64,000 nt of DNA from Plebeiibacterium marinum (lineage in GTDB: Bacteria > Bacteroidota > Bacteroidia > Bacteroidales > Marinilabiliaceae). Shown one piece after another: positions 1 through 64,000 of this stretch. Below the pieces are notes generated by a model. The model ran no database searches and had not been told where the DNA came from. It worked only from the letters and a program-made list of their open reading frames with translations. The stretch's first letter is position 1, and the number at the start of each line of letters is the position of its first letter. Both the position numbers and the translations under genes were made by a program. The DNA lies in contig NZ_JAPDPI010000007.1 of NCBI RefSeq assembly GCF_026013615.1, positions 62,001 through 126,000 on the forward strand, given 5' to 3'.

Positions 1-410
1 TACCCGGCAAAGAATTTCACCTGCTTAAAGGTTGCCTCATCATTGTTTATCATCTCCTTTAGCCTATCAAAATCACCACCCCAAAAAATATTTTCAGTTA
101 CCCTAACTGCCCCTGGCAAGGCCTCTCCTATGGTATGGATAAAATGCAAAGTATCCGATGCTACAGGGCCACCAATAAACAACTCCCCTTTAAATGAAAA
201 CAAGTCATCTATCACTTCATCAGGATACACATTGCTTGATTTATTAAGGACAAAACCTACAGCCCCCTGTTTACTATACTCTGTTAACAATACAATTGAC
301 CTGCTAAAATAAGGTCCCTTCAAAAAAGGCTCGGCAATAAGTATCCTACCTTTCGAAGGCTTGATAACAGGAACATCAGTCTCAAAAATATTAAAATCTA
401 ACTGCCTCAT
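1..410 (-). CDS. YqgE/AlgH family protein, 5' part (cut by window edge)
   Basis: Reading the minus strand from ATG at 410 gives about 136 open codons to the window edge, beginning MRQLDFNIFETDVPVIKPSK and continuing GRILIAEPFLKGPYFSRSIV, then GFVLNKSS and LFIGGPVASDTLHFIHTI. The order 'ILIAxP-L-xxxFxRSVVLL', 'GFVLNK' and 'GGPV' is the signature of the YqgE/AlgH (DUF179) family, small cytosolic alpha/beta proteins of about 190 residues whose molecular function is not settled. Roughly two thirds of the gene is present and the 3' end lies outside the window. It is divergent from the antiporter gene, with about 150 bp between the start codons. The plus-strand reading of the same DNA (43-312) is a shadow. 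Family assignment is confident; role is not. Confidence 0.88.
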   Translation of the reverse strand, partial: MRQLDFNIFETDVPVIKPSKGRILIAEPFLKGPYFSRSIVLLTEYSKQGAVGFVLNKSSNVYPDEVIDDLFSFKGELFIGGPVASDTLHFIHTIGEALPGAVRVTENIFWGGDFDRLKEMINNDEATFKQVKFFAG

Positions 411-525
411 AATTGTGCTTTATTATAAACAAATTAAGCATTAATTGTTTTCAAAAAAAATAATTCAAATAATTTTTCACGAAACATGTGTCTATAGTAA
501 ACAATGCCATCCCAAAAGATTAAAT

Positions 526-533
526 TATATTTG
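526..533 (+). promoter_or_regulatory. Candidate -7 promoter element for the antiporter gene
   Basis: TATATTTG matches the Bacteroidota -7 consensus TAnnTTTG and lies 28 bp before the ATG at 562. No clear TTTG -33 box is seen at the usual distance upstream. Its position supports 562 over the farther ATG at 445 as the start, because 445 would lie upstream of the promoter. Confidence 0.4.
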
Positions 534-561
534 CGGAATCAAATGCCTGAAAATATATACA

Positions 562-2478
562 ATGAATTTAAAGAGTACACTGTTTTTAATAATCACACTC
601 CTGTTTTTAAAGCCTTGCAGTGCAAAAAACACCTCTATTGAAGTTACATTCCCCGATTTGATTGTTTCTTCAATCAAGCATGAGTTCAAAATTAATTTAA
701 ACAGTACAGCACCGGACTATAAGGATATAAAAGTTTATCGAAACGATTCGGTATTAGAAACTACCTTTTCAAACAACTCGCTGCTTTTCGAAGCCTCTTT
801 TAACAAAGGAGATACTTTGGAAGTTTATAAAGATAAAGAGGTTATCTATTCAAAAAAAATTGATCCGATACCTTTGTGGTTTTCAGTGCTACCCCCACTT
901 ATTGCCATTATTATGGCGTTAATAACCAAAGAAGTGTTTTCATCACTTTTTATTGGACTTTTAGTTGGTACTACCATCATATACAAATACAAAGGTTTCG
1001 GCCTGTTCATCAGTTTTTTCAAAGGTACTTTTGCAGTTGTAGATACTTATGCACTAAGCGCCCTAAACAATCCCGATCATCTATCCATCATTATATTTTC
1101 CATGCTTATTGGTGGAATGGTTGCGTTAATTTCTATGAACGGCGGTATGAAGGGAATCGTATCCCACCTGTCAAAATACGCCAAAAGCCCACGCTCCGGT
1201 CAGTTTATTACATGGCTCATGGGACTCATTATCTTTTTTGATGATTATGCCAACACCCTTGTTGTGGGCAATACCATGCGCCCCGTAACCGACAAATTAA
1301 AAATATCCAGGGAAAAACTGGCCTACATAGTTGACTCCACCTCAGCACCCATAGCCTCAATTGCATTTATCACCACATGGATTGGTGCTGAATTAAGTTA
1401 CATAAACGAGGGAATTTCAAACCTGGGCATTAACCAGTCTGCCTACCAGGTATTTTTAAATTCGTTAAGCTACTCGTTTTATCCGGTTTTTACATTGTTT
1501 TTTGTTTTGATGCTTATTATCAAAAAACGGGACTTTGGCCCCATGCTAAAAATTGAAAAAGAAATCAGAAAAAATGGGATACCACAGGAAAACCTCAATA
1601 CATTTAAGGATTCGAAAATCCCCGATGAGCTAGCCTTAAACAACAATATTGAAGGACGATGGCTAAATGCCTTTATTCCTGTAATGGTAGTGGTTTTTGG
1701 CACCCTTGCCGGCCTTCTATATACGGGATGGGATAACGAGTTATGGCAACAGCAACAAGTTAGCTTTGGGACTAAACTATCGCAAACCATTGGAAACGCC
1801 GATTCATTCAAAGCCTTAATGTGGTCCTCATTAACAGGTGTTATTGTTTCTTTAATATTAACAACCTCTCAAAGGATTATGGGATTCAGAGAGGCCATGG
1901 AAGGATTGGTAAATGGCTTTAAAACGATGTTCAATGCCGTATTGATTCTGGTTTTGGCCTGGAGCATTGCCTTAATAACAGAACACTTGCATACGGCAAC
2001 ATTTATAACAAACGTATTAAGAATTATTGAACTCAGCCCTTACTGGATACCTGTGATGGCATTTGTATTTTCGGCATTTATTGCCTTTAGCACAGGCTCA
2101 TCATGGGGAACTATGGCCATCATTTATCCTCTGATACTTCCTGCCTCATGGAAAATTGCTGTAGAATATGGATTCTCAACAGATGAGATCCTACCCATTT
2201 TTTATAATGTGGTTTCAACTGTTTTGGCAGGTTCTGTATTGGGCGACCATTGTTCTCCAATATCGGACACAACCATATTGAGTTCGTTGGCCAGCTCGTG
2301 CAATCACGTAAACCACGTTAAAACACAGATGCCATATGCATTAATTGTAGGAGCTGTATCACTCATTGCAGGAACGATACCCGGAGCTTTTGGAGAACCA
2401 AACTGGATATTATTTATAGGTGGTTTTGTTATTTTATATTTAATTATCGTAAAAGCAGGGAAAAAAGTTGACTTATAA
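562..2478 (+). CDS. NhaC-family Na+/H+ antiporter with periplasmic N-terminal domain
   Basis: This is an inner-membrane ion antiporter of the NhaC superfamily (638 residues from this start). Residues 1-20 (MNLKSTLFLIITLLFLKPCS) form a signal peptide, and about 90 soluble residues follow with a beta-strand-like pattern. About eleven hydrophobic segments then begin near PLWFSVLPPLIAIIMAL. Family motifs are FSTGSSWGTMAI near residue 510 and GSVLGDHCSPISDTTILSS near residue 560, part of the transport core. The open frame extends back to 445, but the ATG at 562 gives the signal peptide and follows a -7 element, so I chose it. Typical NhaC proteins are about 450-520 residues and lack the extracytoplasmic domain. 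Exact substrate (Na+/H+ or an organic ion exchange) cannot be read from sequence. Confidence 0.85.
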   Translation: MNLKSTLFLIITLLFLKPCSAKNTSIEVTFPDLIVSSIKHEFKINLNSTAPDYKDIKVYRNDSVLETTFSNNSLLFEASFNKGDTLEVYKDKEVIYSKKIDPIPLWFSVLPPLIAIIMALITKEVFSSLFIGLLVGTTIIYKYKGFGLFISFFKGTFAVVDTYALSALNNPDHLSIIIFSMLIGGMVALISMNGGMKGIVSHLSKYAKSPRSGQFITWLMGLIIFFDDYANTLVVGNTMRPVTDKLKISREKLAYIVDSTSAPIASIAFITTWIGAELSYINEGISNLGINQSAYQVFLNSLSYSFYPVFTLFFVLMLIIKKRDFGPMLKIEKEIRKNGIPQENLNTFKDSKIPDELALNNNIEGRWLNAFIPVMVVVFGTLAGLLYTGWDNELWQQQQVSFGTKLSQTIGNADSFKALMWSSLTGVIVSLILTTSQRIMGFREAMEGLVNGFKTMFNAVLILVLAWSIALITEHLHTATFITNVLRIIELSPYWIPVMAFVFSAFIAFSTGSSWGTMAIIYPLILPASWKIAVEYGFSTDEILPIFYNVVSTVLAGSVLGDHCSPISDTTILSSLASSCNHVNHVKTQMPYALIVGAVSLIAGTIPGAFGEPNWILFIGGFVILYLIIVKAGKKVDL

Positions 2479-2485
2479 AACAATA

Positions 2486-2520
2486 GGGTGCTCTAAGATT
2501 TATAAAATACAAGAACACCC
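2486..2520. terminator. Hairpin between convergent genes, possible bidirectional terminator
   Basis: GGGTGCTCT (2486-2494) can pair with AGAACACCC (2512-2520) with one mismatch and an 18-nt loop. It lies between the convergent antiporter and T9SS-cargo genes. There is no strong T-tract on either side, so this is a weak call. Confidence 0.35.
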
Positions 2521-2555
2521 CATTTTGCTAAAATATCAAGTCATTTTTTGTTAGC

Positions 2556-3536
2556 CTACCTCTTAATAAGCTTTTTATATTGGGTTTCCCCGCTTTCGAC
2601 AGAAATTTCCACAAGATAAATTCCTTTGGGTAACTGCCCCGTTTCAAAAACAGCTCCGTGTTCATTAATACGGTTACGGTGTATCAATACCACACCACGG
2701 GTATTAAAAACCTTAACTGAAATTATGCTATTATTGGCTTTTACATAAACCTTGTCTTGAAAAGGATTTGGATAAACACACACACCCACAGCATTCCTGT
2801 CTGAATTTGACGTTTGATTTCCCGCCGAACTGGCATTGACAACAATATTATCAATTGCAAACTCATCCCTTGAATCTGTACCTGAAACATCATCGCTGAA
2901 CCACTTCAGGTAAACACATTGGTTATCTGCCACCAAAGCAGAAACAGAAACACTCACTGTATTTTTAGTCCAAACAGGTGTTCCGGCCTGTACTTCAGGT
3001 GAAATAAATTCACTTTCTGACAACACGGTATACTCAATATTATCTAACGAATAGGACATTGTCAGGCTATTACTTCGGTCCTGGTCATTAAAGCACCACA
3101 AATCATAAGTCACCCCAAACTCCCCAATATTTCCGGCTTCATTATTCATTACCTTCAATATAATTTCCCCTGGAGTAAAATCGGTTTCCCCGGGTTGAAA
3201 ACCCAAGGCATAATTGCCCTCTTCAACTTCAAAGGCATATAATCCCCCATACCTGACACCCCCAACAGAGTTTCCCCTGGTCATGTCATTTGAAATATTT
3301 TCTTCTCCAAAACCAACATCCCCGTCACTAAATCCTTTTACGATAATTCCGTTTGAATTTAATTGACCTGTAGCCGGAACAGGAGAAAACCCGGCTGCAC
3401 TAAAAACTTCATTATTAATCCCATCTACAGTATGATCAAAATCAATAATATAATCTGTATTAACATTAGCGATATTCAACTGTGCGTTCACAAAACAACA
3501 CACACAGAAAGGTACTATGAAAAGTATCTTTTTCAT
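2556..3536 (-). CDS. Secreted protein with T9SS type A C-terminal sorting domain
   Basis: 326 residues. Residues 1-18 (MKKILFIVPFCVCCFVNA, cut before QLNIA) form a Sec signal peptide. The middle 200 or so residues are beta-rich with SYSLDNIEYTVL and DEFAIDNIVVNA, a pattern seen in jelly-roll or MAM-like binding modules of Bacteroidota secreted proteins. The last 70 residues (VYPNPFQDKVYVKANNS, VKVFNTRGVVL, LPKGIYLVEI, KKLIKR) are a classic T9SS type A sorting domain, so the mature protein is expected on or outside the cell surface through the type IX system. No catalytic motif was recognised. It stands alone, convergent with the antiporter gene. Export route is confident; function is unknown. 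Confidence 0.85.
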   Translation of the reverse strand: MKKILFIVPFCVCCFVNAQLNIANVNTDYIIDFDHTVDGINNEVFSAAGFSPVPATGQLNSNGIIVKGFSDGDVGFGEENISNDMTRGNSVGGVRYGGLYAFEVEEGNYALGFQPGETDFTPGEIILKVMNNEAGNIGEFGVTYDLWCFNDQDRSNSLTMSYSLDNIEYTVLSESEFISPEVQAGTPVWTKNTVSVSVSALVADNQCVYLKWFSDDVSGTDSRDEFAIDNIVVNASSAGNQTSNSDRNAVGVCVYPNPFQDKVYVKANNSIISVKVFNTRGVVLIHRNRINEHGAVFETGQLPKGIYLVEISVESGETQYKKLIKR

Positions 3537-3602
3537 GCATAAAAAATTTATAGGTTATAAAAAAATAAGAAGAGTAGTGTTGTTTGTAGTTTTAGTTTAG
3601 AT

Positions 3603-3706
3603 GATAGATTTGTTCATTGGCAAAAATTTAGGAAACACTTGATATTTAACTCACGCTAATTTACCATACTAAATTGCCAATGTCAAGTTTGATTTTAAAA
3701 TCTATC
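3603..3706. repeat. Nested long-loop inverted repeat
   Basis: Inner arms CATTGGCAA-aaa-TTTAG (3615-3631) and CTAAATTGCCAATG (3669-3682) pair over 14 bp with a 3-nt bulge. Outer arms GATAGATTT (3603-3611) and AAATCTATC (3698-3706) flank them. The right outer arm overlaps the stop codon of the TPR gene. The 37-nt loop is AT-rich. It could form a large stem at the 3' end of the TPR transcript or be a protein-binding site; no T-tract follows. Confidence 0.5.
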
Positions 3707-5131
3707 AAGTTTTTTAATTTTCTGGCCAATGGTATACTGATATTCCCCTTCATTCAGGGCCTTTGCTTTTTGTATCATTTCAGCACCCTTTAGGGTATCA
3801 TTCCTGCTTAGATATATCTCTGCCGCATAAAGGGCAGCATAAGGTCTAAAATACCGCTTATCTTTATCTGGTAGCGCAATGGTCTCACTAAAACAATTTA
3901 GGGCATTTAAAGTATCTCCCATTGCATAAAAACTCCTCCCTAACCTATAATGGAATTCAGGATATTTTTTTACACTCCCATTATTCTGAGAATAACCAAT
4001 CAACGCCTTTTGAGCTTCTTTATACGCTCCTATATCAAAAAGCATTCTTGCTTTAAGAAGTAAAGTATCCTGTTTACCATCAAGCTTTGCTTCATATCTT
4101 GCCTGACGATCCTCGCTTGTTGGAAACTCAGTTAACACTCTTATTGAATCCCGATAGTTTTCATATTTTATTGGCTGCCCATTCAAAAGGTAGTGCCACG
4201 ACAAATAGCGATAAGCATCTGCCCTGAACTCCTCATTATGAATCATATTCAAATAACGATTCAAGATTTTGGGTGCCCCATCATATCCCTTTTGAACCGC
4301 ATACTTTCCTTTCAGATATACGAGTGGAGGAAAATCGGATCGCTTTTCAAAAAAGGAAGCACATAAAAAAGGATCACGTATTTTATTTGCACAACGAAGC
4401 AGGATCGACTGCAAAAAATCGGGGATTTTTGTTGAAGCATATTTTTCCACAAAGGATTTAATGACCTTTTCATCCTGCCCGAATTTCAGATATGAAAAAC
4501 TCAAATAAAGCAATGCTTCATATTGATCCCCGGTATTGGGATGTTGCCTTCTCAGGTAATTCTCCAGATACTCAAAACCCGTTTGGGTGTCCCCATTAAA
4601 ACCAAACCAACTCACCCACTGGCTATATGGCTGGGGCAGGTTCCCAATCAATAAATTAAATATCCCGGCCAGCTTATCATATTCCGGCAAATCGTAAGAC
4701 TTACTGTTACATTCTTTCCAATAACTATAGGCTGTTGAAAAATTACGAACTGCTTTAAGGGTGTTGTCGTGCTGGTAATCCACAATGCCTTTTTGCAGGT
4801 GCAGCTCCGATAAAAACAAAAGGGACTTATACGCCCTTTCTTTTTGATTAAGAAGTCTTTTTACTCCTTTATTAAATTTTGAGGTATAGGAGGCATAGTC
4901 TTCAGTATTTAAAACCATATTGGAAACAAAACTCCTGTATAGCCCCAAATATACTTTCTCTTCCTCCTTTTCAATGTGGCTGATACACGAATCTGCACCT
5001 TCCGGATCCAGTTCAAATATCAGCCTTTTGCATTTTTCATACCTATTGCTTTTAACCTGGGAAAAACAATCAATCCATAATACAACCAGGAAAAAAAACA
5101 CCAATAATGTATTTAATGCAAAACGTACCAT
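3695..5131 (-). CDS. Exported tetratricopeptide-repeat protein
   Basis: 478 residues. It starts with a signal peptide or anchor (MVRFALNTLLVFFFLVVLWIDCFSQ). The rest is helical. The clearest TPR pair is near residues 390-465: YPEFHYRLGRSFYAMGDTLN, then FRPYAALYAAEIYLSRNDTL with GAEMIQKAKAL. Earlier helices such as YEALLYLSFSYLKFGQDEKV are also TPR-like. TPR arrays are protein-protein scaffolds, so this is probably a periplasmic or membrane-associated adaptor; no partner is identifiable. It is the last gene of a minus-strand run after the Nif3-like and zinc-ribbon genes, with 57 bp before it. There is no enzymatic motif. Confidence 0.75.
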   Translation of the reverse strand: MVRFALNTLLVFFFLVVLWIDCFSQVKSNRYEKCKRLIFELDPEGADSCISHIEKEEEKVYLGLYRSFVSNMVLNTEDYASYTSKFNKGVKRLLNQKERAYKSLLFLSELHLQKGIVDYQHDNTLKAVRNFSTAYSYWKECNSKSYDLPEYDKLAGIFNLLIGNLPQPYSQWVSWFGFNGDTQTGFEYLENYLRRQHPNTGDQYEALLYLSFSYLKFGQDEKVIKSFVEKYASTKIPDFLQSILLRCANKIRDPFLCASFFEKRSDFPPLVYLKGKYAVQKGYDGAPKILNRYLNMIHNEEFRADAYRYLSWHYLLNGQPIKYENYRDSIRVLTEFPTSEDRQARYEAKLDGKQDTLLLKARMLFDIGAYKEAQKALIGYSQNNGSVKKYPEFHYRLGRSFYAMGDTLNALNCFSETIALPDKDKRYFRPYAALYAAEIYLSRNDTLKGAEMIQKAKALNEGEYQYTIGQKIKKLDRF

Positions 5132-5188
5132 AGAACAAAGGCCACTCCGTTAGAAGCAGCCTTATTATGTTATAAAAACAGGTTTAAT

Positions 5189-5947
5189 CTATTCTGCTGA
5201 TTGATCCATCTCGTCATCAACCAATATTCTTCCACAATACTCACAAACAATAACTTTTTTGCGAGATTTGATATCCAATTGGCGCTGAGGTGGAATTTTA
5301 TTAAAACAACCTCCACATGCATCACGCTCAACTGTAACCACAGCCAGTCCGTTAACGGCGTTTGACCTGATTCTTTTAAAAGCGGTTAATAAGCGCTCAT
5401 CGATTGTGCTTTCGATCTGCGAAATTTTATCAACCATTTTCTCCTCATCAACCTGAGTTTCACCGATAATATCAGTCAGCTCCTTCTTTTTTGCAGCAAG
5501 ATCTGCCTTTCTATCTTCCAGCAATTGCTTTGAAGAATCAATCACTTCCTGCTTATTGCTTAACTCAGCACTAAACTCTCTGATTCTTTTTTCGCTCAAT
5601 TCAATTTCCAGTTTTTGAAATTCAATTTCTTTCGACAATGAATCAAATTCGCGGTTATTGCGAACATTCATTTGCTGAGCTTCATATTTTTTAATTAAAA
5701 CGCCAGATTCTTTTATCTCATTTTTTTTACCTGTAATAGAATCATTTAATGTTTTAATTTCGCCTTCGTAATTGGAAATACGAGTTTCAAGACCTTCTAT
5801 TTCGTCTTCCAAATCCTGTACTTCTAGTGGTAACTCACCTCTTAAAGTTCTAATCTTATCAACTTCAGTTGCCACTTTTTGCAAGTCGTACAATGCCTTT
5901 AACTTTTCTTCTACAGACATTTCAGCGTTTTGATTTGTTGTTGCCAT
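5189..5947 (-). CDS. Coiled-coil protein with C4-type zinc ribbon (DUF164 type)
   Basis: 252 residues. Residues about 30-185 form a long antiparallel-type coiled coil rich in E, K, L and I (EVQDLEDEIEGLETRISNYE and on). The C-terminus is a treble-clef zinc ribbon with Cys211-x2-Cys214 (CGGC) and Cys235-x2-Cys238 (CEYC). This is the architecture of the conserved bacterial DUF164/C4-type zinc-ribbon family, thought to bind nucleic acid; the exact role is unproven. Its stop-to-start distance to the Nif3-like gene upstream is 4 bp, so the two are almost certainly co-transcribed and perhaps translationally coupled. That pairing is common in Bacteroidota. Confidence 0.88.
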   Translation of the reverse strand: MATTNQNAEMSVEEKLKALYDLQKVATEVDKIRTLRGELPLEVQDLEDEIEGLETRISNYEGEIKTLNDSITGKKNEIKESGVLIKKYEAQQMNVRNNREFDSLSKEIEFQKLEIELSEKRIREFSAELSNKQEVIDSSKQLLEDRKADLAAKKKELTDIIGETQVDEEKMVDKISQIESTIDERLLTAFKRIRSNAVNGLAVVTVERDACGGCFNKIPPQRQLDIKSRKKVIVCEYCGRILVDDEMDQSAE

Positions 5948-5951
5948 TATG

Positions 5952-7046
5952 CTACAAATATTTAATAGGATTTGTATTTACTTTTGATAAACGAATCGCA
6001 AAATTAGGGATTTTTTTTGTAAGTAACTCAAAAAAAACTTCTTTAGTAAATTGTTCGCTTTCAAAATGCCCAATATCGGCTATTAAAATTTCATTTTCAG
6101 CATCAAAATATTGATGATATTTAAAGTCGCCGCTTATAAAAACGTCTGCCCCTGCGGCCTTGGCTTTTCCTAACAGAAAACTTCCAGCCCCCCCACAAAC
6201 AGCAACTTTTTTGATTGGCCGGTTATTTAATGCAGTGTATTTTATTGTGCCACAACCAAACACTTCTTTTATCCTGTTTAAAAAAGAAAGCTCATCTTCC
6301 GGCTCCTCAAGATCTCCATACATCCCCGACCCTGCACTTTCAAAATTATTTGCCAAAGGGTAAATATCATAGGCAACCTCTTCGTATGGATGAACTTTAA
6401 TCAGGGCAGAAATTACCTTACCCTTTAAATGCGAAGGAAAAATGGTTTCTATCCTTATTTCCTTTTCTGTATGCAATTCGCCTTTAAGGCCAACAAACGG
6501 ATTGGTATTTTCCCCTCCCCTGAAAGTTCCATTGCCATTGATGCTAAAACTACAGGAATCATAGTTCCCGATATGACCTGCCCCTGCGTTAAATATTGCA
6601 TTACGAACTTCGTCTGCATTTGCTTCGGGCACAAAGGTTACTATTTTAAATAAAGTATCTGTTTTAGGAGCCAGAATCCTGCAATTTGTTAATCCTATTC
6701 TTTTACAGATTTCTCCGTTTACTCCAGCCAATACACTATCGGCATTGGTGTGACAGGCATAAATCGCAATATTATTTCTAATTGCTTTGATAACGCAACG
6801 TTCCACATAATTTTTACCGTTCAGGCGCTTAATTCCTCCCATTACAATAGGATGGTGAGATACAATCAGATTATATCCAAGCGCTATCGCTTCGTCAACC
6901 ACTTCTTCTGTCACATCCAGGGTAATCAAAACCCCGGTAACTTCATCACTTTGGGTTCCAATGATTAAACCTGAATTATCGTAACTTTCCTGATAAGCAG
7001 GAGGGGCAAACTCCTCTAATATTTGAGTAATGTTTTTTATCTGCAT
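5952..7046 (-). CDS. Nif3-like dinuclear metal-centre protein
   Basis: 364 residues from the chosen ATG at 7046 (MQIKNITQILEEFAPPAYQE), the usual family start; the open frame runs 29 codons further up without family resemblance. Motifs are ESYDNSGLIIG, IVSHHPIVMGG (two metal-ligand histidines), YACHTNAD (His and Asp) and, at the C-terminus, AVCGGAGSFL, ISGDFKYHQY and IGHFESE, which complete the two-metal site. The centre (VTFVPEANADEVRNAIFNAG to KVHPYEEVAYD) is the PII/CutA-like insert found in the long YqfO-type members. The family forms toroidal hexamers; it is named as a GTP cyclohydrolase 1 type 2 homolog, but the physiological reaction is uncertain. It is first in the Nif3/zinc-ribbon/TPR run. 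Confidence 0.92.
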   Translation of the reverse strand: MQIKNITQILEEFAPPAYQESYDNSGLIIGTQSDEVTGVLITLDVTEEVVDEAIALGYNLIVSHHPIVMGGIKRLNGKNYVERCVIKAIRNNIAIYACHTNADSVLAGVNGEICKRIGLTNCRILAPKTDTLFKIVTFVPEANADEVRNAIFNAGAGHIGNYDSCSFSINGNGTFRGGENTNPFVGLKGELHTEKEIRIETIFPSHLKGKVISALIKVHPYEEVAYDIYPLANNFESAGSGMYGDLEEPEDELSFLNRIKEVFGCGTIKYTALNNRPIKKVAVCGGAGSFLLGKAKAAGADVFISGDFKYHQYFDAENEILIADIGHFESEQFTKEVFFELLTKKIPNFAIRLSKVNTNPIKYL

Positions 7047-7142
7047 GCTAATTTTTGAACTAGTATTAAAATATAGATGATTAGCGAACTGCATACCAAA
7101 TTGGTATTGATCGCAACACTTCAGGTTCCACACAAAAGCAAT

Positions 7143-7219
7143 CCGCTATAAGCCATGCGCTATAAGCCATAAGCTATCAGTTATCAGCCATAAGCTATCA
7201 GCTATTGGCTATAAGCTAT
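7143..7219. repeat. Heptanucleotide tandem array, 11 units
   Basis: Eleven consecutive 7-bp units can be read without slippage: CCGCTAT, AAGCCAT, GCGCTAT, AAGCCAT, AAGCTAT, CAGTTAT, CAGCCAT, AAGCTAT, CAGCTAT, TGGCTAT, AAGCTAT. The consensus is MAGCYAT. The array ends 4 bp from the stop codon of the MerR gene and fills the MerR-Nif3 gap. Confidence 0.9.
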
Positions 7220-7223
7220 AAGC

Positions 7224-7583
7224 CTATTCCTCCTCTTGATTTTCAGATTCCAAACTTTCCTTCATTTCTAAAAGCATTTCCCGAATGCTCTTTAGTTTAG
7301 AAACCACTTCAAAGTTATTTACGGTATCATCATGATTCTCTTCCAGTTTTTTTTGTGCCCCTTTCAAGGTCATCCCCTTTTCTTTCACCAGATGAAAAAT
7401 CAAATGGAAGTTTTCTACATCCGCAGGAGTAAAAAGCCTGTTGCCTTTCTTGTTTTTATGGGGTTTTATAATATCAAACTCCTTTTCCCAAAAGCGAATT
7501 AATGAAGTATTCACCTGAAACATTTCAGCTACCTCGCCAATGGTATAGTATAACTTCTCAATTTTTGGTTCCTTATAAGGCAT
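7224..7583 (-). CDS. MerR-family transcriptional regulator
   Basis: 119 residues. An N-terminal MerR winged-helix domain (about 8-80) is clear: LYYTIGEVAEMFQVNTSLIR, FWEKEFDIIKPHKNKKGNRL and TPADVENFHLIFHLVKEKGM, then TLKGAQKKL. A short acidic coiled-coil tail (SIREMLLEMKESLESENQEE) would dimerise it. There is no cysteine-rich or drug-binding effector domain, so the inducer cannot be guessed. Regulators of this short type are widespread single-copy genes in Bacteroidota. It is divergent from the CapA-like gene (125 bp apart), which it might control; that is inference from position only. Confidence 0.88.
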   Translation of the reverse strand: MPYKEPKIEKLYYTIGEVAEMFQVNTSLIRFWEKEFDIIKPHKNKKGNRLFTPADVENFHLIFHLVKEKGMTLKGAQKKLEENHDDTVNNFEVVSKLKSIREMLLEMKESLESENQEEE

Positions 7584-7696
7584 TGCGCTTCTCTTTTTGT
7601 GAAATTGGTTTTACAATATTAAGTCATTTGGGTTAAAAACCCGCAATATACAACAGAAAATATAGTGTTTCAGACCATTCTATTGCTCGCTCTACT

Positions 7697-7704
7697 TATA
7701 TTTG
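7697..7704 (+). promoter_or_regulatory. Candidate -7 element very close to the CapA start
   Basis: TATATTTG fits TAnnTTTG exactly, but it ends only 4 bp before the ATG at 7709. If used, transcription would begin at or near the start codon, giving a leaderless or nearly leaderless mRNA. No TTTG -33 box is obvious. Confidence 0.35.
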
Positions 7705-7708
7705 TAAA

Positions 7709-8848
7709 ATGAAGACAACACTTTATATTATTCTGTCAGTATGCTTTTGTTTTTATGCTGAAGCACAGGAAAAGGATTCATTAATATCATTTATTGGGGT
7801 TGGAGACATGATGTTGGGAACTGATTTCCCAAAGAAAGAATATCTGCCCCCTGACAACAACCCTTTACCTTACTTATCGGAAGCGATTCCTTATTTAAAG
7901 GATGCTGATATTACTTTTGGAAACCTGGAAGGAAGTTTCCTTGACGAAGGACCTGTATTCAAAAAATGCAGGGACACAACCAAATGTTACGCATTTAAGA
8001 TGCCCGAAATATACGCGCCCATTTTTAAAGAGGCTGGTTTTGATTTTTTGAATCTTGCCAATAACCACATCAGGGATTTTGGTCCTGCAGGATTAGAGAC
8101 AACCCGTTACCATCTTAATAAACTGAATATTGCATGGGCCGGCTTATTGGATAAGCCCACAGACACGGCATCCGTAAAAAATCTGACAATTGGGCTGGCA
8201 GGGTTTTCACCCAATACCGGGACTGTTGACATCAACGATTTGCCAAACGCCATAAAAATTGTACGCGACTTAAAAAAGAAATACGATATAGTTATCGTTT
8301 CCTTTCATGGTGGAGCCGAAGGAGCAAAACACCAACACATCACCCGTGAAAATGAAATCTTTTATGGAGAAAATCGTAGCAATGTATATGAATTTGCACA
8401 TGCCATGATTGATGCCGGAGCAGATATTATATTTGGTCATGGCCCCCATGTTTGCAGGGCCATTGAGGTTTACAAAAACCGTTTTATTGCCTATAGCCTT
8501 GGGAACTTTGCCACCTATTCGCGTTTCAACCTATCAGGTCCAAACGCTTTAACTCCAATTATAAAGGTGTACACCAATAAAAAAGGAGAATTTATTAAAG
8601 GCCAGATAATTCCTTTCAAACAAATTAAAAATGTTGCATTGACCTATGATAACAGTAACGCGGTTATACATAAGATAAAAGATCTCACCCGAATAGATTT
8701 TCCGGAACTAAACGACCGGCTGATGTTTGAAAACAATGGGTGGTTTAGTATGCCTTTTGAGAGAAAGATGAACTCAAAACCGATTGTCTCACCAGGCAAG
8801 TCATCTACTATCGACAGCAAAACTCTACATAAAATGGAGGAGCGATAA
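7709..8848 (+). CDS. CapA/PgsA-like metallophosphatase-fold protein
   Basis: 379 residues with a signal peptide (MKTTLYIILSVCFCFYAEA). Motifs of the CapA (PGA_cap) family follow in order: ISFIGVGDMMLGTDFP, DADITFGNLEGSF, FLNLANNHIRDFG, GLAGFSPNTG, VIVSFHGGAEG, and DIIFGHGPHVCRAIEVYKNR followed by IAYSLGNF. The conserved Asp, Asn and His residues in these motifs form the metal site of the calcineurin-like fold. Family members take part in poly-gamma-glutamate capsule export or act as uncharacterised periplasmic hydrolases. No capB/capC genes are adjacent, so polyglutamate synthesis is not implied here. It heads a plus-strand stretch with the DivIC-like gene about 80 bp downstream. Confidence 0.85.
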   Translation: MKTTLYIILSVCFCFYAEAQEKDSLISFIGVGDMMLGTDFPKKEYLPPDNNPLPYLSEAIPYLKDADITFGNLEGSFLDEGPVFKKCRDTTKCYAFKMPEIYAPIFKEAGFDFLNLANNHIRDFGPAGLETTRYHLNKLNIAWAGLLDKPTDTASVKNLTIGLAGFSPNTGTVDINDLPNAIKIVRDLKKKYDIVIVSFHGGAEGAKHQHITRENEIFYGENRSNVYEFAHAMIDAGADIIFGHGPHVCRAIEVYKNRFIAYSLGNFATYSRFNLSGPNALTPIIKVYTNKKGEFIKGQIIPFKQIKNVALTYDNSNAVIHKIKDLTRIDFPELNDRLMFENNGWFSMPFERKMNSKPIVSPGKSSTIDSKTLHKMEER

Positions 8849-8903
8849 TTGTAACTGCAATTGATGTTTTAAAACCCAGGTCAGAAAGCTGTCCTAATTT
8901 TTA

Positions 8904-8911
8904 TACATTTG
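8904..8911 (+). promoter_or_regulatory. Candidate -7 element for the DivIC-like gene
   Basis: TACATTTG matches TAnnTTTG and ends 16 bp before the ATG at 8928. It lies in the 79-bp gap after the CapA-like gene, so the DivIC-like pair may have its own promoter. No -33 box was found. Confidence 0.4.
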
Positions 8912-8927
8912 CAACAAAGTATTTGCC

Positions 8928-9233
8928 ATGAGATTTTCAAAAATAAAAATTCCATCTTATTTGAAAAACAAATACATACTTACATTGGTTGTATTTGGTG
9001 TTTGGATAGGATTTTTTGATCAGAACAACCTATGGGACAGGAGCAAACTCTCATCACGTATCAATCAGCTTGAAAAACAAAAGCAACATTACGAAGTTGA
9101 GATAGAAAACAACCTTCGCAACCGAAATGAAATTGAAGAAAGCGCTGAGAGTCTGGAAAAGTTTGCCCGGGAACAATATTTAATGAAGAAAAAAAACGAG
9201 GATATTTTTGTCATTGTTGAAGAGGAGGAATAA
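8928..9233 (+). CDS. Septum formation initiator protein (DivIC/FtsB-like)
   Basis: 101 residues. It has a short cytoplasmic N-terminus, one membrane span (YILTLVVFGVWIGFFDQNNL), then a coiled coil (RINQLEKQKQHYEVEIENNL and ESAESLEKFAREQYLMKKKN). This is the DivIC/FtsB fold: a bitopic divisome protein that pairs with FtsL and FtsQ at the division septum. The conserved 'E-x-ARE-x-y-x-MkkxxEdif' segment is well preserved. Its TAA stop shares its last A with the ATG of the next gene, implying translational coupling. The FtsB/DivIC family call is confident; the precise name cannot be separated by sequence. Confidence 0.88.
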   Translation: MRFSKIKIPSYLKNKYILTLVVFGVWIGFFDQNNLWDRSKLSSRINQLEKQKQHYEVEIENNLRNRNEIEESAESLEKFAREQYLMKKKNEDIFVIVEEEE

Positions 9234-9553
9234 TGAATTTATATAAAACACTAAGCTTTACCTATTATTTGGGAATGGCCGGAATTATTTTAGGCGTATT
9301 TTTAAAACTGAACGATTCTTCTTTAGCATTACCCTTTTTAATTGGAGGCTTTATCCCATTTATGGGCATCCGCCTTTTCAACTTACTAAATGCCAAAGAA
9401 GACAGACGAAGATTGCATGCCATACTTACAGTCAGTGCCCTATTTTTAGCGGCCGCCATTGTAGCCATATATTTTCAACGTTCTTACTGGATCATAGGTA
9501 TTTTACTCACTGCAACACTTGATTTTTATGTAAGTTTCAGAAAGTACTCGTGA
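9233..9553 (+). CDS. Small multi-pass membrane protein of unknown function
   Basis: 106 residues with about four hydrophobic segments: YYLGMAGIILGVFLKL, LALPFLIGGFIPFMGIRLF, ILTVSALFLAAAIVAIYF and YWIIGILLTATLDFYVSF. A short basic loop (NAKEDRRRLHA) separates the second and third. I do not recognise a named family. The 1-bp overlap with the DivIC-like gene (TAATG) says the two are made together, so a role near the division machinery or envelope is possible, but only by association. Confidence 0.7.
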   Translation: MNLYKTLSFTYYLGMAGIILGVFLKLNDSSLALPFLIGGFIPFMGIRLFNLLNAKEDRRRLHAILTVSALFLAAAIVAIYFQRSYWIIGILLTATLDFYVSFRKYS

Positions 9554-9566
9554 GAAACTAGTGAAT

Positions 9567-9594
9567 AGTTAAAAGTTGAAAGTTGAAAGTTGAA
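9567..9594. repeat. Heptanucleotide tandem array, 4 units
   Basis: AGTTAAA followed by three perfect AGTTGAA units, then AGTAGG. It lies in the convergent gap between the small membrane protein and the GT2 gene. Same 7-bp period as the arrays at 7.1, 37.4, 42.6-43.1 and 49.2-49.5 kb, but a different unit sequence. Confidence 0.85.
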
Positions 9595-9636
9595 AGTAGG
9601 GAAGCTGAGTGGGGATTATTACCGTTTCTGGAATAT

Positions 9637-10902
9637 TTAATGATGGAGCTTTTGCATTTCCCTGTATTTTAGCAATAATTCTTTCTCGTCAAAATAATCA
9701 GCGGTATCAACACCTAAGCGCTGCAGCAACTCAATAGCCGCATCAAAAGCTGTTGTTTTTTCAATAAAATGCTCATGAACATAGTTGAGATACTTTACAA
9801 CCTTAAACGCGTTAAAAATATGGTAAAAACGCTTTTTAAAAACATCGGCCGTAGTACAGTTGTTATATAAATGATTCAACTCTTCCCAAAAATCAGAGTT
9901 TAGTAAAAAACTCCTGACAGCACCTGGTAATTTCAATATCTCCTCATGATAAACCTCTTTATCAATTTTATAGTATTTATCTGCATTCAGGAATAACTCT
10001 TTCAAATCGAAAAAAGCAGTAGGGTTATAAGTCAGATACTCTCCCTGCCCATCAACAATTTGTTTTACAGATGGCCCAGTACCAAAGGGAACCCTATCCG
10101 AGATCCTTGAAGAAGGTTTTATTGTGGTTGAGTTCAATTCCCCATATCCACCAAGCTGTATTAGTTTTTGAATAAAATAAAATTCTTCACCACCCTGACG
10201 GCGGTTCATCCCCCCTGCCCTGACATACGCATTGGCTGTAAAAGCAAAACAAGAGCCAACAGTATGATAAGCATATGGGAAACCAATGGAACGAAGAGAC
10301 TCAACGTAATACCTCAAATGAAGTTCATATTGCGTTATGGCATCATAAATTTCTACAGCATACTCATCCCCATCAACAGGATGCTCGTAATAAATGGAAC
10401 ACGCATTATTTTTTTGACTAGCCCCAAACCACTGCCTTATTTCCTCAAAATAGTTTTTATCAACTAAAGTATCTGCGTCCAAAGATGCGATAATACCTTC
10501 CTGGTTTTCGGCATTGTAAAAATGCTGCACAGCCAGATCCATACCAATTTTCCGGGCCAGGCCAGCGCCAAAATGCTTTTGTGGAAGTTCTAATGCTTCA
10601 ACAACATAAAAACTTAATGATGATGTATTATTCTTACCAGCAAATTCATTGAGCTCCCTGATGGTTTGCAACTGAAGACTTAAAACCTTTTCTGATGAAC
10701 CTGCGGCCGCATTTATCACCAATATTACAGAAACATGGCAATCAATCTTATTACAGCTTCTTAACGAATCAAGAGTTGCCCTGATCGAGTCTTCTAAATA
10801 AACAGGAATAACCACAATCAAACCTGATTCTTTAATTTGCAGGACATCAAAGCTTGTAAAAGCCGGATGTCTCCTAAGATATTTACTGAACAAGTGATCC
10901 AT
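9637..10902 (-). CDS. Family 2 glycosyltransferase
   Basis: 421 residues, apparently cytosolic with no membrane span. The GT-A nucleotide-binding core is visible: GLIVVIPVYLEDSIRATLDS near residue 27, the metal-binding DxD at IIASLDADTLVDKNYFEEI, and the acceptor-side GGMNRRQGGEEFYFIQKLIQ with the ED pair typical of GT2. The last 120 residues are helical and unassigned. The sugar donor and acceptor cannot be predicted; envelope or exopolysaccharide glycan synthesis is the usual role. It is separated from the upstream OmpH-like gene by that gene's terminator, so it probably has its own promoter. Confidence 0.8.
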   Translation of the reverse strand: MDHLFSKYLRRHPAFTSFDVLQIKESGLIVVIPVYLEDSIRATLDSLRSCNKIDCHVSVILVINAAAGSSEKVLSLQLQTIRELNEFAGKNNTSSLSFYVVEALELPQKHFGAGLARKIGMDLAVQHFYNAENQEGIIASLDADTLVDKNYFEEIRQWFGASQKNNACSIYYEHPVDGDEYAVEIYDAITQYELHLRYYVESLRSIGFPYAYHTVGSCFAFTANAYVRAGGMNRRQGGEEFYFIQKLIQLGGYGELNSTTIKPSSRISDRVPFGTGPSVKQIVDGQGEYLTYNPTAFFDLKELFLNADKYYKIDKEVYHEEILKLPGAVRSFLLNSDFWEELNHLYNNCTTADVFKKRFYHIFNAFKVVKYLNYVHEHFIEKTTAFDAAIELLQRLGVDTADYFDEKELLLKYREMQKLHH

Positions 10903-10916
10903 TAGTTCTTCTTTGC

Positions 10917-10950
10917 AAAAAAGGCAGAACCCTTTTTAGGATTCTGCCTT
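10917..10950 (-). terminator. Rho-independent terminator of the OmpH-like gene
   Basis: On the minus strand AAGGCAGAA-tcctaaaaaggg-TTCTGCCTT is followed at once by TTTT. It is a 9-bp perfect stem, extendable by CC/GG pairing with a mismatch. It lies 24 bp past the OmpH-like stop. Confidence 0.85.
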
Positions 10951-10973
10951 GAATATTATAAAAAAATCTTTTG

Positions 10974-11603
10974 TTACTCTGCTGAAGCTTTTCCTTTGCT
11001 TACTTCATATCTTTTATTTAAAGCATCCGCAACACTTTGCGTAATATTAATACCCGGAGCGCTGTAAAGAACATTATCTCCCAAGGTATTACTTAAAATA
11101 AGCTTATAATTGCCTGCCTTATTCATTTCTTCAAGATAAGAAGTCAATGTATCTCTCAGCTGGCGGTTTAGCTTTTCCTGCTCAACCATTAATTCATTTG
11201 ATAACTTGGCATTCAAACCTTGTAGTTCCTGCTCTTTTGACATCAAGTTTCTTTGCTCTTTTTCAGCTCTTTCTCTTGATAAGAAACCATTATTTTGAAC
11301 CTTACGCTGAAATTCTGCCAGCTGGGTTTCTAATTTCTTAGCCTGTTCGTTAAAATCTGTTCTTGACTTTTCTTCTTTCTTTAATAGTTCTTCCTGTAAG
11401 TATATGGCGTACTGATACTGGCGTAATAATGAATCTGTATCTATATATGCAACAGGAAAAACATCTCCTTCGGCAATACTGCCTGAACCTTTCGGATTGC
11501 TTGCATTTGTGTCAGAATCAGCTTTTTCGTTACATCCTACTAATAATACCGAACTCAATCCTGCTAAAAAAACTAAATTAACTACCAGTAAAAATCGTTT
11601 CAT
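10974..11603 (-). CDS. OmpH/Skp-like periplasmic chaperone, predicted lipoprotein
   Basis: 209 residues from the ATG at 11603; nine more codons upstream are open but spoil the signal peptide. MKRFLLVVNLVFLAGLSSVL ends in the lipobox LVGC, so the protein should be lipid-anchored. The core (VAYIDTDSLLRQYQYAIYLQ, then a long coiled coil to about residue 165, then KLILSNTLGDNVLYSAPGIN and ITQSVADALNKRY) is the Skp/OmpH fold that holds unfolded outer-membrane proteins. Classic Skp is soluble; a lipobox is an uncommon variation. A chaperone for outer-membrane proteins next to the PorP/SprF gene (232 bp away, same strand) is suggestive, but the family is also general housekeeping. Confidence 0.85.
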   Translation of the reverse strand: MKRFLLVVNLVFLAGLSSVLLVGCNEKADSDTNASNPKGSGSIAEGDVFPVAYIDTDSLLRQYQYAIYLQEELLKKEEKSRTDFNEQAKKLETQLAEFQRKVQNNGFLSRERAEKEQRNLMSKEQELQGLNAKLSNELMVEQEKLNRQLRDTLTSYLEEMNKAGNYKLILSNTLGDNVLYSAPGINITQSVADALNKRYEVSKGKASAE

Positions 11604-11834
11604 ACATTTAAAATTTACATTCTTGAACATATATCTAAATCCAATTATAACTGAATGTGATTTATTTATACGCCATTAATACTTTGAGACTATATCTTTG
11701 ATTAACGCCTTATAAAACTAAACAAGCATTATAACAGCTTTTACTTAATCGGACAACAAATATAAATTAATAACAAATATTTAAAAATTTATTTTGGCTT
11801 TTTTGTCTAACCAAACCAAAATTGACGCCTTGTT

Positions 11835-12905
11835 TTAGAAAATACGCCTTGACCTGCCTCGATATTTACTTCTTGAAGGCCCTCCTCCAGAATATCCAGG
11901 CTGTGAACAAGGGATTGCATTCCTGTTAATTCTGGGTTTATTAGACGATGGTATTGTATACATCAGCGATACCTCATGCGCCCCCCCTGTATTTCCTGCC
12001 AGGTCGGATATGGTTAGATCATAGGAATAACCAACCCGGGTTCGGCCAAGATGAACACCAAATATTGCGATTATAGCATCTTTATTTGACAATTGTTCTT
12101 TATTTGAAGTGGGGATACCCCGGTACCAAAGCCCTAATTCAATTGGGTTATACTGCCAATATGCACCAACATCCAACTGGTTAAAGTCGTCTTGATTTCT
12201 GTAATTAAAAGCAAAGGTAACACTTTGATCAGGCTCCCTTCTCCTTCCTTCCTTATATACCCACTTAACGCCACCAAACATAGTCAGTTTTAAACCGCTT
12301 ATGGGTTCTATATCGGTAAAGCTATTGTTATTCTTAACCAAATGGTCTACGGTTATCCCTCCCCAATAAAAATTACTATAAATCATTACAGATGCTGCAG
12401 CATCAAATTTATTGGTTTGATCCTGCGCCAGAACAAAATCTCCACTAGTTGCATCCCCCCCGGTATTTGGATCTATTTCACGACCAAAAGTAACTTTTGA
12501 TAAGTCAAGGAAAGATTGGGCAAACTTAAATTGAATACCCGGACGAATCATAATTTTATCTGATACATAGACTTCATAAGCATACAACAGACCTACATTT
12601 TGATTTACCAAAGCACCCTTCTGTTGGTCATCACGAAAATATAAGAAGCCTAAACCGCTATTAAAATCAGAGAAGTAATGATCAAAAGAGAAAGAGAAAG
12701 AACTATATGTTTGCGGAATACTTGGCCATTGATCTCTGTAGTTTAATGCAAGCCTGCTCCCTTCTGTTAATCCGGTAAAAGACGGACTTAAATACAGCGG
12801 CGATGCATAATTTTGGGAAAACGATACATCCTGAGCATTTCCATTAATACAAAACACCAACAGAAACAAAACAAAATAATATGTTCTATTTATAAATTCT
12901 CTCAT
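11835..12905 (-). CDS. PorP/SprF-family type IX secretion outer-membrane protein
   Basis: 356 residues with a signal peptide (MREFINRTYYFVLFLLVFCI to GNA). Family hallmarks are QDVSFSQNYASPLYLSPSFT, GLTEGSRLALNYRDQWPSI, SFSFDHYFSDFNSGLGFLYF and, late, LGRTRVGYSYDLTISDLAG followed by GAHEVSLMY. These belong to PorP/SprF, a beta-barrel family (about 300-360 residues). In Flavobacterium johnsoniae, SprF is needed for surface delivery of the adhesin SprB encoded next to it. Here the gene lies 76 bp downstream of a giant SprB-like gene on the same strand, the same arrangement. The basic C-terminal tail (RSKYRGRSRRIF) extends past the barrel. An attachment or secretion partner role for the adhesin is inference from family and position. 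Confidence 0.92.
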   Translation of the reverse strand: MREFINRTYYFVLFLLVFCINGNAQDVSFSQNYASPLYLSPSFTGLTEGSRLALNYRDQWPSIPQTYSSFSFSFDHYFSDFNSGLGFLYFRDDQQKGALVNQNVGLLYAYEVYVSDKIMIRPGIQFKFAQSFLDLSKVTFGREIDPNTGGDATSGDFVLAQDQTNKFDAAASVMIYSNFYWGGITVDHLVKNNNSFTDIEPISGLKLTMFGGVKWVYKEGRRREPDQSVTFAFNYRNQDDFNQLDVGAYWQYNPIELGLWYRGIPTSNKEQLSNKDAIIAIFGVHLGRTRVGYSYDLTISDLAGNTGGAHEVSLMYTIPSSNKPRINRNAIPCSQPGYSGGGPSRSKYRGRSRRIF

Positions 12906-12981
12906 TTGGTTGTATATCCTTTAAAACGCCTCACAAAATAATAAAACTTTGTAAGACGTTTTAAATGTTTCATTAAATAAT

Positions 12982-15900
12982 TTATCTGATCAACAATACA
13001 CTTCCGGATTCCGAAAATACTTTTCCACTAATAAAAGTACCCGAAGCTTTCCAAACATAAGCACCCTGAGCACAAAGCTCTCCGTTATAGAATCCATTCC
13101 AGCCTTCTTCAACATCGGTACTTTCGTAAATAAGTTGTCCCCATCTGTTGAAAATTTGAAGCTTATAAGTGTCAACATCTCTTTTTACTGGTCTGAATAC
13201 AGAATATTGTTCACCTCCACCAATAATGGCCGAAGTTTCTCCATCCGGACGAGGAGCAAATGCTGTTGGGAACCTGATAAACCCTTCTAAAACAGAGGTT
13301 ATCACACCTGGCTTAACCAGTTCATCCACACATCCATGTGCACTTTCTACTGTCAGTGTTAAATCAAACACGCCTTCTTCCTGGTATTCATACAATGGGT
13401 TGGCATCTGTTGATGTACCTCCATCCCCAAATTGCCAGAAGAATTTCACAGCATCTTTTGATAAGGTGTTACAACTGAGTTTATCCCCTGGCACATATAC
13501 CACATCCGGAGTATAACTAAACTCAGCTACCGGATGGTCATGTACCAGGATATCCCTGGTATACTCGCCATTAACTCCATCTGGTCCGGGAGCAATAAGT
13601 TTAACCGTATAGGTACCCGGATCCTCAAAAGTATGTACCGGGTTTCTGTCTGATGAAGTATATCCGTCTCCAAATTCCCAAATGAAGTTTGCTCCTCCAT
13701 CAGAGTAATTTGTAAACTCAATGGTTAATGGATAACATCCTTGCGTTGTATCAACCACAAAGGCAGCATCCGGAACAACCCTATATTCAATACTAACATC
13801 ATCGTATGTAATACAGCCATTAACGTCCATCAGCCATCTGTATGTATTAATACCTTCATTCAGGTTACGGACGGTTGTATTGAAATAGGTATCATCATCA
13901 AAATCACCAGCTCCTGCAACAATGCTCCATGTTGCACCCAGATTACCTGGATTAGATGCTTTCAGTTCGAATGACGACTCATAGGTAACTTCATCTTCTC
14001 CTGCATATGGATCAGCCTTATTGCTTACTACCTCAACAACATCTTCCGTAGTACACGACCCGTAAGCCACAGTCCATTTAAACCTGTTCTCGCCTAATCC
14101 TAATTCCCTGACAATAGTTGTTGGATCATTGGCATTATCAAAGGTTCCATTACCCGATAACACCGTCCATGTTCCAACCCCGGAGTCTGGATCGTTGGCA
14201 TTTAATGTTAAGTAATCATCACAACTGGTTCTGTCGGTACCTGCTGCTGCCTGATCAGGGATCTGATTAAACACCGTAATCTGATCAGATGAAATACAGC
14301 CTCCTTTCTGAACATTCCACATCAGGATATTTTCACCAAAGGTTAATCCTTCAACACGCGTTTTGGCATCTTTATCATCAACAAAGGTGGCATTACCTGA
14401 AATCAGCGTCCAGAAACCTTCTCCTTGTGTTGGCAAATTGGCATCCAAAGTGGCGTAATCCTTGCAATCCTCAATATCAGGACCGGCATTTGCTGTGGTA
14501 GGCGTATTATTCAATACTTCAATATCACTTTGCTTGGTACATTGACCCTGAGTAATCGTCCATCTCAATACATTTACTCCTTCATTCAGATTAGATATTG
14601 TTGCATTCGGTTTAGTGGAATCATCAAAATTACCACCTCCTTCAATGATAGACCAGTTACCTGTACCAAAGTCAGGAACTGCTGCCTTTAAGACAACTGT
14701 TGGTGAACAATACTCTTCATTAGCACCTGCATAAGGATCAGAAGGCTCGTTATTTGTTACCCTAACCTCATCAACCGAAGTACACAGGTCATTATCACTG
14801 GTGACTGTCCATCGCATTACATTATCACCTTTCGACAAGCCTGTAATGGATGCTTTTGGATTATTAACCTGATCAGCAGGAATAGTTGCCGCACCAATAA
14901 GTACTTCCCATGCTCCGGTTCCTATATCTACCGGGGTAGCATCCAGGGTAGTATTATCAATACATATTTCCTGAGTATTTCCGGCATAGGCTGTACTTGG
15001 CGTATGGTTAATTACGGTAACTTCTGCCATAGTTATACATCCTTCATTATTGATAGTCCATCTCAACAGGTTGCTTCCTTTAGCCAAATCCAGCACTTCT
15101 GTTGTTGGATCATGCGTATCCTCAAAGCGTGCCTGACTGGAGCCTCCTATAACACTCCATGTCCCTACTCCGGGAGCTGCATTGTTTGCATCAAGGAAGG
15201 TATGGTCTGCACAAATTTCCTGTGTGCCACCAACAACAGCCTGAATAGTATTATAGCTGATTTCCACATCATCATATAAAGTACATCCATTGTTTTCCAC
15301 TGTCCATCGGAAAACATTGGCTCCAAATTTCAGGTTGGTCACCTCTGTGGTGTTATCCAGATCATCTGCAAAAACGCCACCTCCACTTCGTATAGTCCAT
15401 GAACCGTTTCCTACTTCCGGTTCTGCGGCACTCAATACAAAATGGTTTTCACAAGTTGCCTTGTTATCTCCGGCCAATGCCTTAGATGGTTCATTATTTG
15501 TAACCTTAACCTGGCTCACAGAACGACATCCCTTATAGTCAATAGTCCATGTAAGGATATTCTCTCCTTTATCCAGATTTTTCACTTCAGTATACGGACT
15601 TTCATTATCGACAAAATTAGCCGATCCGGAGCCTCCTACAATCCCCCAGGTACCTAAACCTGGTGATGGGTTGTTGGCTTCTAAAATAGCCGTATCAACA
15701 CACAATACCTGTTCATATCCGGCATGCGCCTCTATTAAGTTGTTTGCTATTTCAACATCTGAAACGGAGGTACAGCCATTGTTATCGATTGTCCATCTGA
15801 ATAAGTTCTTACCCTTGCCCAGATTTCTAACCAAGGTATTTGTCAACGATGAATCCTCAATTTCTCCCTGACCTGATATTAAAGTCCAGGTACCATCCCC

Positions 15901-18900
15901 GTAAACAGGCACACTTCCCGAAAGCGATACAGTATCGGTACAGATAGGCCTGTCGTGCCCAGCAAACGAAACAGAAGGCTGGTTATTTACAATGGTAATG
16001 GTGTCTCTCTTCACACAATCAGAAGAAGCCCCTTCTACCTGCACTTCCCAAACCAGCTTGTTGGTTCCCGGTGCAAGTGAATACACATACCCACTTGAAA
16101 TTTCATCAATTTCATTACCACTAGCATCTTTACCTTTACCTGAACCCTCTATAATTCTCCATTTACCAATTCCATATTTAGGAATTTCCGGATTCAGAAC
16201 AGCACTGTCTTTACATATAACCTGATCTTCACCCGCATAGGCATCAGAAGGTTCATAGTTGAAAATACTCACTGTATCATAAGAGAAACAAGCATCATTT
16301 TGGATTTGATACTTAATTACGTTCTCACCTTTTGCCAGTCCTGAAATTATTGTTTTCGGATCAGTATTATCATCAAAAACACCACCTCCTGATAAGATAC
16401 TCCATGAAGGGGTTCCATAAATGGGCTCCCTGGCGTTTAGTGTAACAACATCTCCACATTCAAAAATATCTATTCCGGCATCAGCCTCTGTAGGCTTGTT
16501 GTTTATAACAATCACCGTATCGGTGGTGAAATTTTCACTACCTCCGGCAAAACGCAGTGTCCACCTAAAAATATTGCGTCCCGGGCGTAAACCGGATATT
16601 TTTGTTTGTGCTGAATTTGAATCTTCAAACACACCGGTACCCTCGGCAATGGTCCATTCTCCATATGTTCCTTCAGGATCATTAGCATGCAAGGTTGTAT
16701 AATCCTCACATAGATGCAACTGATCAAGTCCTGCGTCAGCCTGTGCTAACACGCCACTCTGCACTGCCACATCTATATATTCAAAACAGTTCACGTTGGA
16801 TACCGTCCACCTGAAATAGTTATAGTTTGGTAATAAATTGTTTACCCGGGTAGTTGCAGAAGATGGGTTTTCAATTTCCCCCCGTCCCTCAACCAAGGTC
16901 CACACTCCGGTACCAATATCAGGGATTTCAGCCCTTAAAGTGGTATAATTATTATCTGTATAGATATAACTGGAAGCATTTACTTCATATGGTTGATTAT
17001 TAGAAATAATTACTGTATCTGATGATACACAACCATCCCTGGTCACGGTCCATACCAAGGCATTGGTGCCATGCCCCAGCGATGTAGCACTGGCATTGGC
17101 CTGGGAGTTGGATGGATTAAAGACCACTCCTGCTGATCCGCTCACAAGAGTCCATTGCCCAACAGCGCCCTCTGGCGCCGGGGTAGCCCTTAGTTCTGCT
17201 ACCCTTCCACAAACAGCAGTATCTGCTCCTGCATAGGCGTCTACATGTAAATTGGTTACTGTAAAATCAACATAAGTAGCACAGGTATTATTGGAAACGG
17301 TCCACCTGAATACATTATCTCCATTGGCAATATTATAAACCCTGGTAGCAGGATCGGCAGGATTGTCGAACCTACCTTGCCCTGATACAACACTCCAAAC
17401 TCCTGTTCCATAAACCGGAGCCACCGCATTTAAGTTATATTCATAATCACAAACTGAAATCGACCTGCTACCTCCTACAATCTCGGCAACTGAAGGCTGG
17501 TCGTTATAAACAGTTACTTCATCGTACGAAGTACAACCATTTCGGGTTATGGACCACCTAAACACATTTCTACCGTCGGGAGTGGATTGATCCAGGCCTG
17601 TTACTTCTGTTGAAGCCTTGTCTCCTCCATCCACAAAATTACCGGTTCCTTCAATGATGGTCCATTGACCAATGGCATCGGCAGGAACATCCGTACCTGA
17701 AAGCATTGTTGTTCCGCTACAAGTAAAGTGATCTTCACCGGCTGTAACATCCAAGGCATTGTTTCTGATGGTAACTAATGTTTTTAGATGACAATCTCCA
17801 TTTAAAATATTCCAACTTAGTATATGGTCTCCTTTGGCAATATTTGTAATATTGATAGATGCACTGTTCATATTATTAATTGAAACAGCACCAGATTCTA
17901 TTCTCCAGTAACCTGTTTCTCCTACAGCCGGCATACTACCCCTTAAAGAAGTAAAGTCAGTTTGACAAGGAAGATCCTGAAGTGTAATTACCACATCACT
18001 CGCATTATAAATAATTGGTTCTGTAGGCTGATTGTTGACCACATCAACACTGGCAGAGCTATAACACGATCCTTTCCTGATGGTCCATGTAAATGTATTT
18101 ACTCCTGGATCCAGGCCTGAAACAACGGTATTATCACTAGTTGACCCGGCAATAAAACCACCACCAGTAGTTGACCACAAACCTTCATCTGCAGCGTCAA
18201 CAGCATTCAGCGGAGTTCCAAATAATGTAACTTGCCCTTCACATACTTCATCGTCAGAAGCCGAAGCAGTAACTGTAACCTGATCATTATAAATAATAAC
18301 TTCATCTGATGTTTCACAACCAGTTGCAGAGTTGGTTACTGTCCATACAAATATATTTGCTCCTTGTGACAGGTTCCATACATAGGCATTAGGCCTGGCC
18401 TGATCAACTGCTTTATTTCCGAACTGACCAGCCCCCTGAGTTATGGTCCAAACCCCTGTTTCTCCAGCATTCAATGGAGCTGCATTGAGCGTATAGGTTG
18501 TTTGACATATTCTGTCATCAGGACCTGCATCCGAAATTGGAAGCGGCGTAATATTAATGGTTAATCCTGGTGACCATGGCTCATCGGCACTACATGCATT
18601 TACAGGACGGACAAAAATTTCACCTGTTGTAGAAGGAATATCCGGATCCAGATCTACAATAATTGACGTTCCCGTACCATCACCCTGTAGTATTAACCCG
18701 GCAGGTAATGCCCACTCATAAGAAGTAGCATTATCAACAGGTGGAATACTATAAATAACTCCTGTTTCACTCTGACATAGGTTCTGATCGCCAGAAGGGG
18801 CTACCAATATCGGATCGGGCAATACTTTTGCATTGACCCATCTTTCAACAGTACTGTTTACCCCGCAAGAATTTTCCGGGTATACCCTGATATAACCACC

Positions 18901-21900
18901 AGGGAAGCTCCTGTCGAAGTCAACAGTAACATTTGCTGTACCATTACCTGATGTAATAGTCATGCCCGGATCTACGCTCCAAACATAATTTGTTGCATAA
19001 GTAACTGCATCAACAGAATAATCAATTCCTGAGGTACCCTGGCATATCTCACCGGCATCCAACGAACTCTTAATTACAGATAAGGCTTCAGGAAGCTGAT
19101 CCACAATTACAGTCGCCTCAACAGGCACAATAATATCCATGGCACAGCCATTGGCATCAACAACTGATGTAATATCGTATGTTGTTGTAACCTTAGGATT
19201 CACATTCCAAGTGTATGTTAATGCTGCAGTAGGCGTCACCACCAAAGTTCCTTCAACACCATTGGCCTCATAAGTAATGGTATATGGAGCGTTGTTTTCA
19301 TTAAATCCAATAGTCAATGGAGTGGTTTCATTAATACAAATATCAGTGCTACCACTCAAGGTAATTACAGGCTTGTTATTAATAGCCACATCAACCTGGC
19401 CATTTCCAACATTATTACATGCATAATCATCAGAAACACTCAACACAACATAACTAGCATCTGCAACTGGTGCATCTGTAAATGTATATGTATTGGAAGT
19501 TATTCCTGAAACAGTATTTGATGTACCATTATTCATATCCTGCCATGTAAAACTAAATGGCTGTTTCCCGGTAAAGGAAACGGTTAACTGAACAGTACCA
19601 TCTTCACAAACTTCTGTTGGACCATTTATTGCCGCGGTAGGCAGATTGTGCACTGTTAACTGAACTTGATTTCCCGTAGTTTCACCTTGCAAACATGTAG
19701 CATTTGATGGACTGAAAACTCTGGTAATCTCATACGTCCTGCTGGAAGCAGGATTTACAGTAATCACATAAGGTGATCTATCAACCGTGTATTCAATAGT
19801 TGAGAAATCATCATAAACAGCAACCCTTAAATCACCTTGAGCAGTGAAATCCCAATTAGAAGTATTTATTGCCAAATCGTAGCTATCACCCACACAAATA
19901 TCAGTTGCTCCACTAACCGAACTAATTTCAACTTCGGCAGCAGGTTCTGTAATTAAGGTAAAGTCGGAAAGCTCACAATTACCCCTATCCGGCACTTTGG
20001 TATCAAAATCTTCTGCATGATCTTTTAAAGTAACAGTATAGTTTCCTGCAGGAAGACCTGTAAAATCAAATGGTACACCAGATATCGCATCGTCTTTAAA
20101 ATCATAATATCCTTCTGCACTGGTTATCTCTACCAAATAATGATTTGAAGCATCCGCTTTTCCACCACCAACAGAAACTGTTATAGCACCCGTAGACTCA
20201 CCATAACAAGCAACTTGTGTACTAGCTGTTGTTGTGAGTGTTAATGGTGTATATTGTTTTATTTCAATATCTTCCTGATAAGTTACAGGGACATTATCGG
20301 TAACAATAACACGATATGTTCCCGGAGCTAATCCGGTTAAACTCAATTCTGTATCATTAACATCTTCATTTACTCCGGGACCTGTTACCTGAATTCGGTA
20401 ATAAGAACCAGCAATAGCAAATCCACCAAACACCCGGTTGATATGAATTTCACCATTATCAGCGCCATTACAAGGACTAATCTGATGAACTGTTTTCTCA
20501 AAACCTAGTGCTTCGCCAGGTTCAATAACCCGTATTCCATCAATAGAAGCTGAACATCCATTATTATCTGTTGCGATCACTTTATAAGTACCGCTGGCAA
20601 CCACTCCATCATCCAAAGGATTCAGTTTTCCTTCCGGATCTGCAAGCAATTGATATACATCAGAGGCATCCTGTTTAAACCACTGAACGCTTCTTGGAGC
20701 TACGCCGTCATATACATCAACTAAAATGACTCCATCACTACCCCCAACTACCGAAACATCGGTTATTTTCGGATTATCCACTTTTATATGAGAATCCGGT
20801 TGCGTTACTTCAATATTGCCTGATTCTACAGTACATCCATTATCATCTGTTACAGTTAAGTTGTATGTACCTGCAAAAAGGTTTATTGGATTACTTCCTA
20901 TGGCAGGAGAAGCTCCTCCTGTCCATGTATAGATATAATCACCAGAAGCAGGCATGGTACCCCCCGAAACAGTTACCTGGATAGCACCCGTGTTCTCATT
21001 ATGACAAAGCACATTGGTTACTACAATATTATCTATGGTTAATGGAGCTGATGGGCCTTTTATTTCATATGATTGGATATAATTGCATCCTAAAATATTA
21101 TCAACTACTTCCAAACCATAAATACCCTGAACCAGATTATCAAGAACTGCTGTTCCCTCTACTCCATTCCAATAATATTTATAATCTCCTGATCCACCTG
21201 TTACTGACGCCTCCAGGCGTCCACCAGGTTCGCCAAAGCACATTTTTGAATCAGATACTGCCACATTTACTGATAAACCTGTTGCTGCCGGAACAATAAA
21301 TATTTTTGTAATGGCACAATCAGTTCCACCTGAAGTGCGACCATCTGTGATTATGACCTGATATTCTCCTTCGCTCAAACCACTTTGGTTTTGATCTGTA
21401 GTAACAACCCTTGTCGGATCTCCGGAAATGGTAGTCCAGCTATAGCTATAATTGCCATCGCCACCTATTACATCAAAGTCTATAGAACCATCATCATTAC
21501 CAGAACAAGTAACTGGTATAATCACATCATTAACCACCTCAATTTTATGGGTTAATGTAGCTGAAGCTGTTGCAGTACATGCCCTGCCATCACCTAAATC
21601 AGAAACTACAACGGTATAAGTACCTCCTGTTAATCCAGCCTGGTCTTCAGCACCCTGAACCAGACCTGATCCATCTGCGGAGTTCCAGTCATACGAAAAT
21701 CCGGTTCCGGAACCTCCGGTTACCGTAATATCAATTTCACCTGCAGTTCCGTCACATTGTGTTTCAGTAGGTACTGCCGAAATTAAGATTTCATCATCCT
21801 CTTCAACCTCAATATTCCTGTTTGCCTTACAACCGTTGTTATCAGTTACACTCACGGTATATATATCAGCAGGTAAATTATACTGATCTTTATTCTGTGC

Positions 21901-24900
21901 TAAATTGGCACCAAACACAGGACTCCATTTATAAGAATATGGAGCTTTTCCTCCGGATACCTCTATTTCAATCTGCCCATCACTTAATCCAAAACAAGAA
22001 GTATGCACCACTGTTGGATCGATTACAATAGGTTCAGGATCTTCGATTTCAATATCAAATGATCTGAAACAATTGCCGGAACCATCATTCTCTTTGGTAT
22101 CTGTAATAATAACCGTATAAGTTCCTGCATACAGGTTATCAATATTTCTATTGTTAGAGGTATAAGCTCCCGGACCAGTCCAGGCAAAAGTATAAGCTCC
22201 TGTTCCTCCGGAAACATTTAATACTATAGAACCACTGTTTCCTCCATCACATTTTACATGGTTCACAACAGGATTAATAGTAATTTCATTGGGCACAGAA
22301 AGTGACTTAGTAGCCTCACATTGATTCTCATCTTTAATGGTAATGCTATAGACTCCACCCTGGTAGATTTCTACATCGGTTGGATCAGCAGGGACAACAG
22401 GACTAAACGCAGGTCCATCCCACAAGTATGTATAAGCTCCTGAACCTCCTGTTACATTATCTAATTTCAAAGTTCTAACAAATGGATCACAGTCAGTATA
22501 CTCATAACTGGCGTCATAAGTAATAGGATTTGGCTGAGCCACAGTATAAACTGCATCTGCCTTACATGTTTGTCCATCTATGATAGAAGTAACCTCAACT
22601 GTATAATTTCCTGCAGTAAGGTTTAGCTGATTTTGCAAATCATCAGTAACAATAGCAGGACCTGTCCATGAGTAAGTTGTTGAAGCAGAAATTCCTGTCA
22701 CATCAAGTGTGATAGCTCCATCACCACCACCATTACAGGTAATATCCTTAATGGTTGGCATTATGGAAATTGTATTGTTTACATCTACATAAAACTCCTT
22801 GGTTACAGAACAGCCACCCCGGCCAGGATCTGTAATTTCGAGGATATAAGTACCTACAGATAAACCTGATTGATTTAAAGTACTATTATCAATACCAATA
22901 CCTCCATCGGTTGTAGTCCAGTTATAAGTATAATTTGCAGAAGCTCCTGCTATATTAATACCTGTAATTGCCCCATTGTTTACCCCTTCACAAGTTGTAT
23001 GAACAACCGGATTATTGGTGATTACAATATGTTCTAAAGTAAACTGATAGTCAACTGCGCATGAAGCCGGATCAGTAGAGTTCATATCCAGAACCGTAAG
23101 CGTATATGTACCGGCTTCAAGATTATTAACAGACTGCAAGCTTGTTGTATTCTCATTAATGGATAAAGGATATACCAACGAAGCTTCCGGTAATAAGATT
23201 TGATAATTATACTTTCCTCCGGAAACAACACCTCCAGTAACATTAAACGAGAAAGTTCCACTTGTTGATTGTGTTTCATCACAAGCTATATCATGAGCAA
23301 AGCCACTTACTTCAAATGCATGAACTGGCTCATCTATAGTAACATTTTGCGTAACTGTGGCACATCCAACACCACGGGCATCCGATACCTCGATCACATA
23401 ATCTCCGGCAACAAGGTTTTCGAATACGAAGGCCTTGCTTCCATCTCCGGTTTTTGTTGGTTGACCTGTTACATCAACAGTATAGTTAGCTATTCCATCT
23501 TCTACGCTAACAGCAATAATCCCGCTATTATCACCAACACAAGTTGTGATATCACTCTTTGTGTAATTAATGGTAATAGCACTACCATCAACTATCTCAA
23601 TATCAGAAAGCACGGCAGTACAACCATCAACAATACTTTCAACAGTAACCTGATATTCACCGGCATACAGATCTTTCAATGAAGCAGTAGCACCTGCATA
23701 AGCCTGATAAGTACCACTTGCATCCTTTTTCATCCAGGTGTAGGTATATCCGCCACCTGATCTTCCGGTAACTGAAATATCTATAGAACCATCATTACCT
23801 CCTGAGCATGTTACGTGTTCAACATCGTCCACTGAAATAACAATCTCATTTGGCTCTTCTACCTCAAAAGTACCGGTATACTTACACCCTTCAGCACTGC
23901 TAACAACTACATAAAATTCTTCAGGTGATGTAACCGGATCAATTTCATCATTACTTATGAAATCTCCGGAAACAAAAGTACCTTTTGAACCAGTCCATGA
24001 GATGTTATCAGTAGCTTCTGCAACCCTTCCATTAAGAGCAACAATAATACTTCCATCAGCATCTCCATAACAACTAATATCTTTAATAGTAACAGATAAT
24101 GTTACTTTTGGCTCTTGTTCTATTCTGATATTATCTTCATGATAATGTGTTCCTTTACTGTCATAAGCATTAATTTCATAAGTACCAGCTTTTAAACCAG
24201 TAACAACGCTTGTAGCTAATACCGGATCTTTTAATCCTGAATCATAAGGATGTCCATCATCCGTATTTCCTGTAATCTGATAAGATAAACCTCCGTTATG
24301 TGAAGCAAATTCAACTTGTATCTCCCCATTGGCATCTCCATAACAAACAGCATCCTTTGGAGTAACATTTACAATTAACTCGTCAGGTTGACCAATAACA
24401 ATATCGGTAATTGTTGTATCACAACCGTTTGGCGTATCAACAATAGTAAACGAATAAATACCTGCATCCAAATCATTTCTTAGGAAATCAGTTACAGAAG
24501 CATCATCTGCCCAACTTATTGTATACGGTACTCCATTACTTCCTGTAACAGTATGAACATCGATAATACCATCACCCTTTCCGAATATAGTTGCATCCTT
24601 TGAAGTATAATCAATTGTAAAAGCATCCGGTTCTGCTACCGTAATCGTGCCAGAAACAGGACAACCATTACCATCTGTAAAGATATATGTATAATCACCT
24701 CCCTCATAAACAGTAACCTTGTCAGTATCGATAGTATTATTTGTTGGTAAAACTCCATTGTCAATAATACCTTCAGGCCCTGTCCAAATCACTTTATCTC
24801 CTGCTACAAAATTTCGGTTCAACTGTATAGAAACTTCTCCAGCTCCTTTATCGGCAGCATGACAAGTTAAATGCGTCACACTCTCTGAAATAATATTCTG

Positions 24901-27900
24901 ATCTGGCTGGCTAAGCAATATAGCTGATTGGGTATAAACATTACCAACAAAATCAGAAATCTGAATTTCATATTCTCCTGCCAGTAAATCACTCCACGTA
25001 TGACTTCCTGTATTGGTATTTAGTGTATAACTATCATTATAAGCATTACCATCATATTGGTTTCCAACGATATTTATTGTATATGGCTCATTACCTGACA
25101 ATACCGCAACAGAAATTCTCCCTTTGTTATCACCATAACAAAGAATATCTACATCTGAACTCGTAACATTGGCTGTAAGCGCTGTTGGTTCAGGGATAAT
25201 AATATCACCTGAATCATAAATACAACCACTTGCATCCTCAATATGATAAGTATATGTTCCAGCAGGTAATCCTGTTTGCAAACGCTGATGGTCTACAAGT
25301 AGAGCTCCTGCCGGACCTGTCCATGTAATCGAATAATCTTCAGGATACAATGGATCAGAACTAAACGGAGTATTACCATTTAACACATCAATATTGATAC
25401 TACCATTGCTAGCACCTGTTGGTGTAACAGCAGTAAAATCATGATGAACATCCCAGGCTGTTGGCTCTGTAATAGTATATTTATCAGTTACTATACAACC
25501 ATGTTGGTTTGTAACAATAATATTATAATCACCAGGAAGTGCTGCAGGCTGAGTAGCACTTCCATTTAGAACACCGTTATAAACAGTAGCTCCATTAGGA
25601 TCAATGACTTGCCATTCATCAACACCCACATTAACATTACCACTTAAAGACATAGATATTGTTCCATCCCCTTGCCCAAAGCAGGTAATATCCTTTAATG
25701 TTTCTGTAAGAACAGTCTCTGCATTCTGAGTAATTTTTATATCAGCCAAACTATAAGTTTGTGAGGCACCATCCTCAACATCAACTTTGTAAGTACCTGG
25801 TTTTAATCCAAGAAATACACTATTAGTTAGTGTTAAATTTTGCGCAGTAAAACCGGAACCATCATCCGGAATACCTGTAAGCGTAACAGAATAAGAAGCT
25901 GTTCCGGAAGTAATATTAACTGAAATTATTCCATTATCATCTCCATAACAATTGATATCAGTGTCTGAAACTGAAACAGATAAAACACCTGGTTCTGTAA
26001 CATTAATATCTTCACTGGTATAGGTACAACCATTATCATCAGTGATAACAAACTGATAAACACCGGCTTCAATACCATTATTGTCATTTCCAGTAACCTG
26101 AACTCCACCTCCATCTAAATACGGATCGTAAGTTCCCGCTGCATTTTTCTTATTCCAAACAACCGACTGAACATTATTTTCAGAGACGATATTTGTAATC
26201 TGAATCCTTCCATCCGAAGCTCCAGCTATTGACACATGCGTTGGATTGTAGGTTGCTGTTATCGCTGCAGGCTCTGTAAGTACCTCTACTAAGGATGTAG
26301 CATCACAACCAAATTTATCCGACACATTAATGGTATAAGTACCTGCCTCTAAAATATTTTGAAGCTTAAGCGCATCTACAGATCCACTTGCAGACCAACC
26401 TGCAGGATTGGTACGTGTCCAATTAATTGTTGCAAGAGTTTCATCAATTACACGACCATCAATTTCAACTTCGATGCTTCCATCATCACCAGTATTACAG
26501 GTAATATTATTTGAGTCCACCAGTTTTACACTAAACTGAGCAAGCTGACCGACAGTTACTGACTTGGATAGATTTTCACCTTTATCATCAGTAATAGCCA
26601 CTTCGTAACTTCCTGCTTTAAGATCAGTAAACTCATGACTGCCAGTAGTATTCCCATTTACGGTTACTGTCGTAAATACGGTACCATCATATTCAGTACC
26701 AGTTAATACCATTTTATAATTAGGGTTGCCAGATGTTACATTTACACCAATACTTCCATTATCATAACCATAACAAGTTGCATTGGTAGCAGTTAAATTA
26801 AACAATAGCTGATTTGGTTGAGTTACTGTAATTGTACCTGAAGTAGTACAACTTCCGGTAGCATCTGTAATCTCATAATCATAATCCCCTGCTACTAAAC
26901 CACTTCTTGACCAAGAGGTTAATGTAGGATCATTATCCCATTCAATAGTATACGGAGCTGTATTTCCTGTTGGTGGAAAATCAACGGCAACAGCTCCATT
27001 GTTATTTCCATAACTGCTAACATGCGTAACAGAAGTTGTTACGTTCCAAGGAGCTGGCTCTACTATAGTAATTGGAGTAACACTTACCGTTGGACAACCA
27101 TTATTATTGTTAACCGTAACTGTATAATTACCAGCTTCTAAGTTTGTTTTAGTCAATGCACCTACAGCAGTAACTAATTCCGGCCCTGCTGCATAACCAA
27201 TATCTGAGGTCCATGAGATCGTTGCCCCAGCAACTTCGCCACTCAACGCAACCGAAATCTGACCATCTCCATTTCCTTCACAAGTAATATCCGTTGGAGT
27301 AGGAGTAACAGTCAGCTCGTCTGGTTGAGTAAGAATAACTGTTGAGGTATACAATTCTCCTGACGGATTATCTGTAAGTTCAATATAATATGAACCTGCT
27401 TCCAAAGCAGAGAAGACAAACGTATTGGTAGCCTGACTAAAACTCTTTGTATATGGAGCTCCTCCTTCTTCAAGCGTACCAACAACATCTATGGTATAAT
27501 CACTATTTCCTTGAGTTACTATTACATTAATCTCTCCATCATTACCTCCATAACAACTTATATTTGAACTGGTTGTATTAGGATCAGTAACAGTAAAGTC
27601 AAATGGTTGAGTTAAAGTAATATCAATACTTGTATAAGTACAACTTTTACTATCTGTAATAATAAATCTGTATGTACCAGCATTAAAAGTAGTAACGTTC
27701 CATACATTATTATATGCAGGAAGCGGAGTACCATCCTGTTCTTCCCATCTTATAGAGTAGCCTCCATTACTTCCGTTACAAGTATGTACGTCAATAGCGC
27801 CATCTCCGCCATTGTATTTTGTTAAATTGGTTGGAGTAAAACCTACGTTCCATGGTAAAGGTTGGGCAACAATATAATCTCCTGAAGTCAGATCACATCC

Positions 27901-30900
27901 ATTGTCATCCTTAACAACTACAAAATAAGTACCTTGACTCAAACCTGTTATATGATCTAAACCAACTCCCTGACCCTGAATTACATTTGGAGTTCCTTTT
28001 TTGTACCACGTATAAGTATAATCACTTCCTCCAGCTATTGTTCCACCATTTACATTTCCTTGTAAATCGATTTCACCATTAAGCTCACCATTACATTTAA
28101 CATCAGTAATTAACTCAGCACCAATGGTTATCGGGGCAGCTGGTTGAGTTATAGTTGCATCTGCAGCCAATACCTGATTTGTTTTTTCACAACTGGTACT
28201 ATTATCCTTAACATCAACAACATATACACCAGCAGTTAAACCGGTAAGTGGAGAAGATTTCCAAGTAGTTCCCCCATCAATACTATACACAAATGCTCCC
28301 GGGTCTCCATTTGAGTACTGTGTTGATAATGTTAAAACTCCTGTTGCATCACCAAAACAATCAATATTTGTAGCAACACAAGTTGTTGTAAAATTCATAG
28401 GTTCAGTAACCGTATGATTTACAGTCGCTACAGCACACCCTAATTCATCATGATCTCTAACCTGAAAATCATAAACGCCATCACCCAATAAATCAAATGT
28501 ATGAGTTGCTCCAGTTCCTACGTACCAGTTTGCACCGCCATCTTTGGAGTAATCATAATTACCGCTTCCTCCTGTGGCTGAAAGTATTACTTCACCATCT
28601 TCAATATCAAAACAAGAAGCATCTGTTGAATTACTTATTGTTAAATTCAAAGGCAAAGGTTGATCTACATAGATAACAGGATGAAGTTTATATTCACAAG
28701 CAGTTGCTTTTGAGTCCCTTACCCATATAGTATGATTACCTGATAACAATCCGGCTTCTGTAAATAATGCAGCATTATCACCACCATTATATCCACCGTT
28801 ATCCACATTAAATTGATAAGTCCCCGAACCTCCTGATGCTGTAACTGTTACAGAACCATTTGCAAGTCCAAAGCAAGTTGCATCGGAAACTAAATTAGTA
28901 GTAAGGTTGAGAGCAATAGGATCAACCAAGGCATAATTTCCTATTAAGTATTCACATGCAGTATTATTTTTATCTCTGACTTTTACATCATAATTTCCTT
29001 CAATCAATCCGGTAAAAGTAAAATCATCCATTGTGGCAGAAGTAGAATTGCCCCAGTCTTTTATAACCGGACCTTCCAATCTGAATTGGTAATCTCCAGA
29101 ACCTCCATCTACTTTTACATAAATACTTCCGGAGTTTCCTCCATTACATGTGTTGTTAGTAATTATTGCTGCAGCCTCCAGGGTAATTGCAGAAAGTTGT
29201 CCCACAACCCAAGGTGTTGCCACATTATTATAATTACAAAGTTCTGAATCAACAATATTGATATTGTAATTTCCCGGTGCAAGACTGCCAATAGAAATTG
29301 TACCACTTGCTGGTAGTATAAATGGAGCGCCACCTGACCAAGTTACAGTATATGGTGCTGTACCTCCAACAACATCCAACTCTATTGACCCGGTATTTTG
29401 TCCTGCACAATCAGCATCCGTAACAGTTACATTCTGAACAGTTAACTCAGTAGGTTCAGTAATGGTAAAGGTTTGAACTACAGGACCACAACTATTTGGC
29501 ACATCTGTAATAGTAACTGTATAAGGACCATCTGCTTCATTAAGATTTTCAGCAAAAGCATCGGTTGAAATAATAACTCCAGCACCAACACTATTCTTCC
29601 ACTCATAAACATAATTACCGCTACCTCCTTGCCCTAAAACCTGAAGTCGCCCATCATTGCCAAAGTTACAAGAAACATTAGTATGTTCAATTAAGGTATA
29701 ACTAAGAGCAGGAACATCGGCAATGATCACACTTACAGAAGTATAACCACAAGTAGGGTTAGCTAAATCCCGTACCCAAACTGTATATGTTCCTTCTCCT
29801 AATAAAGTTTCAGTATATCCATCAGCCCCACTATTACCTGCAATCCATGTAGGTACAGCAACAATAGCTGGATCATCGGTTGTAAATTCATATGTACCAG
29901 ATTCACCGCCACTAGCTCTTACCACAAAACTACCATCAGTAGTTCCGTTACAAGTAATCCCAACTTGAGATTCTTCAACAAGACTTAATCCTGCTGGTTC
30001 TGTAATCACAATTGGAATAGCGATTTGTGTAATACATCTGTTATATAGCGGATTTGCATCACGTACCCAAATATTATAACTGCCATCTTCCAGCTTATTC
30101 AACTGGTATTGGTTTGCAGCAACATTTCCTGGCAACCATACTTCAGCTGTTGTAGCCGGATCGGTTAATGAAAACTCATAACTACCTGAACCTCCGCCTG
30201 CTGTAACAGTATAAGAACCATCTGCCCCGTCTTTACAAACATTATCATCATGATCAGCAGCATTTTCAGTAATTGTTAATGCCGGATTGGTCTCAATAAG
30301 AATTCCCAAATTAAATGTACAACCTTTTCCATCGGTAACAGTAACACTATGATTTCCAGCCGGCATATTGGTTTCTGTCAAAGCTGTACCTCCTGTTGAC
30401 CAGGCAACTCCATAGCCTACTCCCGGATATGTTACATAATCAGTAGTACCTCCTGAAATAGTGATGGTTGAACTACCTTCACAAGTTCCTCCTGCAACAG
30501 AACAACCTGCACATCCCACTTTAACATTATCAACCTCAACAGCAGATAGGGCAGTTGGTTGAGTTATGGTAACTGTTAAAACATCAATTGCATCACAAGC
30601 TGCTGAGGACATATCTTTAACAGAAAAGCTATGCGGTCCCAAAGCCAAACCTGTAAAAGTTGGAGAAGCTTGCCACGAAGCACCACTATCATCCGAGTAC
30701 TCATAACTTCCACTACCTCCTGAAGCCATTACCGTTACAATACCATTGCTCAAACCATTACATGTAATATTGGTTTGAGCATCTAGCTGTAGAACCAATT
30801 CGTATTCTTCAATATCCACAGAACCAGACATTGTAGAAATACATCCACCATAATCTGCAACTACGGTATAGGTACCTTCACCATCTTGCACAGGAGCAAA

Positions 30901-33900
30901 GTCAAAAGCCCCTCCCAAAACAACACCTGTATGAGTAATCCCTGCCCCAATAGCACCCCCGTTTAAAAGAAGTTCATACTCAACCCCTGCATCAGAACCA
31001 CTTAATCCAACAATCACACCTTGAGGAGCCGGATCATCAATACAATAAGCCCCACCTCCTGTAACAGAATAAGTTGTAGTTGGAGTACTTACAATTTCAA
31101 TATCTACTTCAAAAGATGAAAGACAACCATTTGTACTTTCATATTCATATCTAACAGTATAATTCCCTGGTGTCATTGTAGATGGAGACAACACTGCCAA
31201 TCCATCATCAGCTGTAGCATCTGTTAAACCAACAGCCCCTCCAAGTAAAGAATAATTTCCATCTCCCCCATCAGGTAATGTACCGGTAAGATTTATGTCT
31301 GCCGAAGAAGTACAAATCTTATCTCCGTCAGACACGCCCCAAAACGAAACCGGTATTTCATCATATATTGTAACATTCTGAATTATTGTAGTATCACAGC
31401 CATCACCTGCTTTAGTAAAATACATTGATACTTCATATACACCTGATCCTACAGAAGGATCAATTTCGGCAGAATTATCACCAACACCACCATCCGTCAG
31501 GAACAATGTTGGATTTCCATTTATAGTAGCAGAGAAAGAAGCATCTCCTGCTGCGGCATCAGTACCACTAGCACTTATTGTCTGCTTTCCAGCATTTGTA
31601 CAATAAGAGGCATTTAACCCACTTATAGCAACTTTTACTTCTGTTACATATATATTCCTGGTATCGGTTGTTGTACAACCTTTATTATCAACCGTATGTG
31701 TAATTACATTTGCTGTAGGGGATAAATTCACATTAGGATTACCAGGATAAAAATAATTACCAGCTACTCCTAGACCTGTATAAAAATGCGTAATTCCTCC
31801 AACTATAGAACCATTAGGTGTAAGTAAAACTTTAGAATCATTTTTACAGTATACAGTTTGTTCTGCAGTTCCCGCTGCATTATCAGGAAAAATGAAGCTG
31901 GCATCAATCGCCTCTACAATATCAAATGTTGACGTTAATGTATTGGTGCAAAGATTTGCATCCTGATATTCATATACCAATGTATAAGTTCCATCACCGT
32001 ATATGTTGAACAAATTTAACGGATTTAACCATGCTGTACCATCTGCAATTCCCGAACCGATTACTCCTGATGCACCAGGTCCGGTAACGGTAAAAGTACC
32101 CCCATTAGGACTACCATCAAGGTTATATGTAGTATTGTCATCACTACAATATTGAGTATTTGCACCAACCAGCGCCAATGGTGTACCAATTGTGATTGTA
32201 ATGGAGCCTGTACCAGTACAATTAGTAGCTGCATCTGTGTAATCAAAATCAATTATATGCACACCATTACCTGCATCTTTAGGATTAAAAGTACACACAG
32301 CATCTGTAGGATCTGCATCTGTAAAACCGGACGAAGTACTGGAAAAAGTACCATTTACTGCAACATTATTTAATTCTCCGGTTAAGGTATAATCGGTATC
32401 ATCATCCTGACAGGGATTAGCTGGAAGAGTTCCTCTATCAATAGTTACTGCACCTCCATTTAAATCATGAACTGTAGTTGTTCCAAAATCTGTAACCACA
32501 CAGCCATTACCATCTGTATAAGTATATTGTATTGTAAATAATGTTTCAAAAGCAGTATTTCCAGGATCAAACGAAAGTGTTCCGGCATTTGCATCAGCAA
32601 CTCTTCCCGGATCAAATCCAGCACCTCCAATAATTTGATATAGTCCCGTACTAGAACCTGAAACTACTAATGGCGTAGCTGTAATCACAGATGGATTTGC
32701 ATCATCAGAACAAAAATCCGTTGGAATATTTGCATTTACAGCAGCAACAGGGTGTTCTGTAATTACAATGCCTGTTTGCAAATCTCGAGAGCAAGAGTTT
32801 GTTGTAGCACGTACTGTATATACACCATCTGTTACACCATTAAAAGTAATGGCATTGCCTGTTCCCGAAATTGTTTGATCAACAACACCAGTCCCCTGAT
32901 TATATAATTCGTACTCAACACTACCCTGGGTATCATCAACCTGAATTGACACAGCTGGTTCATTGGCACAATAATCATTATCTGCAACCGTAATTGTTTG
33001 TGGTAAAGGAATTGTTTCTACAACTAGTTGGTCGCTTAGAATTGTTGTACAAGTTCCATTATTGGCCAAAACTGTATATGTTCCAGGAACAAGACCATTA
33101 AACTGAATTGTATTTACGCCATTACCAGTTAAAGGAGCATATATCGGATCAGCTGCACCATTTTTATATAAAGTATATGTAACACCTGCCTCGCCTGGAT
33201 CATCCAACACTACGTTTCCGGAGTTACAAACAAAACCATCTGTTACAAAATCAATATCAGTTGGAGCTGCTACAATAGTAATTATGTCTGAAATCCAGCT
33301 TGTACATGTTCCTGCTGTAATTCTGGCCATAACAGTATAATCACCTGCAGCTAAAGGCTGATTTAAAACGATATTCCTTGAATTACCAGTGAATCCCGCA
33401 ACGGTACTCCCTTCCGCTACAGATCCTGTACCATCATCATAATACAATATGTATGTTACACCAGTTTCTGTATCCGAGATTGTTAGAGTTGTATTTATTC
33501 CTTCACATAAAGATGTAGCAGATAAAGTAACTCCAGTTACATCTGGAGAAGCATTAATCACATAAGTATTTGTCATTACTTTATCACAAACACCATTTTT
33601 TGTTGCTATAACAGAATAAGTTCCTGCAGTTGATTGAGGAGTAAATGATAATCCTGTTCCGGCTATATTTCCTGATAATGTTTCTATTAAAGTTTCACCA
33701 GCACCACCATAATCTCTATATAAAGTATAGTCAACCCCGTTTTCACTCGCATCTGTACTAAAAGTTATTGGATTTAATGGATCGGAACATAATGATCCCG
33801 CTACTGATGAACCCACATTTACCAAAGCAACGTCTTGCTCAATAACCACTGATCCTGACATTAAGATATCAGGGCATGTTGCTGTATTGGCATAAACTTG

Positions 33901-35631
33901 ATAAGTACCCGCTGTATTATACGGCCCCCATGACAAAGCTCCTCCTGTACCAGCCTGAGAAACCTCTCCTAGGTCAACACCATCTCTATAAATTACATAA
34001 TCAATACCTACCTCTGAATTTGGCAACTGCACCGTAGTACTTGAAGTTTCACAAATTGTACTAGAAGTTACAGGCCTGTCTGAAGGTGAAGTATATACAC
34101 CAAAAGAAGCATAATTAGAAGAAGTTGCATCCTGCACCAGGGCTAAAGAACATCCTGTTGCATCTGTAATACTAGACACCCAATAATTCGTATTGTCAAC
34201 TGATAAAGTATTTAAATCCAGGTTTGCATTAGCAGCTACATTGCTAAAAGCTTCTGCTGGCAACCCTCTGTCATTTGAAAAGGTAACATTATAAGGCGCT
34301 ATACCTCCAGTAATTGAAATATTTAAATTTGGATCACCACTTAAACAAAATCTTGAAGGTAACCCATTGGTTGGGGTTAAAGAAACCCCTGTTACCCCAT
34401 CCAGCGATACGGTGATGGAATTACTTTCCTTCCAACACTCTTCATTTCCTTGTTCCCTAATAATAGTTTTATAAGTTCCCGCTAATGGGGCAACTATATT
34501 AGTATAGTTGGTAGTACCTGTTATACCATCTGCCAATAAAGTTGTATTTCGAAACCAATCATACTCTACAGGAACAGATGGTGCTGCAACAAGTGAACTA
34601 GTAAGGTCAACCTGCGTAGCGTCACTACATATAGAAGAAGATGTACTAATTGTTACATCCGGCAACTCGTAATCCCGAACCGATACTACATTTGAAGTAT
34701 ATGTAGTAAGCACCGGAGGTGTACCACAAACACCCGTTACTTCCACATAATAATCTCCAGCCCCATCTGCTGGATTAATTGGATATATATCCACATCTGT
34801 ATCCACATTTTGAACAGGTCCGGGAGCTACCGGATCAAAATACCATTCATATGTAAAACTCCCTGTATTAAAAGGGATAACTTCTAAATCTACACTTGGT
34901 ATTGCAGCACCAACGCAAACTGAATAACCTCCTACAACCTGTACTTGAATTGTCGAAACATCAGAAATTGTTATCGTGTTAGATGGCTTCGTACATTTTG
35001 ACGAAATATCTTGCACCATAACAAAAACCCCATCTAATAAGTCATAGTCTGCCGCCCCTACTGTATATTCTGGAGTAAACTTTACATTATTATCATCAAC
35101 TAAAGTATTTAAACCCGTATTTGGATCCACAGTCCAGATCTGATATGTATATTTTGTCTCATTATCAGGAGATATCCTAAAGTCAACATCATCATGGGAA
35201 CAAAGCAAAACATCTTCGGTTGAACCATCAGATTCCAAAATCGGATCAGTAGCATAAGACCAGGTATTGGAACTGATTGCCACATCATAACTATGCTGAC
35301 TGGTACCATTCTTATATGTCCAAACAATAGTAACTGTTGTTGGTGCAACGATACTTGCCGGGACTGTTATTAATGCATTTGGATCATTTATATTGGAAAA
35401 CTGCAAGCCTCCTGTTGAAGTCCATTCTCCCTGTGATCTATGACCATTGGGGGTATTGTCTGCTTCAAACAAATCATACCCCGTAAAGGTACTTAAATCA
35501 CAAACCGTCATAGTTTGCGAATTTATTAATGTTGAATAACCCAAAAGTATAAACACAACAAAGCTCAACCGCATAATAATCCGATTGAGCACATCTCTTT
35601 TGTGTTGAAAGTGTGTGTTAAGATGCATCAT
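12982..35631 (-). CDS. Giant SprB-like repeat adhesin with T9SS type B sorting domain
   Basis: 7,549 residues in one uninterrupted frame. Layout: signal peptide (core RLSFVVFILLGYSTLINSQ; ATG at 35631, or Met20 at 35574); residues about 40-1620, Ig/PKD-like beta modules each with a 'GTYTVxAxxxxC' strand; about 1620-5190, some 40 SprB repeats (C-x-G-xxxG-x-I-x-V); about 5190-5690, further Ig/PKD-like modules; about 5700-7280, 19 repeats of roughly 80 residues; two PKD domains (IWEFGDGYTSSDRNPVHTF; FFWQFGDGGTSTDANPLYEY); and a C-terminal type B domain (LQIFNRWGQLIYES, EEGWNGFYNGELCAQGAYVW). Such domains send proteins to the surface through the type IX system. SprB itself is a mobile gliding adhesin of about 6,500 residues. 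Function here is probably adhesion, possibly gliding; the PorP/SprF gene follows. Confidence 0.93.
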   Translation of the reverse strand: MMHLNTHFQHKRDVLNRIIMRLSFVVFILLGYSTLINSQTMTVCDLSTFTGYDLFEADNTPNGHRSQGEWTSTGGLQFSNINDPNALITVPASIVAPTTVTIVWTYKNGTSQHSYDVAISSNTWSYATDPILESDGSTEDVLLCSHDDVDFRISPDNETKYTYQIWTVDPNTGLNTLVDDNNVKFTPEYTVGAADYDLLDGVFVMVQDISSKCTKPSNTITISDVSTIQVQVVGGYSVCVGAAIPSVDLEVIPFNTGSFTYEWYFDPVAPGPVQNVDTDVDIYPINPADGAGDYYVEVTGVCGTPPVLTTYTSNVVSVRDYELPDVTISTSSSICSDATQVDLTSSLVAAPSVPVEYDWFRNTTLLADGITGTTNYTNIVAPLAGTYKTIIREQGNEECWKESNSITVSLDGVTGVSLTPTNGLPSRFCLSGDPNLNISITGGIAPYNVTFSNDRGLPAEAFSNVAANANLDLNTLSVDNTNYWVSSITDATGCSLALVQDATSSNYASFGVYTSPSDRPVTSSTICETSSTTVQLPNSEVGIDYVIYRDGVDLGEVSQAGTGGALSWGPYNTAGTYQVYANTATCPDILMSGSVVIEQDVALVNVGSSVAGSLCSDPLNPITFSTDASENGVDYTLYRDYGGAGETLIETLSGNIAGTGLSFTPQSTAGTYSVIATKNGVCDKVMTNTYVINASPDVTGVTLSATSLCEGINTTLTISDTETGVTYILYYDDGTGSVAEGSTVAGFTGNSRNIVLNQPLAAGDYTVMARITAGTCTSWISDIITIVAAPTDIDFVTDGFVCNSGNVVLDDPGEAGVTYTLYKNGAADPIYAPLTGNGVNTIQFNGLVPGTYTVLANNGTCTTILSDQLVVETIPLPQTITVADNDYCANEPAVSIQVDDTQGSVEYELYNQGTGVVDQTISGTGNAITFNGVTDGVYTVRATTNSCSRDLQTGIVITEHPVAAVNANIPTDFCSDDANPSVITATPLVVSGSSTGLYQIIGGAGFDPGRVADANAGTLSFDPGNTAFETLFTIQYTYTDGNGCVVTDFGTTTVHDLNGGAVTIDRGTLPANPCQDDDTDYTLTGELNNVAVNGTFSSTSSGFTDADPTDAVCTFNPKDAGNGVHIIDFDYTDAATNCTGTGSITITIGTPLALVGANTQYCSDDNTTYNLDGSPNGGTFTVTGPGASGVIGSGIADGTAWLNPLNLFNIYGDGTYTLVYEYQDANLCTNTLTSTFDIVEAIDASFIFPDNAAGTAEQTVYCKNDSKVLLTPNGSIVGGITHFYTGLGVAGNYFYPGNPNVNLSPTANVITHTVDNKGCTTTDTRNIYVTEVKVAISGLNASYCTNAGKQTISASGTDAAAGDASFSATINGNPTLFLTDGGVGDNSAEIDPSVGSGVYEVSMYFTKAGDGCDTTIIQNVTIYDEIPVSFWGVSDGDKICTSSADINLTGTLPDGGDGNYSLLGGAVGLTDATADDGLAVLSPSTMTPGNYTVRYEYESTNGCLSSFEVDIEIVSTPTTTYSVTGGGAYCIDDPAPQGVIVGLSGSDAGVEYELLLNGGAIGAGITHTGVVLGGAFDFAPVQDGEGTYTVVADYGGCISTMSGSVDIEEYELVLQLDAQTNITCNGLSNGIVTVMASGGSGSYEYSDDSGASWQASPTFTGLALGPHSFSVKDMSSAACDAIDVLTVTITQPTALSAVEVDNVKVGCAGCSVAGGTCEGSSTITISGGTTDYVTYPGVGYGVAWSTGGTALTETNMPAGNHSVTVTDGKGCTFNLGILIETNPALTITENAADHDDNVCKDGADGSYTVTAGGGSGSYEFSLTDPATTAEVWLPGNVAANQYQLNKLEDGSYNIWVRDANPLYNRCITQIAIPIVITEPAGLSLVEESQVGITCNGTTDGSFVVRASGGESGTYEFTTDDPAIVAVPTWIAGNSGADGYTETLLGEGTYTVWVRDLANPTCGYTSVSVIIADVPALSYTLIEHTNVSCNFGNDGRLQVLGQGGSGNYVYEWKNSVGAGVIISTDAFAENLNEADGPYTVTITDVPNSCGPVVQTFTITEPTELTVQNVTVTDADCAGQNTGSIELDVVGGTAPYTVTWSGGAPFILPASGTISIGSLAPGNYNINIVDSELCNYNNVATPWVVGQLSAITLEAAAIITNNTCNGGNSGSIYVKVDGGSGDYQFRLEGPVIKDWGNSTSATMDDFTFTGLIEGNYDVKVRDKNNTACEYLIGNYALVDPIALNLTTNLVSDATCFGLANGSVTVTASGGSGTYQFNVDNGGYNGGDNAALFTEAGLLSGNHTIWVRDSKATACEYKLHPVIYVDQPLPLNLTISNSTDASCFDIEDGEVILSATGGSGNYDYSKDGGANWYVGTGATHTFDLLGDGVYDFQVRDHDELGCAVATVNHTVTEPMNFTTTCVATNIDCFGDATGVLTLSTQYSNGDPGAFVYSIDGGTTWKSSPLTGLTAGVYVVDVKDNSTSCEKTNQVLAADATITQPAAPITIGAELITDVKCNGELNGEIDLQGNVNGGTIAGGSDYTYTWYKKGTPNVIQGQGVGLDHITGLSQGTYFVVVKDDNGCDLTSGDYIVAQPLPWNVGFTPTNLTKYNGGDGAIDVHTCNGSNGGYSIRWEEQDGTPLPAYNNVWNVTTFNAGTYRFIITDSKSCTYTSIDITLTQPFDFTVTDPNTTSSNISCYGGNDGEINVIVTQGNSDYTIDVVGTLEEGGAPYTKSFSQATNTFVFSALEAGSYYIELTDNPSGELYTSTVILTQPDELTVTPTPTDITCEGNGDGQISVALSGEVAGATISWTSDIGYAAGPELVTAVGALTKTNLEAGNYTVTVNNNNGCPTVSVTPITIVEPAPWNVTTSVTHVSSYGNNNGAVAVDFPPTGNTAPYTIEWDNDPTLTSWSRSGLVAGDYDYEITDATGSCTTSGTITVTQPNQLLFNLTATNATCYGYDNGSIGVNVTSGNPNYKMVLTGTEYDGTVFTTVTVNGNTTGSHEFTDLKAGSYEVAITDDKGENLSKSVTVGQLAQFSVKLVDSNNITCNTGDDGSIEVEIDGRVIDETLATINWTRTNPAGWSASGSVDALKLQNILEAGTYTINVSDKFGCDATSLVEVLTEPAAITATYNPTHVSIAGASDGRIQITNIVSENNVQSVVWNKKNAAGTYDPYLDGGGVQVTGNDNNGIEAGVYQFVITDDNGCTYTSEDINVTEPGVLSVSVSDTDINCYGDDNGIISVNITSGTASYSVTLTGIPDDGSGFTAQNLTLTNSVFLGLKPGTYKVDVEDGASQTYSLADIKITQNAETVLTETLKDITCFGQGDGTISMSLSGNVNVGVDEWQVIDPNGATVYNGVLNGSATQPAALPGDYNIIVTNQHGCIVTDKYTITEPTAWDVHHDFTAVTPTGASNGSINIDVLNGNTPFSSDPLYPEDYSITWTGPAGALLVDHQRLQTGLPAGTYTYHIEDASGCIYDSGDIIIPEPTALTANVTSSDVDILCYGDNKGRISVAVLSGNEPYTINIVGNQYDGNAYNDSYTLNTNTGSHTWSDLLAGEYEIQISDFVGNVYTQSAILLSQPDQNIISESVTHLTCHAADKGAGEVSIQLNRNFVAGDKVIWTGPEGIIDNGVLPTNNTIDTDKVTVYEGGDYTYIFTDGNGCPVSGTITVAEPDAFTIDYTSKDATIFGKGDGIIDVHTVTGSNGVPYTISWADDASVTDFLRNDLDAGIYSFTIVDTPNGCDTTITDIVIGQPDELIVNVTPKDAVCYGDANGEIQVEFASHNGGLSYQITGNTDDGHPYDSGLKDPVLATSVVTGLKAGTYEINAYDSKGTHYHEDNIRIEQEPKVTLSVTIKDISCYGDADGSIIVALNGRVAEATDNISWTGSKGTFVSGDFISNDEIDPVTSPEEFYVVVSSAEGCKYTGTFEVEEPNEIVISVDDVEHVTCSGGNDGSIDISVTGRSGGGYTYTWMKKDASGTYQAYAGATASLKDLYAGEYQVTVESIVDGCTAVLSDIEIVDGSAITINYTKSDITTCVGDNSGIIAVSVEDGIANYTVDVTGQPTKTGDGSKAFVFENLVAGDYVIEVSDARGVGCATVTQNVTIDEPVHAFEVSGFAHDIACDETQSTSGTFSFNVTGGVVSGGKYNYQILLPEASLVYPLSINENTTSLQSVNNLEAGTYTLTVLDMNSTDPASCAVDYQFTLEHIVITNNPVVHTTCEGVNNGAITGINIAGASANYTYNWTTTDGGIGIDNSTLNQSGLSVGTYILEITDPGRGGCSVTKEFYVDVNNTISIMPTIKDITCNGGGDGAITLDVTGISASTTYSWTGPAIVTDDLQNQLNLTAGNYTVEVTSIIDGQTCKADAVYTVAQPNPITYDASYEYTDCDPFVRTLKLDNVTGGSGAYTYLWDGPAFSPVVPADPTDVEIYQGGVYSITIKDENQCEATKSLSVPNEITINPVVNHVKCDGGNSGSIVLNVSGGTGAYTFAWTGPGAYTSNNRNIDNLYAGTYTVIITDTKENDGSGNCFRSFDIEIEDPEPIVIDPTVVHTSCFGLSDGQIEIEVSGGKAPYSYKWSPVFGANLAQNKDQYNLPADIYTVSVTDNNGCKANRNIEVEEDDEILISAVPTETQCDGTAGEIDITVTGGSGTGFSYDWNSADGSGLVQGAEDQAGLTGGTYTVVVSDLGDGRACTATASATLTHKIEVVNDVIIPVTCSGNDDGSIDFDVIGGDGNYSYSWTTISGDPTRVVTTDQNQSGLSEGEYQVIITDGRTSGGTDCAITKIFIVPAATGLSVNVAVSDSKMCFGEPGGRLEASVTGGSGDYKYYWNGVEGTAVLDNLVQGIYGLEVVDNILGCNYIQSYEIKGPSAPLTIDNIVVTNVLCHNENTGAIQVTVSGGTMPASGDYIYTWTGGASPAIGSNPINLFAGTYNLTVTDDNGCTVESGNIEVTQPDSHIKVDNPKITDVSVVGGSDGVILVDVYDGVAPRSVQWFKQDASDVYQLLADPEGKLNPLDDGVVASGTYKVIATDNNGCSASIDGIRVIEPGEALGFEKTVHQISPCNGADNGEIHINRVFGGFAIAGSYYRIQVTGPGVNEDVNDTELSLTGLAPGTYRVIVTDNVPVTYQEDIEIKQYTPLTLTTTASTQVACYGESTGAITVSVGGGKADASNHYLVEITSAEGYYDFKDDAISGVPFDFTGLPAGNYTVTLKDHAEDFDTKVPDRGNCELSDFTLITEPAAEVEISSVSGATDICVGDSYDLAINTSNWDFTAQGDLRVAVYDDFSTIEYTVDRSPYVITVNPASSRTYEITRVFSPSNATCLQGETTGNQVQLTVHNLPTAAINGPTEVCEDGTVQLTVSFTGKQPFSFTWQDMNNGTSNTVSGITSNTYTFTDAPVADASYVVLSVSDDYACNNVGNGQVDVAINNKPVITLSGSTDICINETTPLTIGFNENNAPYTITYEANGVEGTLVVTPTAALTYTWNVNPKVTTTYDITSVVDANGCAMDIIVPVEATVIVDQLPEALSVIKSSLDAGEICQGTSGIDYSVDAVTYATNYVWSVDPGMTITSGNGTANVTVDFDRSFPGGYIRVYPENSCGVNSTVERWVNAKVLPDPILVAPSGDQNLCQSETGVIYSIPPVDNATSYEWALPAGLILQGDGTGTSIIVDLDPDIPSTTGEIFVRPVNACSADEPWSPGLTINITPLPISDAGPDDRICQTTYTLNAAPLNAGETGVWTITQGAGQFGNKAVDQARPNAYVWNLSQGANIFVWTVTNSATGCETSDEVIIYNDQVTVTASASDDEVCEGQVTLFGTPLNAVDAADEGLWSTTGGGFIAGSTSDNTVVSGLDPGVNTFTWTIRKGSCYSSASVDVVNNQPTEPIIYNASDVVITLQDLPCQTDFTSLRGSMPAVGETGYWRIESGAVSINNMNSASINITNIAKGDHILSWNILNGDCHLKTLVTIRNNALDVTAGEDHFTCSGTTMLSGTDVPADAIGQWTIIEGTGNFVDGGDKASTEVTGLDQSTPDGRNVFRWSITRNGCTSYDEVTVYNDQPSVAEIVGGSRSISVCDYEYNLNAVAPVYGTGVWSVVSGQGRFDNPADPATRVYNIANGDNVFRWTVSNNTCATYVDFTVTNLHVDAYAGADTAVCGRVAELRATPAPEGAVGQWTLVSGSAGVVFNPSNSQANASATSLGHGTNALVWTVTRDGCVSSDTVIISNNQPYEVNASSYIYTDNNYTTLRAEIPDIGTGVWTLVEGRGEIENPSSATTRVNNLLPNYNYFRWTVSNVNCFEYIDVAVQSGVLAQADAGLDQLHLCEDYTTLHANDPEGTYGEWTIAEGTGVFEDSNSAQTKISGLRPGRNIFRWTLRFAGGSENFTTDTVIVINNKPTEADAGIDIFECGDVVTLNAREPIYGTPSWSILSGGGVFDDNTDPKTIISGLAKGENVIKYQIQNDACFSYDTVSIFNYEPSDAYAGEDQVICKDSAVLNPEIPKYGIGKWRIIEGSGKGKDASGNEIDEISSGYVYSLAPGTNKLVWEVQVEGASSDCVKRDTITIVNNQPSVSFAGHDRPICTDTVSLSGSVPVYGDGTWTLISGQGEIEDSSLTNTLVRNLGKGKNLFRWTIDNNGCTSVSDVEIANNLIEAHAGYEQVLCVDTAILEANNPSPGLGTWGIVGGSGSANFVDNESPYTEVKNLDKGENILTWTIDYKGCRSVSQVKVTNNEPSKALAGDNKATCENHFVLSAAEPEVGNGSWTIRSGGGVFADDLDNTTEVTNLKFGANVFRWTVENNGCTLYDDVEISYNTIQAVVGGTQEICADHTFLDANNAAPGVGTWSVIGGSSQARFEDTHDPTTEVLDLAKGSNLLRWTINNEGCITMAEVTVINHTPSTAYAGNTQEICIDNTTLDATPVDIGTGAWEVLIGAATIPADQVNNPKASITGLSKGDNVMRWTVTSDNDLCTSVDEVRVTNNEPSDPYAGANEEYCSPTVVLKAAVPDFGTGNWSIIEGGGNFDDSTKPNATISNLNEGVNVLRWTITQGQCTKQSDIEVLNNTPTTANAGPDIEDCKDYATLDANLPTQGEGFWTLISGNATFVDDKDAKTRVEGLTFGENILMWNVQKGGCISSDQITVFNQIPDQAAAGTDRTSCDDYLTLNANDPDSGVGTWTVLSGNGTFDNANDPTTIVRELGLGENRFKWTVAYGSCTTEDVVEVVSNKADPYAGEDEVTYESSFELKASNPGNLGATWSIVAGAGDFDDDTYFNTTVRNLNEGINTYRWLMDVNGCITYDDVSIEYRVVPDAAFVVDTTQGCYPLTIEFTNYSDGGANFIWEFGDGYTSSDRNPVHTFEDPGTYTVKLIAPGPDGVNGEYTRDILVHDHPVAEFSYTPDVVYVPGDKLSCNTLSKDAVKFFWQFGDGGTSTDANPLYEYQEEGVFDLTLTVESAHGCVDELVKPGVITSVLEGFIRFPTAFAPRPDGETSAIIGGGEQYSVFRPVKRDVDTYKLQIFNRWGQLIYESTDVEEGWNGFYNGELCAQGAYVWKASGTFISGKVFSESGSVLLIR
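13780..18535 (-). repeat. 19 tandem protein repeats of about 80 residues in the giant adhesin
   Basis: Counted by eye, 19 copies share the frame AGxDxxxC, then LxAxxPxxGxGxW, then SGxGxFxDxxxxxTxVxxL, then GxNxxRWTxxxxGCxxxDxV and NNxPxxA. Each copy starts and ends near a Cys, so one disulfide per repeat is plausible. Copies 3, 8 and 10 carry small insertions. The module ends just before the two PKD domains, so it forms the cell-proximal part if the C-terminus is the anchored end. Confidence 0.85.
20020..30780 (-). repeat. Tract of about 40 SprB repeats in the giant adhesin
   Basis: About 41 units by eye, each 80-95 residues, with the start signature (I/V/T)-x-C-x-G-x-x-x-G-x-I-x-V and the end signature LxAGxYxVxVxDxxGC. 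This is the SprB-repeat pattern. Unit edges are approximate. About six units in the tract lack the signature Cys. Confidence 0.85.
24340..28370 (-). repeat. Higher-order repeat: triplets of SprB modules, period about 800 bp
   Basis: In this stretch units come in sets of three: A (CYG or CFG start), B (ITC-type start) and C (no Cys, for example VSSYGNNNGAV, VSIAGASDGRI, VTPTGASNGSI, ATIFGKGDGII). A-type anchors lie near 28360, 27555, 26770, 25955, 25135 and 24348, spacings of about 785-820 bp. The last five show the plus-strand string CCATAACAA. Confidence 0.75.
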
Positions 35632-35860
35632 ACTATATATAGTTTAAGTCCCCTATTAGGTATTGCTCCCCAATTAAATTAGCTGGCCTTGCTCTTTAAC
35701 TGGATCTAAAATTTGGTCCTTTTCACAACACCTGGAACTGTATACGCTTATTTTTTTAAAATGTTTTTAATCCTAACCGAAAAATAATCAAGTAATTAAA
35801 TGCCTGATTTATTAAGGTGTAATAAGGTTTATTTTCAACACATAGAAATGCAATAATGCT

Positions 35861-35946
35861 AATAATAAGAAATCCACTTCATGGAATTCTTATTATTGGG
35901 ACGTTGTCCCAAACCCTACTCACTTTTTGTCATTGCCACAAAAAGT
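35861..35946. repeat. Three consecutive hairpins in the adhesin-dprA gap
   Basis: AATAATAAGAAATCCA (35861-35876) pairs with TGGAATTCTTATTATT (35882-35897), 15 of 16 bases with a 5-nt loop. Next are GGGAC/GTCCC (35898-35910) and ACTTTTTGT/ACAAAAAGT (35922-35946). The rest of the 497-bp gap (35632-36128) holds an AT-rich stretch without a clear TAnnTTTG box for the adhesin, and a C-rich tail (about 35970-36090) that I cannot assign. The 68-codon frame at 35881-36087 runs straight through the hairpins and is not believed. Confidence 0.7.
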
Positions 35947-36128
35947 AAGCAAAAAAGTCTAGAGCAAAAGAATCCTTCCTCCCACATCACCCTTCAATTC
36001 CATCCGGCACACATCCTCCTCAAGTGCGCCCTTGAAGGCCTCACTCCATCCCCGGCCCGGACTCTTGCTCAGGCCTCCCCACTTTGATTTACAGCTCCAA
36101 ACACTTCTAGGCTAAAAAATACATTCTA

Positions 36129-37247
36129 CTACAAACACCTATATACATTTCCCGGTAAACTTTTTACCAGACCATCAAACTCCAACTGGAGCATGAGGGA
36201 TGATATTTTATTAACCGGCATTCCGGTTTTTAAACTTACTAAATTTAATGTGGCTTCTTTTTCCTGTCGTACCATATTATATACAATACCGGCGTCCCCT
36301 TCCGGTTGCACAAACATAGTTAATTGTTTGGCATCTGCCAAGTCTTCTTTTCGCTCCCAACCCAAGGCATACTCAACGTCTTCAATTTTCTCAATCATGG
36401 CTGCCACATTGGTCTTTATCAACTTATTGCACCCCCTACTAAACTCATCATCAATCCTTCCCGGAAATGCTAACACATCACGGTTATAGGATTGTGCCAA
36501 ATGTGCCGTTATCAAAGAGCCTCCTTTTTCGGCAGATTCCACTACCAAAGTTGCATCTGCCAATCCGGCAATAATCCTGTTTCTTTTCACAAAATTCTGC
36601 CTGTCGGGATTGGTGCCACTCATAAACTCCGTAACCAAGGCCCCTTTTGCTAAAAGGTTTGCCGCCGTATCGCGATGCATGCCCGGGTATATACGATCCA
36701 ACCCATGTGCCAATACAGCTATTGTTGGCAAACCAAACTCCAAAGCTGCTTTATGAGCACAAATATCAACTCCATAAGCCAAACCACTCACTATGGTTGT
36801 ATTAGGATAATAACGTGATATATCCCTAATTAAATTTCTACAGTTCTCTTTTCCTGCTTCCGTTACATTCCTCGTCCCCACAACGGCAAGCAATTTTTGT
36901 CCCTCCAGGGAATGGTTTCCTTTATGGTAAATCATTACCGGTGCATCTTCGCACTGGTTTAAACGAACCGGAAAAGTATCATCTAAAAAGAAACTGGCTT
37001 TCAAATTATTCTTTTCTATAAACTCAAGTTCTTTTTCTGCACGCTCAAGGGTATTGGATTTTGTAATTAACGAGGCTGTGATCGCTCCCACACCCGGAAT
37101 TTTACCAAGCACCCCTTCCTTCTCCCTGAAAACAGCTTCTACATCGCCCAAATAGGCTATGATATTTCTTATTAATACAGGTCCGATACCTTTTATTAAA
37201 CTGATTGCAATCTGATACTTTAAATCGGTTTGGTTCACTTTTACCAT
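36129..37247 (-). CDS. dprA: DNA processing protein DprA
   Basis: 372 residues from the ATG at 37247 (MVKVNQTDLKYQIAISLIKG); 20 codons further upstream are open but have no family match. It has an N-terminal helix-hairpin-helix-like region (IKGIGPVLIRNIIAYLGD, KIPGVGAITASLI), then the DprA Rossmann domain: AVVGTRNVTEAGKENCRNLI, VSGLAYGVDICAHKAALEFG, AVLAHGLDRIYPGMHRDTAA, FVKRNRIIAGLADATLVVES, then KGGSLITAHLAQSYNRDVLA and FPG. A small winged-helix tail (EATLNLVSLKTGMPVNKISS) ends it. DprA loads RecA on incoming single-stranded DNA in natural transformation. It appears monocistronic. No other competence gene is in the window. Confidence 0.95.
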   Translation of the reverse strand: MVKVNQTDLKYQIAISLIKGIGPVLIRNIIAYLGDVEAVFREKEGVLGKIPGVGAITASLITKSNTLERAEKELEFIEKNNLKASFFLDDTFPVRLNQCEDAPVMIYHKGNHSLEGQKLLAVVGTRNVTEAGKENCRNLIRDISRYYPNTTIVSGLAYGVDICAHKAALEFGLPTIAVLAHGLDRIYPGMHRDTAANLLAKGALVTEFMSGTNPDRQNFVKRNRIIAGLADATLVVESAEKGGSLITAHLAQSYNRDVLAFPGRIDDEFSRGCNKLIKTNVAAMIEKIEDVEYALGWERKEDLADAKQLTMFVQPEGDAGIVYNMVRQEKEATLNLVSLKTGMPVNKISSLMLQLEFDGLVKSLPGNVYRCL

Positions 37248-37370
37248 ATTATTTTTTAAACATGAGTAAAAATATGTATTCTTATTGACTTGACACAATC
37301 GACCCAATGGTCAAATACAAACATTCAGCCTTACTTTTAAACATCTTATCCACATGGTGGAAAACGAAGA

Positions 37371-37505
37371 CACAATGAACAATGAGCAATCAACAATGAA
37401 CAATGAACAATGAGCAATGCACAATGAGACAATCAACGATGACAATGACATCTAGCTATAGGCGCAGCGTCCTAAAAACCAAAGGCGAAGCCGTCCTAAG
37501 AGCTA
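37371..37505. repeat. Heptanucleotide array (8 units) plus GC-rich element
   Basis: Eight 7-bp units without slippage, 37371-37426: CACAATG, AACAATG, AGCAATC, then three AACAATG, AGCAATG, CACAATG. A degenerate tail follows. At about 37452-37505 comes GGCGCAGCGTCCTAAA and AGGCGAAGCCGTCCTAAG, related to the core of the long repeats at 42.6 and 49.3 kb. The element lies between folE and dprA. Confidence 0.85.
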
Positions 37506-37509
37506 ATCA

Positions 37510-38136
37510 TTAATGTAATTTATTCGAGATAATATTAAAGAACTCCTCACGGGTGGCCTGGTTTTTCATAAAGGCACCAGTAAAATCTGATGTGGTAGTA
37601 ACAGAGTGCTGCTTTTGTACACCACGCATTTGCATACACATATGCTGTGCTTCAATCACAACAGCCACTCCCAATGGGTTTAAAGTATTCTGGATAGCGT
37701 CTTTAATTTGGGTAGTTAAGCGTTCCTGCACCTGCAAGCGACGGGCAAAAGCTTCCACAACACGAGCAATTTTACTTAATCCGGTAATATGGTGGCGGGG
37801 AATATAGGCTACGTGAGCCTTCCCAAAAAACGGTAACATATGGTGTTCGCATAACGAATACAATTCAATATCCTTTACTATCACCATTTGCTGGTAATCT
37901 TCGCGAAACATAGCTGATTTGATGATTTCTTCCGGATCCATATCATACCCCTGGGTCAGAAATTGAAAGGCTTTAGCCACACGCAAGGGGGTTTTTTCTA
38001 ATCCTTCGCGCTTTACATCTTCTCCTAAAAGGGTAATTACTTCTGAGAAATTATCGGATAACTTTTCTGTTGTTTCGTCATCGTATTTCTCAACTTTGCT
38101 GTACCGGCTGTTGTTTCCATTTAAAGTAAATTCCAT
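37510..38136 (-). CDS. folE: GTP cyclohydrolase I
   Basis: 208 residues. The enzyme converts GTP to 7,8-dihydroneopterin triphosphate, the first step of tetrahydrofolate (and pterin or queuosine precursor) synthesis, as a homodecamer in the cytosol. Zinc ligands are visible: Cys96 and His99 in [10 protein letters not shown], and Cys167 in [13 protein letters not shown]. Substrate-site motifs [33 protein letters not shown] and [12 protein letters not shown] are intact, and the length is typical. The N-terminal 25 residues are variable. The gene stands alone on the minus strand; no other folate gene is nearby. Confidence 0.97.
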
Positions 38137-38433
38137 TTCAATACTGAATTATATATTTTTCTCTCACTTACCGGCTACAAAAATCATAAAAAAAAATCAG
38201 CTAAACACTGACTTTTGTGATTTTTATTAATCCAACAGTCTTAAACAGATTATTAGTCCCGATAGCTTCAGGAAGACATGAGAATGATTTACAAAGCCTG
38301 CTCCGTCCTTGTGGAGGCGCTTGACACCAACATGTTAACAAACAACAACCTACTTTACTAACAAATTCACTATAAATACAATACAAAAGTCTTAACAAAA
38401 TATTGCAACCTATTACTCTTTAAACAAAATGGC

Positions 38434-38483
38434 TTTTATGGAACAGATCTGATTTGCAGCTTGCTTATACAGATCTGATCCAT
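38434..38483. repeat. 50-bp near-palindromic repeat, copy 1
   Basis: Begins TTTTATGGAACAGATCTGAT and ends TACAGATCTGATCCAT; the two ends are imperfect inverted copies (13 of 16 positions), with the BglII-like hexamer AGATCT twice and GCAGCTTGC at the centre. It differs from copy 2 at one base. Confidence 0.85.
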
Positions 38484-38582
38484 GCACTTTGGAATGCTTT
38501 AGAATTGCAAGATATCGTACACGAACCTGCCCGAAACCGAAGACGAGATAAAGTCAAATTTAACACTGTTATAAGTCATATT

Positions 38583-38626
38583 AAACTCAGACCAAACTCA
38601 CTGTTTAGTGAGTTTGGTCTGAGTTT
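38583..38626. repeat. Perfect 20-bp inverted repeat with 4-nt loop
   Basis: AAACTCAGACCAAACTCACT (38583-38602), loop GTTT, then its exact reverse complement (38607-38626). A short partial echo, AGTCTGAGTTTTA, follows. No gene ends close by, so it is unlikely to be a simple terminator. Confidence 0.9.
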
Positions 38627-38916
38627 AGTCTGAGTTTTATCTGTGTAAAGTGTGAGTTCCTTACGCAAACATCAGGTTGACTTCTCCCAATAATCACCGG
38701 TTAATACCGATTATATAATGAATATAGCGTCAAGTTCACTGCGTTCCTTTACACTAACCATTATTATCCCGACATAAAGTTCGGGACAGGTTATCGTCAT
38801 TTGTTCACATCCCTCCTTAGCGGGGATCCCAAGTGCTAATCCCATTGCACAAATGGTATAACACACTTATTATCAACACAAACACATAGCGAAGTGATAT
38901 TAATTTACACTGCTGG

Positions 38917-38966
38917 TTTTATGGAACAGATCTGATGTGCAGCTTGCTTATACAGATCTGATCCAT
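38917..38966. repeat. 50-bp near-palindromic repeat, copy 2
   Basis: Same orientation as copy 1 and 483 bp from it; 49 of 50 bases identical (GATGTGC here, GATTTGC in copy 1). It is 10 bp from the terminator of the Omp85-like gene. Confidence 0.85.
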
Positions 38967-38976
38967 TGGATCCCGC

Positions 38977-39013
38977 AAAAAGAGGATACCTTGTCTTCAT
39001 TAGGTACCCTCTT
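38977..39013 (-). terminator. Rho-independent terminator of the Omp85-like gene
   Basis: On the minus strand AAGAGGGTACC and GGTATCCTCTT pair with one mismatch around a 12-nt loop and run into TTT. It lies about 100 bp past the stop codon. Confidence 0.75.
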
Positions 39014-39113
39014 CAAATATTTTGATTATTTCTTTTAATTATAAATTCCTGCCAGCTGCAAACAACATAATCATTCTTAATCAGGGAACTTTACCCTTAA
39101 AAACATTTAATAC

Positions 39114-40457
39114 TTAAAACATATAATTCAGGTCGATATAAAAACCGCTGTTACCATCTCTTTTATCCATCACCCTACCATAGGATGTAGACACAATAAA
39201 ATTATCGTTCAGAACAAATTTTAATTCTGCACCATAGCTGGCATGAATACTCTCCTGATCTGTTTCAGGCTGTACCATCAGCCTCACATCTGCCGGCAAT
39301 AAGGAATAATCAACATCTACTTCATTGGTAACCATACCCATATCAACAAAGGGAACCAATCCCAGATAAAAATTCTGCTTTTTTATCACCGTGCGCAACA
39401 GAATAGTTCGGAGCTCAAAATTGGCAAATGCCACTCCATCTCCCACTATCCGATTTCGCACTATACCCCTTAAACTATAAACGCCGCCCAACCCATAACG
39501 ATCGCGACGAGAATTATAAATATTGGGTCGCATATACCAGGGTATATCACCAAAAACTTTAGGCTGGTATGAAAGACGATATGCAAAATTTACATAATCA
39601 GGCACCACTGTGTTATATTGGTGCCAGTTAACAACCACTTTGACATAAGCAGATCCATCAAACCCGGGATTTGCCAACAAAAAAGCTTCAGCCCAGACAC
39701 CCTTGCCGGGGTTTGCCTCAACATCTCTCGTATCAAATATCCCACCAATTTTTATAAGACCATTGGCACCACCTTTTTTCTCCTTAGCAGGAATGATTCC
39801 CGCATCCACATAATATCGGTACAACCCAGGCTGTTCTTCATGCTCCGGAAGCTTATCTTCTTTGCTCAGCCCTTTATTTAGTTTATCTATATCAACCTCT
39901 TCTGTTTTAATATTAACAAACGAAACGCCTGCCAAAGCCCTAAGTTTTGTACCTATAAGGTTTATATGAAAATCGCTTTTTACCACAAACCGGCTACGGT
40001 CTATCCTATAAAACATCCGGCTCAGGTAGGACGAATGATCCTGGTCTTCATAGTCTGGATTATAAAAAGCCCCATACCCGTTAAACCCATAAAAATCCAG
40101 GGCTTGTTCGGTTTTATAGCTTATTTCGGCAATTAACCGTGTATTAGGAATCAAAACCTTGCTATCGTAAATCATCTGATTAATCCCACTCCCTTTAGTG
40201 GTTCTTGACCACTCAACATATAACGACCGGTTATAATCGGGATATCCGACACCATCACCATAATCAAAAAAATTGACCAATCCCCCATATTTAAAACCTT
40301 CATCAGAATTAAATGCAATAACAGGCAAGGCCCCAAAAGTCCACCCCTGTTTATTCACAACCTCTCTTTGTGCATGTTTTTCCTGCGCACAAACACACAA
40401 GCAAAGCCCCAACAAAATATTTGTGCTATAAAATCCCTTCAAATACTTTTTTATCAT
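39114..40457 (-). CDS. BamA/TamA-family (Omp85) outer-membrane barrel protein without POTRA domains
   Basis: 447 residues with a signal peptide (MIKKYLKGFYSTNILLGLCL to CAQ). From residue about 35 to the end it is a beta barrel: GWTFGALPVIAFNSDEGFKY, GLIKIGGIFDTRDVEANPGK with GVWAEAFLLANP, YGLGGVYSLRGIVRNRIVGD with GVAFANFELR, and a terminal strand ending in Phe (FYIDLNYMF). The 'SLRG' motif and 'DTRD-xxx-PxKG' are the bacterial surface antigen (D15) signature. There is no room for POTRA repeats, so it cannot be the essential BamA. Such short members may insert or translocate a specific partner, or be porin-like. No partner gene is adjacent. Confidence 0.85.
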   Translation of the reverse strand: MIKKYLKGFYSTNILLGLCLCVCAQEKHAQREVVNKQGWTFGALPVIAFNSDEGFKYGGLVNFFDYGDGVGYPDYNRSLYVEWSRTTKGSGINQMIYDSKVLIPNTRLIAEISYKTEQALDFYGFNGYGAFYNPDYEDQDHSSYLSRMFYRIDRSRFVVKSDFHINLIGTKLRALAGVSFVNIKTEEVDIDKLNKGLSKEDKLPEHEEQPGLYRYYVDAGIIPAKEKKGGANGLIKIGGIFDTRDVEANPGKGVWAEAFLLANPGFDGSAYVKVVVNWHQYNTVVPDYVNFAYRLSYQPKVFGDIPWYMRPNIYNSRRDRYGLGGVYSLRGIVRNRIVGDGVAFANFELRTILLRTVIKKQNFYLGLVPFVDMGMVTNEVDVDYSLLPADVRLMVQPETDQESIHASYGAELKFVLNDNFIVSTSYGRVMDKRDGNSGFYIDLNYMF

Positions 40458-40522
40458 CTTTGTTCAAATAAAATACAGGTATAAAGAAAGCAAAATTTAA
40501 ACATTATAGATCGTTAGATTTG

Positions 40523-40578
40523 AGACAAAAGATAAAAGACTAAACAGCTACTAACTACAACTTACGCCTTACATCTAA
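40523..40578. repeat. Degenerate heptanucleotide array
   Basis: Eight 7-bp words can be read: AGACAAA, AGATAAA, AGACTAA, ACAGCTA, CTAACTA, CAACTTA, CGCCTTA, CATCTAA. The period is 7 but the units have diverged. It lies upstream of the histidine kinase promoter. Confidence 0.5.
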
Positions 40579-40642
40579 ATGAGGCATTAACAATCTAAAC
40601 AATAATTACTTAATAAAACACCCCCATTATCTAAAAAAACTC

Positions 40643-40650
40643 TATTTTTG
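40643..40650 (+). promoter_or_regulatory. Candidate -7 element for the histidine kinase gene
   Basis: TATTTTTG fits TAnnTTTG and ends 19 bp before the ATG at 40670. The upstream 20 bp are C- and A-rich without a TTTG box. Confidence 0.4.
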
Positions 40651-40669
40651 CGCAAAACAAAAAGTTGCA

Positions 40670-42316
40670 ATGCTCAAAAAAATACTATACATATTCCTTA
40701 TCGTCATGCTCCCACTTCACGTTTCAGGAGAAGAATATGAAATAGGCTTTAGCAACTATTACCCTCCCTACAATTACCTTAACGACGATGGTGAATTGGT
40801 AGGTTTTAATGTTGACATCTTAAACGCCATAAAAAAACTATATCAGATAGATATAAAAATAAACGTATCAGATTGGAGTACAGCAAACAAAAACCTTGAG
40901 GAAGGAAAACTAGCCGGCGTTGCAGGAGCACATTATTCAGGAAGCCATGACAACAACTATATATATTCCCGTTCGATTGTAAATACCGAACATTGCTTTT
41001 TATACAACCGCAATTATCACCCTAATTTTTCCATCGAAAAGTTCAGATCCATGAGAGAACCAACTGTTGCCTTATGGAAAAGCGACGTATTGGTTGGCTA
41101 CATAAAATCGATAAACCCCACTACCAAATTTAAATTTGTGAATAGTTATGGGGAACTGATTACGATGTTAGACAGAACAGAAACCACCTGCATCTTTGCG
41201 CAAAGGGTTATCAGTATCTACCATGCACAAAAAGCCGGAAAAGATTACATACTCAACCTGAACCACAGGATACTGGAAAGAAATATGGGATTTAAGATCT
41301 CTAAAAACAATCCCGACCTTGCCCAAATTATAAACAACGGTCTTGAGGTAATTTTTGCTACCGGCGAATATCACAAAATATATGAAAAATGGATTGCCCC
41401 CTACGAGCACAACGACAATTACTGGGGGCGCAATATAAGATACATCATTACGGGAAGCTCCCTGATTCTTGGACTCTTTTTACTTTCACTAGGAGTTAAT
41501 TATATATTAAAATCAAGGATTAACAAAAAAACCCTTGACCTTCAGCAACAACTTGAACTGAACTCTAAAATTGTAAAAGAACTTGAAAAACAAAAGATAA
41601 AGGCCATTGAAAGCGAGAAGATAAAAACGGCATTTTTAGCCAACATGAGTCACGAAATCAGAACGCCTATGAATGGTATAATCGGGTTTACCGACCTCTT
41701 AAAAAACTGCAACTATTCCGAAAGCGAACACAAGCATTTTATTGACCTTATACAACAAAGCGGATACCGAATGATGGATACAATCAACAATATTATTGAT
41801 GTATCCAAACTTGAATCGGGATTAGAGCAAACCAAACACGCCAAAGTCAACATACAAAAAATTGTTACTGAGCTACATTCCTTTTTTCTTCCTGAGGCAA
41901 AAAACAAGGAGCTACAATTATTTTCAGAAGAAATATGCACTGCACCTGTAGAAACATTTATTTCGGATGAATACAAAATAAACTCCATACTGACAAACCT
42001 GATCAAAAACGCAATAAAATTCACCAAAACCGGTCATATAAAGATAACTTACTGCATAAGCAACGACTATGCTGACTTTTGGATAGAAGATACCGGGATT
42101 GGCATTTCAAAAGCAAAGCAAAGTACCATATTTGATCAATTTGTTCAGGAAGACCTGTCTCACTCCAGAGGTTTTGAAGGTTCCGGACTAGGGCTATCCA
42201 TTTCCAAGGGCTATGCCACACTGCTAGGCGGTTCCATATCTCTCGAATCGGAAACACAAAAAGGATCGAAATTTCATGTTCGAATCCCTAATCTGGACAA
42301 GACTACCATTTGTTAA
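40670..42316 (+). CDS. Sensor histidine kinase with periplasmic solute-binding (SBP_bac_3) domain
   Basis: 548 residues. Signal/anchor (MLKKILYIFLIVMLPLHVSG) is followed by a type 3 periplasmic binding domain at about 22-245 (EYEIGFSNYYPPYNYLNDDG, ELVGFNVDILNAIKKLY, NPDLAQIINNGLEVIFATGE). One membrane span (IITGSSLILGLFLLSLGVNY) and a short coiled coil lead to HisKA with His328 in NMSHEIRTPMNGIIGF, and HATPase_c with the N box (NLIKNAIKF), G1 (DTGIGIS) and G2 (GSGLGLSI). All catalytic boxes are intact. The binding domain suggests sensing of an amino acid or another small polar ligand. There is no receiver domain and no response regulator nearby, so it is an orphan kinase here. Its 3' end is 41 bp from the YwbE-like gene. 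Confidence 0.92.
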   Translation: MLKKILYIFLIVMLPLHVSGEEYEIGFSNYYPPYNYLNDDGELVGFNVDILNAIKKLYQIDIKINVSDWSTANKNLEEGKLAGVAGAHYSGSHDNNYIYSRSIVNTEHCFLYNRNYHPNFSIEKFRSMREPTVALWKSDVLVGYIKSINPTTKFKFVNSYGELITMLDRTETTCIFAQRVISIYHAQKAGKDYILNLNHRILERNMGFKISKNNPDLAQIINNGLEVIFATGEYHKIYEKWIAPYEHNDNYWGRNIRYIITGSSLILGLFLLSLGVNYILKSRINKKTLDLQQQLELNSKIVKELEKQKIKAIESEKIKTAFLANMSHEIRTPMNGIIGFTDLLKNCNYSESEHKHFIDLIQQSGYRMMDTINNIIDVSKLESGLEQTKHAKVNIQKIVTELHSFFLPEAKNKELQLFSEEICTAPVETFISDEYKINSILTNLIKNAIKFTKTGHIKITYCISNDYADFWIEDTGIGISKAKQSTIFDQFVQEDLSHSRGFEGSGLGLSISKGYATLLGGSISLESETQKGSKFHVRIPNLDKTTIC

Positions 42317-42357
42317 GAAACAAACTACAGATAAATAAACTATATAATTTTACAACT

Positions 42358-42552
42358 ATGGATGGCAAAAACAGGAAATTCATTTCCGCGGGTATAGAAG
42401 TTTCCATCGTACTGAAAGAAGACCAGCGATCAGGCAACCTAACCCAAGGAATTGTGAAGCGAATTTTAACCAAATCATCACATCACCCACATGGCATTAA
42501 GGTAATGCTGGAAACCGGAGAAGTAGGTCGTGTAAAGATCATCCATCATTAA
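42358..42552 (+). CDS. YwbE-family small protein
   Basis: 64 residues from the ATG at 42358. MDGKNRKFISAGIEVSIVLK, then EDQRSGNLTQGIVKRILTKS, then HHPHGIKVMLETGEVGRVKI. This matches the short YwbE family, conserved in many bacteria and of unknown function; the G-x-V-x-I-V and GxVGRV-x-I pattern suggests a small beta-barrel. A longer frame from 42310 overlaps the kinase stop and gives 16 extra residues without conservation, so the internal ATG is preferred. It is probably co-transcribed with the kinase. The long repeat array begins 13 bp downstream. Confidence 0.85.
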   Translation: MDGKNRKFISAGIEVSIVLKEDQRSGNLTQGIVKRILTKSSHHPHGIKVMLETGEVGRVKIIHH

Positions 42553-42564
42553 CGCTGTTTAATT

Positions 42565-43142
42565 AGCTTATAGCTTATAGCTGATAGCTAGTAGCTAGTA
42601 GCTGATAGGACGGCTACGCCTTTAGGACGCTTCGCTTTAGCTTAACTACTTGCCATTACAGCATCTATGATTCAGTAAGATAATTGTATAACACAAGAAG
42701 CAAATAATCTTAAATAGCTGATAGCTGACAGGACGGCTGCGCCTTTAGGACGCTTCGCTTTAGCTTAACTTCTTGCCATTACAGCATTTATGGTTCTGTA
42801 AGATAATTGTATAATATAAGAAGCAAATAATCTTAAATAGTTGATAGCTTATAGCTAGTAGCTGATAGGACGCTTCGCTTTTGCTTAACTACTTGCCATT
42901 ACAGCATCTATTGTACAGTAAGATAATTGTATAACACAAGAAGCAAATAATCTTAAAAGCTGATAGCTCATAGCTTATAGCTAGTAGCTTATAGGACGCT
43001 TCGCTTTAGCCTGATTGCTTGCCACCAATACAACTTTTGCTCAGATAGAATTATAACATCACAAGAAGGGAATTATCTTGATACTTGATACTTGATACTT
43101 GATACTTGTGTCTTGTATCTTAATACTTGTGCCTTGACACCT
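42565..43142. repeat. Array of four ~123-137-bp repeats with heptanucleotide linkers
   Basis: Units start near 42601, 42724, 42861 and 42987. Each has a GC-rich core (GGACGGCTRCGCCTTTAGGA, CGCTTCGCTTTAGCTTAACT), then CTTGCCATTACAGCAT, CAGTAAGATAATTGTATAA and CAAGAAGCAAATAATCTTAA. Heptamer runs lie at the joints: six AGCTKAT-type units at 42565-42606, two at 42716-42729, four at 42839-42866 and five at 42958-42992. Units 3 and 4 have lost part of the core. The right end is GATACTT x4 plus five diverged units (43080-43142). This fills the 620-bp gap between the YwbE-like and following genes; no gene is seen in it. Confidence 0.92.
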
Positions 43143-43172
43143 AAGAATTGCTACTGTTCCGTTTTATCCAGA

Positions 43173-43883
43173 TTAGGGTTTAGGCTGCTTCATTTTTAAC
43201 CTTTCATGATAAGTGGCAATCAGGAATTCCCATTCTGATAAGGTGATATAGCTTTGGGATGGTTTCTTTTTTTTGCTCAATTTTACCCTTTCAATCTCCG
43301 CCTGAACTGCTACATTACCAATCCCAACCATTTGACCAGGCTGCACCTGACCTTTATACACCACATCATTAGTTCGTGCCTGAATAAAGTTTTTTTGGTT
43401 CATTTCAGCATCCCACTCTTTTACCGGTTGGGTTATAGCCTGATAGGTTGACACATCGACATTGTGCTGTGCCACCGCTTCTTCTTTTGTACTAAGCAAT
43501 GGCATATTACGGGCATAGGCTCCGGGACTTATGGTTTGTGGAATGATTACAACCTCAGACAACACTATGGTATCCCGGCTTAAAAACACCCCCATCAAAA
43601 AATTATCATTGGCCAGGGAATCGTGAATCGCAACATACAAAGACTCAAAACCAACATAAGAAAAGTGAACCACATCCCCATTCTTACCCCAGAAAGAAAA
43701 CTGTCCCAATTCATTAGAAACATAACTCCGATCCGAATTAATGGTATATTTTGCATAAGGCAAAGCAAACAGGCTATCCCCTTCCATAACAACGCCCCTG
43801 AACAATAACGAATCGGACACCTGGGCAGACAAGCTTCCCAATAACAAACATAGTACCAGCGCTAAAACATAAATCCTTTTCAT
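43173..43883 (-). CDS. Secreted protein with carboxypeptidase-like regulatory (CarboxypepD_reg) domain
   Basis: 236 residues with signal peptide MKRIYVLALVLCLLLGSLSA. Residues about 27-110 (FRGVVMEGDSLFALPYAKYT, SNELGQFSFWGKNGDVVHFS, YVGFESLYV, DTIVLSEVVIIPQ) form the beta-sandwich CarboxypepD_reg-like domain that begins many Bacteroidota TonB-dependent receptors. Here no receptor barrel follows; the remaining 110 residues are helical and end in a basic-proline tail. A small periplasmic or surface protein of unknown function is the safest call. It is the last gene of a minus-strand series and is directly next to the repeat array. Confidence 0.78.
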   Translation of the reverse strand: MKRIYVLALVLCLLLGSLSAQVSDSLLFRGVVMEGDSLFALPYAKYTINSDRSYVSNELGQFSFWGKNGDVVHFSYVGFESLYVAIHDSLANDNFLMGVFLSRDTIVLSEVVIIPQTISPGAYARNMPLLSTKEEAVAQHNVDVSTYQAITQPVKEWDAEMNQKNFIQARTNDVVYKGQVQPGQMVGIGNVAVQAEIERVKLSKKKKPSQSYITLSEWEFLIATYHERLKMKQPKP

Positions 43884-44089
43884 AACTCCCGGTTTTAAAG
43901 ATTATGCCAAAAACAGCTTGCTTAATTGGCAAAAAAGTATCTACCTGAGTTTGATTACAACAAAAGAGCTCAGGTTATTATTTTAAAGGTACACAGTTTT
44001 ACCATGGAAGGCAAGACTAAAAAAAGGACTATCCTCAAAAGTTATTTAAAATTCCCTTAACTCCTGAAGATGTCCTTGATGTCAGATTG

Positions 44090-44662
44090 TTATTTCTGCA
44101 GTTTCAATATAATGTCTGCAAGACTTCTTTTAGGCACATGGTGCACCTCCTGCATATCTCTCCAGTATTTATGGTCCTTATCAAGCTCTTCAATTACCAC
44201 CTCTTCTTTTGGTACACCCAAGGCAATAACCTGAACTATTTTATATTGTGCCGGAATATCCAATTCTCTCTGTATCTGCAATCGCTCTACAGAACCAATG
44301 ATACATCCCCCATAACCTTTTTCAACTGCCCCCAGCAAGATACTTTGTGAAGCAATTCCATTATCGCTAAAGAAATTAGAAGTAATTGAGGTGTCATTAA
44401 CCATGATAATATAGGCAGAAGGTCTTTCCCCTTCTTCCGGCCCGCTCCATTGGGGTAAATATCCGGCCCACGACAAGTGTTTAAAAATAATGCTATTTAT
44501 TTCCGGCGTATTGGAAAGGATATACTTTAGTGGCTGAGCATTACGTGCCGAAGGCGACAACCTGGCCAAATCAACCAATTCTGAAAGTTCATCAAGGCTA
44601 ATTGTTTTATCCTGATAAAAGCGCCTATAACTACGATTTTTTAATATAAGATCTTTAAGCAT
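44090..44662 (-). CDS. Nitroreductase-family flavoprotein
   Basis: 190 residues. FMN-binding residues are recognisable: NRSYRRFYQDKTISLDELSE near the N-terminus, DLARLSPSARNAQPLKYILS, GIASQSILLGAVEKGYGGCI with IGSV, and the closing VIALGVPKEE. Members are FMN-dependent NAD(P)H oxidoreductases that act as dimers on nitro compounds, quinones or flavins. The physiological substrate is not predictable. The length is normal. It lies just downstream of the superoxide dismutase gene on the same strand, separated by 106 bp with a possible terminator, so a shared oxidative-stress role is only a suggestion. Confidence 0.88.
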   Translation of the reverse strand: MLKDLILKNRSYRRFYQDKTISLDELSELVDLARLSPSARNAQPLKYILSNTPEINSIIFKHLSWAGYLPQWSGPEEGERPSAYIIMVNDTSITSNFFSDNGIASQSILLGAVEKGYGGCIIGSVERLQIQRELDIPAQYKIVQVIALGVPKEEVVIEELDKDHKYWRDMQEVHHVPKRSLADIILKLQK

Positions 44663-44712
44663 AATGTTAAGGGAATATAATTAATGATAATGTAGATTTC
44701 TGCTCACAAAAC

Positions 44713-44758
44713 AAAGGGGCAGCCTCAGAATCAACTTAGCTCCCTGAAACGCCCCCTT
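44713..44758 (-). terminator. Possible terminator of the superoxide dismutase gene
   Basis: On the minus strand AAGGGGGC and GCCCCTT pair around an about 30-nt loop, followed by TGTTTTG. It lies just after the stop codon at 44769. The loop is long and the T-tract interrupted. Confidence 0.4.
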
Positions 44759-44768
44759 GAAATATAAA

Positions 44769-45344
44769 TTAATACCGCTCTGAAACGATGTTCCAATCAA
44801 TCAGTTTCCAAAAGTTTGCAATATAATCCGGACGCTTGTTTTGATAATCCAAATAATAGGCATGTTCCCACACATCACAAGTTAAAACAGGAGTCAGCCC
44901 TTCTGTCATTGGATTTGCCGCATTACCTGTCTGTACAATTTTCAACTCACCGGCTTCATCTTTTACAAGCCATGCCCACCCGGAACCAAACAGTGTAGCT
45001 GCCGCTTTTCCAAACGCATCTTTAAAAGCATCAAAACTCCCAAATGCTTTATCAATAGCTCCGGCCAAAGCTCCTGTTGGCTCACCTCCTCCATCAGGAG
45101 AGAATGATGTAAAATAAAAAGTATGGTTCCAAACCTGGGCTGCATTATTAAATATTCCGCCTTCAGCCTTTTTTATGATAGTCTCTAAATCTGCTTCGGC
45201 AAACTCAGTGCCTTCAATTAAGTTATTCAGGTTATTTACATAAGCCTGATGGTGCTTTCCGTAATGGAATTCAATTGTTTTTTGTGATATAACAGGCTCT
45301 AAAGCATCCGCTGCATAAGGTAACTTGGGTAATTCAAATTTCAT
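44769..45344 (-). CDS. sodB: Superoxide dismutase, Fe type
   Basis: 191 residues, cytosolic. It dismutates superoxide to oxygen and hydrogen peroxide. Metal ligands are His27 (EFHYGKHH), His74 (VWNHTFYF), Asp157 and His161 (CDVWEHAYYLDYQNKRPDY). Gln70 in NNAAQVWNH and the absence of the Mn-type Gln near residue 145 (TGNAANP) favour iron, although related Bacteroidota enzymes can be cambialistic. No signal peptide is present. It is monocistronic or at most joined to the nitroreductase gene. Presence of SOD shows that the organism meets oxygen at least occasionally. Confidence 0.96.
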   Translation of the reverse strand: MKFELPKLPYAADALEPVISQKTIEFHYGKHHQAYVNNLNNLIEGTEFAEADLETIIKKAEGGIFNNAAQVWNHTFYFTSFSPDGGGEPTGALAGAIDKAFGSFDAFKDAFGKAAATLFGSGWAWLVKDEAGELKIVQTGNAANPMTEGLTPVLTCDVWEHAYYLDYQNKRPDYIANFWKLIDWNIVSERY

Positions 45345-45420
45345 GATAGTTTGTTTTAAAAAATTAAATAATACAGACTAGTAAAGATATTCGACGAAAA
45401 AATGTTCAACACATCCTTAA

Positions 45421-45428
45421 CAAATTTA
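45421..45428 (-). promoter_or_regulatory. Candidate -7 element for sodB
   Basis: Minus-strand TAAATTTG matches TAnnTTTG and lies about 77 bp before the sodB start. No TTTG -33 box was found at 17-21 bp. Confidence 0.3.
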
Positions 45429-45505
45429 AAAAATACTGAATGAATTCCTAAGAAAATTGTAATGAATTAGATTAGCAAGCCTTAAAAACAATTATATAAC
45501 CACAC

Positions 45506-45538
45506 AAAAAAAGCCACTGCATTTCTGCAATGGCTTTT
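45506..45538 (-). terminator. Rho-independent terminator of groESL
   Basis: On the minus strand AAAAGCCATTGCA-gaaa-TGCAGTGGCTTTT followed by TTT: a 13-bp stem with one mismatch, 54 bp past the groEL stop. Confidence 0.9.
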
Positions 45539-45591
45539 ATATTATTGAAGTATATCAGCTTCTGTCACCCGACTTCTGCATCAAACTTTTC

Positions 45592-47247
<1,656 letters not shown>

Positions 47248-47262
47248 TTAATAGGTTCTTAA

Positions 47263-47541
47263 TTATTTAATAAACAATACGTCTGTTTGAGAAATCAATA
47301 AGTAGTCAGTTCCGTCAATATTTAATTCTGTTCCTGCATACTTTCCGTAAAGAACAACATCACCAACGGCAACTTCCATTTTCTCGTCTTGTTTTTCAGC
47401 ACCAACTAATACAACTTCTCCTTGTAGAGGTTTCTCTTTAGCTGAATCAGGAATAATGATCCCACTTGCAGTTTTTGTTTCTGCCGCCTGAGGCTTAACC
47501 AAAATTTTTCCGGCAAGAATCTTTCCTTGTACTTGTGACAT
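47263..47541 (-). CDS. groS: Co-chaperonin GroES (Hsp10)
   Basis: 92 residues. LAGKILVKPQAAETKTASGI, then IIPDSAKEKPLQGEVVLVG is the mobile loop region that contacts GroEL, and VGDVVLYGKYAGTELNIDGT with YLLISQTDVLFI closes the barrel. It caps the GroEL chamber as a heptamer. It is the first gene of groESL. Its 5' region has no TAnnTTTG element on the minus strand but holds a -24/-12-like sequence and inverted repeats. Confidence 0.98.
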   Translation of the reverse strand: MSQVQGKILAGKILVKPQAAETKTASGIIIPDSAKEKPLQGEVVLVGAEKQDEKMEVAVGDVVLYGKYAGTELNIDGTDYLLISQTDVLFIK

Positions 47542-47629
47542 ATTTATAAGTTTTAAAAGTTAAACTATTTTATAATTACGGCTTCTGCCAGTCATAAACT
47601 GTGCCATTTATAATTATGGCCGTTTTTAC

Positions 47630-47645
47630 ATGTCGGGACTGACAT
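47630..47645 (-). promoter_or_regulatory. Imperfect palindrome upstream of groES
   Basis: ATGTC-GGGACT-GACAT, 5-bp arms with a 6-bp centre, 89 bp before groES and directly downstream of the -24/-12-like element. It is placed where an operator would overlap the transcription start. AATGGCACA also occurs twice on the minus strand, 59 bp apart. It is not a CIRCE element. Confidence 0.3.
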
Positions 47646-47648
47646 TTT

Positions 47649-47664
47649 TGCACCATTTGTGCCA
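47649..47664 (-). promoter_or_regulatory. Candidate sigma-54 (-24/-12) promoter of groESL
   Basis: Minus-strand TGGCACAAATGGTGCA has the exact GG-N10-GC spacing and 10 of 12 fixed positions of TGGCACG-N4-TTGCW. It would start transcription about 100 bp before groES. The same bases also form an inverted repeat (GCAC-N5-GTGC), so an operator is the alternative. Confidence 0.35.
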
Positions 47665-47704
47665 TTGACTGTCAGGAAACAGATTTAAAGCAACAGTATA
47701 TCAA

Positions 47705-47739
47705 TAAAAAAAAGCCGGCATGCAATGCATACCGGCTTT
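47705..47739 (-). terminator. Rho-independent terminator of secG
   Basis: Minus-strand AAAGCCGGTATGCA-TTGCATGCCGGCTTT followed by TTTTTT: a near-perfect GC-rich stem, 22 bp past the secG stop, separating it from groESL. Confidence 0.92.
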
Positions 47740-47761
47740 CAATATTTTTATAAGGCAATCC

Positions 47762-48124
47762 TTATTCCTGAGTTTCTGTTGAAGTTTCCTCTGTAGCAGG
47801 AGCTTCTTCTCCAGTAGCTGAAGGGAAAGAAGGCATTGCATTCTGAGGCTGTTCAATTTGCTCTAATTTCTCATCAAGCGCAGCATTTTCACCTACTCCT
47901 GGTCTTTCAAGAACCATAACGGCAACTAATGACAATACTAACAAACCACCAGCTAAATACCAGGTAGCCTTACCTAAAAAATCGGTTGTCTTTCTCACGC
48001 CCATTATTTGGTTTTGCGAAGAAAAGTTAGAAGCCAAACCTCCTCCTTTTGAATCCTGAACCAAAACAATAAGTATTAACAAAATACTTACAATAATTAC
48101 CAGTATAGATACAACTGAATACAT
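47762..48124 (-). CDS. secG: Preprotein translocase subunit SecG
   Basis: 120 residues with two membrane spans (VSILVIIVSILLILIVLVQD and ATWYLAGGLLVLSLVAVMVL). The loop between them has the SecG signature DSKGGGLASNFSS, then MGVRKTTDFLGKATW. An acidic, Pro/Thr-rich tail of about 40 residues follows, as often in Bacteroidota. SecG aids SecYEG during protein translocation across the inner membrane. It is the last gene of the sigma-54 activator/lptE/hypothetical/secG run, 21 bp after the preceding gene, and has its own strong terminator. Confidence 0.95.
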   Translation of the reverse strand: MYSVVSILVIIVSILLILIVLVQDSKGGGLASNFSSQNQIMGVRKTTDFLGKATWYLAGGLLVLSLVAVMVLERPGVGENAALDEKLEQIEQPQNAMPSFPSATGEEAPATEETSTETQE

Positions 48125-48145
48125 ACTCTTTATTTTATAAGATTT

Positions 48146-49084
48146 TTAATTTTCTTTTAACTCGCTAATTCGCCGTGCAAAGTAAACACTTTTTTCAGGA
48201 TATTTCAAGCGCAATTTCTCGAAAATTGATATCGCCTTTGATTTATGCCCTTGCTTGATATAAATACCTGCCAATGTTTCTGATAATATATCCTCATCTT
48301 CATCATTTTTTTGCTCCGATAAATCCACATTTTTATGCTTCCTTGCCGTATCGGGTATTATTTTAGGTTCGGAGTTCAGGAAGTTATCTATTAAATCCAT
48401 GCCTGAATTCTTTTTCTCCCCTTCACTTATATCGGTTGGATTGGAATAACGCATAATGTGCAACCAATCAGAAAATGACCTGTTCTCATTGGAATCAACA
48501 TCATTTATCTCGTCAATACCTGGTAGTAAATACCCCGTTGAACTACTCGTTTCATAATCCAGCAAATCGGCTGCAGGCAATACTATGTCATCAAATTCTT
48601 CTTTAGGTTCTGTATCACTTTGCCCCGTGCTAAAAGTAAAGTTATACACTTCCCCTGATTCATCTGCCAGTTCATCCGAAGCCCCCAGATAATTATCCGT
48701 TATGGTTACTTCTTTAGGAGTGCTGGCAATCTTGTTTTCCTCTCTACTTACAGCAAACCCTTCATTTTTTGCCTCCTCTGCATGCTGTGTATTTCCCGCA
48801 ATCCCACCGGATAAATGCATCAACTCCGGCTGTGTTTTTGATTTTTCATCTCCAATATTATTGAGCAAAAAAAACAATTTGCTCCTGTCCGGGATATAAA
48901 CTGAAGAGTGCTTCAATTCACTATTGTATCGAATATGATCCACTTTATGCATATTCTTTAACAACAGCATTCTTCCGGCTTGAAAAAAGGGATATTCATC
49001 AACTATTTCTTTCAATGCCGCAAGCGTATCCTCATCAACCAAATCCGGACTTGTCAATATTTCACTAAAACCACGTTTGTTCAT
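48146..49084 (-). CDS. Conserved hypothetical protein with C-terminal TPR-like segment
   Basis: 312 residues from the ATG at 49084 (MNKRGFSEILTSPDLVDEDT). The frame stays open to 49207, but that part enters the inverted repeat element and lacks conservation-like character, so I use the internal start. The N-terminal 90 residues (LAALKEIVDEYPFFQAGRML and VDHIRYNSELKHSSVYIPDR) look globular; residues about 100-260 are low-complexity and acidic; the end (LAGIYIKQGHKSKAISIFEK, then LKYPEKSVYFARRI) is a TPR pair. There is no signal peptide, so it is cytosolic. It lies between lptE and secG in an order seen in other Bacteroidota. Function unknown. Confidence 0.75.
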   Translation of the reverse strand: MNKRGFSEILTSPDLVDEDTLAALKEIVDEYPFFQAGRMLLLKNMHKVDHIRYNSELKHSSVYIPDRSKLFFLLNNIGDEKSKTQPELMHLSGGIAGNTQHAEEAKNEGFAVSREENKIASTPKEVTITDNYLGASDELADESGEVYNFTFSTGQSDTEPKEEFDDIVLPAADLLDYETSSSTGYLLPGIDEINDVDSNENRSFSDWLHIMRYSNPTDISEGEKKNSGMDLIDNFLNSEPKIIPDTARKHKNVDLSEQKNDEDEDILSETLAGIYIKQGHKSKAISIFEKLRLKYPEKSVYFARRISELKEN

Positions 49085-49184
49085 ATGGTTGTTTTTTTCT
49101 TTCACAGGCCCAATGCCTTTCCATTTTTTTTGCATACGAGTCCCTAACCTGGAAAAAGCGGAACAGCAGCAATTCTTATGTGTC

Positions 49185-49474
49185 AAGACACAAGTATCAA
49201 GTATCAAGTATCAAGATAATTCCCTTCTTGTGATATTCTTATTCTATCTGAGCAAAAGTTGTATTAGTAGCAAGCAATCAGGCTAAAGCGAAGCGTCCTA
49301 AAGGCGCAGCCGCCCTATCAACTACTAGCTATTTAAGATTATTTGCTTCTTGTGTTATACAATTATCTTACTGAACTATAGATGCTATAATGGCAAGTAG
49401 TTAAGCTAAAGCGAAGCGTCCTAAAGGCGTAGCCGTCCTATCAGCTATCAGCTATTGGCTATTTGCTATTTAAG
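49185..49474. repeat. Two-unit inverted copy of the 42.6-43.1 kb repeat
   Basis: Reverse complement of the left array: AAGACAC and three AAGTATC heptamers (49185-49212), CAAGATAATTCCCTTCTTGT, AGCAAAAGTTGTATTAGTAG, the GC-rich core twice (AAAGCGAAGCGTCCTAAAGG near 49285 and 49409), and ATCAGCT-type heptamers (49440-49474). It fills the 418-bp gap between lptE and the next gene inside an otherwise tight operon. No gene is seen in it. Confidence 0.92.
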
Positions 49475-49502
49475 AATATCTCTTCATGTAATTCTCAACA
49501 TT

Positions 49503-50021
49503 CTACCAATCCGAAAATGCCTTATTAAAAATATCTTGCGTTATCTTTTCTATGATAAGATCCGTTAACTCCTTTTCAATATCATTAATATTCTGATTAC
49601 TGTCAAAATCTTCATAAGCACTAAAAGAAGATTCCCAATTCTTTTTAGGATCCTTAAAGTTACGATATCTTACTTTAATGGAGACGGTTAACCTGGTTTC
49701 TGCAGAAACAGCATCTGCCTGAATGGCCATAGGCCTTACGTTATAGCCTGTGATCTGTCCCGAAAAATCAATATCAGCATCCCTGTCTTCCAGTGTCAAC
49801 TTTGACTCACTGGTAACCCTGTCTTTCAGGGCCTCTGTAAAATCCTGACTAAGCGTTGGGTTAATCAACGGCGCCCTGTTTTCAAAATACTGTACCGAAA
49901 ATGTTTTCCATTCTTCAGGTACTGAGGCCCCATTAAGGGTAAACTCAACCTTACAAGACACCATTGCAAACAAAACTACCAAGCTTGCAATCACTTGTTT
50001 TATTGTATTATTTAATATCAT
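49503..50021 (-). CDS. lptE: LptE-family lipopolysaccharide assembly lipoprotein
   Basis: 172 residues. Signal peptide IKQVIASLVVLFAMVSC ends in a lipobox (MVSC). The mature part starts KVEFTLNGASVPEEWKTFSV, then QYFENRAPLINPTLSQDFTE with ALKDRV, DADIDFSGQITGYNVRPMAI, RLTVSIKVRYRNFKDPKKNW and the C-terminal ELTDLIIEKITQDIFNKAF. This matches the Bacteroidota LptE type: it plugs the LptD barrel and helps place LPS in the outer membrane. The start overlaps the 3' end of the sigma-54 activator gene by 14 bp, so the two are co-translated. The long repeat element follows its stop. Confidence 0.85.
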   Translation of the reverse strand: MILNNTIKQVIASLVVLFAMVSCKVEFTLNGASVPEEWKTFSVQYFENRAPLINPTLSQDFTEALKDRVTSESKLTLEDRDADIDFSGQITGYNVRPMAIQADAVSAETRLTVSIKVRYRNFKDPKKNWESSFSAYEDFDSNQNINDIEKELTDLIIEKITQDIFNKAFSDW

Positions 50022-51258
50022 ATTCTTTAATCTTCCTATATAATGTTCTTTCCGAAATACCTAAATCTCTGGCTGCATATTTCCGCTTCCCGTTATACTT
50101 ATCCAAAGCCTTTTTAATCAATTCAATTTCTTTTTCCTCTAACGACAAGGATTCCTCAACAAACTCCTCCGTGTCTTCAATGCTATCATGAGCACTACTA
50201 TGACTGGAAGAATTATTGATGATTACAGGTGATGGGTTTGAATCTTGCTTTGAGAAGACTTCAACATCTTCATTATACAATTTTTTTATAATATGGGCAT
50301 GTTCGCTGTCCACATTAATCGTTCCATCGTGTTGCAACATCTCGAGCACAAGCTTTTTTAGGTCGCCCATATCCTTCTTCATATCAAACAGCACCTTATA
50401 AAGAATCTCCCTCTCATTTGAAAAGGAACTTTCGCCTGTAGCACCCCCTTCAACCACAGCAGGCAGATTGTCGCCAGCATGATATGGAATATAGTTTTGA
50501 AGAGTAACTGCAGATATGATTCGCTCGCCTTCAATAACTGAAATTTGCTCAGTAATATTTTTTAGCTGACGAATATTTCCCGGCCAGCGGTAACGGGTAA
50601 TCAAGTCAACAGCATCCGGCTGAAGCTTTATGGATGGCATTCTGTACCTTTCCGAAAAATCGTGGGCAAACTTCCTGAACAACAAATGAATATCCTCAGG
50701 CCGCTCCCGTAATGGAGGAATAGCGATAGGCACACTACTAAGCCGATAAAATAAATCTTCCCTGAACTTACCCTCTTTAGTTGCCTTTTCCATCATTACA
50801 TTGGTGGCAGCCACAACGCGCACGTTTGTTTTCAGCACCTCCGATGAACCCACTTTTATAAATTCACCTGCCTCCAATACTCTCAACAATCTAACCTGGG
50901 TTGCCAGGGGCAGCTCTCCTATTTCATCGAGGAAAATGGTACCATTATCAGCTTCTTCAAAATAACCCTTCCTATCTGACATAGCTCCGGTAAAAGCGCC
51001 CTTTTTATGACCAAAAAGCTCAGAATCTATTGTGCCTTCCGGGATGGCCCCACAGTTTACGGCAATATACGGCCCATGCTTCCTTGAACTATATTGGTGA
51101 ATAATCTTCGGAAAAACTTCTTTCCCAGTTCCACTTTCACCTGTAATCAACACAGATAAATCGGTGGGAGCAACCTGAACCGCAATATCTATTGCCCTGT
51201 TCAAGCCAAAAGAGTTTCCGATAATTCCAAACCTTTGTTTTATTTTTTGAATTTCCAT
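50008..51258 (-). CDS. Sigma-54-dependent transcriptional activator (AAA+ and Fis-type HTH)
   Basis: 416 residues from the ATG at 51258 (MEIQKIKQRFGIIGNSFGLN); 32 codons upstream are open but Cys/Val-rich and unlike the family. AAA+ domain about 10-240 with Walker A GESGTGKE (40-47), the sigma-54-contacting GAFTGA (87-92), Walker B GTIFLDEIGEL, and FREDLFYRLSSVPIAIPPLR followed by ER. A low-complexity linker (about 270-370) leads to a Fis-type HTH (ALDKYNGKRKYAARDLGISE, then RTLYRKIKEYDI). There is no receiver, GAF or PAS domain, so activity must be set by expression or a partner. Head of the lptE/hypothetical/secG run. Targets are unknown; see the groES upstream element. Confidence 0.93.
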   Translation of the reverse strand: MEIQKIKQRFGIIGNSFGLNRAIDIAVQVAPTDLSVLITGESGTGKEVFPKIIHQYSSRKHGPYIAVNCGAIPEGTIDSELFGHKKGAFTGAMSDRKGYFEEADNGTIFLDEIGELPLATQVRLLRVLEAGEFIKVGSSEVLKTNVRVVAATNVMMEKATKEGKFREDLFYRLSSVPIAIPPLRERPEDIHLLFRKFAHDFSERYRMPSIKLQPDAVDLITRYRWPGNIRQLKNITEQISVIEGERIISAVTLQNYIPYHAGDNLPAVVEGGATGESSFSNEREILYKVLFDMKKDMGDLKKLVLEMLQHDGTINVDSEHAHIIKKLYNEDVEVFSKQDSNPSPVIINNSSSHSSAHDSIEDTEEFVEESLSLEEKEIELIKKALDKYNGKRKYAARDLGISERTLYRKIKEYDIK

Positions 51259-51373
51259 ATTGTTCTTTAAACCCCTGCTAAAAAACCCATAACAAACTAC
51301 AACACTACACCTTACTTCAGTACAAAAATATCGCAATTTAGATACAGACTGCAATTTTTACAGTAAACACTGA

Positions 51374-51381
51374 CAAAGTTA
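51374..51381 (-). promoter_or_regulatory. Candidate -7 element for the sigma-54 activator operon
   Basis: Minus-strand TAACTTTG fits TAnnTTTG, about 116 bp before the chosen start at 51258. No -33 TTTG was found. The 245-bp gap here is shared with the divergent branching-enzyme gene, for which no exact TAnnTTTG was seen (the closest is TATGATTTG near 51432). Confidence 0.35.
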
Positions 51382-51503
51382 CAATTCTATCTATAAATAA
51401 ATATTTAATTCTATATCAATTTTCCTGATTTTATGATTTGTTTAAAAATAGTGTTGGTATATTAGTATTTCCTATTACAAATAAATTCTCAACACCTAAA
51501 TTT

Positions 51504-53519
51504 ATGGATACACCTGTTTTTGTAAAAAATGATCCATGGCTACAACCTTTTGAGCCAGCTATAAAAAAAAGAATTGACCATTACAACAATAGACTTGAAG
51601 ATATAAAGGCAATATTTGGAGATCTTGACCAGATGTCGGATGGATATGACTTTTATGGTTTAAAAGATCTTGGAGATAAATATCAACTAAGGGAGTGGGC
51701 TCCCAATGCCACCGAAATATTTCTGGTTGGAGATTTTAACGATTGGAAACCCAATGAAAAATTCAGGCTCACAAAAATGGATTTTGGCAATTGGGAAATC
51801 ACCATTTCTAAAGAACTGCTAAAGCACGGAGACTTATTTAAACTGCATATTTTTTGGCAGGGAGGAGATGGCATGCGGCTTCCATCATATATTAACAGGG
51901 TAGTTCAGGATGAACACACAAAAATATTCAGTGCCCAGGTCTGGACCCGGCATGGAGAATTCAAATGGGAAGATCAGGATTTTAAACCCTCTGTAGATCC
52001 CATTTTAATTTACGAAGCTCATGTTGGGATGTCCTCCGAAGAGCACAAAGTAAATTCATTCACTGAGTTTAAAAATGATGTGCTACCCCGGATTGCTAAA
52101 GCCGGATACAACACCATACAATTAATGGCCATCCAGGAACATCCTTACTATGGAAGCTTTGGATATCATGTCTCCAATTTTTTTGCCGTATCCTCGCGCT
52201 TCGGAACTCCTGAAGAGCTCAAAGATTTAATCAACGAAGCCCACAAAAATGGCATTGCAGTTATTATGGACATAGTTCATTCACATGCTGTAAAAAATGA
52301 AATTGAAGGACTTGGCCGTTTTGATGGTACATCATATCAGTATTTTCATGATGGTGGGCGCGGGGAACACCCTGCCTGGGACAGCAAGTGTTTTAATTAC
52401 GGAAAAAACGAAGTACTCCGCTTTTTGTTATCCAATTGCAAATACTGGATCCAGGAATTTCATTTTGACGGTTTCCGGTTTGATGGGATAACCAGCATGT
52501 TATACCTACATCATGGACTGGAATATTCATTTTCGTCGTATAGCGATTATTTTAATGGCACAGAAGACTACGATGCCCTTACTTACCTCACCCTTGCCAA
52601 CAGGTTGATTCATCGCATCAATCCCAATGCAATTACCATAGCTGAAGACATGAGCGGATACCCCGGTCTATCCGATAAGATAGAAAACGGGGGCATTGGA
52701 TTCGATTACAGGCTATCTATGGGCGTTCCCGACTTTTGGATAAAGATGATCAAGGAACATAGTGATGAAAACTGGAATGTTTCCCGGATTTTCCATGAAC
52801 TGATGCAACATAGGGCCGCAGAAAAAGTGGTGTCGTATGCCGAATCCCATGATCAGGCGCTGGTTGGTGATAAGACAATCATATTCAGGCTGGTTGATAA
52901 AGAAATGTACGACAAAATGGATCTGGCATCCCAAAGCCTTGTTATTGACCGGGGAATCGCCCTGCATAAGATGATCAGGCTGGCTACCATCACAACATCT
53001 CATGGAGGATATCTAAACTTTATGGGGAATGAATTTGGACATCCGGAATGGATTGACTTTCCGAGAGAAGGCAACGGGTGGTCATACAAACATGCAAGAA
53101 GACAATGGGGGTTAATGGATCATCCTGATTTGAAGTTTAAATACCTGGCAAATTTCGACAGAGCGATGGTTCATCTGGCCAAAGATGGGTTTCTTTCGAA
53201 CAACGAGCCTTGTTACGGGATAGCGATTAACGAAGCAGACCAGGTGATGATTTTTAAGAGAGGAAATTACTATATGGTTTTTAATTTTTCTCCAACTAAT
53301 TCGTACACCGACTATGGTATTTTTGTAGACCCCGGAAAGTTTAAAGTACTGTTGAACACTGACAATCCTGAGTTTGGTGGTTTTGGCAGCATAGATGAAT
53401 CATACATATATTACACCGAAAGGATGCCCTACAACAAAGACCAGTACCAATTAAAACTATATATTCCTGCCAGAACGGCGATGATATTTGAAAGAATACC
53501 TGCCAAAAGCGTGTATTAA
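51504..53519 (+). CDS. glgB: 1,4-alpha-glucan (glycogen) branching enzyme, GH13
   Basis: 671 residues from the ATG at 51504 (MDTPVFVKNDPWLQPFEPAI); an upstream ATG at 51438 adds 22 unlikely residues. N-terminal CBM48 module at about 40-150 (YQLREWAPNATEIFLVGDFN, DWKPNEKFRLTKMDFGNWEI). GH13 regions I-IV: VIMDIVHSH, GFRFDGITS with nucleophile Asp327, AEDMSG with acid/base Glu381, and YAESHDQ with Asp450. It cuts alpha-1,4 chains and rejoins them as alpha-1,6 branches. The length and EFHFDGFRFDGITSMLY resemble the eukaryote-like GH13_8 type common in Bacteroidota. It faces the other glucan genes across a shared terminator. Confidence 0.96.
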   Translation: MDTPVFVKNDPWLQPFEPAIKKRIDHYNNRLEDIKAIFGDLDQMSDGYDFYGLKDLGDKYQLREWAPNATEIFLVGDFNDWKPNEKFRLTKMDFGNWEITISKELLKHGDLFKLHIFWQGGDGMRLPSYINRVVQDEHTKIFSAQVWTRHGEFKWEDQDFKPSVDPILIYEAHVGMSSEEHKVNSFTEFKNDVLPRIAKAGYNTIQLMAIQEHPYYGSFGYHVSNFFAVSSRFGTPEELKDLINEAHKNGIAVIMDIVHSHAVKNEIEGLGRFDGTSYQYFHDGGRGEHPAWDSKCFNYGKNEVLRFLLSNCKYWIQEFHFDGFRFDGITSMLYLHHGLEYSFSSYSDYFNGTEDYDALTYLTLANRLIHRINPNAITIAEDMSGYPGLSDKIENGGIGFDYRLSMGVPDFWIKMIKEHSDENWNVSRIFHELMQHRAAEKVVSYAESHDQALVGDKTIIFRLVDKEMYDKMDLASQSLVIDRGIALHKMIRLATITTSHGGYLNFMGNEFGHPEWIDFPREGNGWSYKHARRQWGLMDHPDLKFKYLANFDRAMVHLAKDGFLSNNEPCYGIAINEADQVMIFKRGNYYMVFNFSPTNSYTDYGIFVDPGKFKVLLNTDNPEFGGFGSIDESYIYYTERMPYNKDQYQLKLYIPARTAMIFERIPAKSVY

Positions 53520-53532
53520 AAGATTTTTTTAC

Positions 53533-53567
53533 AAAAAAGTCCTTTGAAGTTTTTCAAAGGACTTTTT
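53533..53567. terminator. Bidirectional terminator between convergent glucan genes
   Basis: AAAAAGTCCTTTGAA and TTCAAAGGACTTTTT pair perfectly around a 4-5-nt loop; A/T-tracts on both sides suit both strands. It ends glgB (+) and the synthase-phosphorylase gene (-). Confidence 0.93.
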
Positions 53568-53587
53568 ATATAATAATCTGAATTGGT

Positions 53588-56500
53588 CTATATCCATCTC
53601 ACACAACAATAATCCTGCTTTTTGCTAAGGTCCTCATTTTTAGGGTACATCCTGATACCAAAATTATATACACCAGGAATATTCAATTTATGATTTAAGG
53701 TATAATATAATTTACTACCCTCCTTTTTATCCAGTTCAAACTCTTCAATACTTAACATCTTAGCCGTATTATCATCCTGCACATCAGCAAAAATTGCCTG
53801 AACAGAAATATCTATACCATCAAGTGCTTTTAGGTCAATAATTAAGTTGATACGGTATGTTTCGCCAATTCCAAGTTGGTGGGAATAAATATCGGGCATT
53901 TCAACATTCACAACCTCCACATCGTTCCAATTGGATTTAACCCAACGTTTCCAGGATGATATTTTCCGTACCAGTTCACAATCGTTATCCTTGAGTTCCT
54001 TCAACCGATTGTCCATCTTATTGTAAAACCTGCTCAGATAATCATCCATCATGCGCTTGGTTGTATAGTCAGGTGCGATTTCACAAATCGAGTTCCTAAT
54101 ATACTCTATCCAATCAGGTGATATACCCTTTTCATTTTGGTCGTAAAACAAAGGAACTATCTCATTCTCGAACATACTATATATCGTTGCCGCATCCAAC
54201 TCATCCTGAAGCTTTTGATCGCTATAGGTACGTTTGTCCGTCAAACTCCAACCTGCACCTTCACGATAACCTTCATACCACCAGCCATCCAGAACACTAA
54301 AGTTCAACACTCCATTCAGTTCTGCTTTTTCACCGCTTGTTCCAGAAGCTTCCAGTGGACGGGTTGGGGTATTCATCCAGATATCAACCCCGCTCACCAA
54401 TCGTTTGGCTAATTCCATATCGTAGTTTTCAAGAAAAATAATTTTCCCCAGGAACTGAGGTTTCTTGGATATTTCAACAATATGTTTGATCAAGGCCTGA
54501 CCTCCCCCATCTGCAGGGTGGGCCTTTCCGGCAAAAATAAACTGCACTGGCCTTTCCGGATCATTCACAATTTCGGCCAACCGTTCCTCATCCGTAAACA
54601 ACAAGTGCGCACGTTTATAAGTAGCAAACCTTCGTGCAAAACCAATAGTTAAAGCATTATCATCTATCTGATCAATAACCTCTACAATTTGAGAAGGATC
54701 AGAATGGCTATTCACCATATTAGAGGCCATCCGGTTCTTAACGAACTCTATAAGTTTTCTGCGCAAGGTTTTTCGAACATGCCAAATCTCTTCATCAGTT
54801 ACATCATGAATCTTCCTCCAAAAATCCTTATTTGACAAATCTGACATAAAATCAGTATCAAACCTTTCTTCATATAACCTTTGCCAATCACACGAAGTCC
54901 AGGTTCCATAATGAACCCCGTTAGTTACGTAACCAATAGGCACCTCTTCGGTAAAAAGGCCTTTCCACAATCCCTGGAACATATTCCTGGACACCTCACC
55001 ATGCAACCAGCTCACACCATTTACTTCTTCAGATGTTTTTACGGCAAGTACACTCATGGAAAACTTTTCATGCAAGTCGTCGGGGTTCTCGCGCCCCAAC
55101 GCCATAAAGTCATCCCAGCCTATTTGAAGTTTTTCCGGAATATGCCGGAAATATATCCTGACTAAGTCTTCATCAAACTTATCGTGTCCGGCAGGAACAG
55201 GCGTATGTGTTGTAAACAATGAGGAAGCCCTCACTAATTCAAGCGCCTCGGCAAACGAATAATGATCTTCAACATATTTAATTAGCCTGGACACATTGAT
55301 CAGGGCAGCATGCCCCTCGTTACAATGGAAAAGGTTTGTTTTAATCCCAAGCTCATCCAATAACTGTATTCCTCCCATACCTAGAAGGATTTCCTGCTTC
55401 AGCCTGTTTTCCCAATCGCCTCCGTACAAACTGTGCGTAATATGCCTGTCCGCTTCACTATTTAACTCATGATCTGTATCTAACAAATACAAAGGTACCC
55501 GCCCCACATCGGCACGCCAAACTTTAACATGCACAAGCCTACCAGGAGCACTCATCTTGAGCAAATAGGGAGTCCCATCTGCATTCTTAACTTCAGTTAT
55601 CGGAAGATTGGAAAACTCCTGTTTGTCAAAATTAGATTGCTGATCTCCATTTATAGTTACCGATTGTCGGAAATATCCATATTTATACAACAATCCTACT
55701 GCCGTCATATTCACATTTGAATCACTGGCCTCTTTCAAATAATCACCAGCCAGCACACCCAAACCTCCGGAATATATCTTTAGCACATCATTGATTCCAT
55801 ACTCCATGCTAAAATAAGCTATTGAAGGATCTGTTGAGGGCTCCCGATCCATATATGCGCGGAACATGTTATATACCCGATCGAGCTCCTTAACAAATTC
55901 AGGTTTTTCGGATAACCCCACCAAATAATCATAACTAACCCTTTCAAGAAGCTTTATTGGATCTTTCCCTGAAGCCACCCAGGTATCAGGATCAATAGCT
56001 TCAAACAACTCCGAAGCCCTATAGTTCCAAGTCCACCAAAGGTTATGCGAAAGCTCATTTAAGTGCTCTATTTTTTTAGGAAGTTTAGATTTTACAAAGA
56101 GCTTTTTCCAAACAGGCATTGCAGATTTTTCGGGCTTTATATGGATACGTTTATCCCTTTTCACAATATCTATTTGCTCCTTGCGGTTTGATACTGCTTT
56201 TAGTGCAACATCATATGCTTTAAAATAATGGTCAAAAAGCACATCCCACTCTACTTTGAGCGATAATTCATGCGCTCTGTTCCTTATATCACTTACCTCA
56301 TTCTCCGACTTTAGTGCAAACTGGATTATGGCTTTTGATATATTAATGGAAGCCTCATCTATATTATGATCATTCCGTTCAATCACAACAAGCCCATCAT
56401 CAATACCCTTGGCAAACTGTTTCCCCCAAATTCCAAAGCCTGCCAAACTGGTTGTTACGGTAGGGATATAAAAAGCCAAACTTTCCAAAGGCGTGTATCC

Positions 56501-57820
56501 CCATGGTTCATAATAAGAAGGAAAGACGGTTAAGTCCATACCAATCAAAACATCATAATAAGGAAGATTGAAAATGCCATCATCCCCCTTCAGGTAAGAT
56601 GGAACAAAAATCAGCTTCACTGTATCTTCCTTTTCGTTATTAAGGTGGATATCCTGAATTTTATTTATGATAGGATCATAGCCCAGGTCGTTTAAACCAT
56701 GTGTTAGAAAGGGATTTTTCAAACCGTTTTGAGTTTCACCATTAAGTTTAGCTATTAAATCCTTTCTGGCCCCAAAATTATTTGCGGGTATCAATACAAA
56801 AACAATTGTTTCCCGCTTATAGTTTTCATCTTCATTAAGATGTTTTAATCCATCTAAAAACACATCAATACCCTTATTCCGGTATTCATACCTTCCGCTA
56901 TTGGCAATAAAAAGGGCATCATCGGCTAGTTTGTAACCCAATAAACTTTCAGAAACTTTCTTCAGTTTCTCCCTTGCCACCTTACGTTTCTCTTCAAACT
57001 CATTTGGCTGAGGGACAAAATCACCTTCAAAGCCATTTGGCGTTATTACATCAACCCGGCGCTCCATGAACTGGGCACATTCTTTTGCTGTAATTTCCGA
57101 AACGGTGGTAAAACAATCAGCGTTTATTGCTGATTTCTTTTCTAACGAGTGTTTTGCAACTACCCCAAGATCATGAGATCTGATATCTCCATTGAAATTC
57201 TGTAATTCGTCGTACAATGGTTCGCCATGACCAGCCAAACTACGACCAATAACAGTGGCATGGGTAGTGAAAACGGTAGCTATTTGAGGTAATGCACCTT
57301 TTAAATACAAGGCTCCACTACCAGTCATCCATTCATTAAAATGTGCTACTATTTTATGGTTGGCATTCAGGTAACATTTATAAAAGCTTTCTATCAGCTT
57401 TCCTGTTGCATACCCAAAAATTACAGATTCAACGTAATCCCATTGTCCGGATAGTGAATCCACTTTATACAATTCCCAAAAACGAGAAAGAATTTCATTT
57501 TTTTGGGACACCATGGTACTAAAATCTATGAGCAATGCAATTGGCTTACCCACAACTTTCCATCTACCTGTTCGTACCCGAAGTCCTTCTTTGCTCAAGG
57601 CCTCTTTCCATTCCGGAAAAAGATTATCATCTTGTTCAAACTCACTGACTTTTCCTGTACCTGAAATAAAATCAGGCCCGATAAATATTATTTTTTCTCC
57701 AAAATTTTTAACCAGAGTTAGTGCCTTTGTTGATAAAACGGTATGGATACCGCCCATTTTATTACAAACCTCCCAACTTGTTTCAAAAACATAATCGGGC
57801 TTTAAATAATTTTGCATCAT
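53588..57820 (-). CDS. Fused GT3 glycogen synthase - GT35 alpha-glucan phosphorylase
   Basis: 1,410 residues. Residues 1 to about 560 are a GT3 (fungal/animal-type) glycogen synthase: DYVFETSWEVCNKMGGIHTV, IVAHFNEWMTGSGALYLKGA, and the donor-site PSYYEPWGYTPLESLAFYIP then TVTTSLAGFG. GT3 enzymes normally use UDP-glucose. A DUF3417 helical segment (about 567-690, HLNELSHNLWWTWNYRASEL) leads into a GT35 phosphorylase (IAYFSMEYGINDVLKIYSGG, FHCNEGHAALINVSRL, EASGTSGEKAELNG with PLP-lysine Lys1165). Phosphorylase releases glucose-1-phosphate. A beta-rich tail (about 1290-1410) ends it. Both active-site sets look intact, so one chain carries opposing activities. Fusions of this size are known across Bacteroidota. 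Last gene of the minus-strand glucan run. Confidence 0.92.
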   Translation of the reverse strand: MMQNYLKPDYVFETSWEVCNKMGGIHTVLSTKALTLVKNFGEKIIFIGPDFISGTGKVSEFEQDDNLFPEWKEALSKEGLRVRTGRWKVVGKPIALLIDFSTMVSQKNEILSRFWELYKVDSLSGQWDYVESVIFGYATGKLIESFYKCYLNANHKIVAHFNEWMTGSGALYLKGALPQIATVFTTHATVIGRSLAGHGEPLYDELQNFNGDIRSHDLGVVAKHSLEKKSAINADCFTTVSEITAKECAQFMERRVDVITPNGFEGDFVPQPNEFEEKRKVAREKLKKVSESLLGYKLADDALFIANSGRYEYRNKGIDVFLDGLKHLNEDENYKRETIVFVLIPANNFGARKDLIAKLNGETQNGLKNPFLTHGLNDLGYDPIINKIQDIHLNNEKEDTVKLIFVPSYLKGDDGIFNLPYYDVLIGMDLTVFPSYYEPWGYTPLESLAFYIPTVTTSLAGFGIWGKQFAKGIDDGLVVIERNDHNIDEASINISKAIIQFALKSENEVSDIRNRAHELSLKVEWDVLFDHYFKAYDVALKAVSNRKEQIDIVKRDKRIHIKPEKSAMPVWKKLFVKSKLPKKIEHLNELSHNLWWTWNYRASELFEAIDPDTWVASGKDPIKLLERVSYDYLVGLSEKPEFVKELDRVYNMFRAYMDREPSTDPSIAYFSMEYGINDVLKIYSGGLGVLAGDYLKEASDSNVNMTAVGLLYKYGYFRQSVTINGDQQSNFDKQEFSNLPITEVKNADGTPYLLKMSAPGRLVHVKVWRADVGRVPLYLLDTDHELNSEADRHITHSLYGGDWENRLKQEILLGMGGIQLLDELGIKTNLFHCNEGHAALINVSRLIKYVEDHYSFAEALELVRASSLFTTHTPVPAGHDKFDEDLVRIYFRHIPEKLQIGWDDFMALGRENPDDLHEKFSMSVLAVKTSEEVNGVSWLHGEVSRNMFQGLWKGLFTEEVPIGYVTNGVHYGTWTSCDWQRLYEERFDTDFMSDLSNKDFWRKIHDVTDEEIWHVRKTLRRKLIEFVKNRMASNMVNSHSDPSQIVEVIDQIDDNALTIGFARRFATYKRAHLLFTDEERLAEIVNDPERPVQFIFAGKAHPADGGGQALIKHIVEISKKPQFLGKIIFLENYDMELAKRLVSGVDIWMNTPTRPLEASGTSGEKAELNGVLNFSVLDGWWYEGYREGAGWSLTDKRTYSDQKLQDELDAATIYSMFENEIVPLFYDQNEKGISPDWIEYIRNSICEIAPDYTTKRMMDDYLSRFYNKMDNRLKELKDNDCELVRKISSWKRWVKSNWNDVEVVNVEMPDIYSHQLGIGETYRINLIIDLKALDGIDISVQAIFADVQDDNTAKMLSIEEFELDKKEGSKLYYTLNHKLNIPGVYNFGIRMYPKNEDLSKKQDYCCVRWI

Positions 57821-57908
57821 TTTTTAAGATAATAAATTGTAATTGCGGTATCTAACCGTTTCCTGAGAGAATAATTAACCCCGGGGAATTGGGGCAAATA
57901 GATTAGTA

Positions 57909-58220
57909 CTATAGCTGAAGTACACCATTTTGCTCCGAAGTACCCATTCCGTTATCTACGAAACAATCGGCCTCTTCATCATTTATCCACTGGCTGTCAT
58001 CAACTAAATATCTGAATTGAAATTCAGATCCGCTCGAAAGATTAAGTGTTTGTGTAAAATCGCCTGATTTTAATGGCTTCATGGGCTCCACCGCTGTGTC
58101 CCAATCATTAAAATCGCCAATAACTTTTACTGACTCAGGCTTTAACCCATCTTTCTTCTCAAATTTAAAAGTAACCTTACACTCAGGCTTACTTTTTAAA
58201 AATTGCTTTTTAATGCTCAT
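57909..58220 (-). CDS. Free-standing CBM48 (isoamylase N-terminal / AMPK-beta type) protein
   Basis: 103 residues consisting almost entirely of one early-set domain: CKVTFKFEKKDGLKPESVKV, then IGDFNDWDTAVEPMKPLKSG, DFTQTLNLSSGSEFQFRYLV and DDSQWINDEEADCFVDNGMG. GDFNDW and QFRYLVDD are the glycogen-contacting strands of CBM48. No catalytic domain and no signal peptide, so it is cytosolic and may bind glycogen as a targeting or regulatory subunit, much as AMPK-beta does; that role is inference. It lies 88 bp upstream of the fusion gene and 150 bp downstream of the GH57 gene. Confidence 0.85.
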   Translation of the reverse strand: MSIKKQFLKSKPECKVTFKFEKKDGLKPESVKVIGDFNDWDTAVEPMKPLKSGDFTQTLNLSSGSEFQFRYLVDDSQWINDEEADCFVDNGMGTSEQNGVLQL

Positions 58221-58370
58221 AATTTTCTCTGTTTATTTAAAATAGAAATATAAATAGGCCTAATTAATGGTGAACCCAAACCTTTAATACAGGCTTAGGT
58301 CACCACTCTAATAATTTATTAATTAAATTCTCCGAAATGAGAACAACCACAACCCAAGTCCATGGTTACA

Positions 58371-59693
58371 TTAAATCAGTTTTTTCTCTACTTTCTTTTG
58401 TTTCTCCCTGAGTCTCTTAATATTTTCTTCAAGTTCGGCAATTTTAGCCTCCTTTTCAGCCAACAGATTGCTTAGGTTTGAGATGTTTTCATCCTCTTCA
58501 TTTTCAGGAACCACAGCATTTAGTCTCAAGGTAAAGTCGCTCAGCACATTCATATAATTAATAAATGCCTGATAAGGAGATTCATATGGATTAAAATACG
58601 CATGCACATCTCCATCGGAGAAATACTTGGTGCACATATAATAAAAGTGATCACTAGCCTGAAGGTAAGTCCAGTCATCAATCAACTTCGGATCGGTGCA
58701 TTTCTGCACTTTAGGCAATAAGGCATATAATTTATTAAAAGCCTCTTCCTGCATTTCATTGCCCAGCCAAGCCGTCAAATCACGTTCCTCATCAGCCCAT
58801 GATATTGGATAAGGCACATTGATTGCGGAAACCGGCTGAAGGTTTTTTGCTACTTCAGATGGCGTAGAGAATGAAAATTCCTTATGCTTCAGGATTTCCT
58901 TTGGTAATCCTTCCAGGAATTCAAAAATACCGGTTTCTTTCCATTGATGCTCACCAAAGGTTTCATAATCTAAAAACAGATTTATCACTTCCGATTTAGC
59001 ATCAACATCTTTTAACCACTGCGTATACTTTTCTGGTGTCAGAGGCCATTCACTCCATCCTTTATGACCAAAGCGAAAAGCAATATCATCACTTAGCACA
59101 AAGTTTTTAAGCAGCACTTTAAGCTTTGGGTTAATGCTGTTACAATACAAATAATTAGGGCTTTTCCAACCCAATACATGCTTAGCTCCTTCTGTTAACA
59201 TGGCCTTATAACCCATTTTATAAACCATATCTCCCATTTCATCAGAATATATCAACTCTGTATTTCGAAAAACAGAAGGTTCCTGATTAAAGAGTTCTTT
59301 AACCAGGGCAACTTGCATATCAACCTGGCGCTTAAACTCATCTTTATCCTTCAGGGCCACTAAAGAGTGGCAATATGTTTCAGCAAGAAACTCAACCTGA
59401 CCGGTATCTGCCAGTTTTTTAAAACTTTCGATAACCTCAGGCGCATATAATTGAAACTGCTTTATGGCCACCCCCGAAATTGAGAAAGCTACTTTAAACT
59501 TTCCCTTATTGGCTTTAATAAGCTTAAGCAAGATCTCATTGGTAGGCAAATAGCATTTTTGTGCAATTTTTACCAAAATGCTTTCATTGGTATAATCATC
59601 ATAATAGTAATGGTTATTACCTATATCGAAAAAACGATAGCGACGAAAACGGAATGGTTGATGTACTTGAAAATATAGACAGATTGTTTTCAT
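58371..59693 (-). CDS. GH57 alpha-amylase/glucanotransferase-like enzyme
   Basis: 440 residues, no signal peptide. Conserved GH57 regions: FQVHQPFRFRRYRFFDI (region 1), FSISGVAIKQFQLYAP (2), VFRNTELIYSDE with nucleophile Glu146 (3), LFLDYETFGEHQ with acid Asp242 (4), and helices after residue 300 (5). Members are alpha-amylases, 4-alpha-glucanotransferases or branching enzymes; intracellular location in a glycogen locus suggests remodelling of stored glucan rather than digestion of food starch. The last 35 residues (LSNLLAEKEAKIAELEENIK and on) form a coiled coil outside the catalytic fold, likely for oligomerisation. Start is 19 bp after the GT4 gene. Confidence 0.9.
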   Translation of the reverse strand: MKTICLYFQVHQPFRFRRYRFFDIGNNHYYYDDYTNESILVKIAQKCYLPTNEILLKLIKANKGKFKVAFSISGVAIKQFQLYAPEVIESFKKLADTGQVEFLAETYCHSLVALKDKDEFKRQVDMQVALVKELFNQEPSVFRNTELIYSDEMGDMVYKMGYKAMLTEGAKHVLGWKSPNYLYCNSINPKLKVLLKNFVLSDDIAFRFGHKGWSEWPLTPEKYTQWLKDVDAKSEVINLFLDYETFGEHQWKETGIFEFLEGLPKEILKHKEFSFSTPSEVAKNLQPVSAINVPYPISWADEERDLTAWLGNEMQEEAFNKLYALLPKVQKCTDPKLIDDWTYLQASDHFYYMCTKYFSDGDVHAYFNPYESPYQAFINYMNVLSDFTLRLNAVVPENEEDENISNLSNLLAEKEAKIAELEENIKRLREKQKKVEKKLI

Positions 59694-59712
59694 AAGTTTT
59701 TGATTTTAAGAG

Positions 59713-61014
59713 TTAGATTGATGATTCTTCAGGCACCACAGAATCGTATACTTCCTTAACTTTATGGGCAGAGTCTTCCCACTTCAGAGCCTCCACCTCG
59801 CTTTTTCCATGCTTGATAAACATAGACGAAAGGGAAGGATATTTTAATACTCCGTACATGGCATCTGCCATAGCATCTATATCCCAGAAGTTGGTTTTTA
59901 TGGCATGATTAAGAATTTCTGCAACTCCTGATTGATAGGATATCAGAACAGGCACATTACTTTGCATGGCCTCAAGGGGTGAAATACCAAAAGGTTCCGA
60001 AACGGATGGCATCACATACAAGTCACTCATCCGCAACATAGTAAACACTTCCTCTCCTTTCAAAAAGCCTGTGAAGTGAAATTTGTCCGTAATTTTCAGT
60101 TCAGCAGCACGACGAATCATTTTCTCCATCATATCACCACTCCCTGCCATCACAAACCGGACATTATCCATTTTTTGAAGTACACGGTAGGCGGCCTCGA
60201 TAAAATACTCCGGGCCTTTTTGCATGGTAATCCGCCCAAGAAAGGTCACAATTTTTTCATTCTTGTTTTTCTTAATAGGATTATCAACCAACATTTCTTT
60301 GGGTTCGACTGCGTTGTACACGGTAACCACTTTTCCCGGATCAATGCCATATTTTTCGACAACAATATTCCGGGTAAGGTTACTTACCGTAATAACCTTA
60401 TCTGCAGCATCCAGCCCCCTCTTTTCAATCTCATACACTGAAGGATTCACACTTCCTCCGCTCCTGTCAAAATCGGTAGCATGAACATGAACAACCAAAG
60501 GTTTACCGGTAGCCTCTTTAGCTGCTATTCCAGCCGGGTAAGCCAACCAGTCATGTGCGTGGATCACATCAAATTCGTTATCCTGCGCAATAACCCCGGC
60601 TACCAAAGCATAGTTAGATATTTCCTGCAATAAATTAGCACCGTACTTTCCCGAAAAATCAATTTTCCCCTCTTCATTTGTATGAACAATCTTTTTTTCG
60701 CCCTCAACCTTTATACGGGTGAGTTTCCAATAATCTTCAGGATCTACATAAGGGATGATATGGGAATCAACCTCTATATAATCCATCTCTTTTTCAAACT
60801 TTTTTAAGTCTATTTTTCGTTGTCGGATGGATATATTGTTGGCTCCTACCAACTTTATTGCACTTTGGTCTTCATCACCATAAGCCTTTGGCACAACAAA
60901 TAATACATCCAAATCCTCAACATGTGACAATCCTCTTGTCAATCCATAACACGCTGTTCCGAGCCCACCTGTAATATGAGGAGGAAACTCCCAGCCAAAC
61001 ATAAGTACCCTCAT
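59713..61014 (-). CDS. GT4-family glycogen synthase-like glycosyltransferase
   Basis: 433 residues, GT-B fold. N-terminal MRVLMFGWEFPPHITGGLGT matches the KTGGL loop of glucan synthases with Lys replaced by Thr. Further motifs: FDVIHAHDWLAYPAGIAAKE, VVHVHATDFDRSGG, ITVSNLTRNIVVEKYGI, VTFLGRITMQKGPEYFIEAA and the donor-site SEPFGISPLEAMQSNVPVLI with the E-x7-E pair. Enzymes of this group elongate alpha-1,4-glucan or make short maltosides; the donor is not readable. It starts 1 bp after the debranching gene stop, so the two are coupled. It is the second synthase-like protein of the locus besides the GT3 half of the fusion. Confidence 0.88.
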   Translation of the reverse strand: MRVLMFGWEFPPHITGGLGTACYGLTRGLSHVEDLDVLFVVPKAYGDEDQSAIKLVGANNISIRQRKIDLKKFEKEMDYIEVDSHIIPYVDPEDYWKLTRIKVEGEKKIVHTNEEGKIDFSGKYGANLLQEISNYALVAGVIAQDNEFDVIHAHDWLAYPAGIAAKEATGKPLVVHVHATDFDRSGGSVNPSVYEIEKRGLDAADKVITVSNLTRNIVVEKYGIDPGKVVTVYNAVEPKEMLVDNPIKKNKNEKIVTFLGRITMQKGPEYFIEAAYRVLQKMDNVRFVMAGSGDMMEKMIRRAAELKITDKFHFTGFLKGEEVFTMLRMSDLYVMPSVSEPFGISPLEAMQSNVPVLISYQSGVAEILNHAIKTNFWDIDAMADAMYGVLKYPSLSSMFIKHGKSEVEALKWEDSAHKVKEVYDSVVPEESSI

Positions 61015-61015
61015 A

Positions 61016-62947
61016 TTAACTATATTTTTCGATTAGTTTAAGAATTTTAAGAACTCCGGCTACATTCCAGGCCATACTAACAGCACCTTTTCCCATCTGA
61101 GGGGGATTCCCATCATAATACTCGGATAAAGTACCTATGCAGTGATTAGTCATCTCGTCGCTAAAATTATCTGCAATCCTTTTAATATGGCTTATTCCGC
61201 TTTGCTTATGCAGCTTTAAATACCCCTCTGCATAAAAAGATATCAACCATGGCCACACAGCTCCCTGATGCAAGCCAAATTCACGCTTATGAGCAATTCC
61301 TTCCATCACGCCCTTATAATTAGGGTTTTTAGGAGATAAACTCCTTAAACCTTTTGGCGTTAACAGTTGCTCTTTTACAACATCAATAATATCTTTTTTC
61401 TGTTCGTTGCTCAGGGGTGAGTAATTAAAAGCGGTTACAAATATCTGATTAGGACGGATAGAAGCATCAATATACTCACCATCCACCACGTCATACAGAC
61501 AGCTGTCTTTTTCATTCCAGAATGTATCAAGGTAGGAAGATTCCAATTTCTCAGCCACTTCCTTTACCTTTTTAATAAAGCCGGCATCTTTAGTCTTTTC
61601 TTTAGCTAAATCTAAAAATAAATGCAGGGCATTATACCACAGGGCATTGATTTCAACACAGGCCCCATTTCGAGGGGTAACCGGTATTCCGTCAACAACC
61701 CCATTCATCCATGTTAATGGTTGAAAAGCATCGTTTATAACGATCAATCCATTATCCTGAACTTTTACGTTATTAAACCTTCCTTTAAGGTAAGATTCAA
61801 TAACCAGCTTTAAAAAGCTATAGTATTGTTTACTTAATTTTTCAATACAAGTTTCACCCCAGCATTGCTGAAGTGTCCAGAAAAACCATAAAGGAGTATC
61901 GGCTTCCACCATATTCAACTTTTCCTTATCCTTTATGTTTTTTGTAATCTGACTGGCCGATGAATCCAGCACACTTGCAAACAGTTTCTCATCGCCCAAT
62001 GCCTCGGTGAGTTGTGGCACCGATATCAATGTGTCGCGCAGGCGCTCTCCATACCAGTGGTAGCCTGCCACCATTGTAATTGCATCATCTTTAGAAACAA
62101 AGAACTGCTGCGCTGAATTTAAAAGGTTATTATAAACACTGTCCCGTGGAATCCGCCGCTCTAATTCCTTGTTAAAACGCGTATCAAAACCATCCGGATT
62201 CCTTTCTTCGAGGGAAGCGGAAAAAATAACGCTTTCTCCTTTCTTGATGTCTACTTCAAAATAACCGGGAACATAAAGATCCTCTTTGTAGTGATAGCCG
62301 CGACGCTCTTCCTTAAAATATTCAATCCCGCGGTACCAATCAGGATTTGCCACAAACTCATTTGTTTTTGAAAGCTGCATGTACAATCGGGGTATCCTGG
62401 GGTACATTTTTATACTGATCCCATTAGATGCCTGACTGTATTTAGTATTGGCAGCCATGTTTTCATGAGTTAGTTCATGAACGCTCCTATTAGCCAAAAA
62501 AGGTTTCAATTTTAACTTAGTGTCAGAATTTGCTTCAAGGAGTGTGTATTTTACAAGTACCCTTTCTTGCTTTGCAACAAGCACTTCTTCAACTGCAAGC
62601 AAAACACCTCCCACTCTATACACTTTACGGGGAATTACATCAAATTCCAACTCTCTGATATACTTATGCCCTTTGGGTTCATAGTGGTTTCCATTATATT
62701 TATGTATTCCCAAATTGAACGCTCTTTCGTGCTGAACTACGGTTACATCAAGAGAACTTAACAGAACATGACGCATCATGTCAAAATCGGGTAACGGACA
62801 TACCAGTAAACCATGATATTTCCGAGTATTACAACCTATTATACTAGAGCTCATATATGAGCCTGCCCGATTGGTTCGAAGAATCTCTTTAAATAGAGAT
62901 TGCTCCAGGTTTATTAATTTGGATTTTTCAAAAGTTAGATAGGACAT
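61016..62947 (-). CDS. Glycogen debranching enzyme (amylo-alpha-1,6-glucosidase, GDE_C/GH133)
   Basis: 643 residues, cytosolic. The N-terminal beta-domain has LRTNRAGSYMSSSIIGCNTR followed by KYHGLLVCPLP, and the C-terminal (alpha/alpha)6 domain has PLWFFWTLQQCWGETCIE, NDAFQPLTWMNGVVDGIPVT, RNGACVEINALWYNALHLFL, DASIRPNQIFVTAFNYSPL and HQGAVWPWLISFYAEGYLKL. These are the substrate-cleft motifs of bacterial GDE_C enzymes, which hydrolyse alpha-1,6 branch points. Length is standard. It is the first gene of the glucan run on this strand (GDE, GT4, GH57, CBM48, fusion), preceded by a good promoter. Confidence 0.93.
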   Translation of the reverse strand: MSYLTFEKSKLINLEQSLFKEILRTNRAGSYMSSSIIGCNTRKYHGLLVCPLPDFDMMRHVLLSSLDVTVVQHERAFNLGIHKYNGNHYEPKGHKYIRELEFDVIPRKVYRVGGVLLAVEEVLVAKQERVLVKYTLLEANSDTKLKLKPFLANRSVHELTHENMAANTKYSQASNGISIKMYPRIPRLYMQLSKTNEFVANPDWYRGIEYFKEERRGYHYKEDLYVPGYFEVDIKKGESVIFSASLEERNPDGFDTRFNKELERRIPRDSVYNNLLNSAQQFFVSKDDAITMVAGYHWYGERLRDTLISVPQLTEALGDEKLFASVLDSSASQITKNIKDKEKLNMVEADTPLWFFWTLQQCWGETCIEKLSKQYYSFLKLVIESYLKGRFNNVKVQDNGLIVINDAFQPLTWMNGVVDGIPVTPRNGACVEINALWYNALHLFLDLAKEKTKDAGFIKKVKEVAEKLESSYLDTFWNEKDSCLYDVVDGEYIDASIRPNQIFVTAFNYSPLSNEQKKDIIDVVKEQLLTPKGLRSLSPKNPNYKGVMEGIAHKREFGLHQGAVWPWLISFYAEGYLKLHKQSGISHIKRIADNFSDEMTNHCIGTLSEYYDGNPPQMGKGAVSMAWNVAGVLKILKLIEKYS

Positions 62948-63130
62948 TTAATTCGTTTGTTTATTTCATGTGTAATATTTTTGGTTTTTCGCTTTAAGAA
63001 TCTCCCAGGTAATTATTTCTTTTTGGGGATCGGTTTTACCTGTTCGCCTCTATAAAACTAACGTTAATTAAAATTCAACAATGTATTATACTTCTCTCTG
63101 GTCAATATTTCTATTTGAATATATTTACTA

Positions 63131-63159
63131 CAAATTTACATCAATTTATAACTAACAAA
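63131..63159 (-). promoter_or_regulatory. Promoter of the minus-strand glucan operon
   Basis: Minus-strand TTTG (63159-63156), a 17-bp spacer and TAAATTTG (63138-63131) form a complete Bacteroidota housekeeping promoter (TTTG-N17-23-TAnnTTTG). It lies in the 260-bp gap before the debranching gene and predicts a leader of about 175 nt. Nothing else is seen in the gap. Confidence 0.6.
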
Positions 63160-63207
63160 TACTTTTAAGTGTTAATTTATTACATGTTAAGTATAAATAA
63201 CATGGAT

Positions 63208-64000
63208 TTAGATTATTTTACTCTTTATAATATCTAAATCTGAACTAAAATCCGCTTTTGGATATTTATTAATTAATTGATGAATTTTCTCAACCTGCTT
63301 AGTCAGAAAATTTTGATGCGATATCGAGGCTGAATCATAGGGTCTATGCCCAATTGCCTTCACTAATTTATGCATCTCCTTAATATATTCCAATGTTTCC
63401 AGTGAAAAAAAGCAATATTTAAACTTTTCCCATATATAGTCAATTGCCACGGTATTGGGATGGATCATATCCTCGGCATAAAACCTATAATCCCTTAAAT
63501 CATCCATTACCAACTCATATGCAGGAAAATAACTACAACTCTCAAACTGTTCAACCAGGCTATTTACAGCCAGCAACAAGGTCGATTTACTGATTTGATT
63601 CCCTTGTGCACCATCTTTCCAGTGACGCACCGGGCTTACAGTAAAAACGATTTGAATATCCGGATTAAAGACCAGCAATTCGGTTAACAACTTTTTGTAC
63701 TTACCTACAATTTCATCAACATTTAACAAAAAACGATTAAACTCTTTTGCCGGATATTTATGACAATTTGATACAATTGCTTCATTCTGCATCCATTGAT
63801 ATACCCAGGCGGTGCCAAAGGTGATAAAAATAAACTTGCTTGATTTTAAGAAATTGTAAGCCTTTGCATTGACTTTATTAATTTTTAGTAAACAAGCATC
63901 CTTATCCCTGTCTGAAAATGAACTGTGATGAAAGAAACTATGCCAATGTTCACCATAAAAATTTAAGTCTCCTTCCTCAAAACTTCGGTTAGAAATGATT
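63208..64000 (-). CDS. GSCFA-domain protein, 5' end beyond window
   Basis: The frame stays open from the stop at 63208 to the right edge, so this is a partial gene of at least 263 residues, longer than the 194 that follow the first internal Met (63792). Reading in from the edge: SNRSFEEGDLNFYGEHWHSF, FIFITFGTAWVYQWMQNEAI, SNCHKYPAKEFNRFLLNVDE, IVFTVSPVRHWKDGAQGNQI, YFPAYELVMDDLRDYRFYAE and DMIHPNTVAIDYIWEKF. These are motifs of the GSCFA family, an SGNH-hydrolase-like family of unknown substrate found mainly in Bacteroidota and proteobacteria; its namesake GSCFA segment would lie off-window. Same strand as the glucan run, but separated by its promoter. Family confident, function open. Confidence 0.88.
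   Translation of the reverse strand, partial: IISNRSFEEGDLNFYGEHWHSFFHHSSFSDRDKDACLLKINKVNAKAYNFLKSSKFIFITFGTAWVYQWMQNEAIVSNCHKYPAKEFNRFLLNVDEIVGKYKKLLTELLVFNPDIQIVFTVSPVRHWKDGAQGNQISKSTLLLAVNSLVEQFESCSYFPAYELVMDDLRDYRFYAEDMIHPNTVAIDYIWEKFKYCFFSLETLEYIKEMHKLVKAIGHRPYDSASISHQNFLTKQVEKIHQLINKYPKADFSSDLDIIKSKII

Follow-up and report, generated by a model that had tools for sequence, protein, structure and literature searches.

The intergenic tandem arrays with a 7-bp period in Plebeiibacterium marinum are probably the arms of S23 elements, small insertions with a core gene of the PF05635 family. The S23 protein (also IVP) is a four-helix bundle, and its family was first known from the intervening sequences (IVSs) of 23S rRNA. 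All four S23 proteins that were scanned matched PF05635, and an S23 ORF was found in 97 of 98 loci with a profile built from six S23 proteins. A non-redundant set of 73 loci was scored at lag 7, with 42 loci from the genus, 15 from plasmids and 16 from viral contigs, the last of which are possibly host DNA. The best flank period was 7 in 53 of these loci, 8 in 10 and 9 in 1, and no lag reached 15/21 in the other 9. Copies from distant bacteria had paired arrays of a similar kind, nearly constant in repeat length. Lag 7 scored at least 16/21 in the 160-bp flank at 49/73 loci (25/42 genus, 12/15 plasmid and 12/16 viral), compared with 5.1% of 861 control genes from the genus and 7/83 from plasmids; the controls, taken from the genus and the plasmids, were ORFs of at least 200 aa and at least 150 aa, respectively, with uncurated starts. 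The thresholds were chosen after the first S23 loci had been inspected, and the arrays themselves had led to three of the loci, L038 of this genome and the orthologous L088 and L091. Seven further plasmid S23 loci outside the set, for which the threshold was fixed beforehand, all showed lag 7 (7/7); one was encountered incidentally in a stretch used for controls, and L389 shares its unit with L299.

Annotated protein genes were present on both sides at 12 of the 15 plasmid S23 loci, and L300, L302 and L304 were placed otherwise or unannotated. The one S23 locus scanned with Rfam, L302, was a copy within LSU rRNA, and this copy also had heptad arms. Most copies are called S23 elements here, rather than rRNA IVSs, because they probably lie outside 23S rRNA genes. 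The S23 protein of L012 gave no match at E 1e-5 among cultured phages. The possibility that an S23 subfamily sets the period of 8 was rejected, as the nearest neighbour was a lag-8 locus for 4 of 13 lag-8 loci and 1113 of 5000 shuffles reached this. The lag-8 loci L368, L374, L375 and L376 do cluster. An explanation of the 7-bp unit by stop codons in all frames and a unit rule of four constant plus three variable bases were both dropped after judgement by eye.

Pairing and unit sequence of the arms

When the left flank was compared with the reverse complement of the right flank, the best 16-bp match reached at least 15 at 32/75 S23 loci; the corresponding counts were 4/442 for mismatched pairs and 1/300 for controls. 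Direct matches of at least 15 between the flanks were found at 12/75 loci. The left:right RNA duplexes had a median of -57.9 kcal/mol (n=73) compared with -41.4 kcal/mol for mismatched pairs (n=575), and only 22/73 were below the 5th percentile of the mismatched pairs. Complementary ends were a property of the S23 loci as a group, not locus by locus. In the predicted fold of L294 (z -7.4), the arms were paired.

The unit sequence was specific to the locus or S23 subfamily and shifted with growing protein divergence, with 49 distinct units among 54 S23 loci. The fraction of arm 7-mers in common was 0.83 for S23 proteins with at least 90% identity, 0.53 at 80-90%, 0.32 at 70-80%, 0.13 at 60-70% and at most 0.02 at lower identity, in a comparison that includes orthologous loci from a single site and viral loci that are almost identical. 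Shared units were mainly confined to S23 proteins more than about 60% identical. At the mutA-S23-mutB site, the unit was TTGATAC with the left arm GTATCAA in three genomes and TTTATAC with the left arm GTATAAA in two, and the S23 homologs L298, L299 and L301 had one common unit in different plasmid contexts. In G003, the mutA/mutB site lacks S23 (L371) and had a 66-nt hairpin of -19 kcal/mol, which was suggestive only; the motif used gave no match at this site in G006 (L372).

In RNA, the arms would pair to form a stem enclosing the S23 gene, and RNase III could cleave this stem; the cutting of the stem together with the intergenic location would allow the insertion to be tolerated. The period and the pairing may be preserved during sequence drift if the arrays slip by one unit and one arm corrects the other. 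The association with S23 suggests a reason for a kept period with a free sequence, namely that mutual pairing is the main requirement on the arms. A wider proposal, which we consider tentative and rather doubtful, is that S23 elements produce or preserve their arms themselves, with the length fixed (7, sometimes 8 nt), the sequence free and the S23 protein acting as part of the ruler; most bacterial heptanucleotide repeats between genes would then be arms of one widespread element, whether or not its S23 gene is still beside them.

Heptad arrays in the window and the genome

Nine lag-7 arrays were confirmed in the window (the whole stretch of DNA, 64 kb) using Tandem Repeats Finder and a lag scan. 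The best lag-7 scores out of 21 in the scan were 17 at 7143, 20 at 9567, 20 at 37371, 18 at 42565, 16 at 42839, 17 at 42958, 21 at 43080, 18 at 49185 and 18 at 49440, and lags 5, 6, 8 and 9 scored 4-12 at these arrays. When windows of 28 with at least 20 matches were counted, lag 7 had 9 arrays, lag 14 had 7 and lag 11 had 1, and every remaining lag between 2 and 13 had none. Of 100 dinucleotide shuffles of the window, 94 had no array at lag 7 and 6 had one, so the seven-bp arrays noticed in the sequence-only reading were real. That reading had called the period exact and the units unrelated; the window arrays were imperfect, and unit families recurred, TAGCNNA at 7143, 42565-42994 and 49440, and TGATACT at 43080 and 49185. 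Its weaker example at 40523-40578 (no strand assigned) was marginal, with 14/21 at lag 7 and 9-11 at the other four lags. The placement of all arrays between genes holds only if two ORFs with GTG/TTG starts, 5952-7133 and 48146-49207, are over-extended, and fails otherwise; relatives of the former align only from residue 16-28 onward, which supports an over-extended start, and the start of the latter is probably over-extended.

The TAGCNNA-family array at 7136-7224 on the minus strand (GCTATAA/GCCATAA on the plus strand) had a MerR-type gene on one side and a DUF34/NIF3 gene on the other. Five copies of AGTTGAA were found at 9562-9597 on the plus strand by Tandem Repeats Finder and the lag scan. 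The plus-strand CAATGAN array (37372-37448, about 11 copies) was between dprA and a GTP cyclohydrolase I gene, and was directly followed by two minus-strand GNA mini-hairpin units, GGACGCTGCGC and GGACGGCTTCGC, at 37462-37496. A TAGCNNA array at 42564-42608 (plus strand) preceded the first double hairpin. The tandem composite at 42592-43024 (plus strand) consisted of 3.3 copies of a unit of about 123 bp, each containing TAGCNNA heptads and GNA hairpin units, and the same two programs found TAGCNNA arrays within it at 42836-42868 and 42958-42994 (both plus strand). The TGATACT array at 43077-43137 (plus strand), with 68 bp between fixed anchors, sat between the 3' ends of two convergent genes. 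An inverted copy of this block, in which the same anchors were 40 bp apart, was found at 49176-49220 (minus strand). The composite also had an inverted copy, at 49288-49440 (minus strand), made up of GNA hairpin units and a short stretch of TAGCNNA, and a TAGCNNA array at 49433-49478 (minus strand) was seen in the lag scan and in the 7-mer comparison with S23 arms. No Rfam family matched at the gathering threshold in 126 kb comprising six satellite-bearing loci and the window.

For the genome, 1.056 Mb of unmasked sequence was sampled, comprising the 64-kb window, 389 kb of hit-bearing contigs and 603 kb not so chosen, which was taken by contig number and not at random. With at least 21/28 matches, 39 arrays were found at lag 7 (8 in the window, 22 in the chosen and 9 in the unchosen part), with 29, 21 and 12 at lags 14, 21 and 28, and at most 7 at every other lag from 2 to 30. 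On the period check proposed in the sequence-only reading, the sampled sequence thus showed a strong 7-bp excess. Nearly no excess was found in the same-genus genome G003, with 2 arrays in 399 kb. In this genome and its relatives, several genes had a TGATACT array immediately upstream of their start codon. At the orthologous places of three window arrays within the genus, the arrays were mostly absent, and one TGGCTGA-like array lay 3' of the same gene in G002 (L104).

Copy number changed in whole heptads. The two copies of the TGATACT block differed by 28 bp, and the lengths of satellite copies stepped through 17/24/31/38 and 25/32/39/46 in 41 of 45, the remaining four being 22-23. A 14-bp difference separated L298/L379 from L380, and one of the three plasmid loci compared between relatives varied; the between-strain check proposed in the sequence-only reading was thus made on loci other than the window arrays. 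The suggestion that amplification counts length and not sequence was partly supported, by the 7-bp excess, the whole-heptad steps and units drifting under a kept period. The arrays were, however, recurrent families tied to S23 flanks and not unrelated, and the ruler was not strictly 7, with a best period of 8 in 10/73 loci. Slippage biased by length has been proposed before; it is credited to Mrazek et al. 2007 in the accessible text of PMC4679880 and PMC4692102.

The fraction of 7-mers common to own-genome S23 arms was 0.61-0.72 at 37371 (0.61, L335), 43080 (0.67, L038) and 49185 (0.72, L038), 0.18-0.33 at 7143 (0.24, L331), 42565-42994 and 49440, and 0.04, i.e. nearly none, at 9567. Most of the unit families in the window also made up arms next to S23 genes of this genome. 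Among 44 solo arrays, the mean fraction of 7-mers in common with S23 arms of this genome was 0.254, whereas plasmid arms gave 0.057 and viral arms 0.035. With arms from other genus S23 loci, the fraction was 0.152 +/- 0.045 (maximum 0.287); the own-genome value was high, yet within this range. Thirteen of the 44 solo arrays, 9567 included, were below 0.10. A search of all six frames found no S23 gene or clear remnant in the window (best E 0.14), and the window's contig carried none of the PF05635 matches listed. Therefore, the window arrays can be at most arms without the gene; they mostly ran in one orientation, not as inverted partners on either side of a short gap. We read most of them as S23-less arms, which may have been left after loss of S23 or copied without the gene.

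Alternative origins of the arrays

Polymerase slippage alone, with a preference for 7 nt in any intergenic sequence, would make S23 irrelevant, and this is unlikely. Such slippage would leave unexplained the lag 7 at 49/73 S23 loci, the inverted relation of the flanks, the units shared by similar S23 genes and the near absence of the excess in G003. The period-7 excess and the whole-heptad steps agree with it, as do drifting units, which require no sequence recognition, and the lag-7 flanks of ordinary genes, at 5.1% in the genus and 7/83 in plasmids; a proposal of this kind is reported in the parts of PMC4679880 and PMC4692102 at hand. If the arrays came first and S23 inserted into them, the flanks would be the target and not an arm. 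The 44 sampled arrays of this genome without an adjoining S23 gene fit this order of events, and so do direct arms on both sides at some loci (12/75 with at least 15; L292 by eye). We regard it as quite improbable, since insertion into one array predicts direct flanks and inverted flanks were commoner (32/75 versus 12/75). The IVS in the 23S rRNA gene (L302) has arms, and to our knowledge this gene has no heptad array of its own; in addition, L298, L299 and L301 keep one unit in different plasmid contexts.

It is least probable of all, and hardly credible, that the arrays are repeated binding sites in 5' leaders, recognised by a regulator that binds DNA or RNA, a role of the kind suggested for TAACTGA in Beggiatoaceae. 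The units differed at almost all S23 loci (49 of 54) and changed between orthologous mutA-S23-mutB sites, and the 43080 array lay where two convergent genes end, although TGATACT arrays just ahead of start codons would suit a regulatory site and a translational role is proposed in the accessible text of PMC4679880. An origin as arms of S23 elements remains the reading that we prefer.

Relation to IVSs and other repeats

Heptanucleotide repeats have been reported from cyanobacteria, where they are known as STRR, and from Beggiatoaceae, Xanthomonas and Bacteroidetes, and we know of no agreed cause for them. The association with S23 joins two puzzles, these repeats and the S23 protein, for which no function is known according to the accessible part of PMC4990558. 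If it is true, much of the repeat DNA between bacterial genes would be left over from a single small element that has hardly been studied. The available sections of the respective papers describe intergenic TAACTGA (PMC4679880) and GGGAATC and GGGGA(T/C)T repeats (PMC4692102). Like the TAACTGA, GGGAATC and STRR repeats, the arrays here had a 7-bp period, were imperfect and intergenic, often stood before start codons and varied between relatives; as in LSSR/STRR-type repeats, intergenic 7-bp units exceeded other periods. No host element is named for the TAACTGA and GGGAATC repeats in those sections, whereas the arrays here were tied to S23 genes, and TAACTGA itself was the arm of one S23 locus (L361).

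The S23 loci resembled 23S rRNA IVSs with an S23p/IVP frame in that the S23 gene lay between complementary ends. In the Coxiella IVS, three tandem heptamers are found right before the ORF, with 2 or 3 copies depending on the strain, and RNase III excision has been published for other IVSs, as stated in the portion of PMC4990558 available. Unlike 23S rRNA IVSs, most S23 copies here were between protein genes, their arms were degenerate heptad arrays with a new unit at almost every locus, and many arrays had no adjoining S23 gene. Avd of diversity-generating retroelements belongs to a related four-helix-bundle family, according to the text seen of PMC10053308, and one S23 protein matched bAvd with E 7e-6, under the curated cut-off. 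Short GC-rich hairpins repeated between genes adjoined the arrays and resembled the REP palindromes of the Y1 (RAYT) system, and a Y1 transposase would be a candidate agent of these hairpin repeats. Seven Y1_Tnp matches were found in the genome.

Heptad arrays in the window and the genome

The sequence-only reading had claimed 7-bp tandem arrays at about ten places in the window, of which nine were clear, with 16-21 of 21 bases matching at a spacing of 7 bp (lag 7), and one, at 40523, was marginal (14/21). At a threshold of 20 of 28 matches, nine lag-7 arrays were found in the window, and 100 shuffles gave none (94 times) or one (6 times). Across 1.056 Mb of unmasked P. marinum DNA, at least 21 of 28 matches were reached by 39 arrays at lag 7, 29 at lag 14, 21 at lag 21 and 12 at lag 28, and by never more than 7 at each remaining lag from 2 to 30; 388.5 kb of this sample were contigs picked for containing a match, and 603 kb of contigs not so picked held 9 of the 39 lag-7 arrays. 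Two other genomes of the genus held five lag-7 arrays in 400 kb (G001) and two in 399 kb (G003). The closest named relatives by protein similarity were Plebeiobacterium, Labilibacter and Saccharicrinis; the family is Marinilabiliaceae. The units of the window, previously described as unrelated, proved to recur: TAGCNNA at 7143, 42565-42994 and 49440, TGATACT at 43080 and 49185, and CAATGAN at 37371 and other places in the P. marinum genome. In some arrays, judged by eye, one unit graded into another with the 7-bp register unchanged (retrieved loci L022, 16955-17087, and L264).

Periodicity beside S23 genes

At mutB of P. marinum, a TGATACT array lay 5' of the gene, and ahead of the array was an S23 gene (PF05635, a family first known from 23S rRNA intervening sequences, IVSs). 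PF05635 matches numbered 10 in P. marinum and 3-10 per genome across nine genomes of the genus, and none was found in 14 control genomes. The six S23 genes of the bulk DNA had, by eye, arrays or weak remains on both sides (weak at L150, period 8 at L170). The collection also included 40 additional genus loci, 15 plasmid loci from 25 matching records (13 cyanobacteria, Azospirillum and Gemmatirosa) and 35 viral-contig loci, several being one contig twice. An S23 ORF was present in 97 of 98 loci, of which 81 were non-identical and 75 less than 85% identical; leaving out the array-discovered loci (L038, L088, L091) gave a set of 73 loci.

At least 16 of 21 matches at lag 7 in either 160-bp flank were found at 68.0% of the 75 S23 loci versus 5.1% of 861 control genes, and in both flanks at 26.7% versus 0.70%. 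The same threshold was passed at lag 14 by 50.7% versus 4.5% and at lag 8 by 16.0% versus 0.8%, and lags 4-6 and 9-13 stayed at or below 2.7%. Without the array-discovered loci, 25 of 42 genus, 12 of 15 plasmid and 12 of 16 viral loci passed at lag 7, versus 7 of 83 plasmid control genes. The best flank lag (at least 15/21) in the 73-locus set was 7 in 53 loci, 8 in 10 and 9 in one, with none in nine. Seven plasmid loci outside this set (L382, L386, L388-L392) all passed at lag 7; three of their S23 genes were short or partial, and the L389 unit was that of L299. Four further genus loci showed period 7 (one) or 8 (three). Arms with an 8-bp period, such as GATGTGCT GATTTGCT, were seen at L368, L374, L375, L376 and L170. 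Of these loci, L368, L374, L375 and L376 were mutual nearest S23 relatives; S23 relationship as the overall setter of period 8 was rejected, since only 4 of 13 lag-8 loci had a lag-8 nearest neighbour, a count equalled in 1113 of 5000 shuffles. The right flank of L361 carried an S23 arm built of TAACTGA, a heptamer known from Beggiatoaceae (PMC4679880), directly before an ATG.

The Azospirillum copy lay within a 23S rRNA gene as a classical IVS, and its arms were like those of other S23 loci. Other plasmid copies were located, for example, between cas6 and cas4, between cas10 and cmr3, and, on the opposite strand, between the two ribonucleotide reductase genes; 23S_rRNA_IVP genes within cas loci have already been published (PMC3936711). 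The searched literature, which covered few subscription papers or preprints, yielded no paper in which S23 genes in general are described as having heptad arrays; the Coxiella IVS heptamers are a precedent from a single case (PMC4990558).

Complementarity and locus-specificity of the arms

At 32 of 75 S23 loci, the left flank matched the reverse complement of the right with a best 16-bp match of 15 or 16. Among mismatched pairs such a match was reached by 4 of 442, and among control genes by 1 of 300; equally good direct matches occurred at 12 of the 75 S23 loci. The median RNA duplex energy was -57.9 kcal/mol for true arm pairs (n=73) and -41.4 kcal/mol for mismatched pairs (n=575), with 22 of the 73 true duplexes under the 5th percentile of mismatched pairs. 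Folds of two whole elements, chosen as good examples, gave z of -3.0 and -7.4.

The 54 period-7 loci had 49 distinct consensus units. The array unit tends to go along with the S23 gene and to drift fast, because the share of 7-mers common to the arms fell with S23 identity, from 0.83 at 90% or more (5 pairs) to 0.53 at 80-90% (5), 0.32 at 70-80% (17), 0.13 at 60-70% (18) and at most 0.02 below that, in pairs that included orthologs and near-identical viral loci as well as loci in differing plasmid contexts (L298, L299, L301). At the mutA-S23-mutB site, G000, G001 and G002 carried GTATCAA on the left and TTGATAC on the right, G007 and G004 carried GTATAAA and TTTATAC, and G008 had different units. 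In such comparisons, the sequence of the arms changes while period and pairing stay. In the mutA/mutB gap of G003 (L371), where relatives carry an S23 element, the S23 gene was absent and a 66-nt imperfect hairpin was present, possibly the remainder after gene loss.

Copy-number change and origin of the window arrays

Changes in the copy number of the arrays came in whole heptads. Among the 45 satellite copies (tandem blocks carrying GNA hairpin units) that had both anchors, the heptad segment measured 17 (2 copies), 24 (24), 31 (3) or 38 (2), in a second series 25 (1), 32 (3), 39 (5) or 46 (1), and 22-23 in the remaining four. The segment from hairpin 1 to hairpin 2 was 52-56 or 59-61 long, apart from one of 35 and one of 66, so that most of its variation was by single bases, and the second hairpin loop was 17 in 46 of 46. 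The two window copies of the TGATACT block measured 68 versus 40 bp between the same anchors. The left arm at one plasmid locus differed by 14 bp between Trichormus (L298, L379) and Scytonema (L380), and no length difference was found in the two other plasmid sets compared (L297/L378, L299/L381). The Coxiella IVS has two or three heptamers depending on the strain (PMC4990558).

No S23 gene was found in the window (best E 0.14). The 44 solo arrays of P. marinum, which have no neighbouring known S23 gene, had a mean best share of exact 7-mers of 0.254 with S23 arms of their own genome (taken from 7 loci whose arms have period 7), compared with 0.152 +/- 0.045 (maximum 0.287, 200 draws) for other genus loci, 0.057 for plasmid arms and 0.035 for viral-contig arms. 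The own-arm share was 0.72 at 49185, 0.67 at 43080, 0.61 at 37371, 0.33 at 49440, 0.24 at 7143, 0.18-0.19 in the 42565-42994 arrays and 0.04 at 9567. Because of these common 7-mers, we infer that most window arrays are gene-less arms of S23 elements, a reading not extended to 9567. The arms of S23 elements can pair in RNA and, by likeness to other IVSs, for which RNase III cutting is known (PMC4990558), might be cut by that enzyme. Both period and pairing would persist if arrays slip by one unit and one arm corrects its partner. The period of 7 (or 8) could be set by a polymerase property, as proposed earlier, or by the S23 protein.

The TAGCNNA heptads at 42565-42994 precede GNA hairpin units. 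The double hairpin GGACGGCTNCGCCTTTAGGACGCTNCGC (window 42592-43024 and 49288-49440; also L261-L280) had 83 copies with at most two mismatches in P. marinum and none in the eight other genus genomes; its copies were commonly arranged in tandem blocks repeating every 150 bp or so, frequently at contig ends. Next to S23 genes of G001 (L195) and G004 (L353) there were also single hairpins AGGACGCTNCGC, and a second dispersed sequence (AGTCCTACCTCCATAATATATTTTAGCTTATG... CCCCCATCCCCATG) followed several satellite blocks (L263 and L267, by eye). At 43063-49480, two inverted copies of one repeat block enclosed roughly 6 kb with ordinary genes, among them those for a nitroreductase, a superoxide dismutase and a chaperonin. 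Elsewhere in the window, a 7549-aa open reading frame on the minus strand (12982-35631), adjoining a PorP/SprF-type gene (11835-12905), perhaps encodes a giant secreted surface protein.
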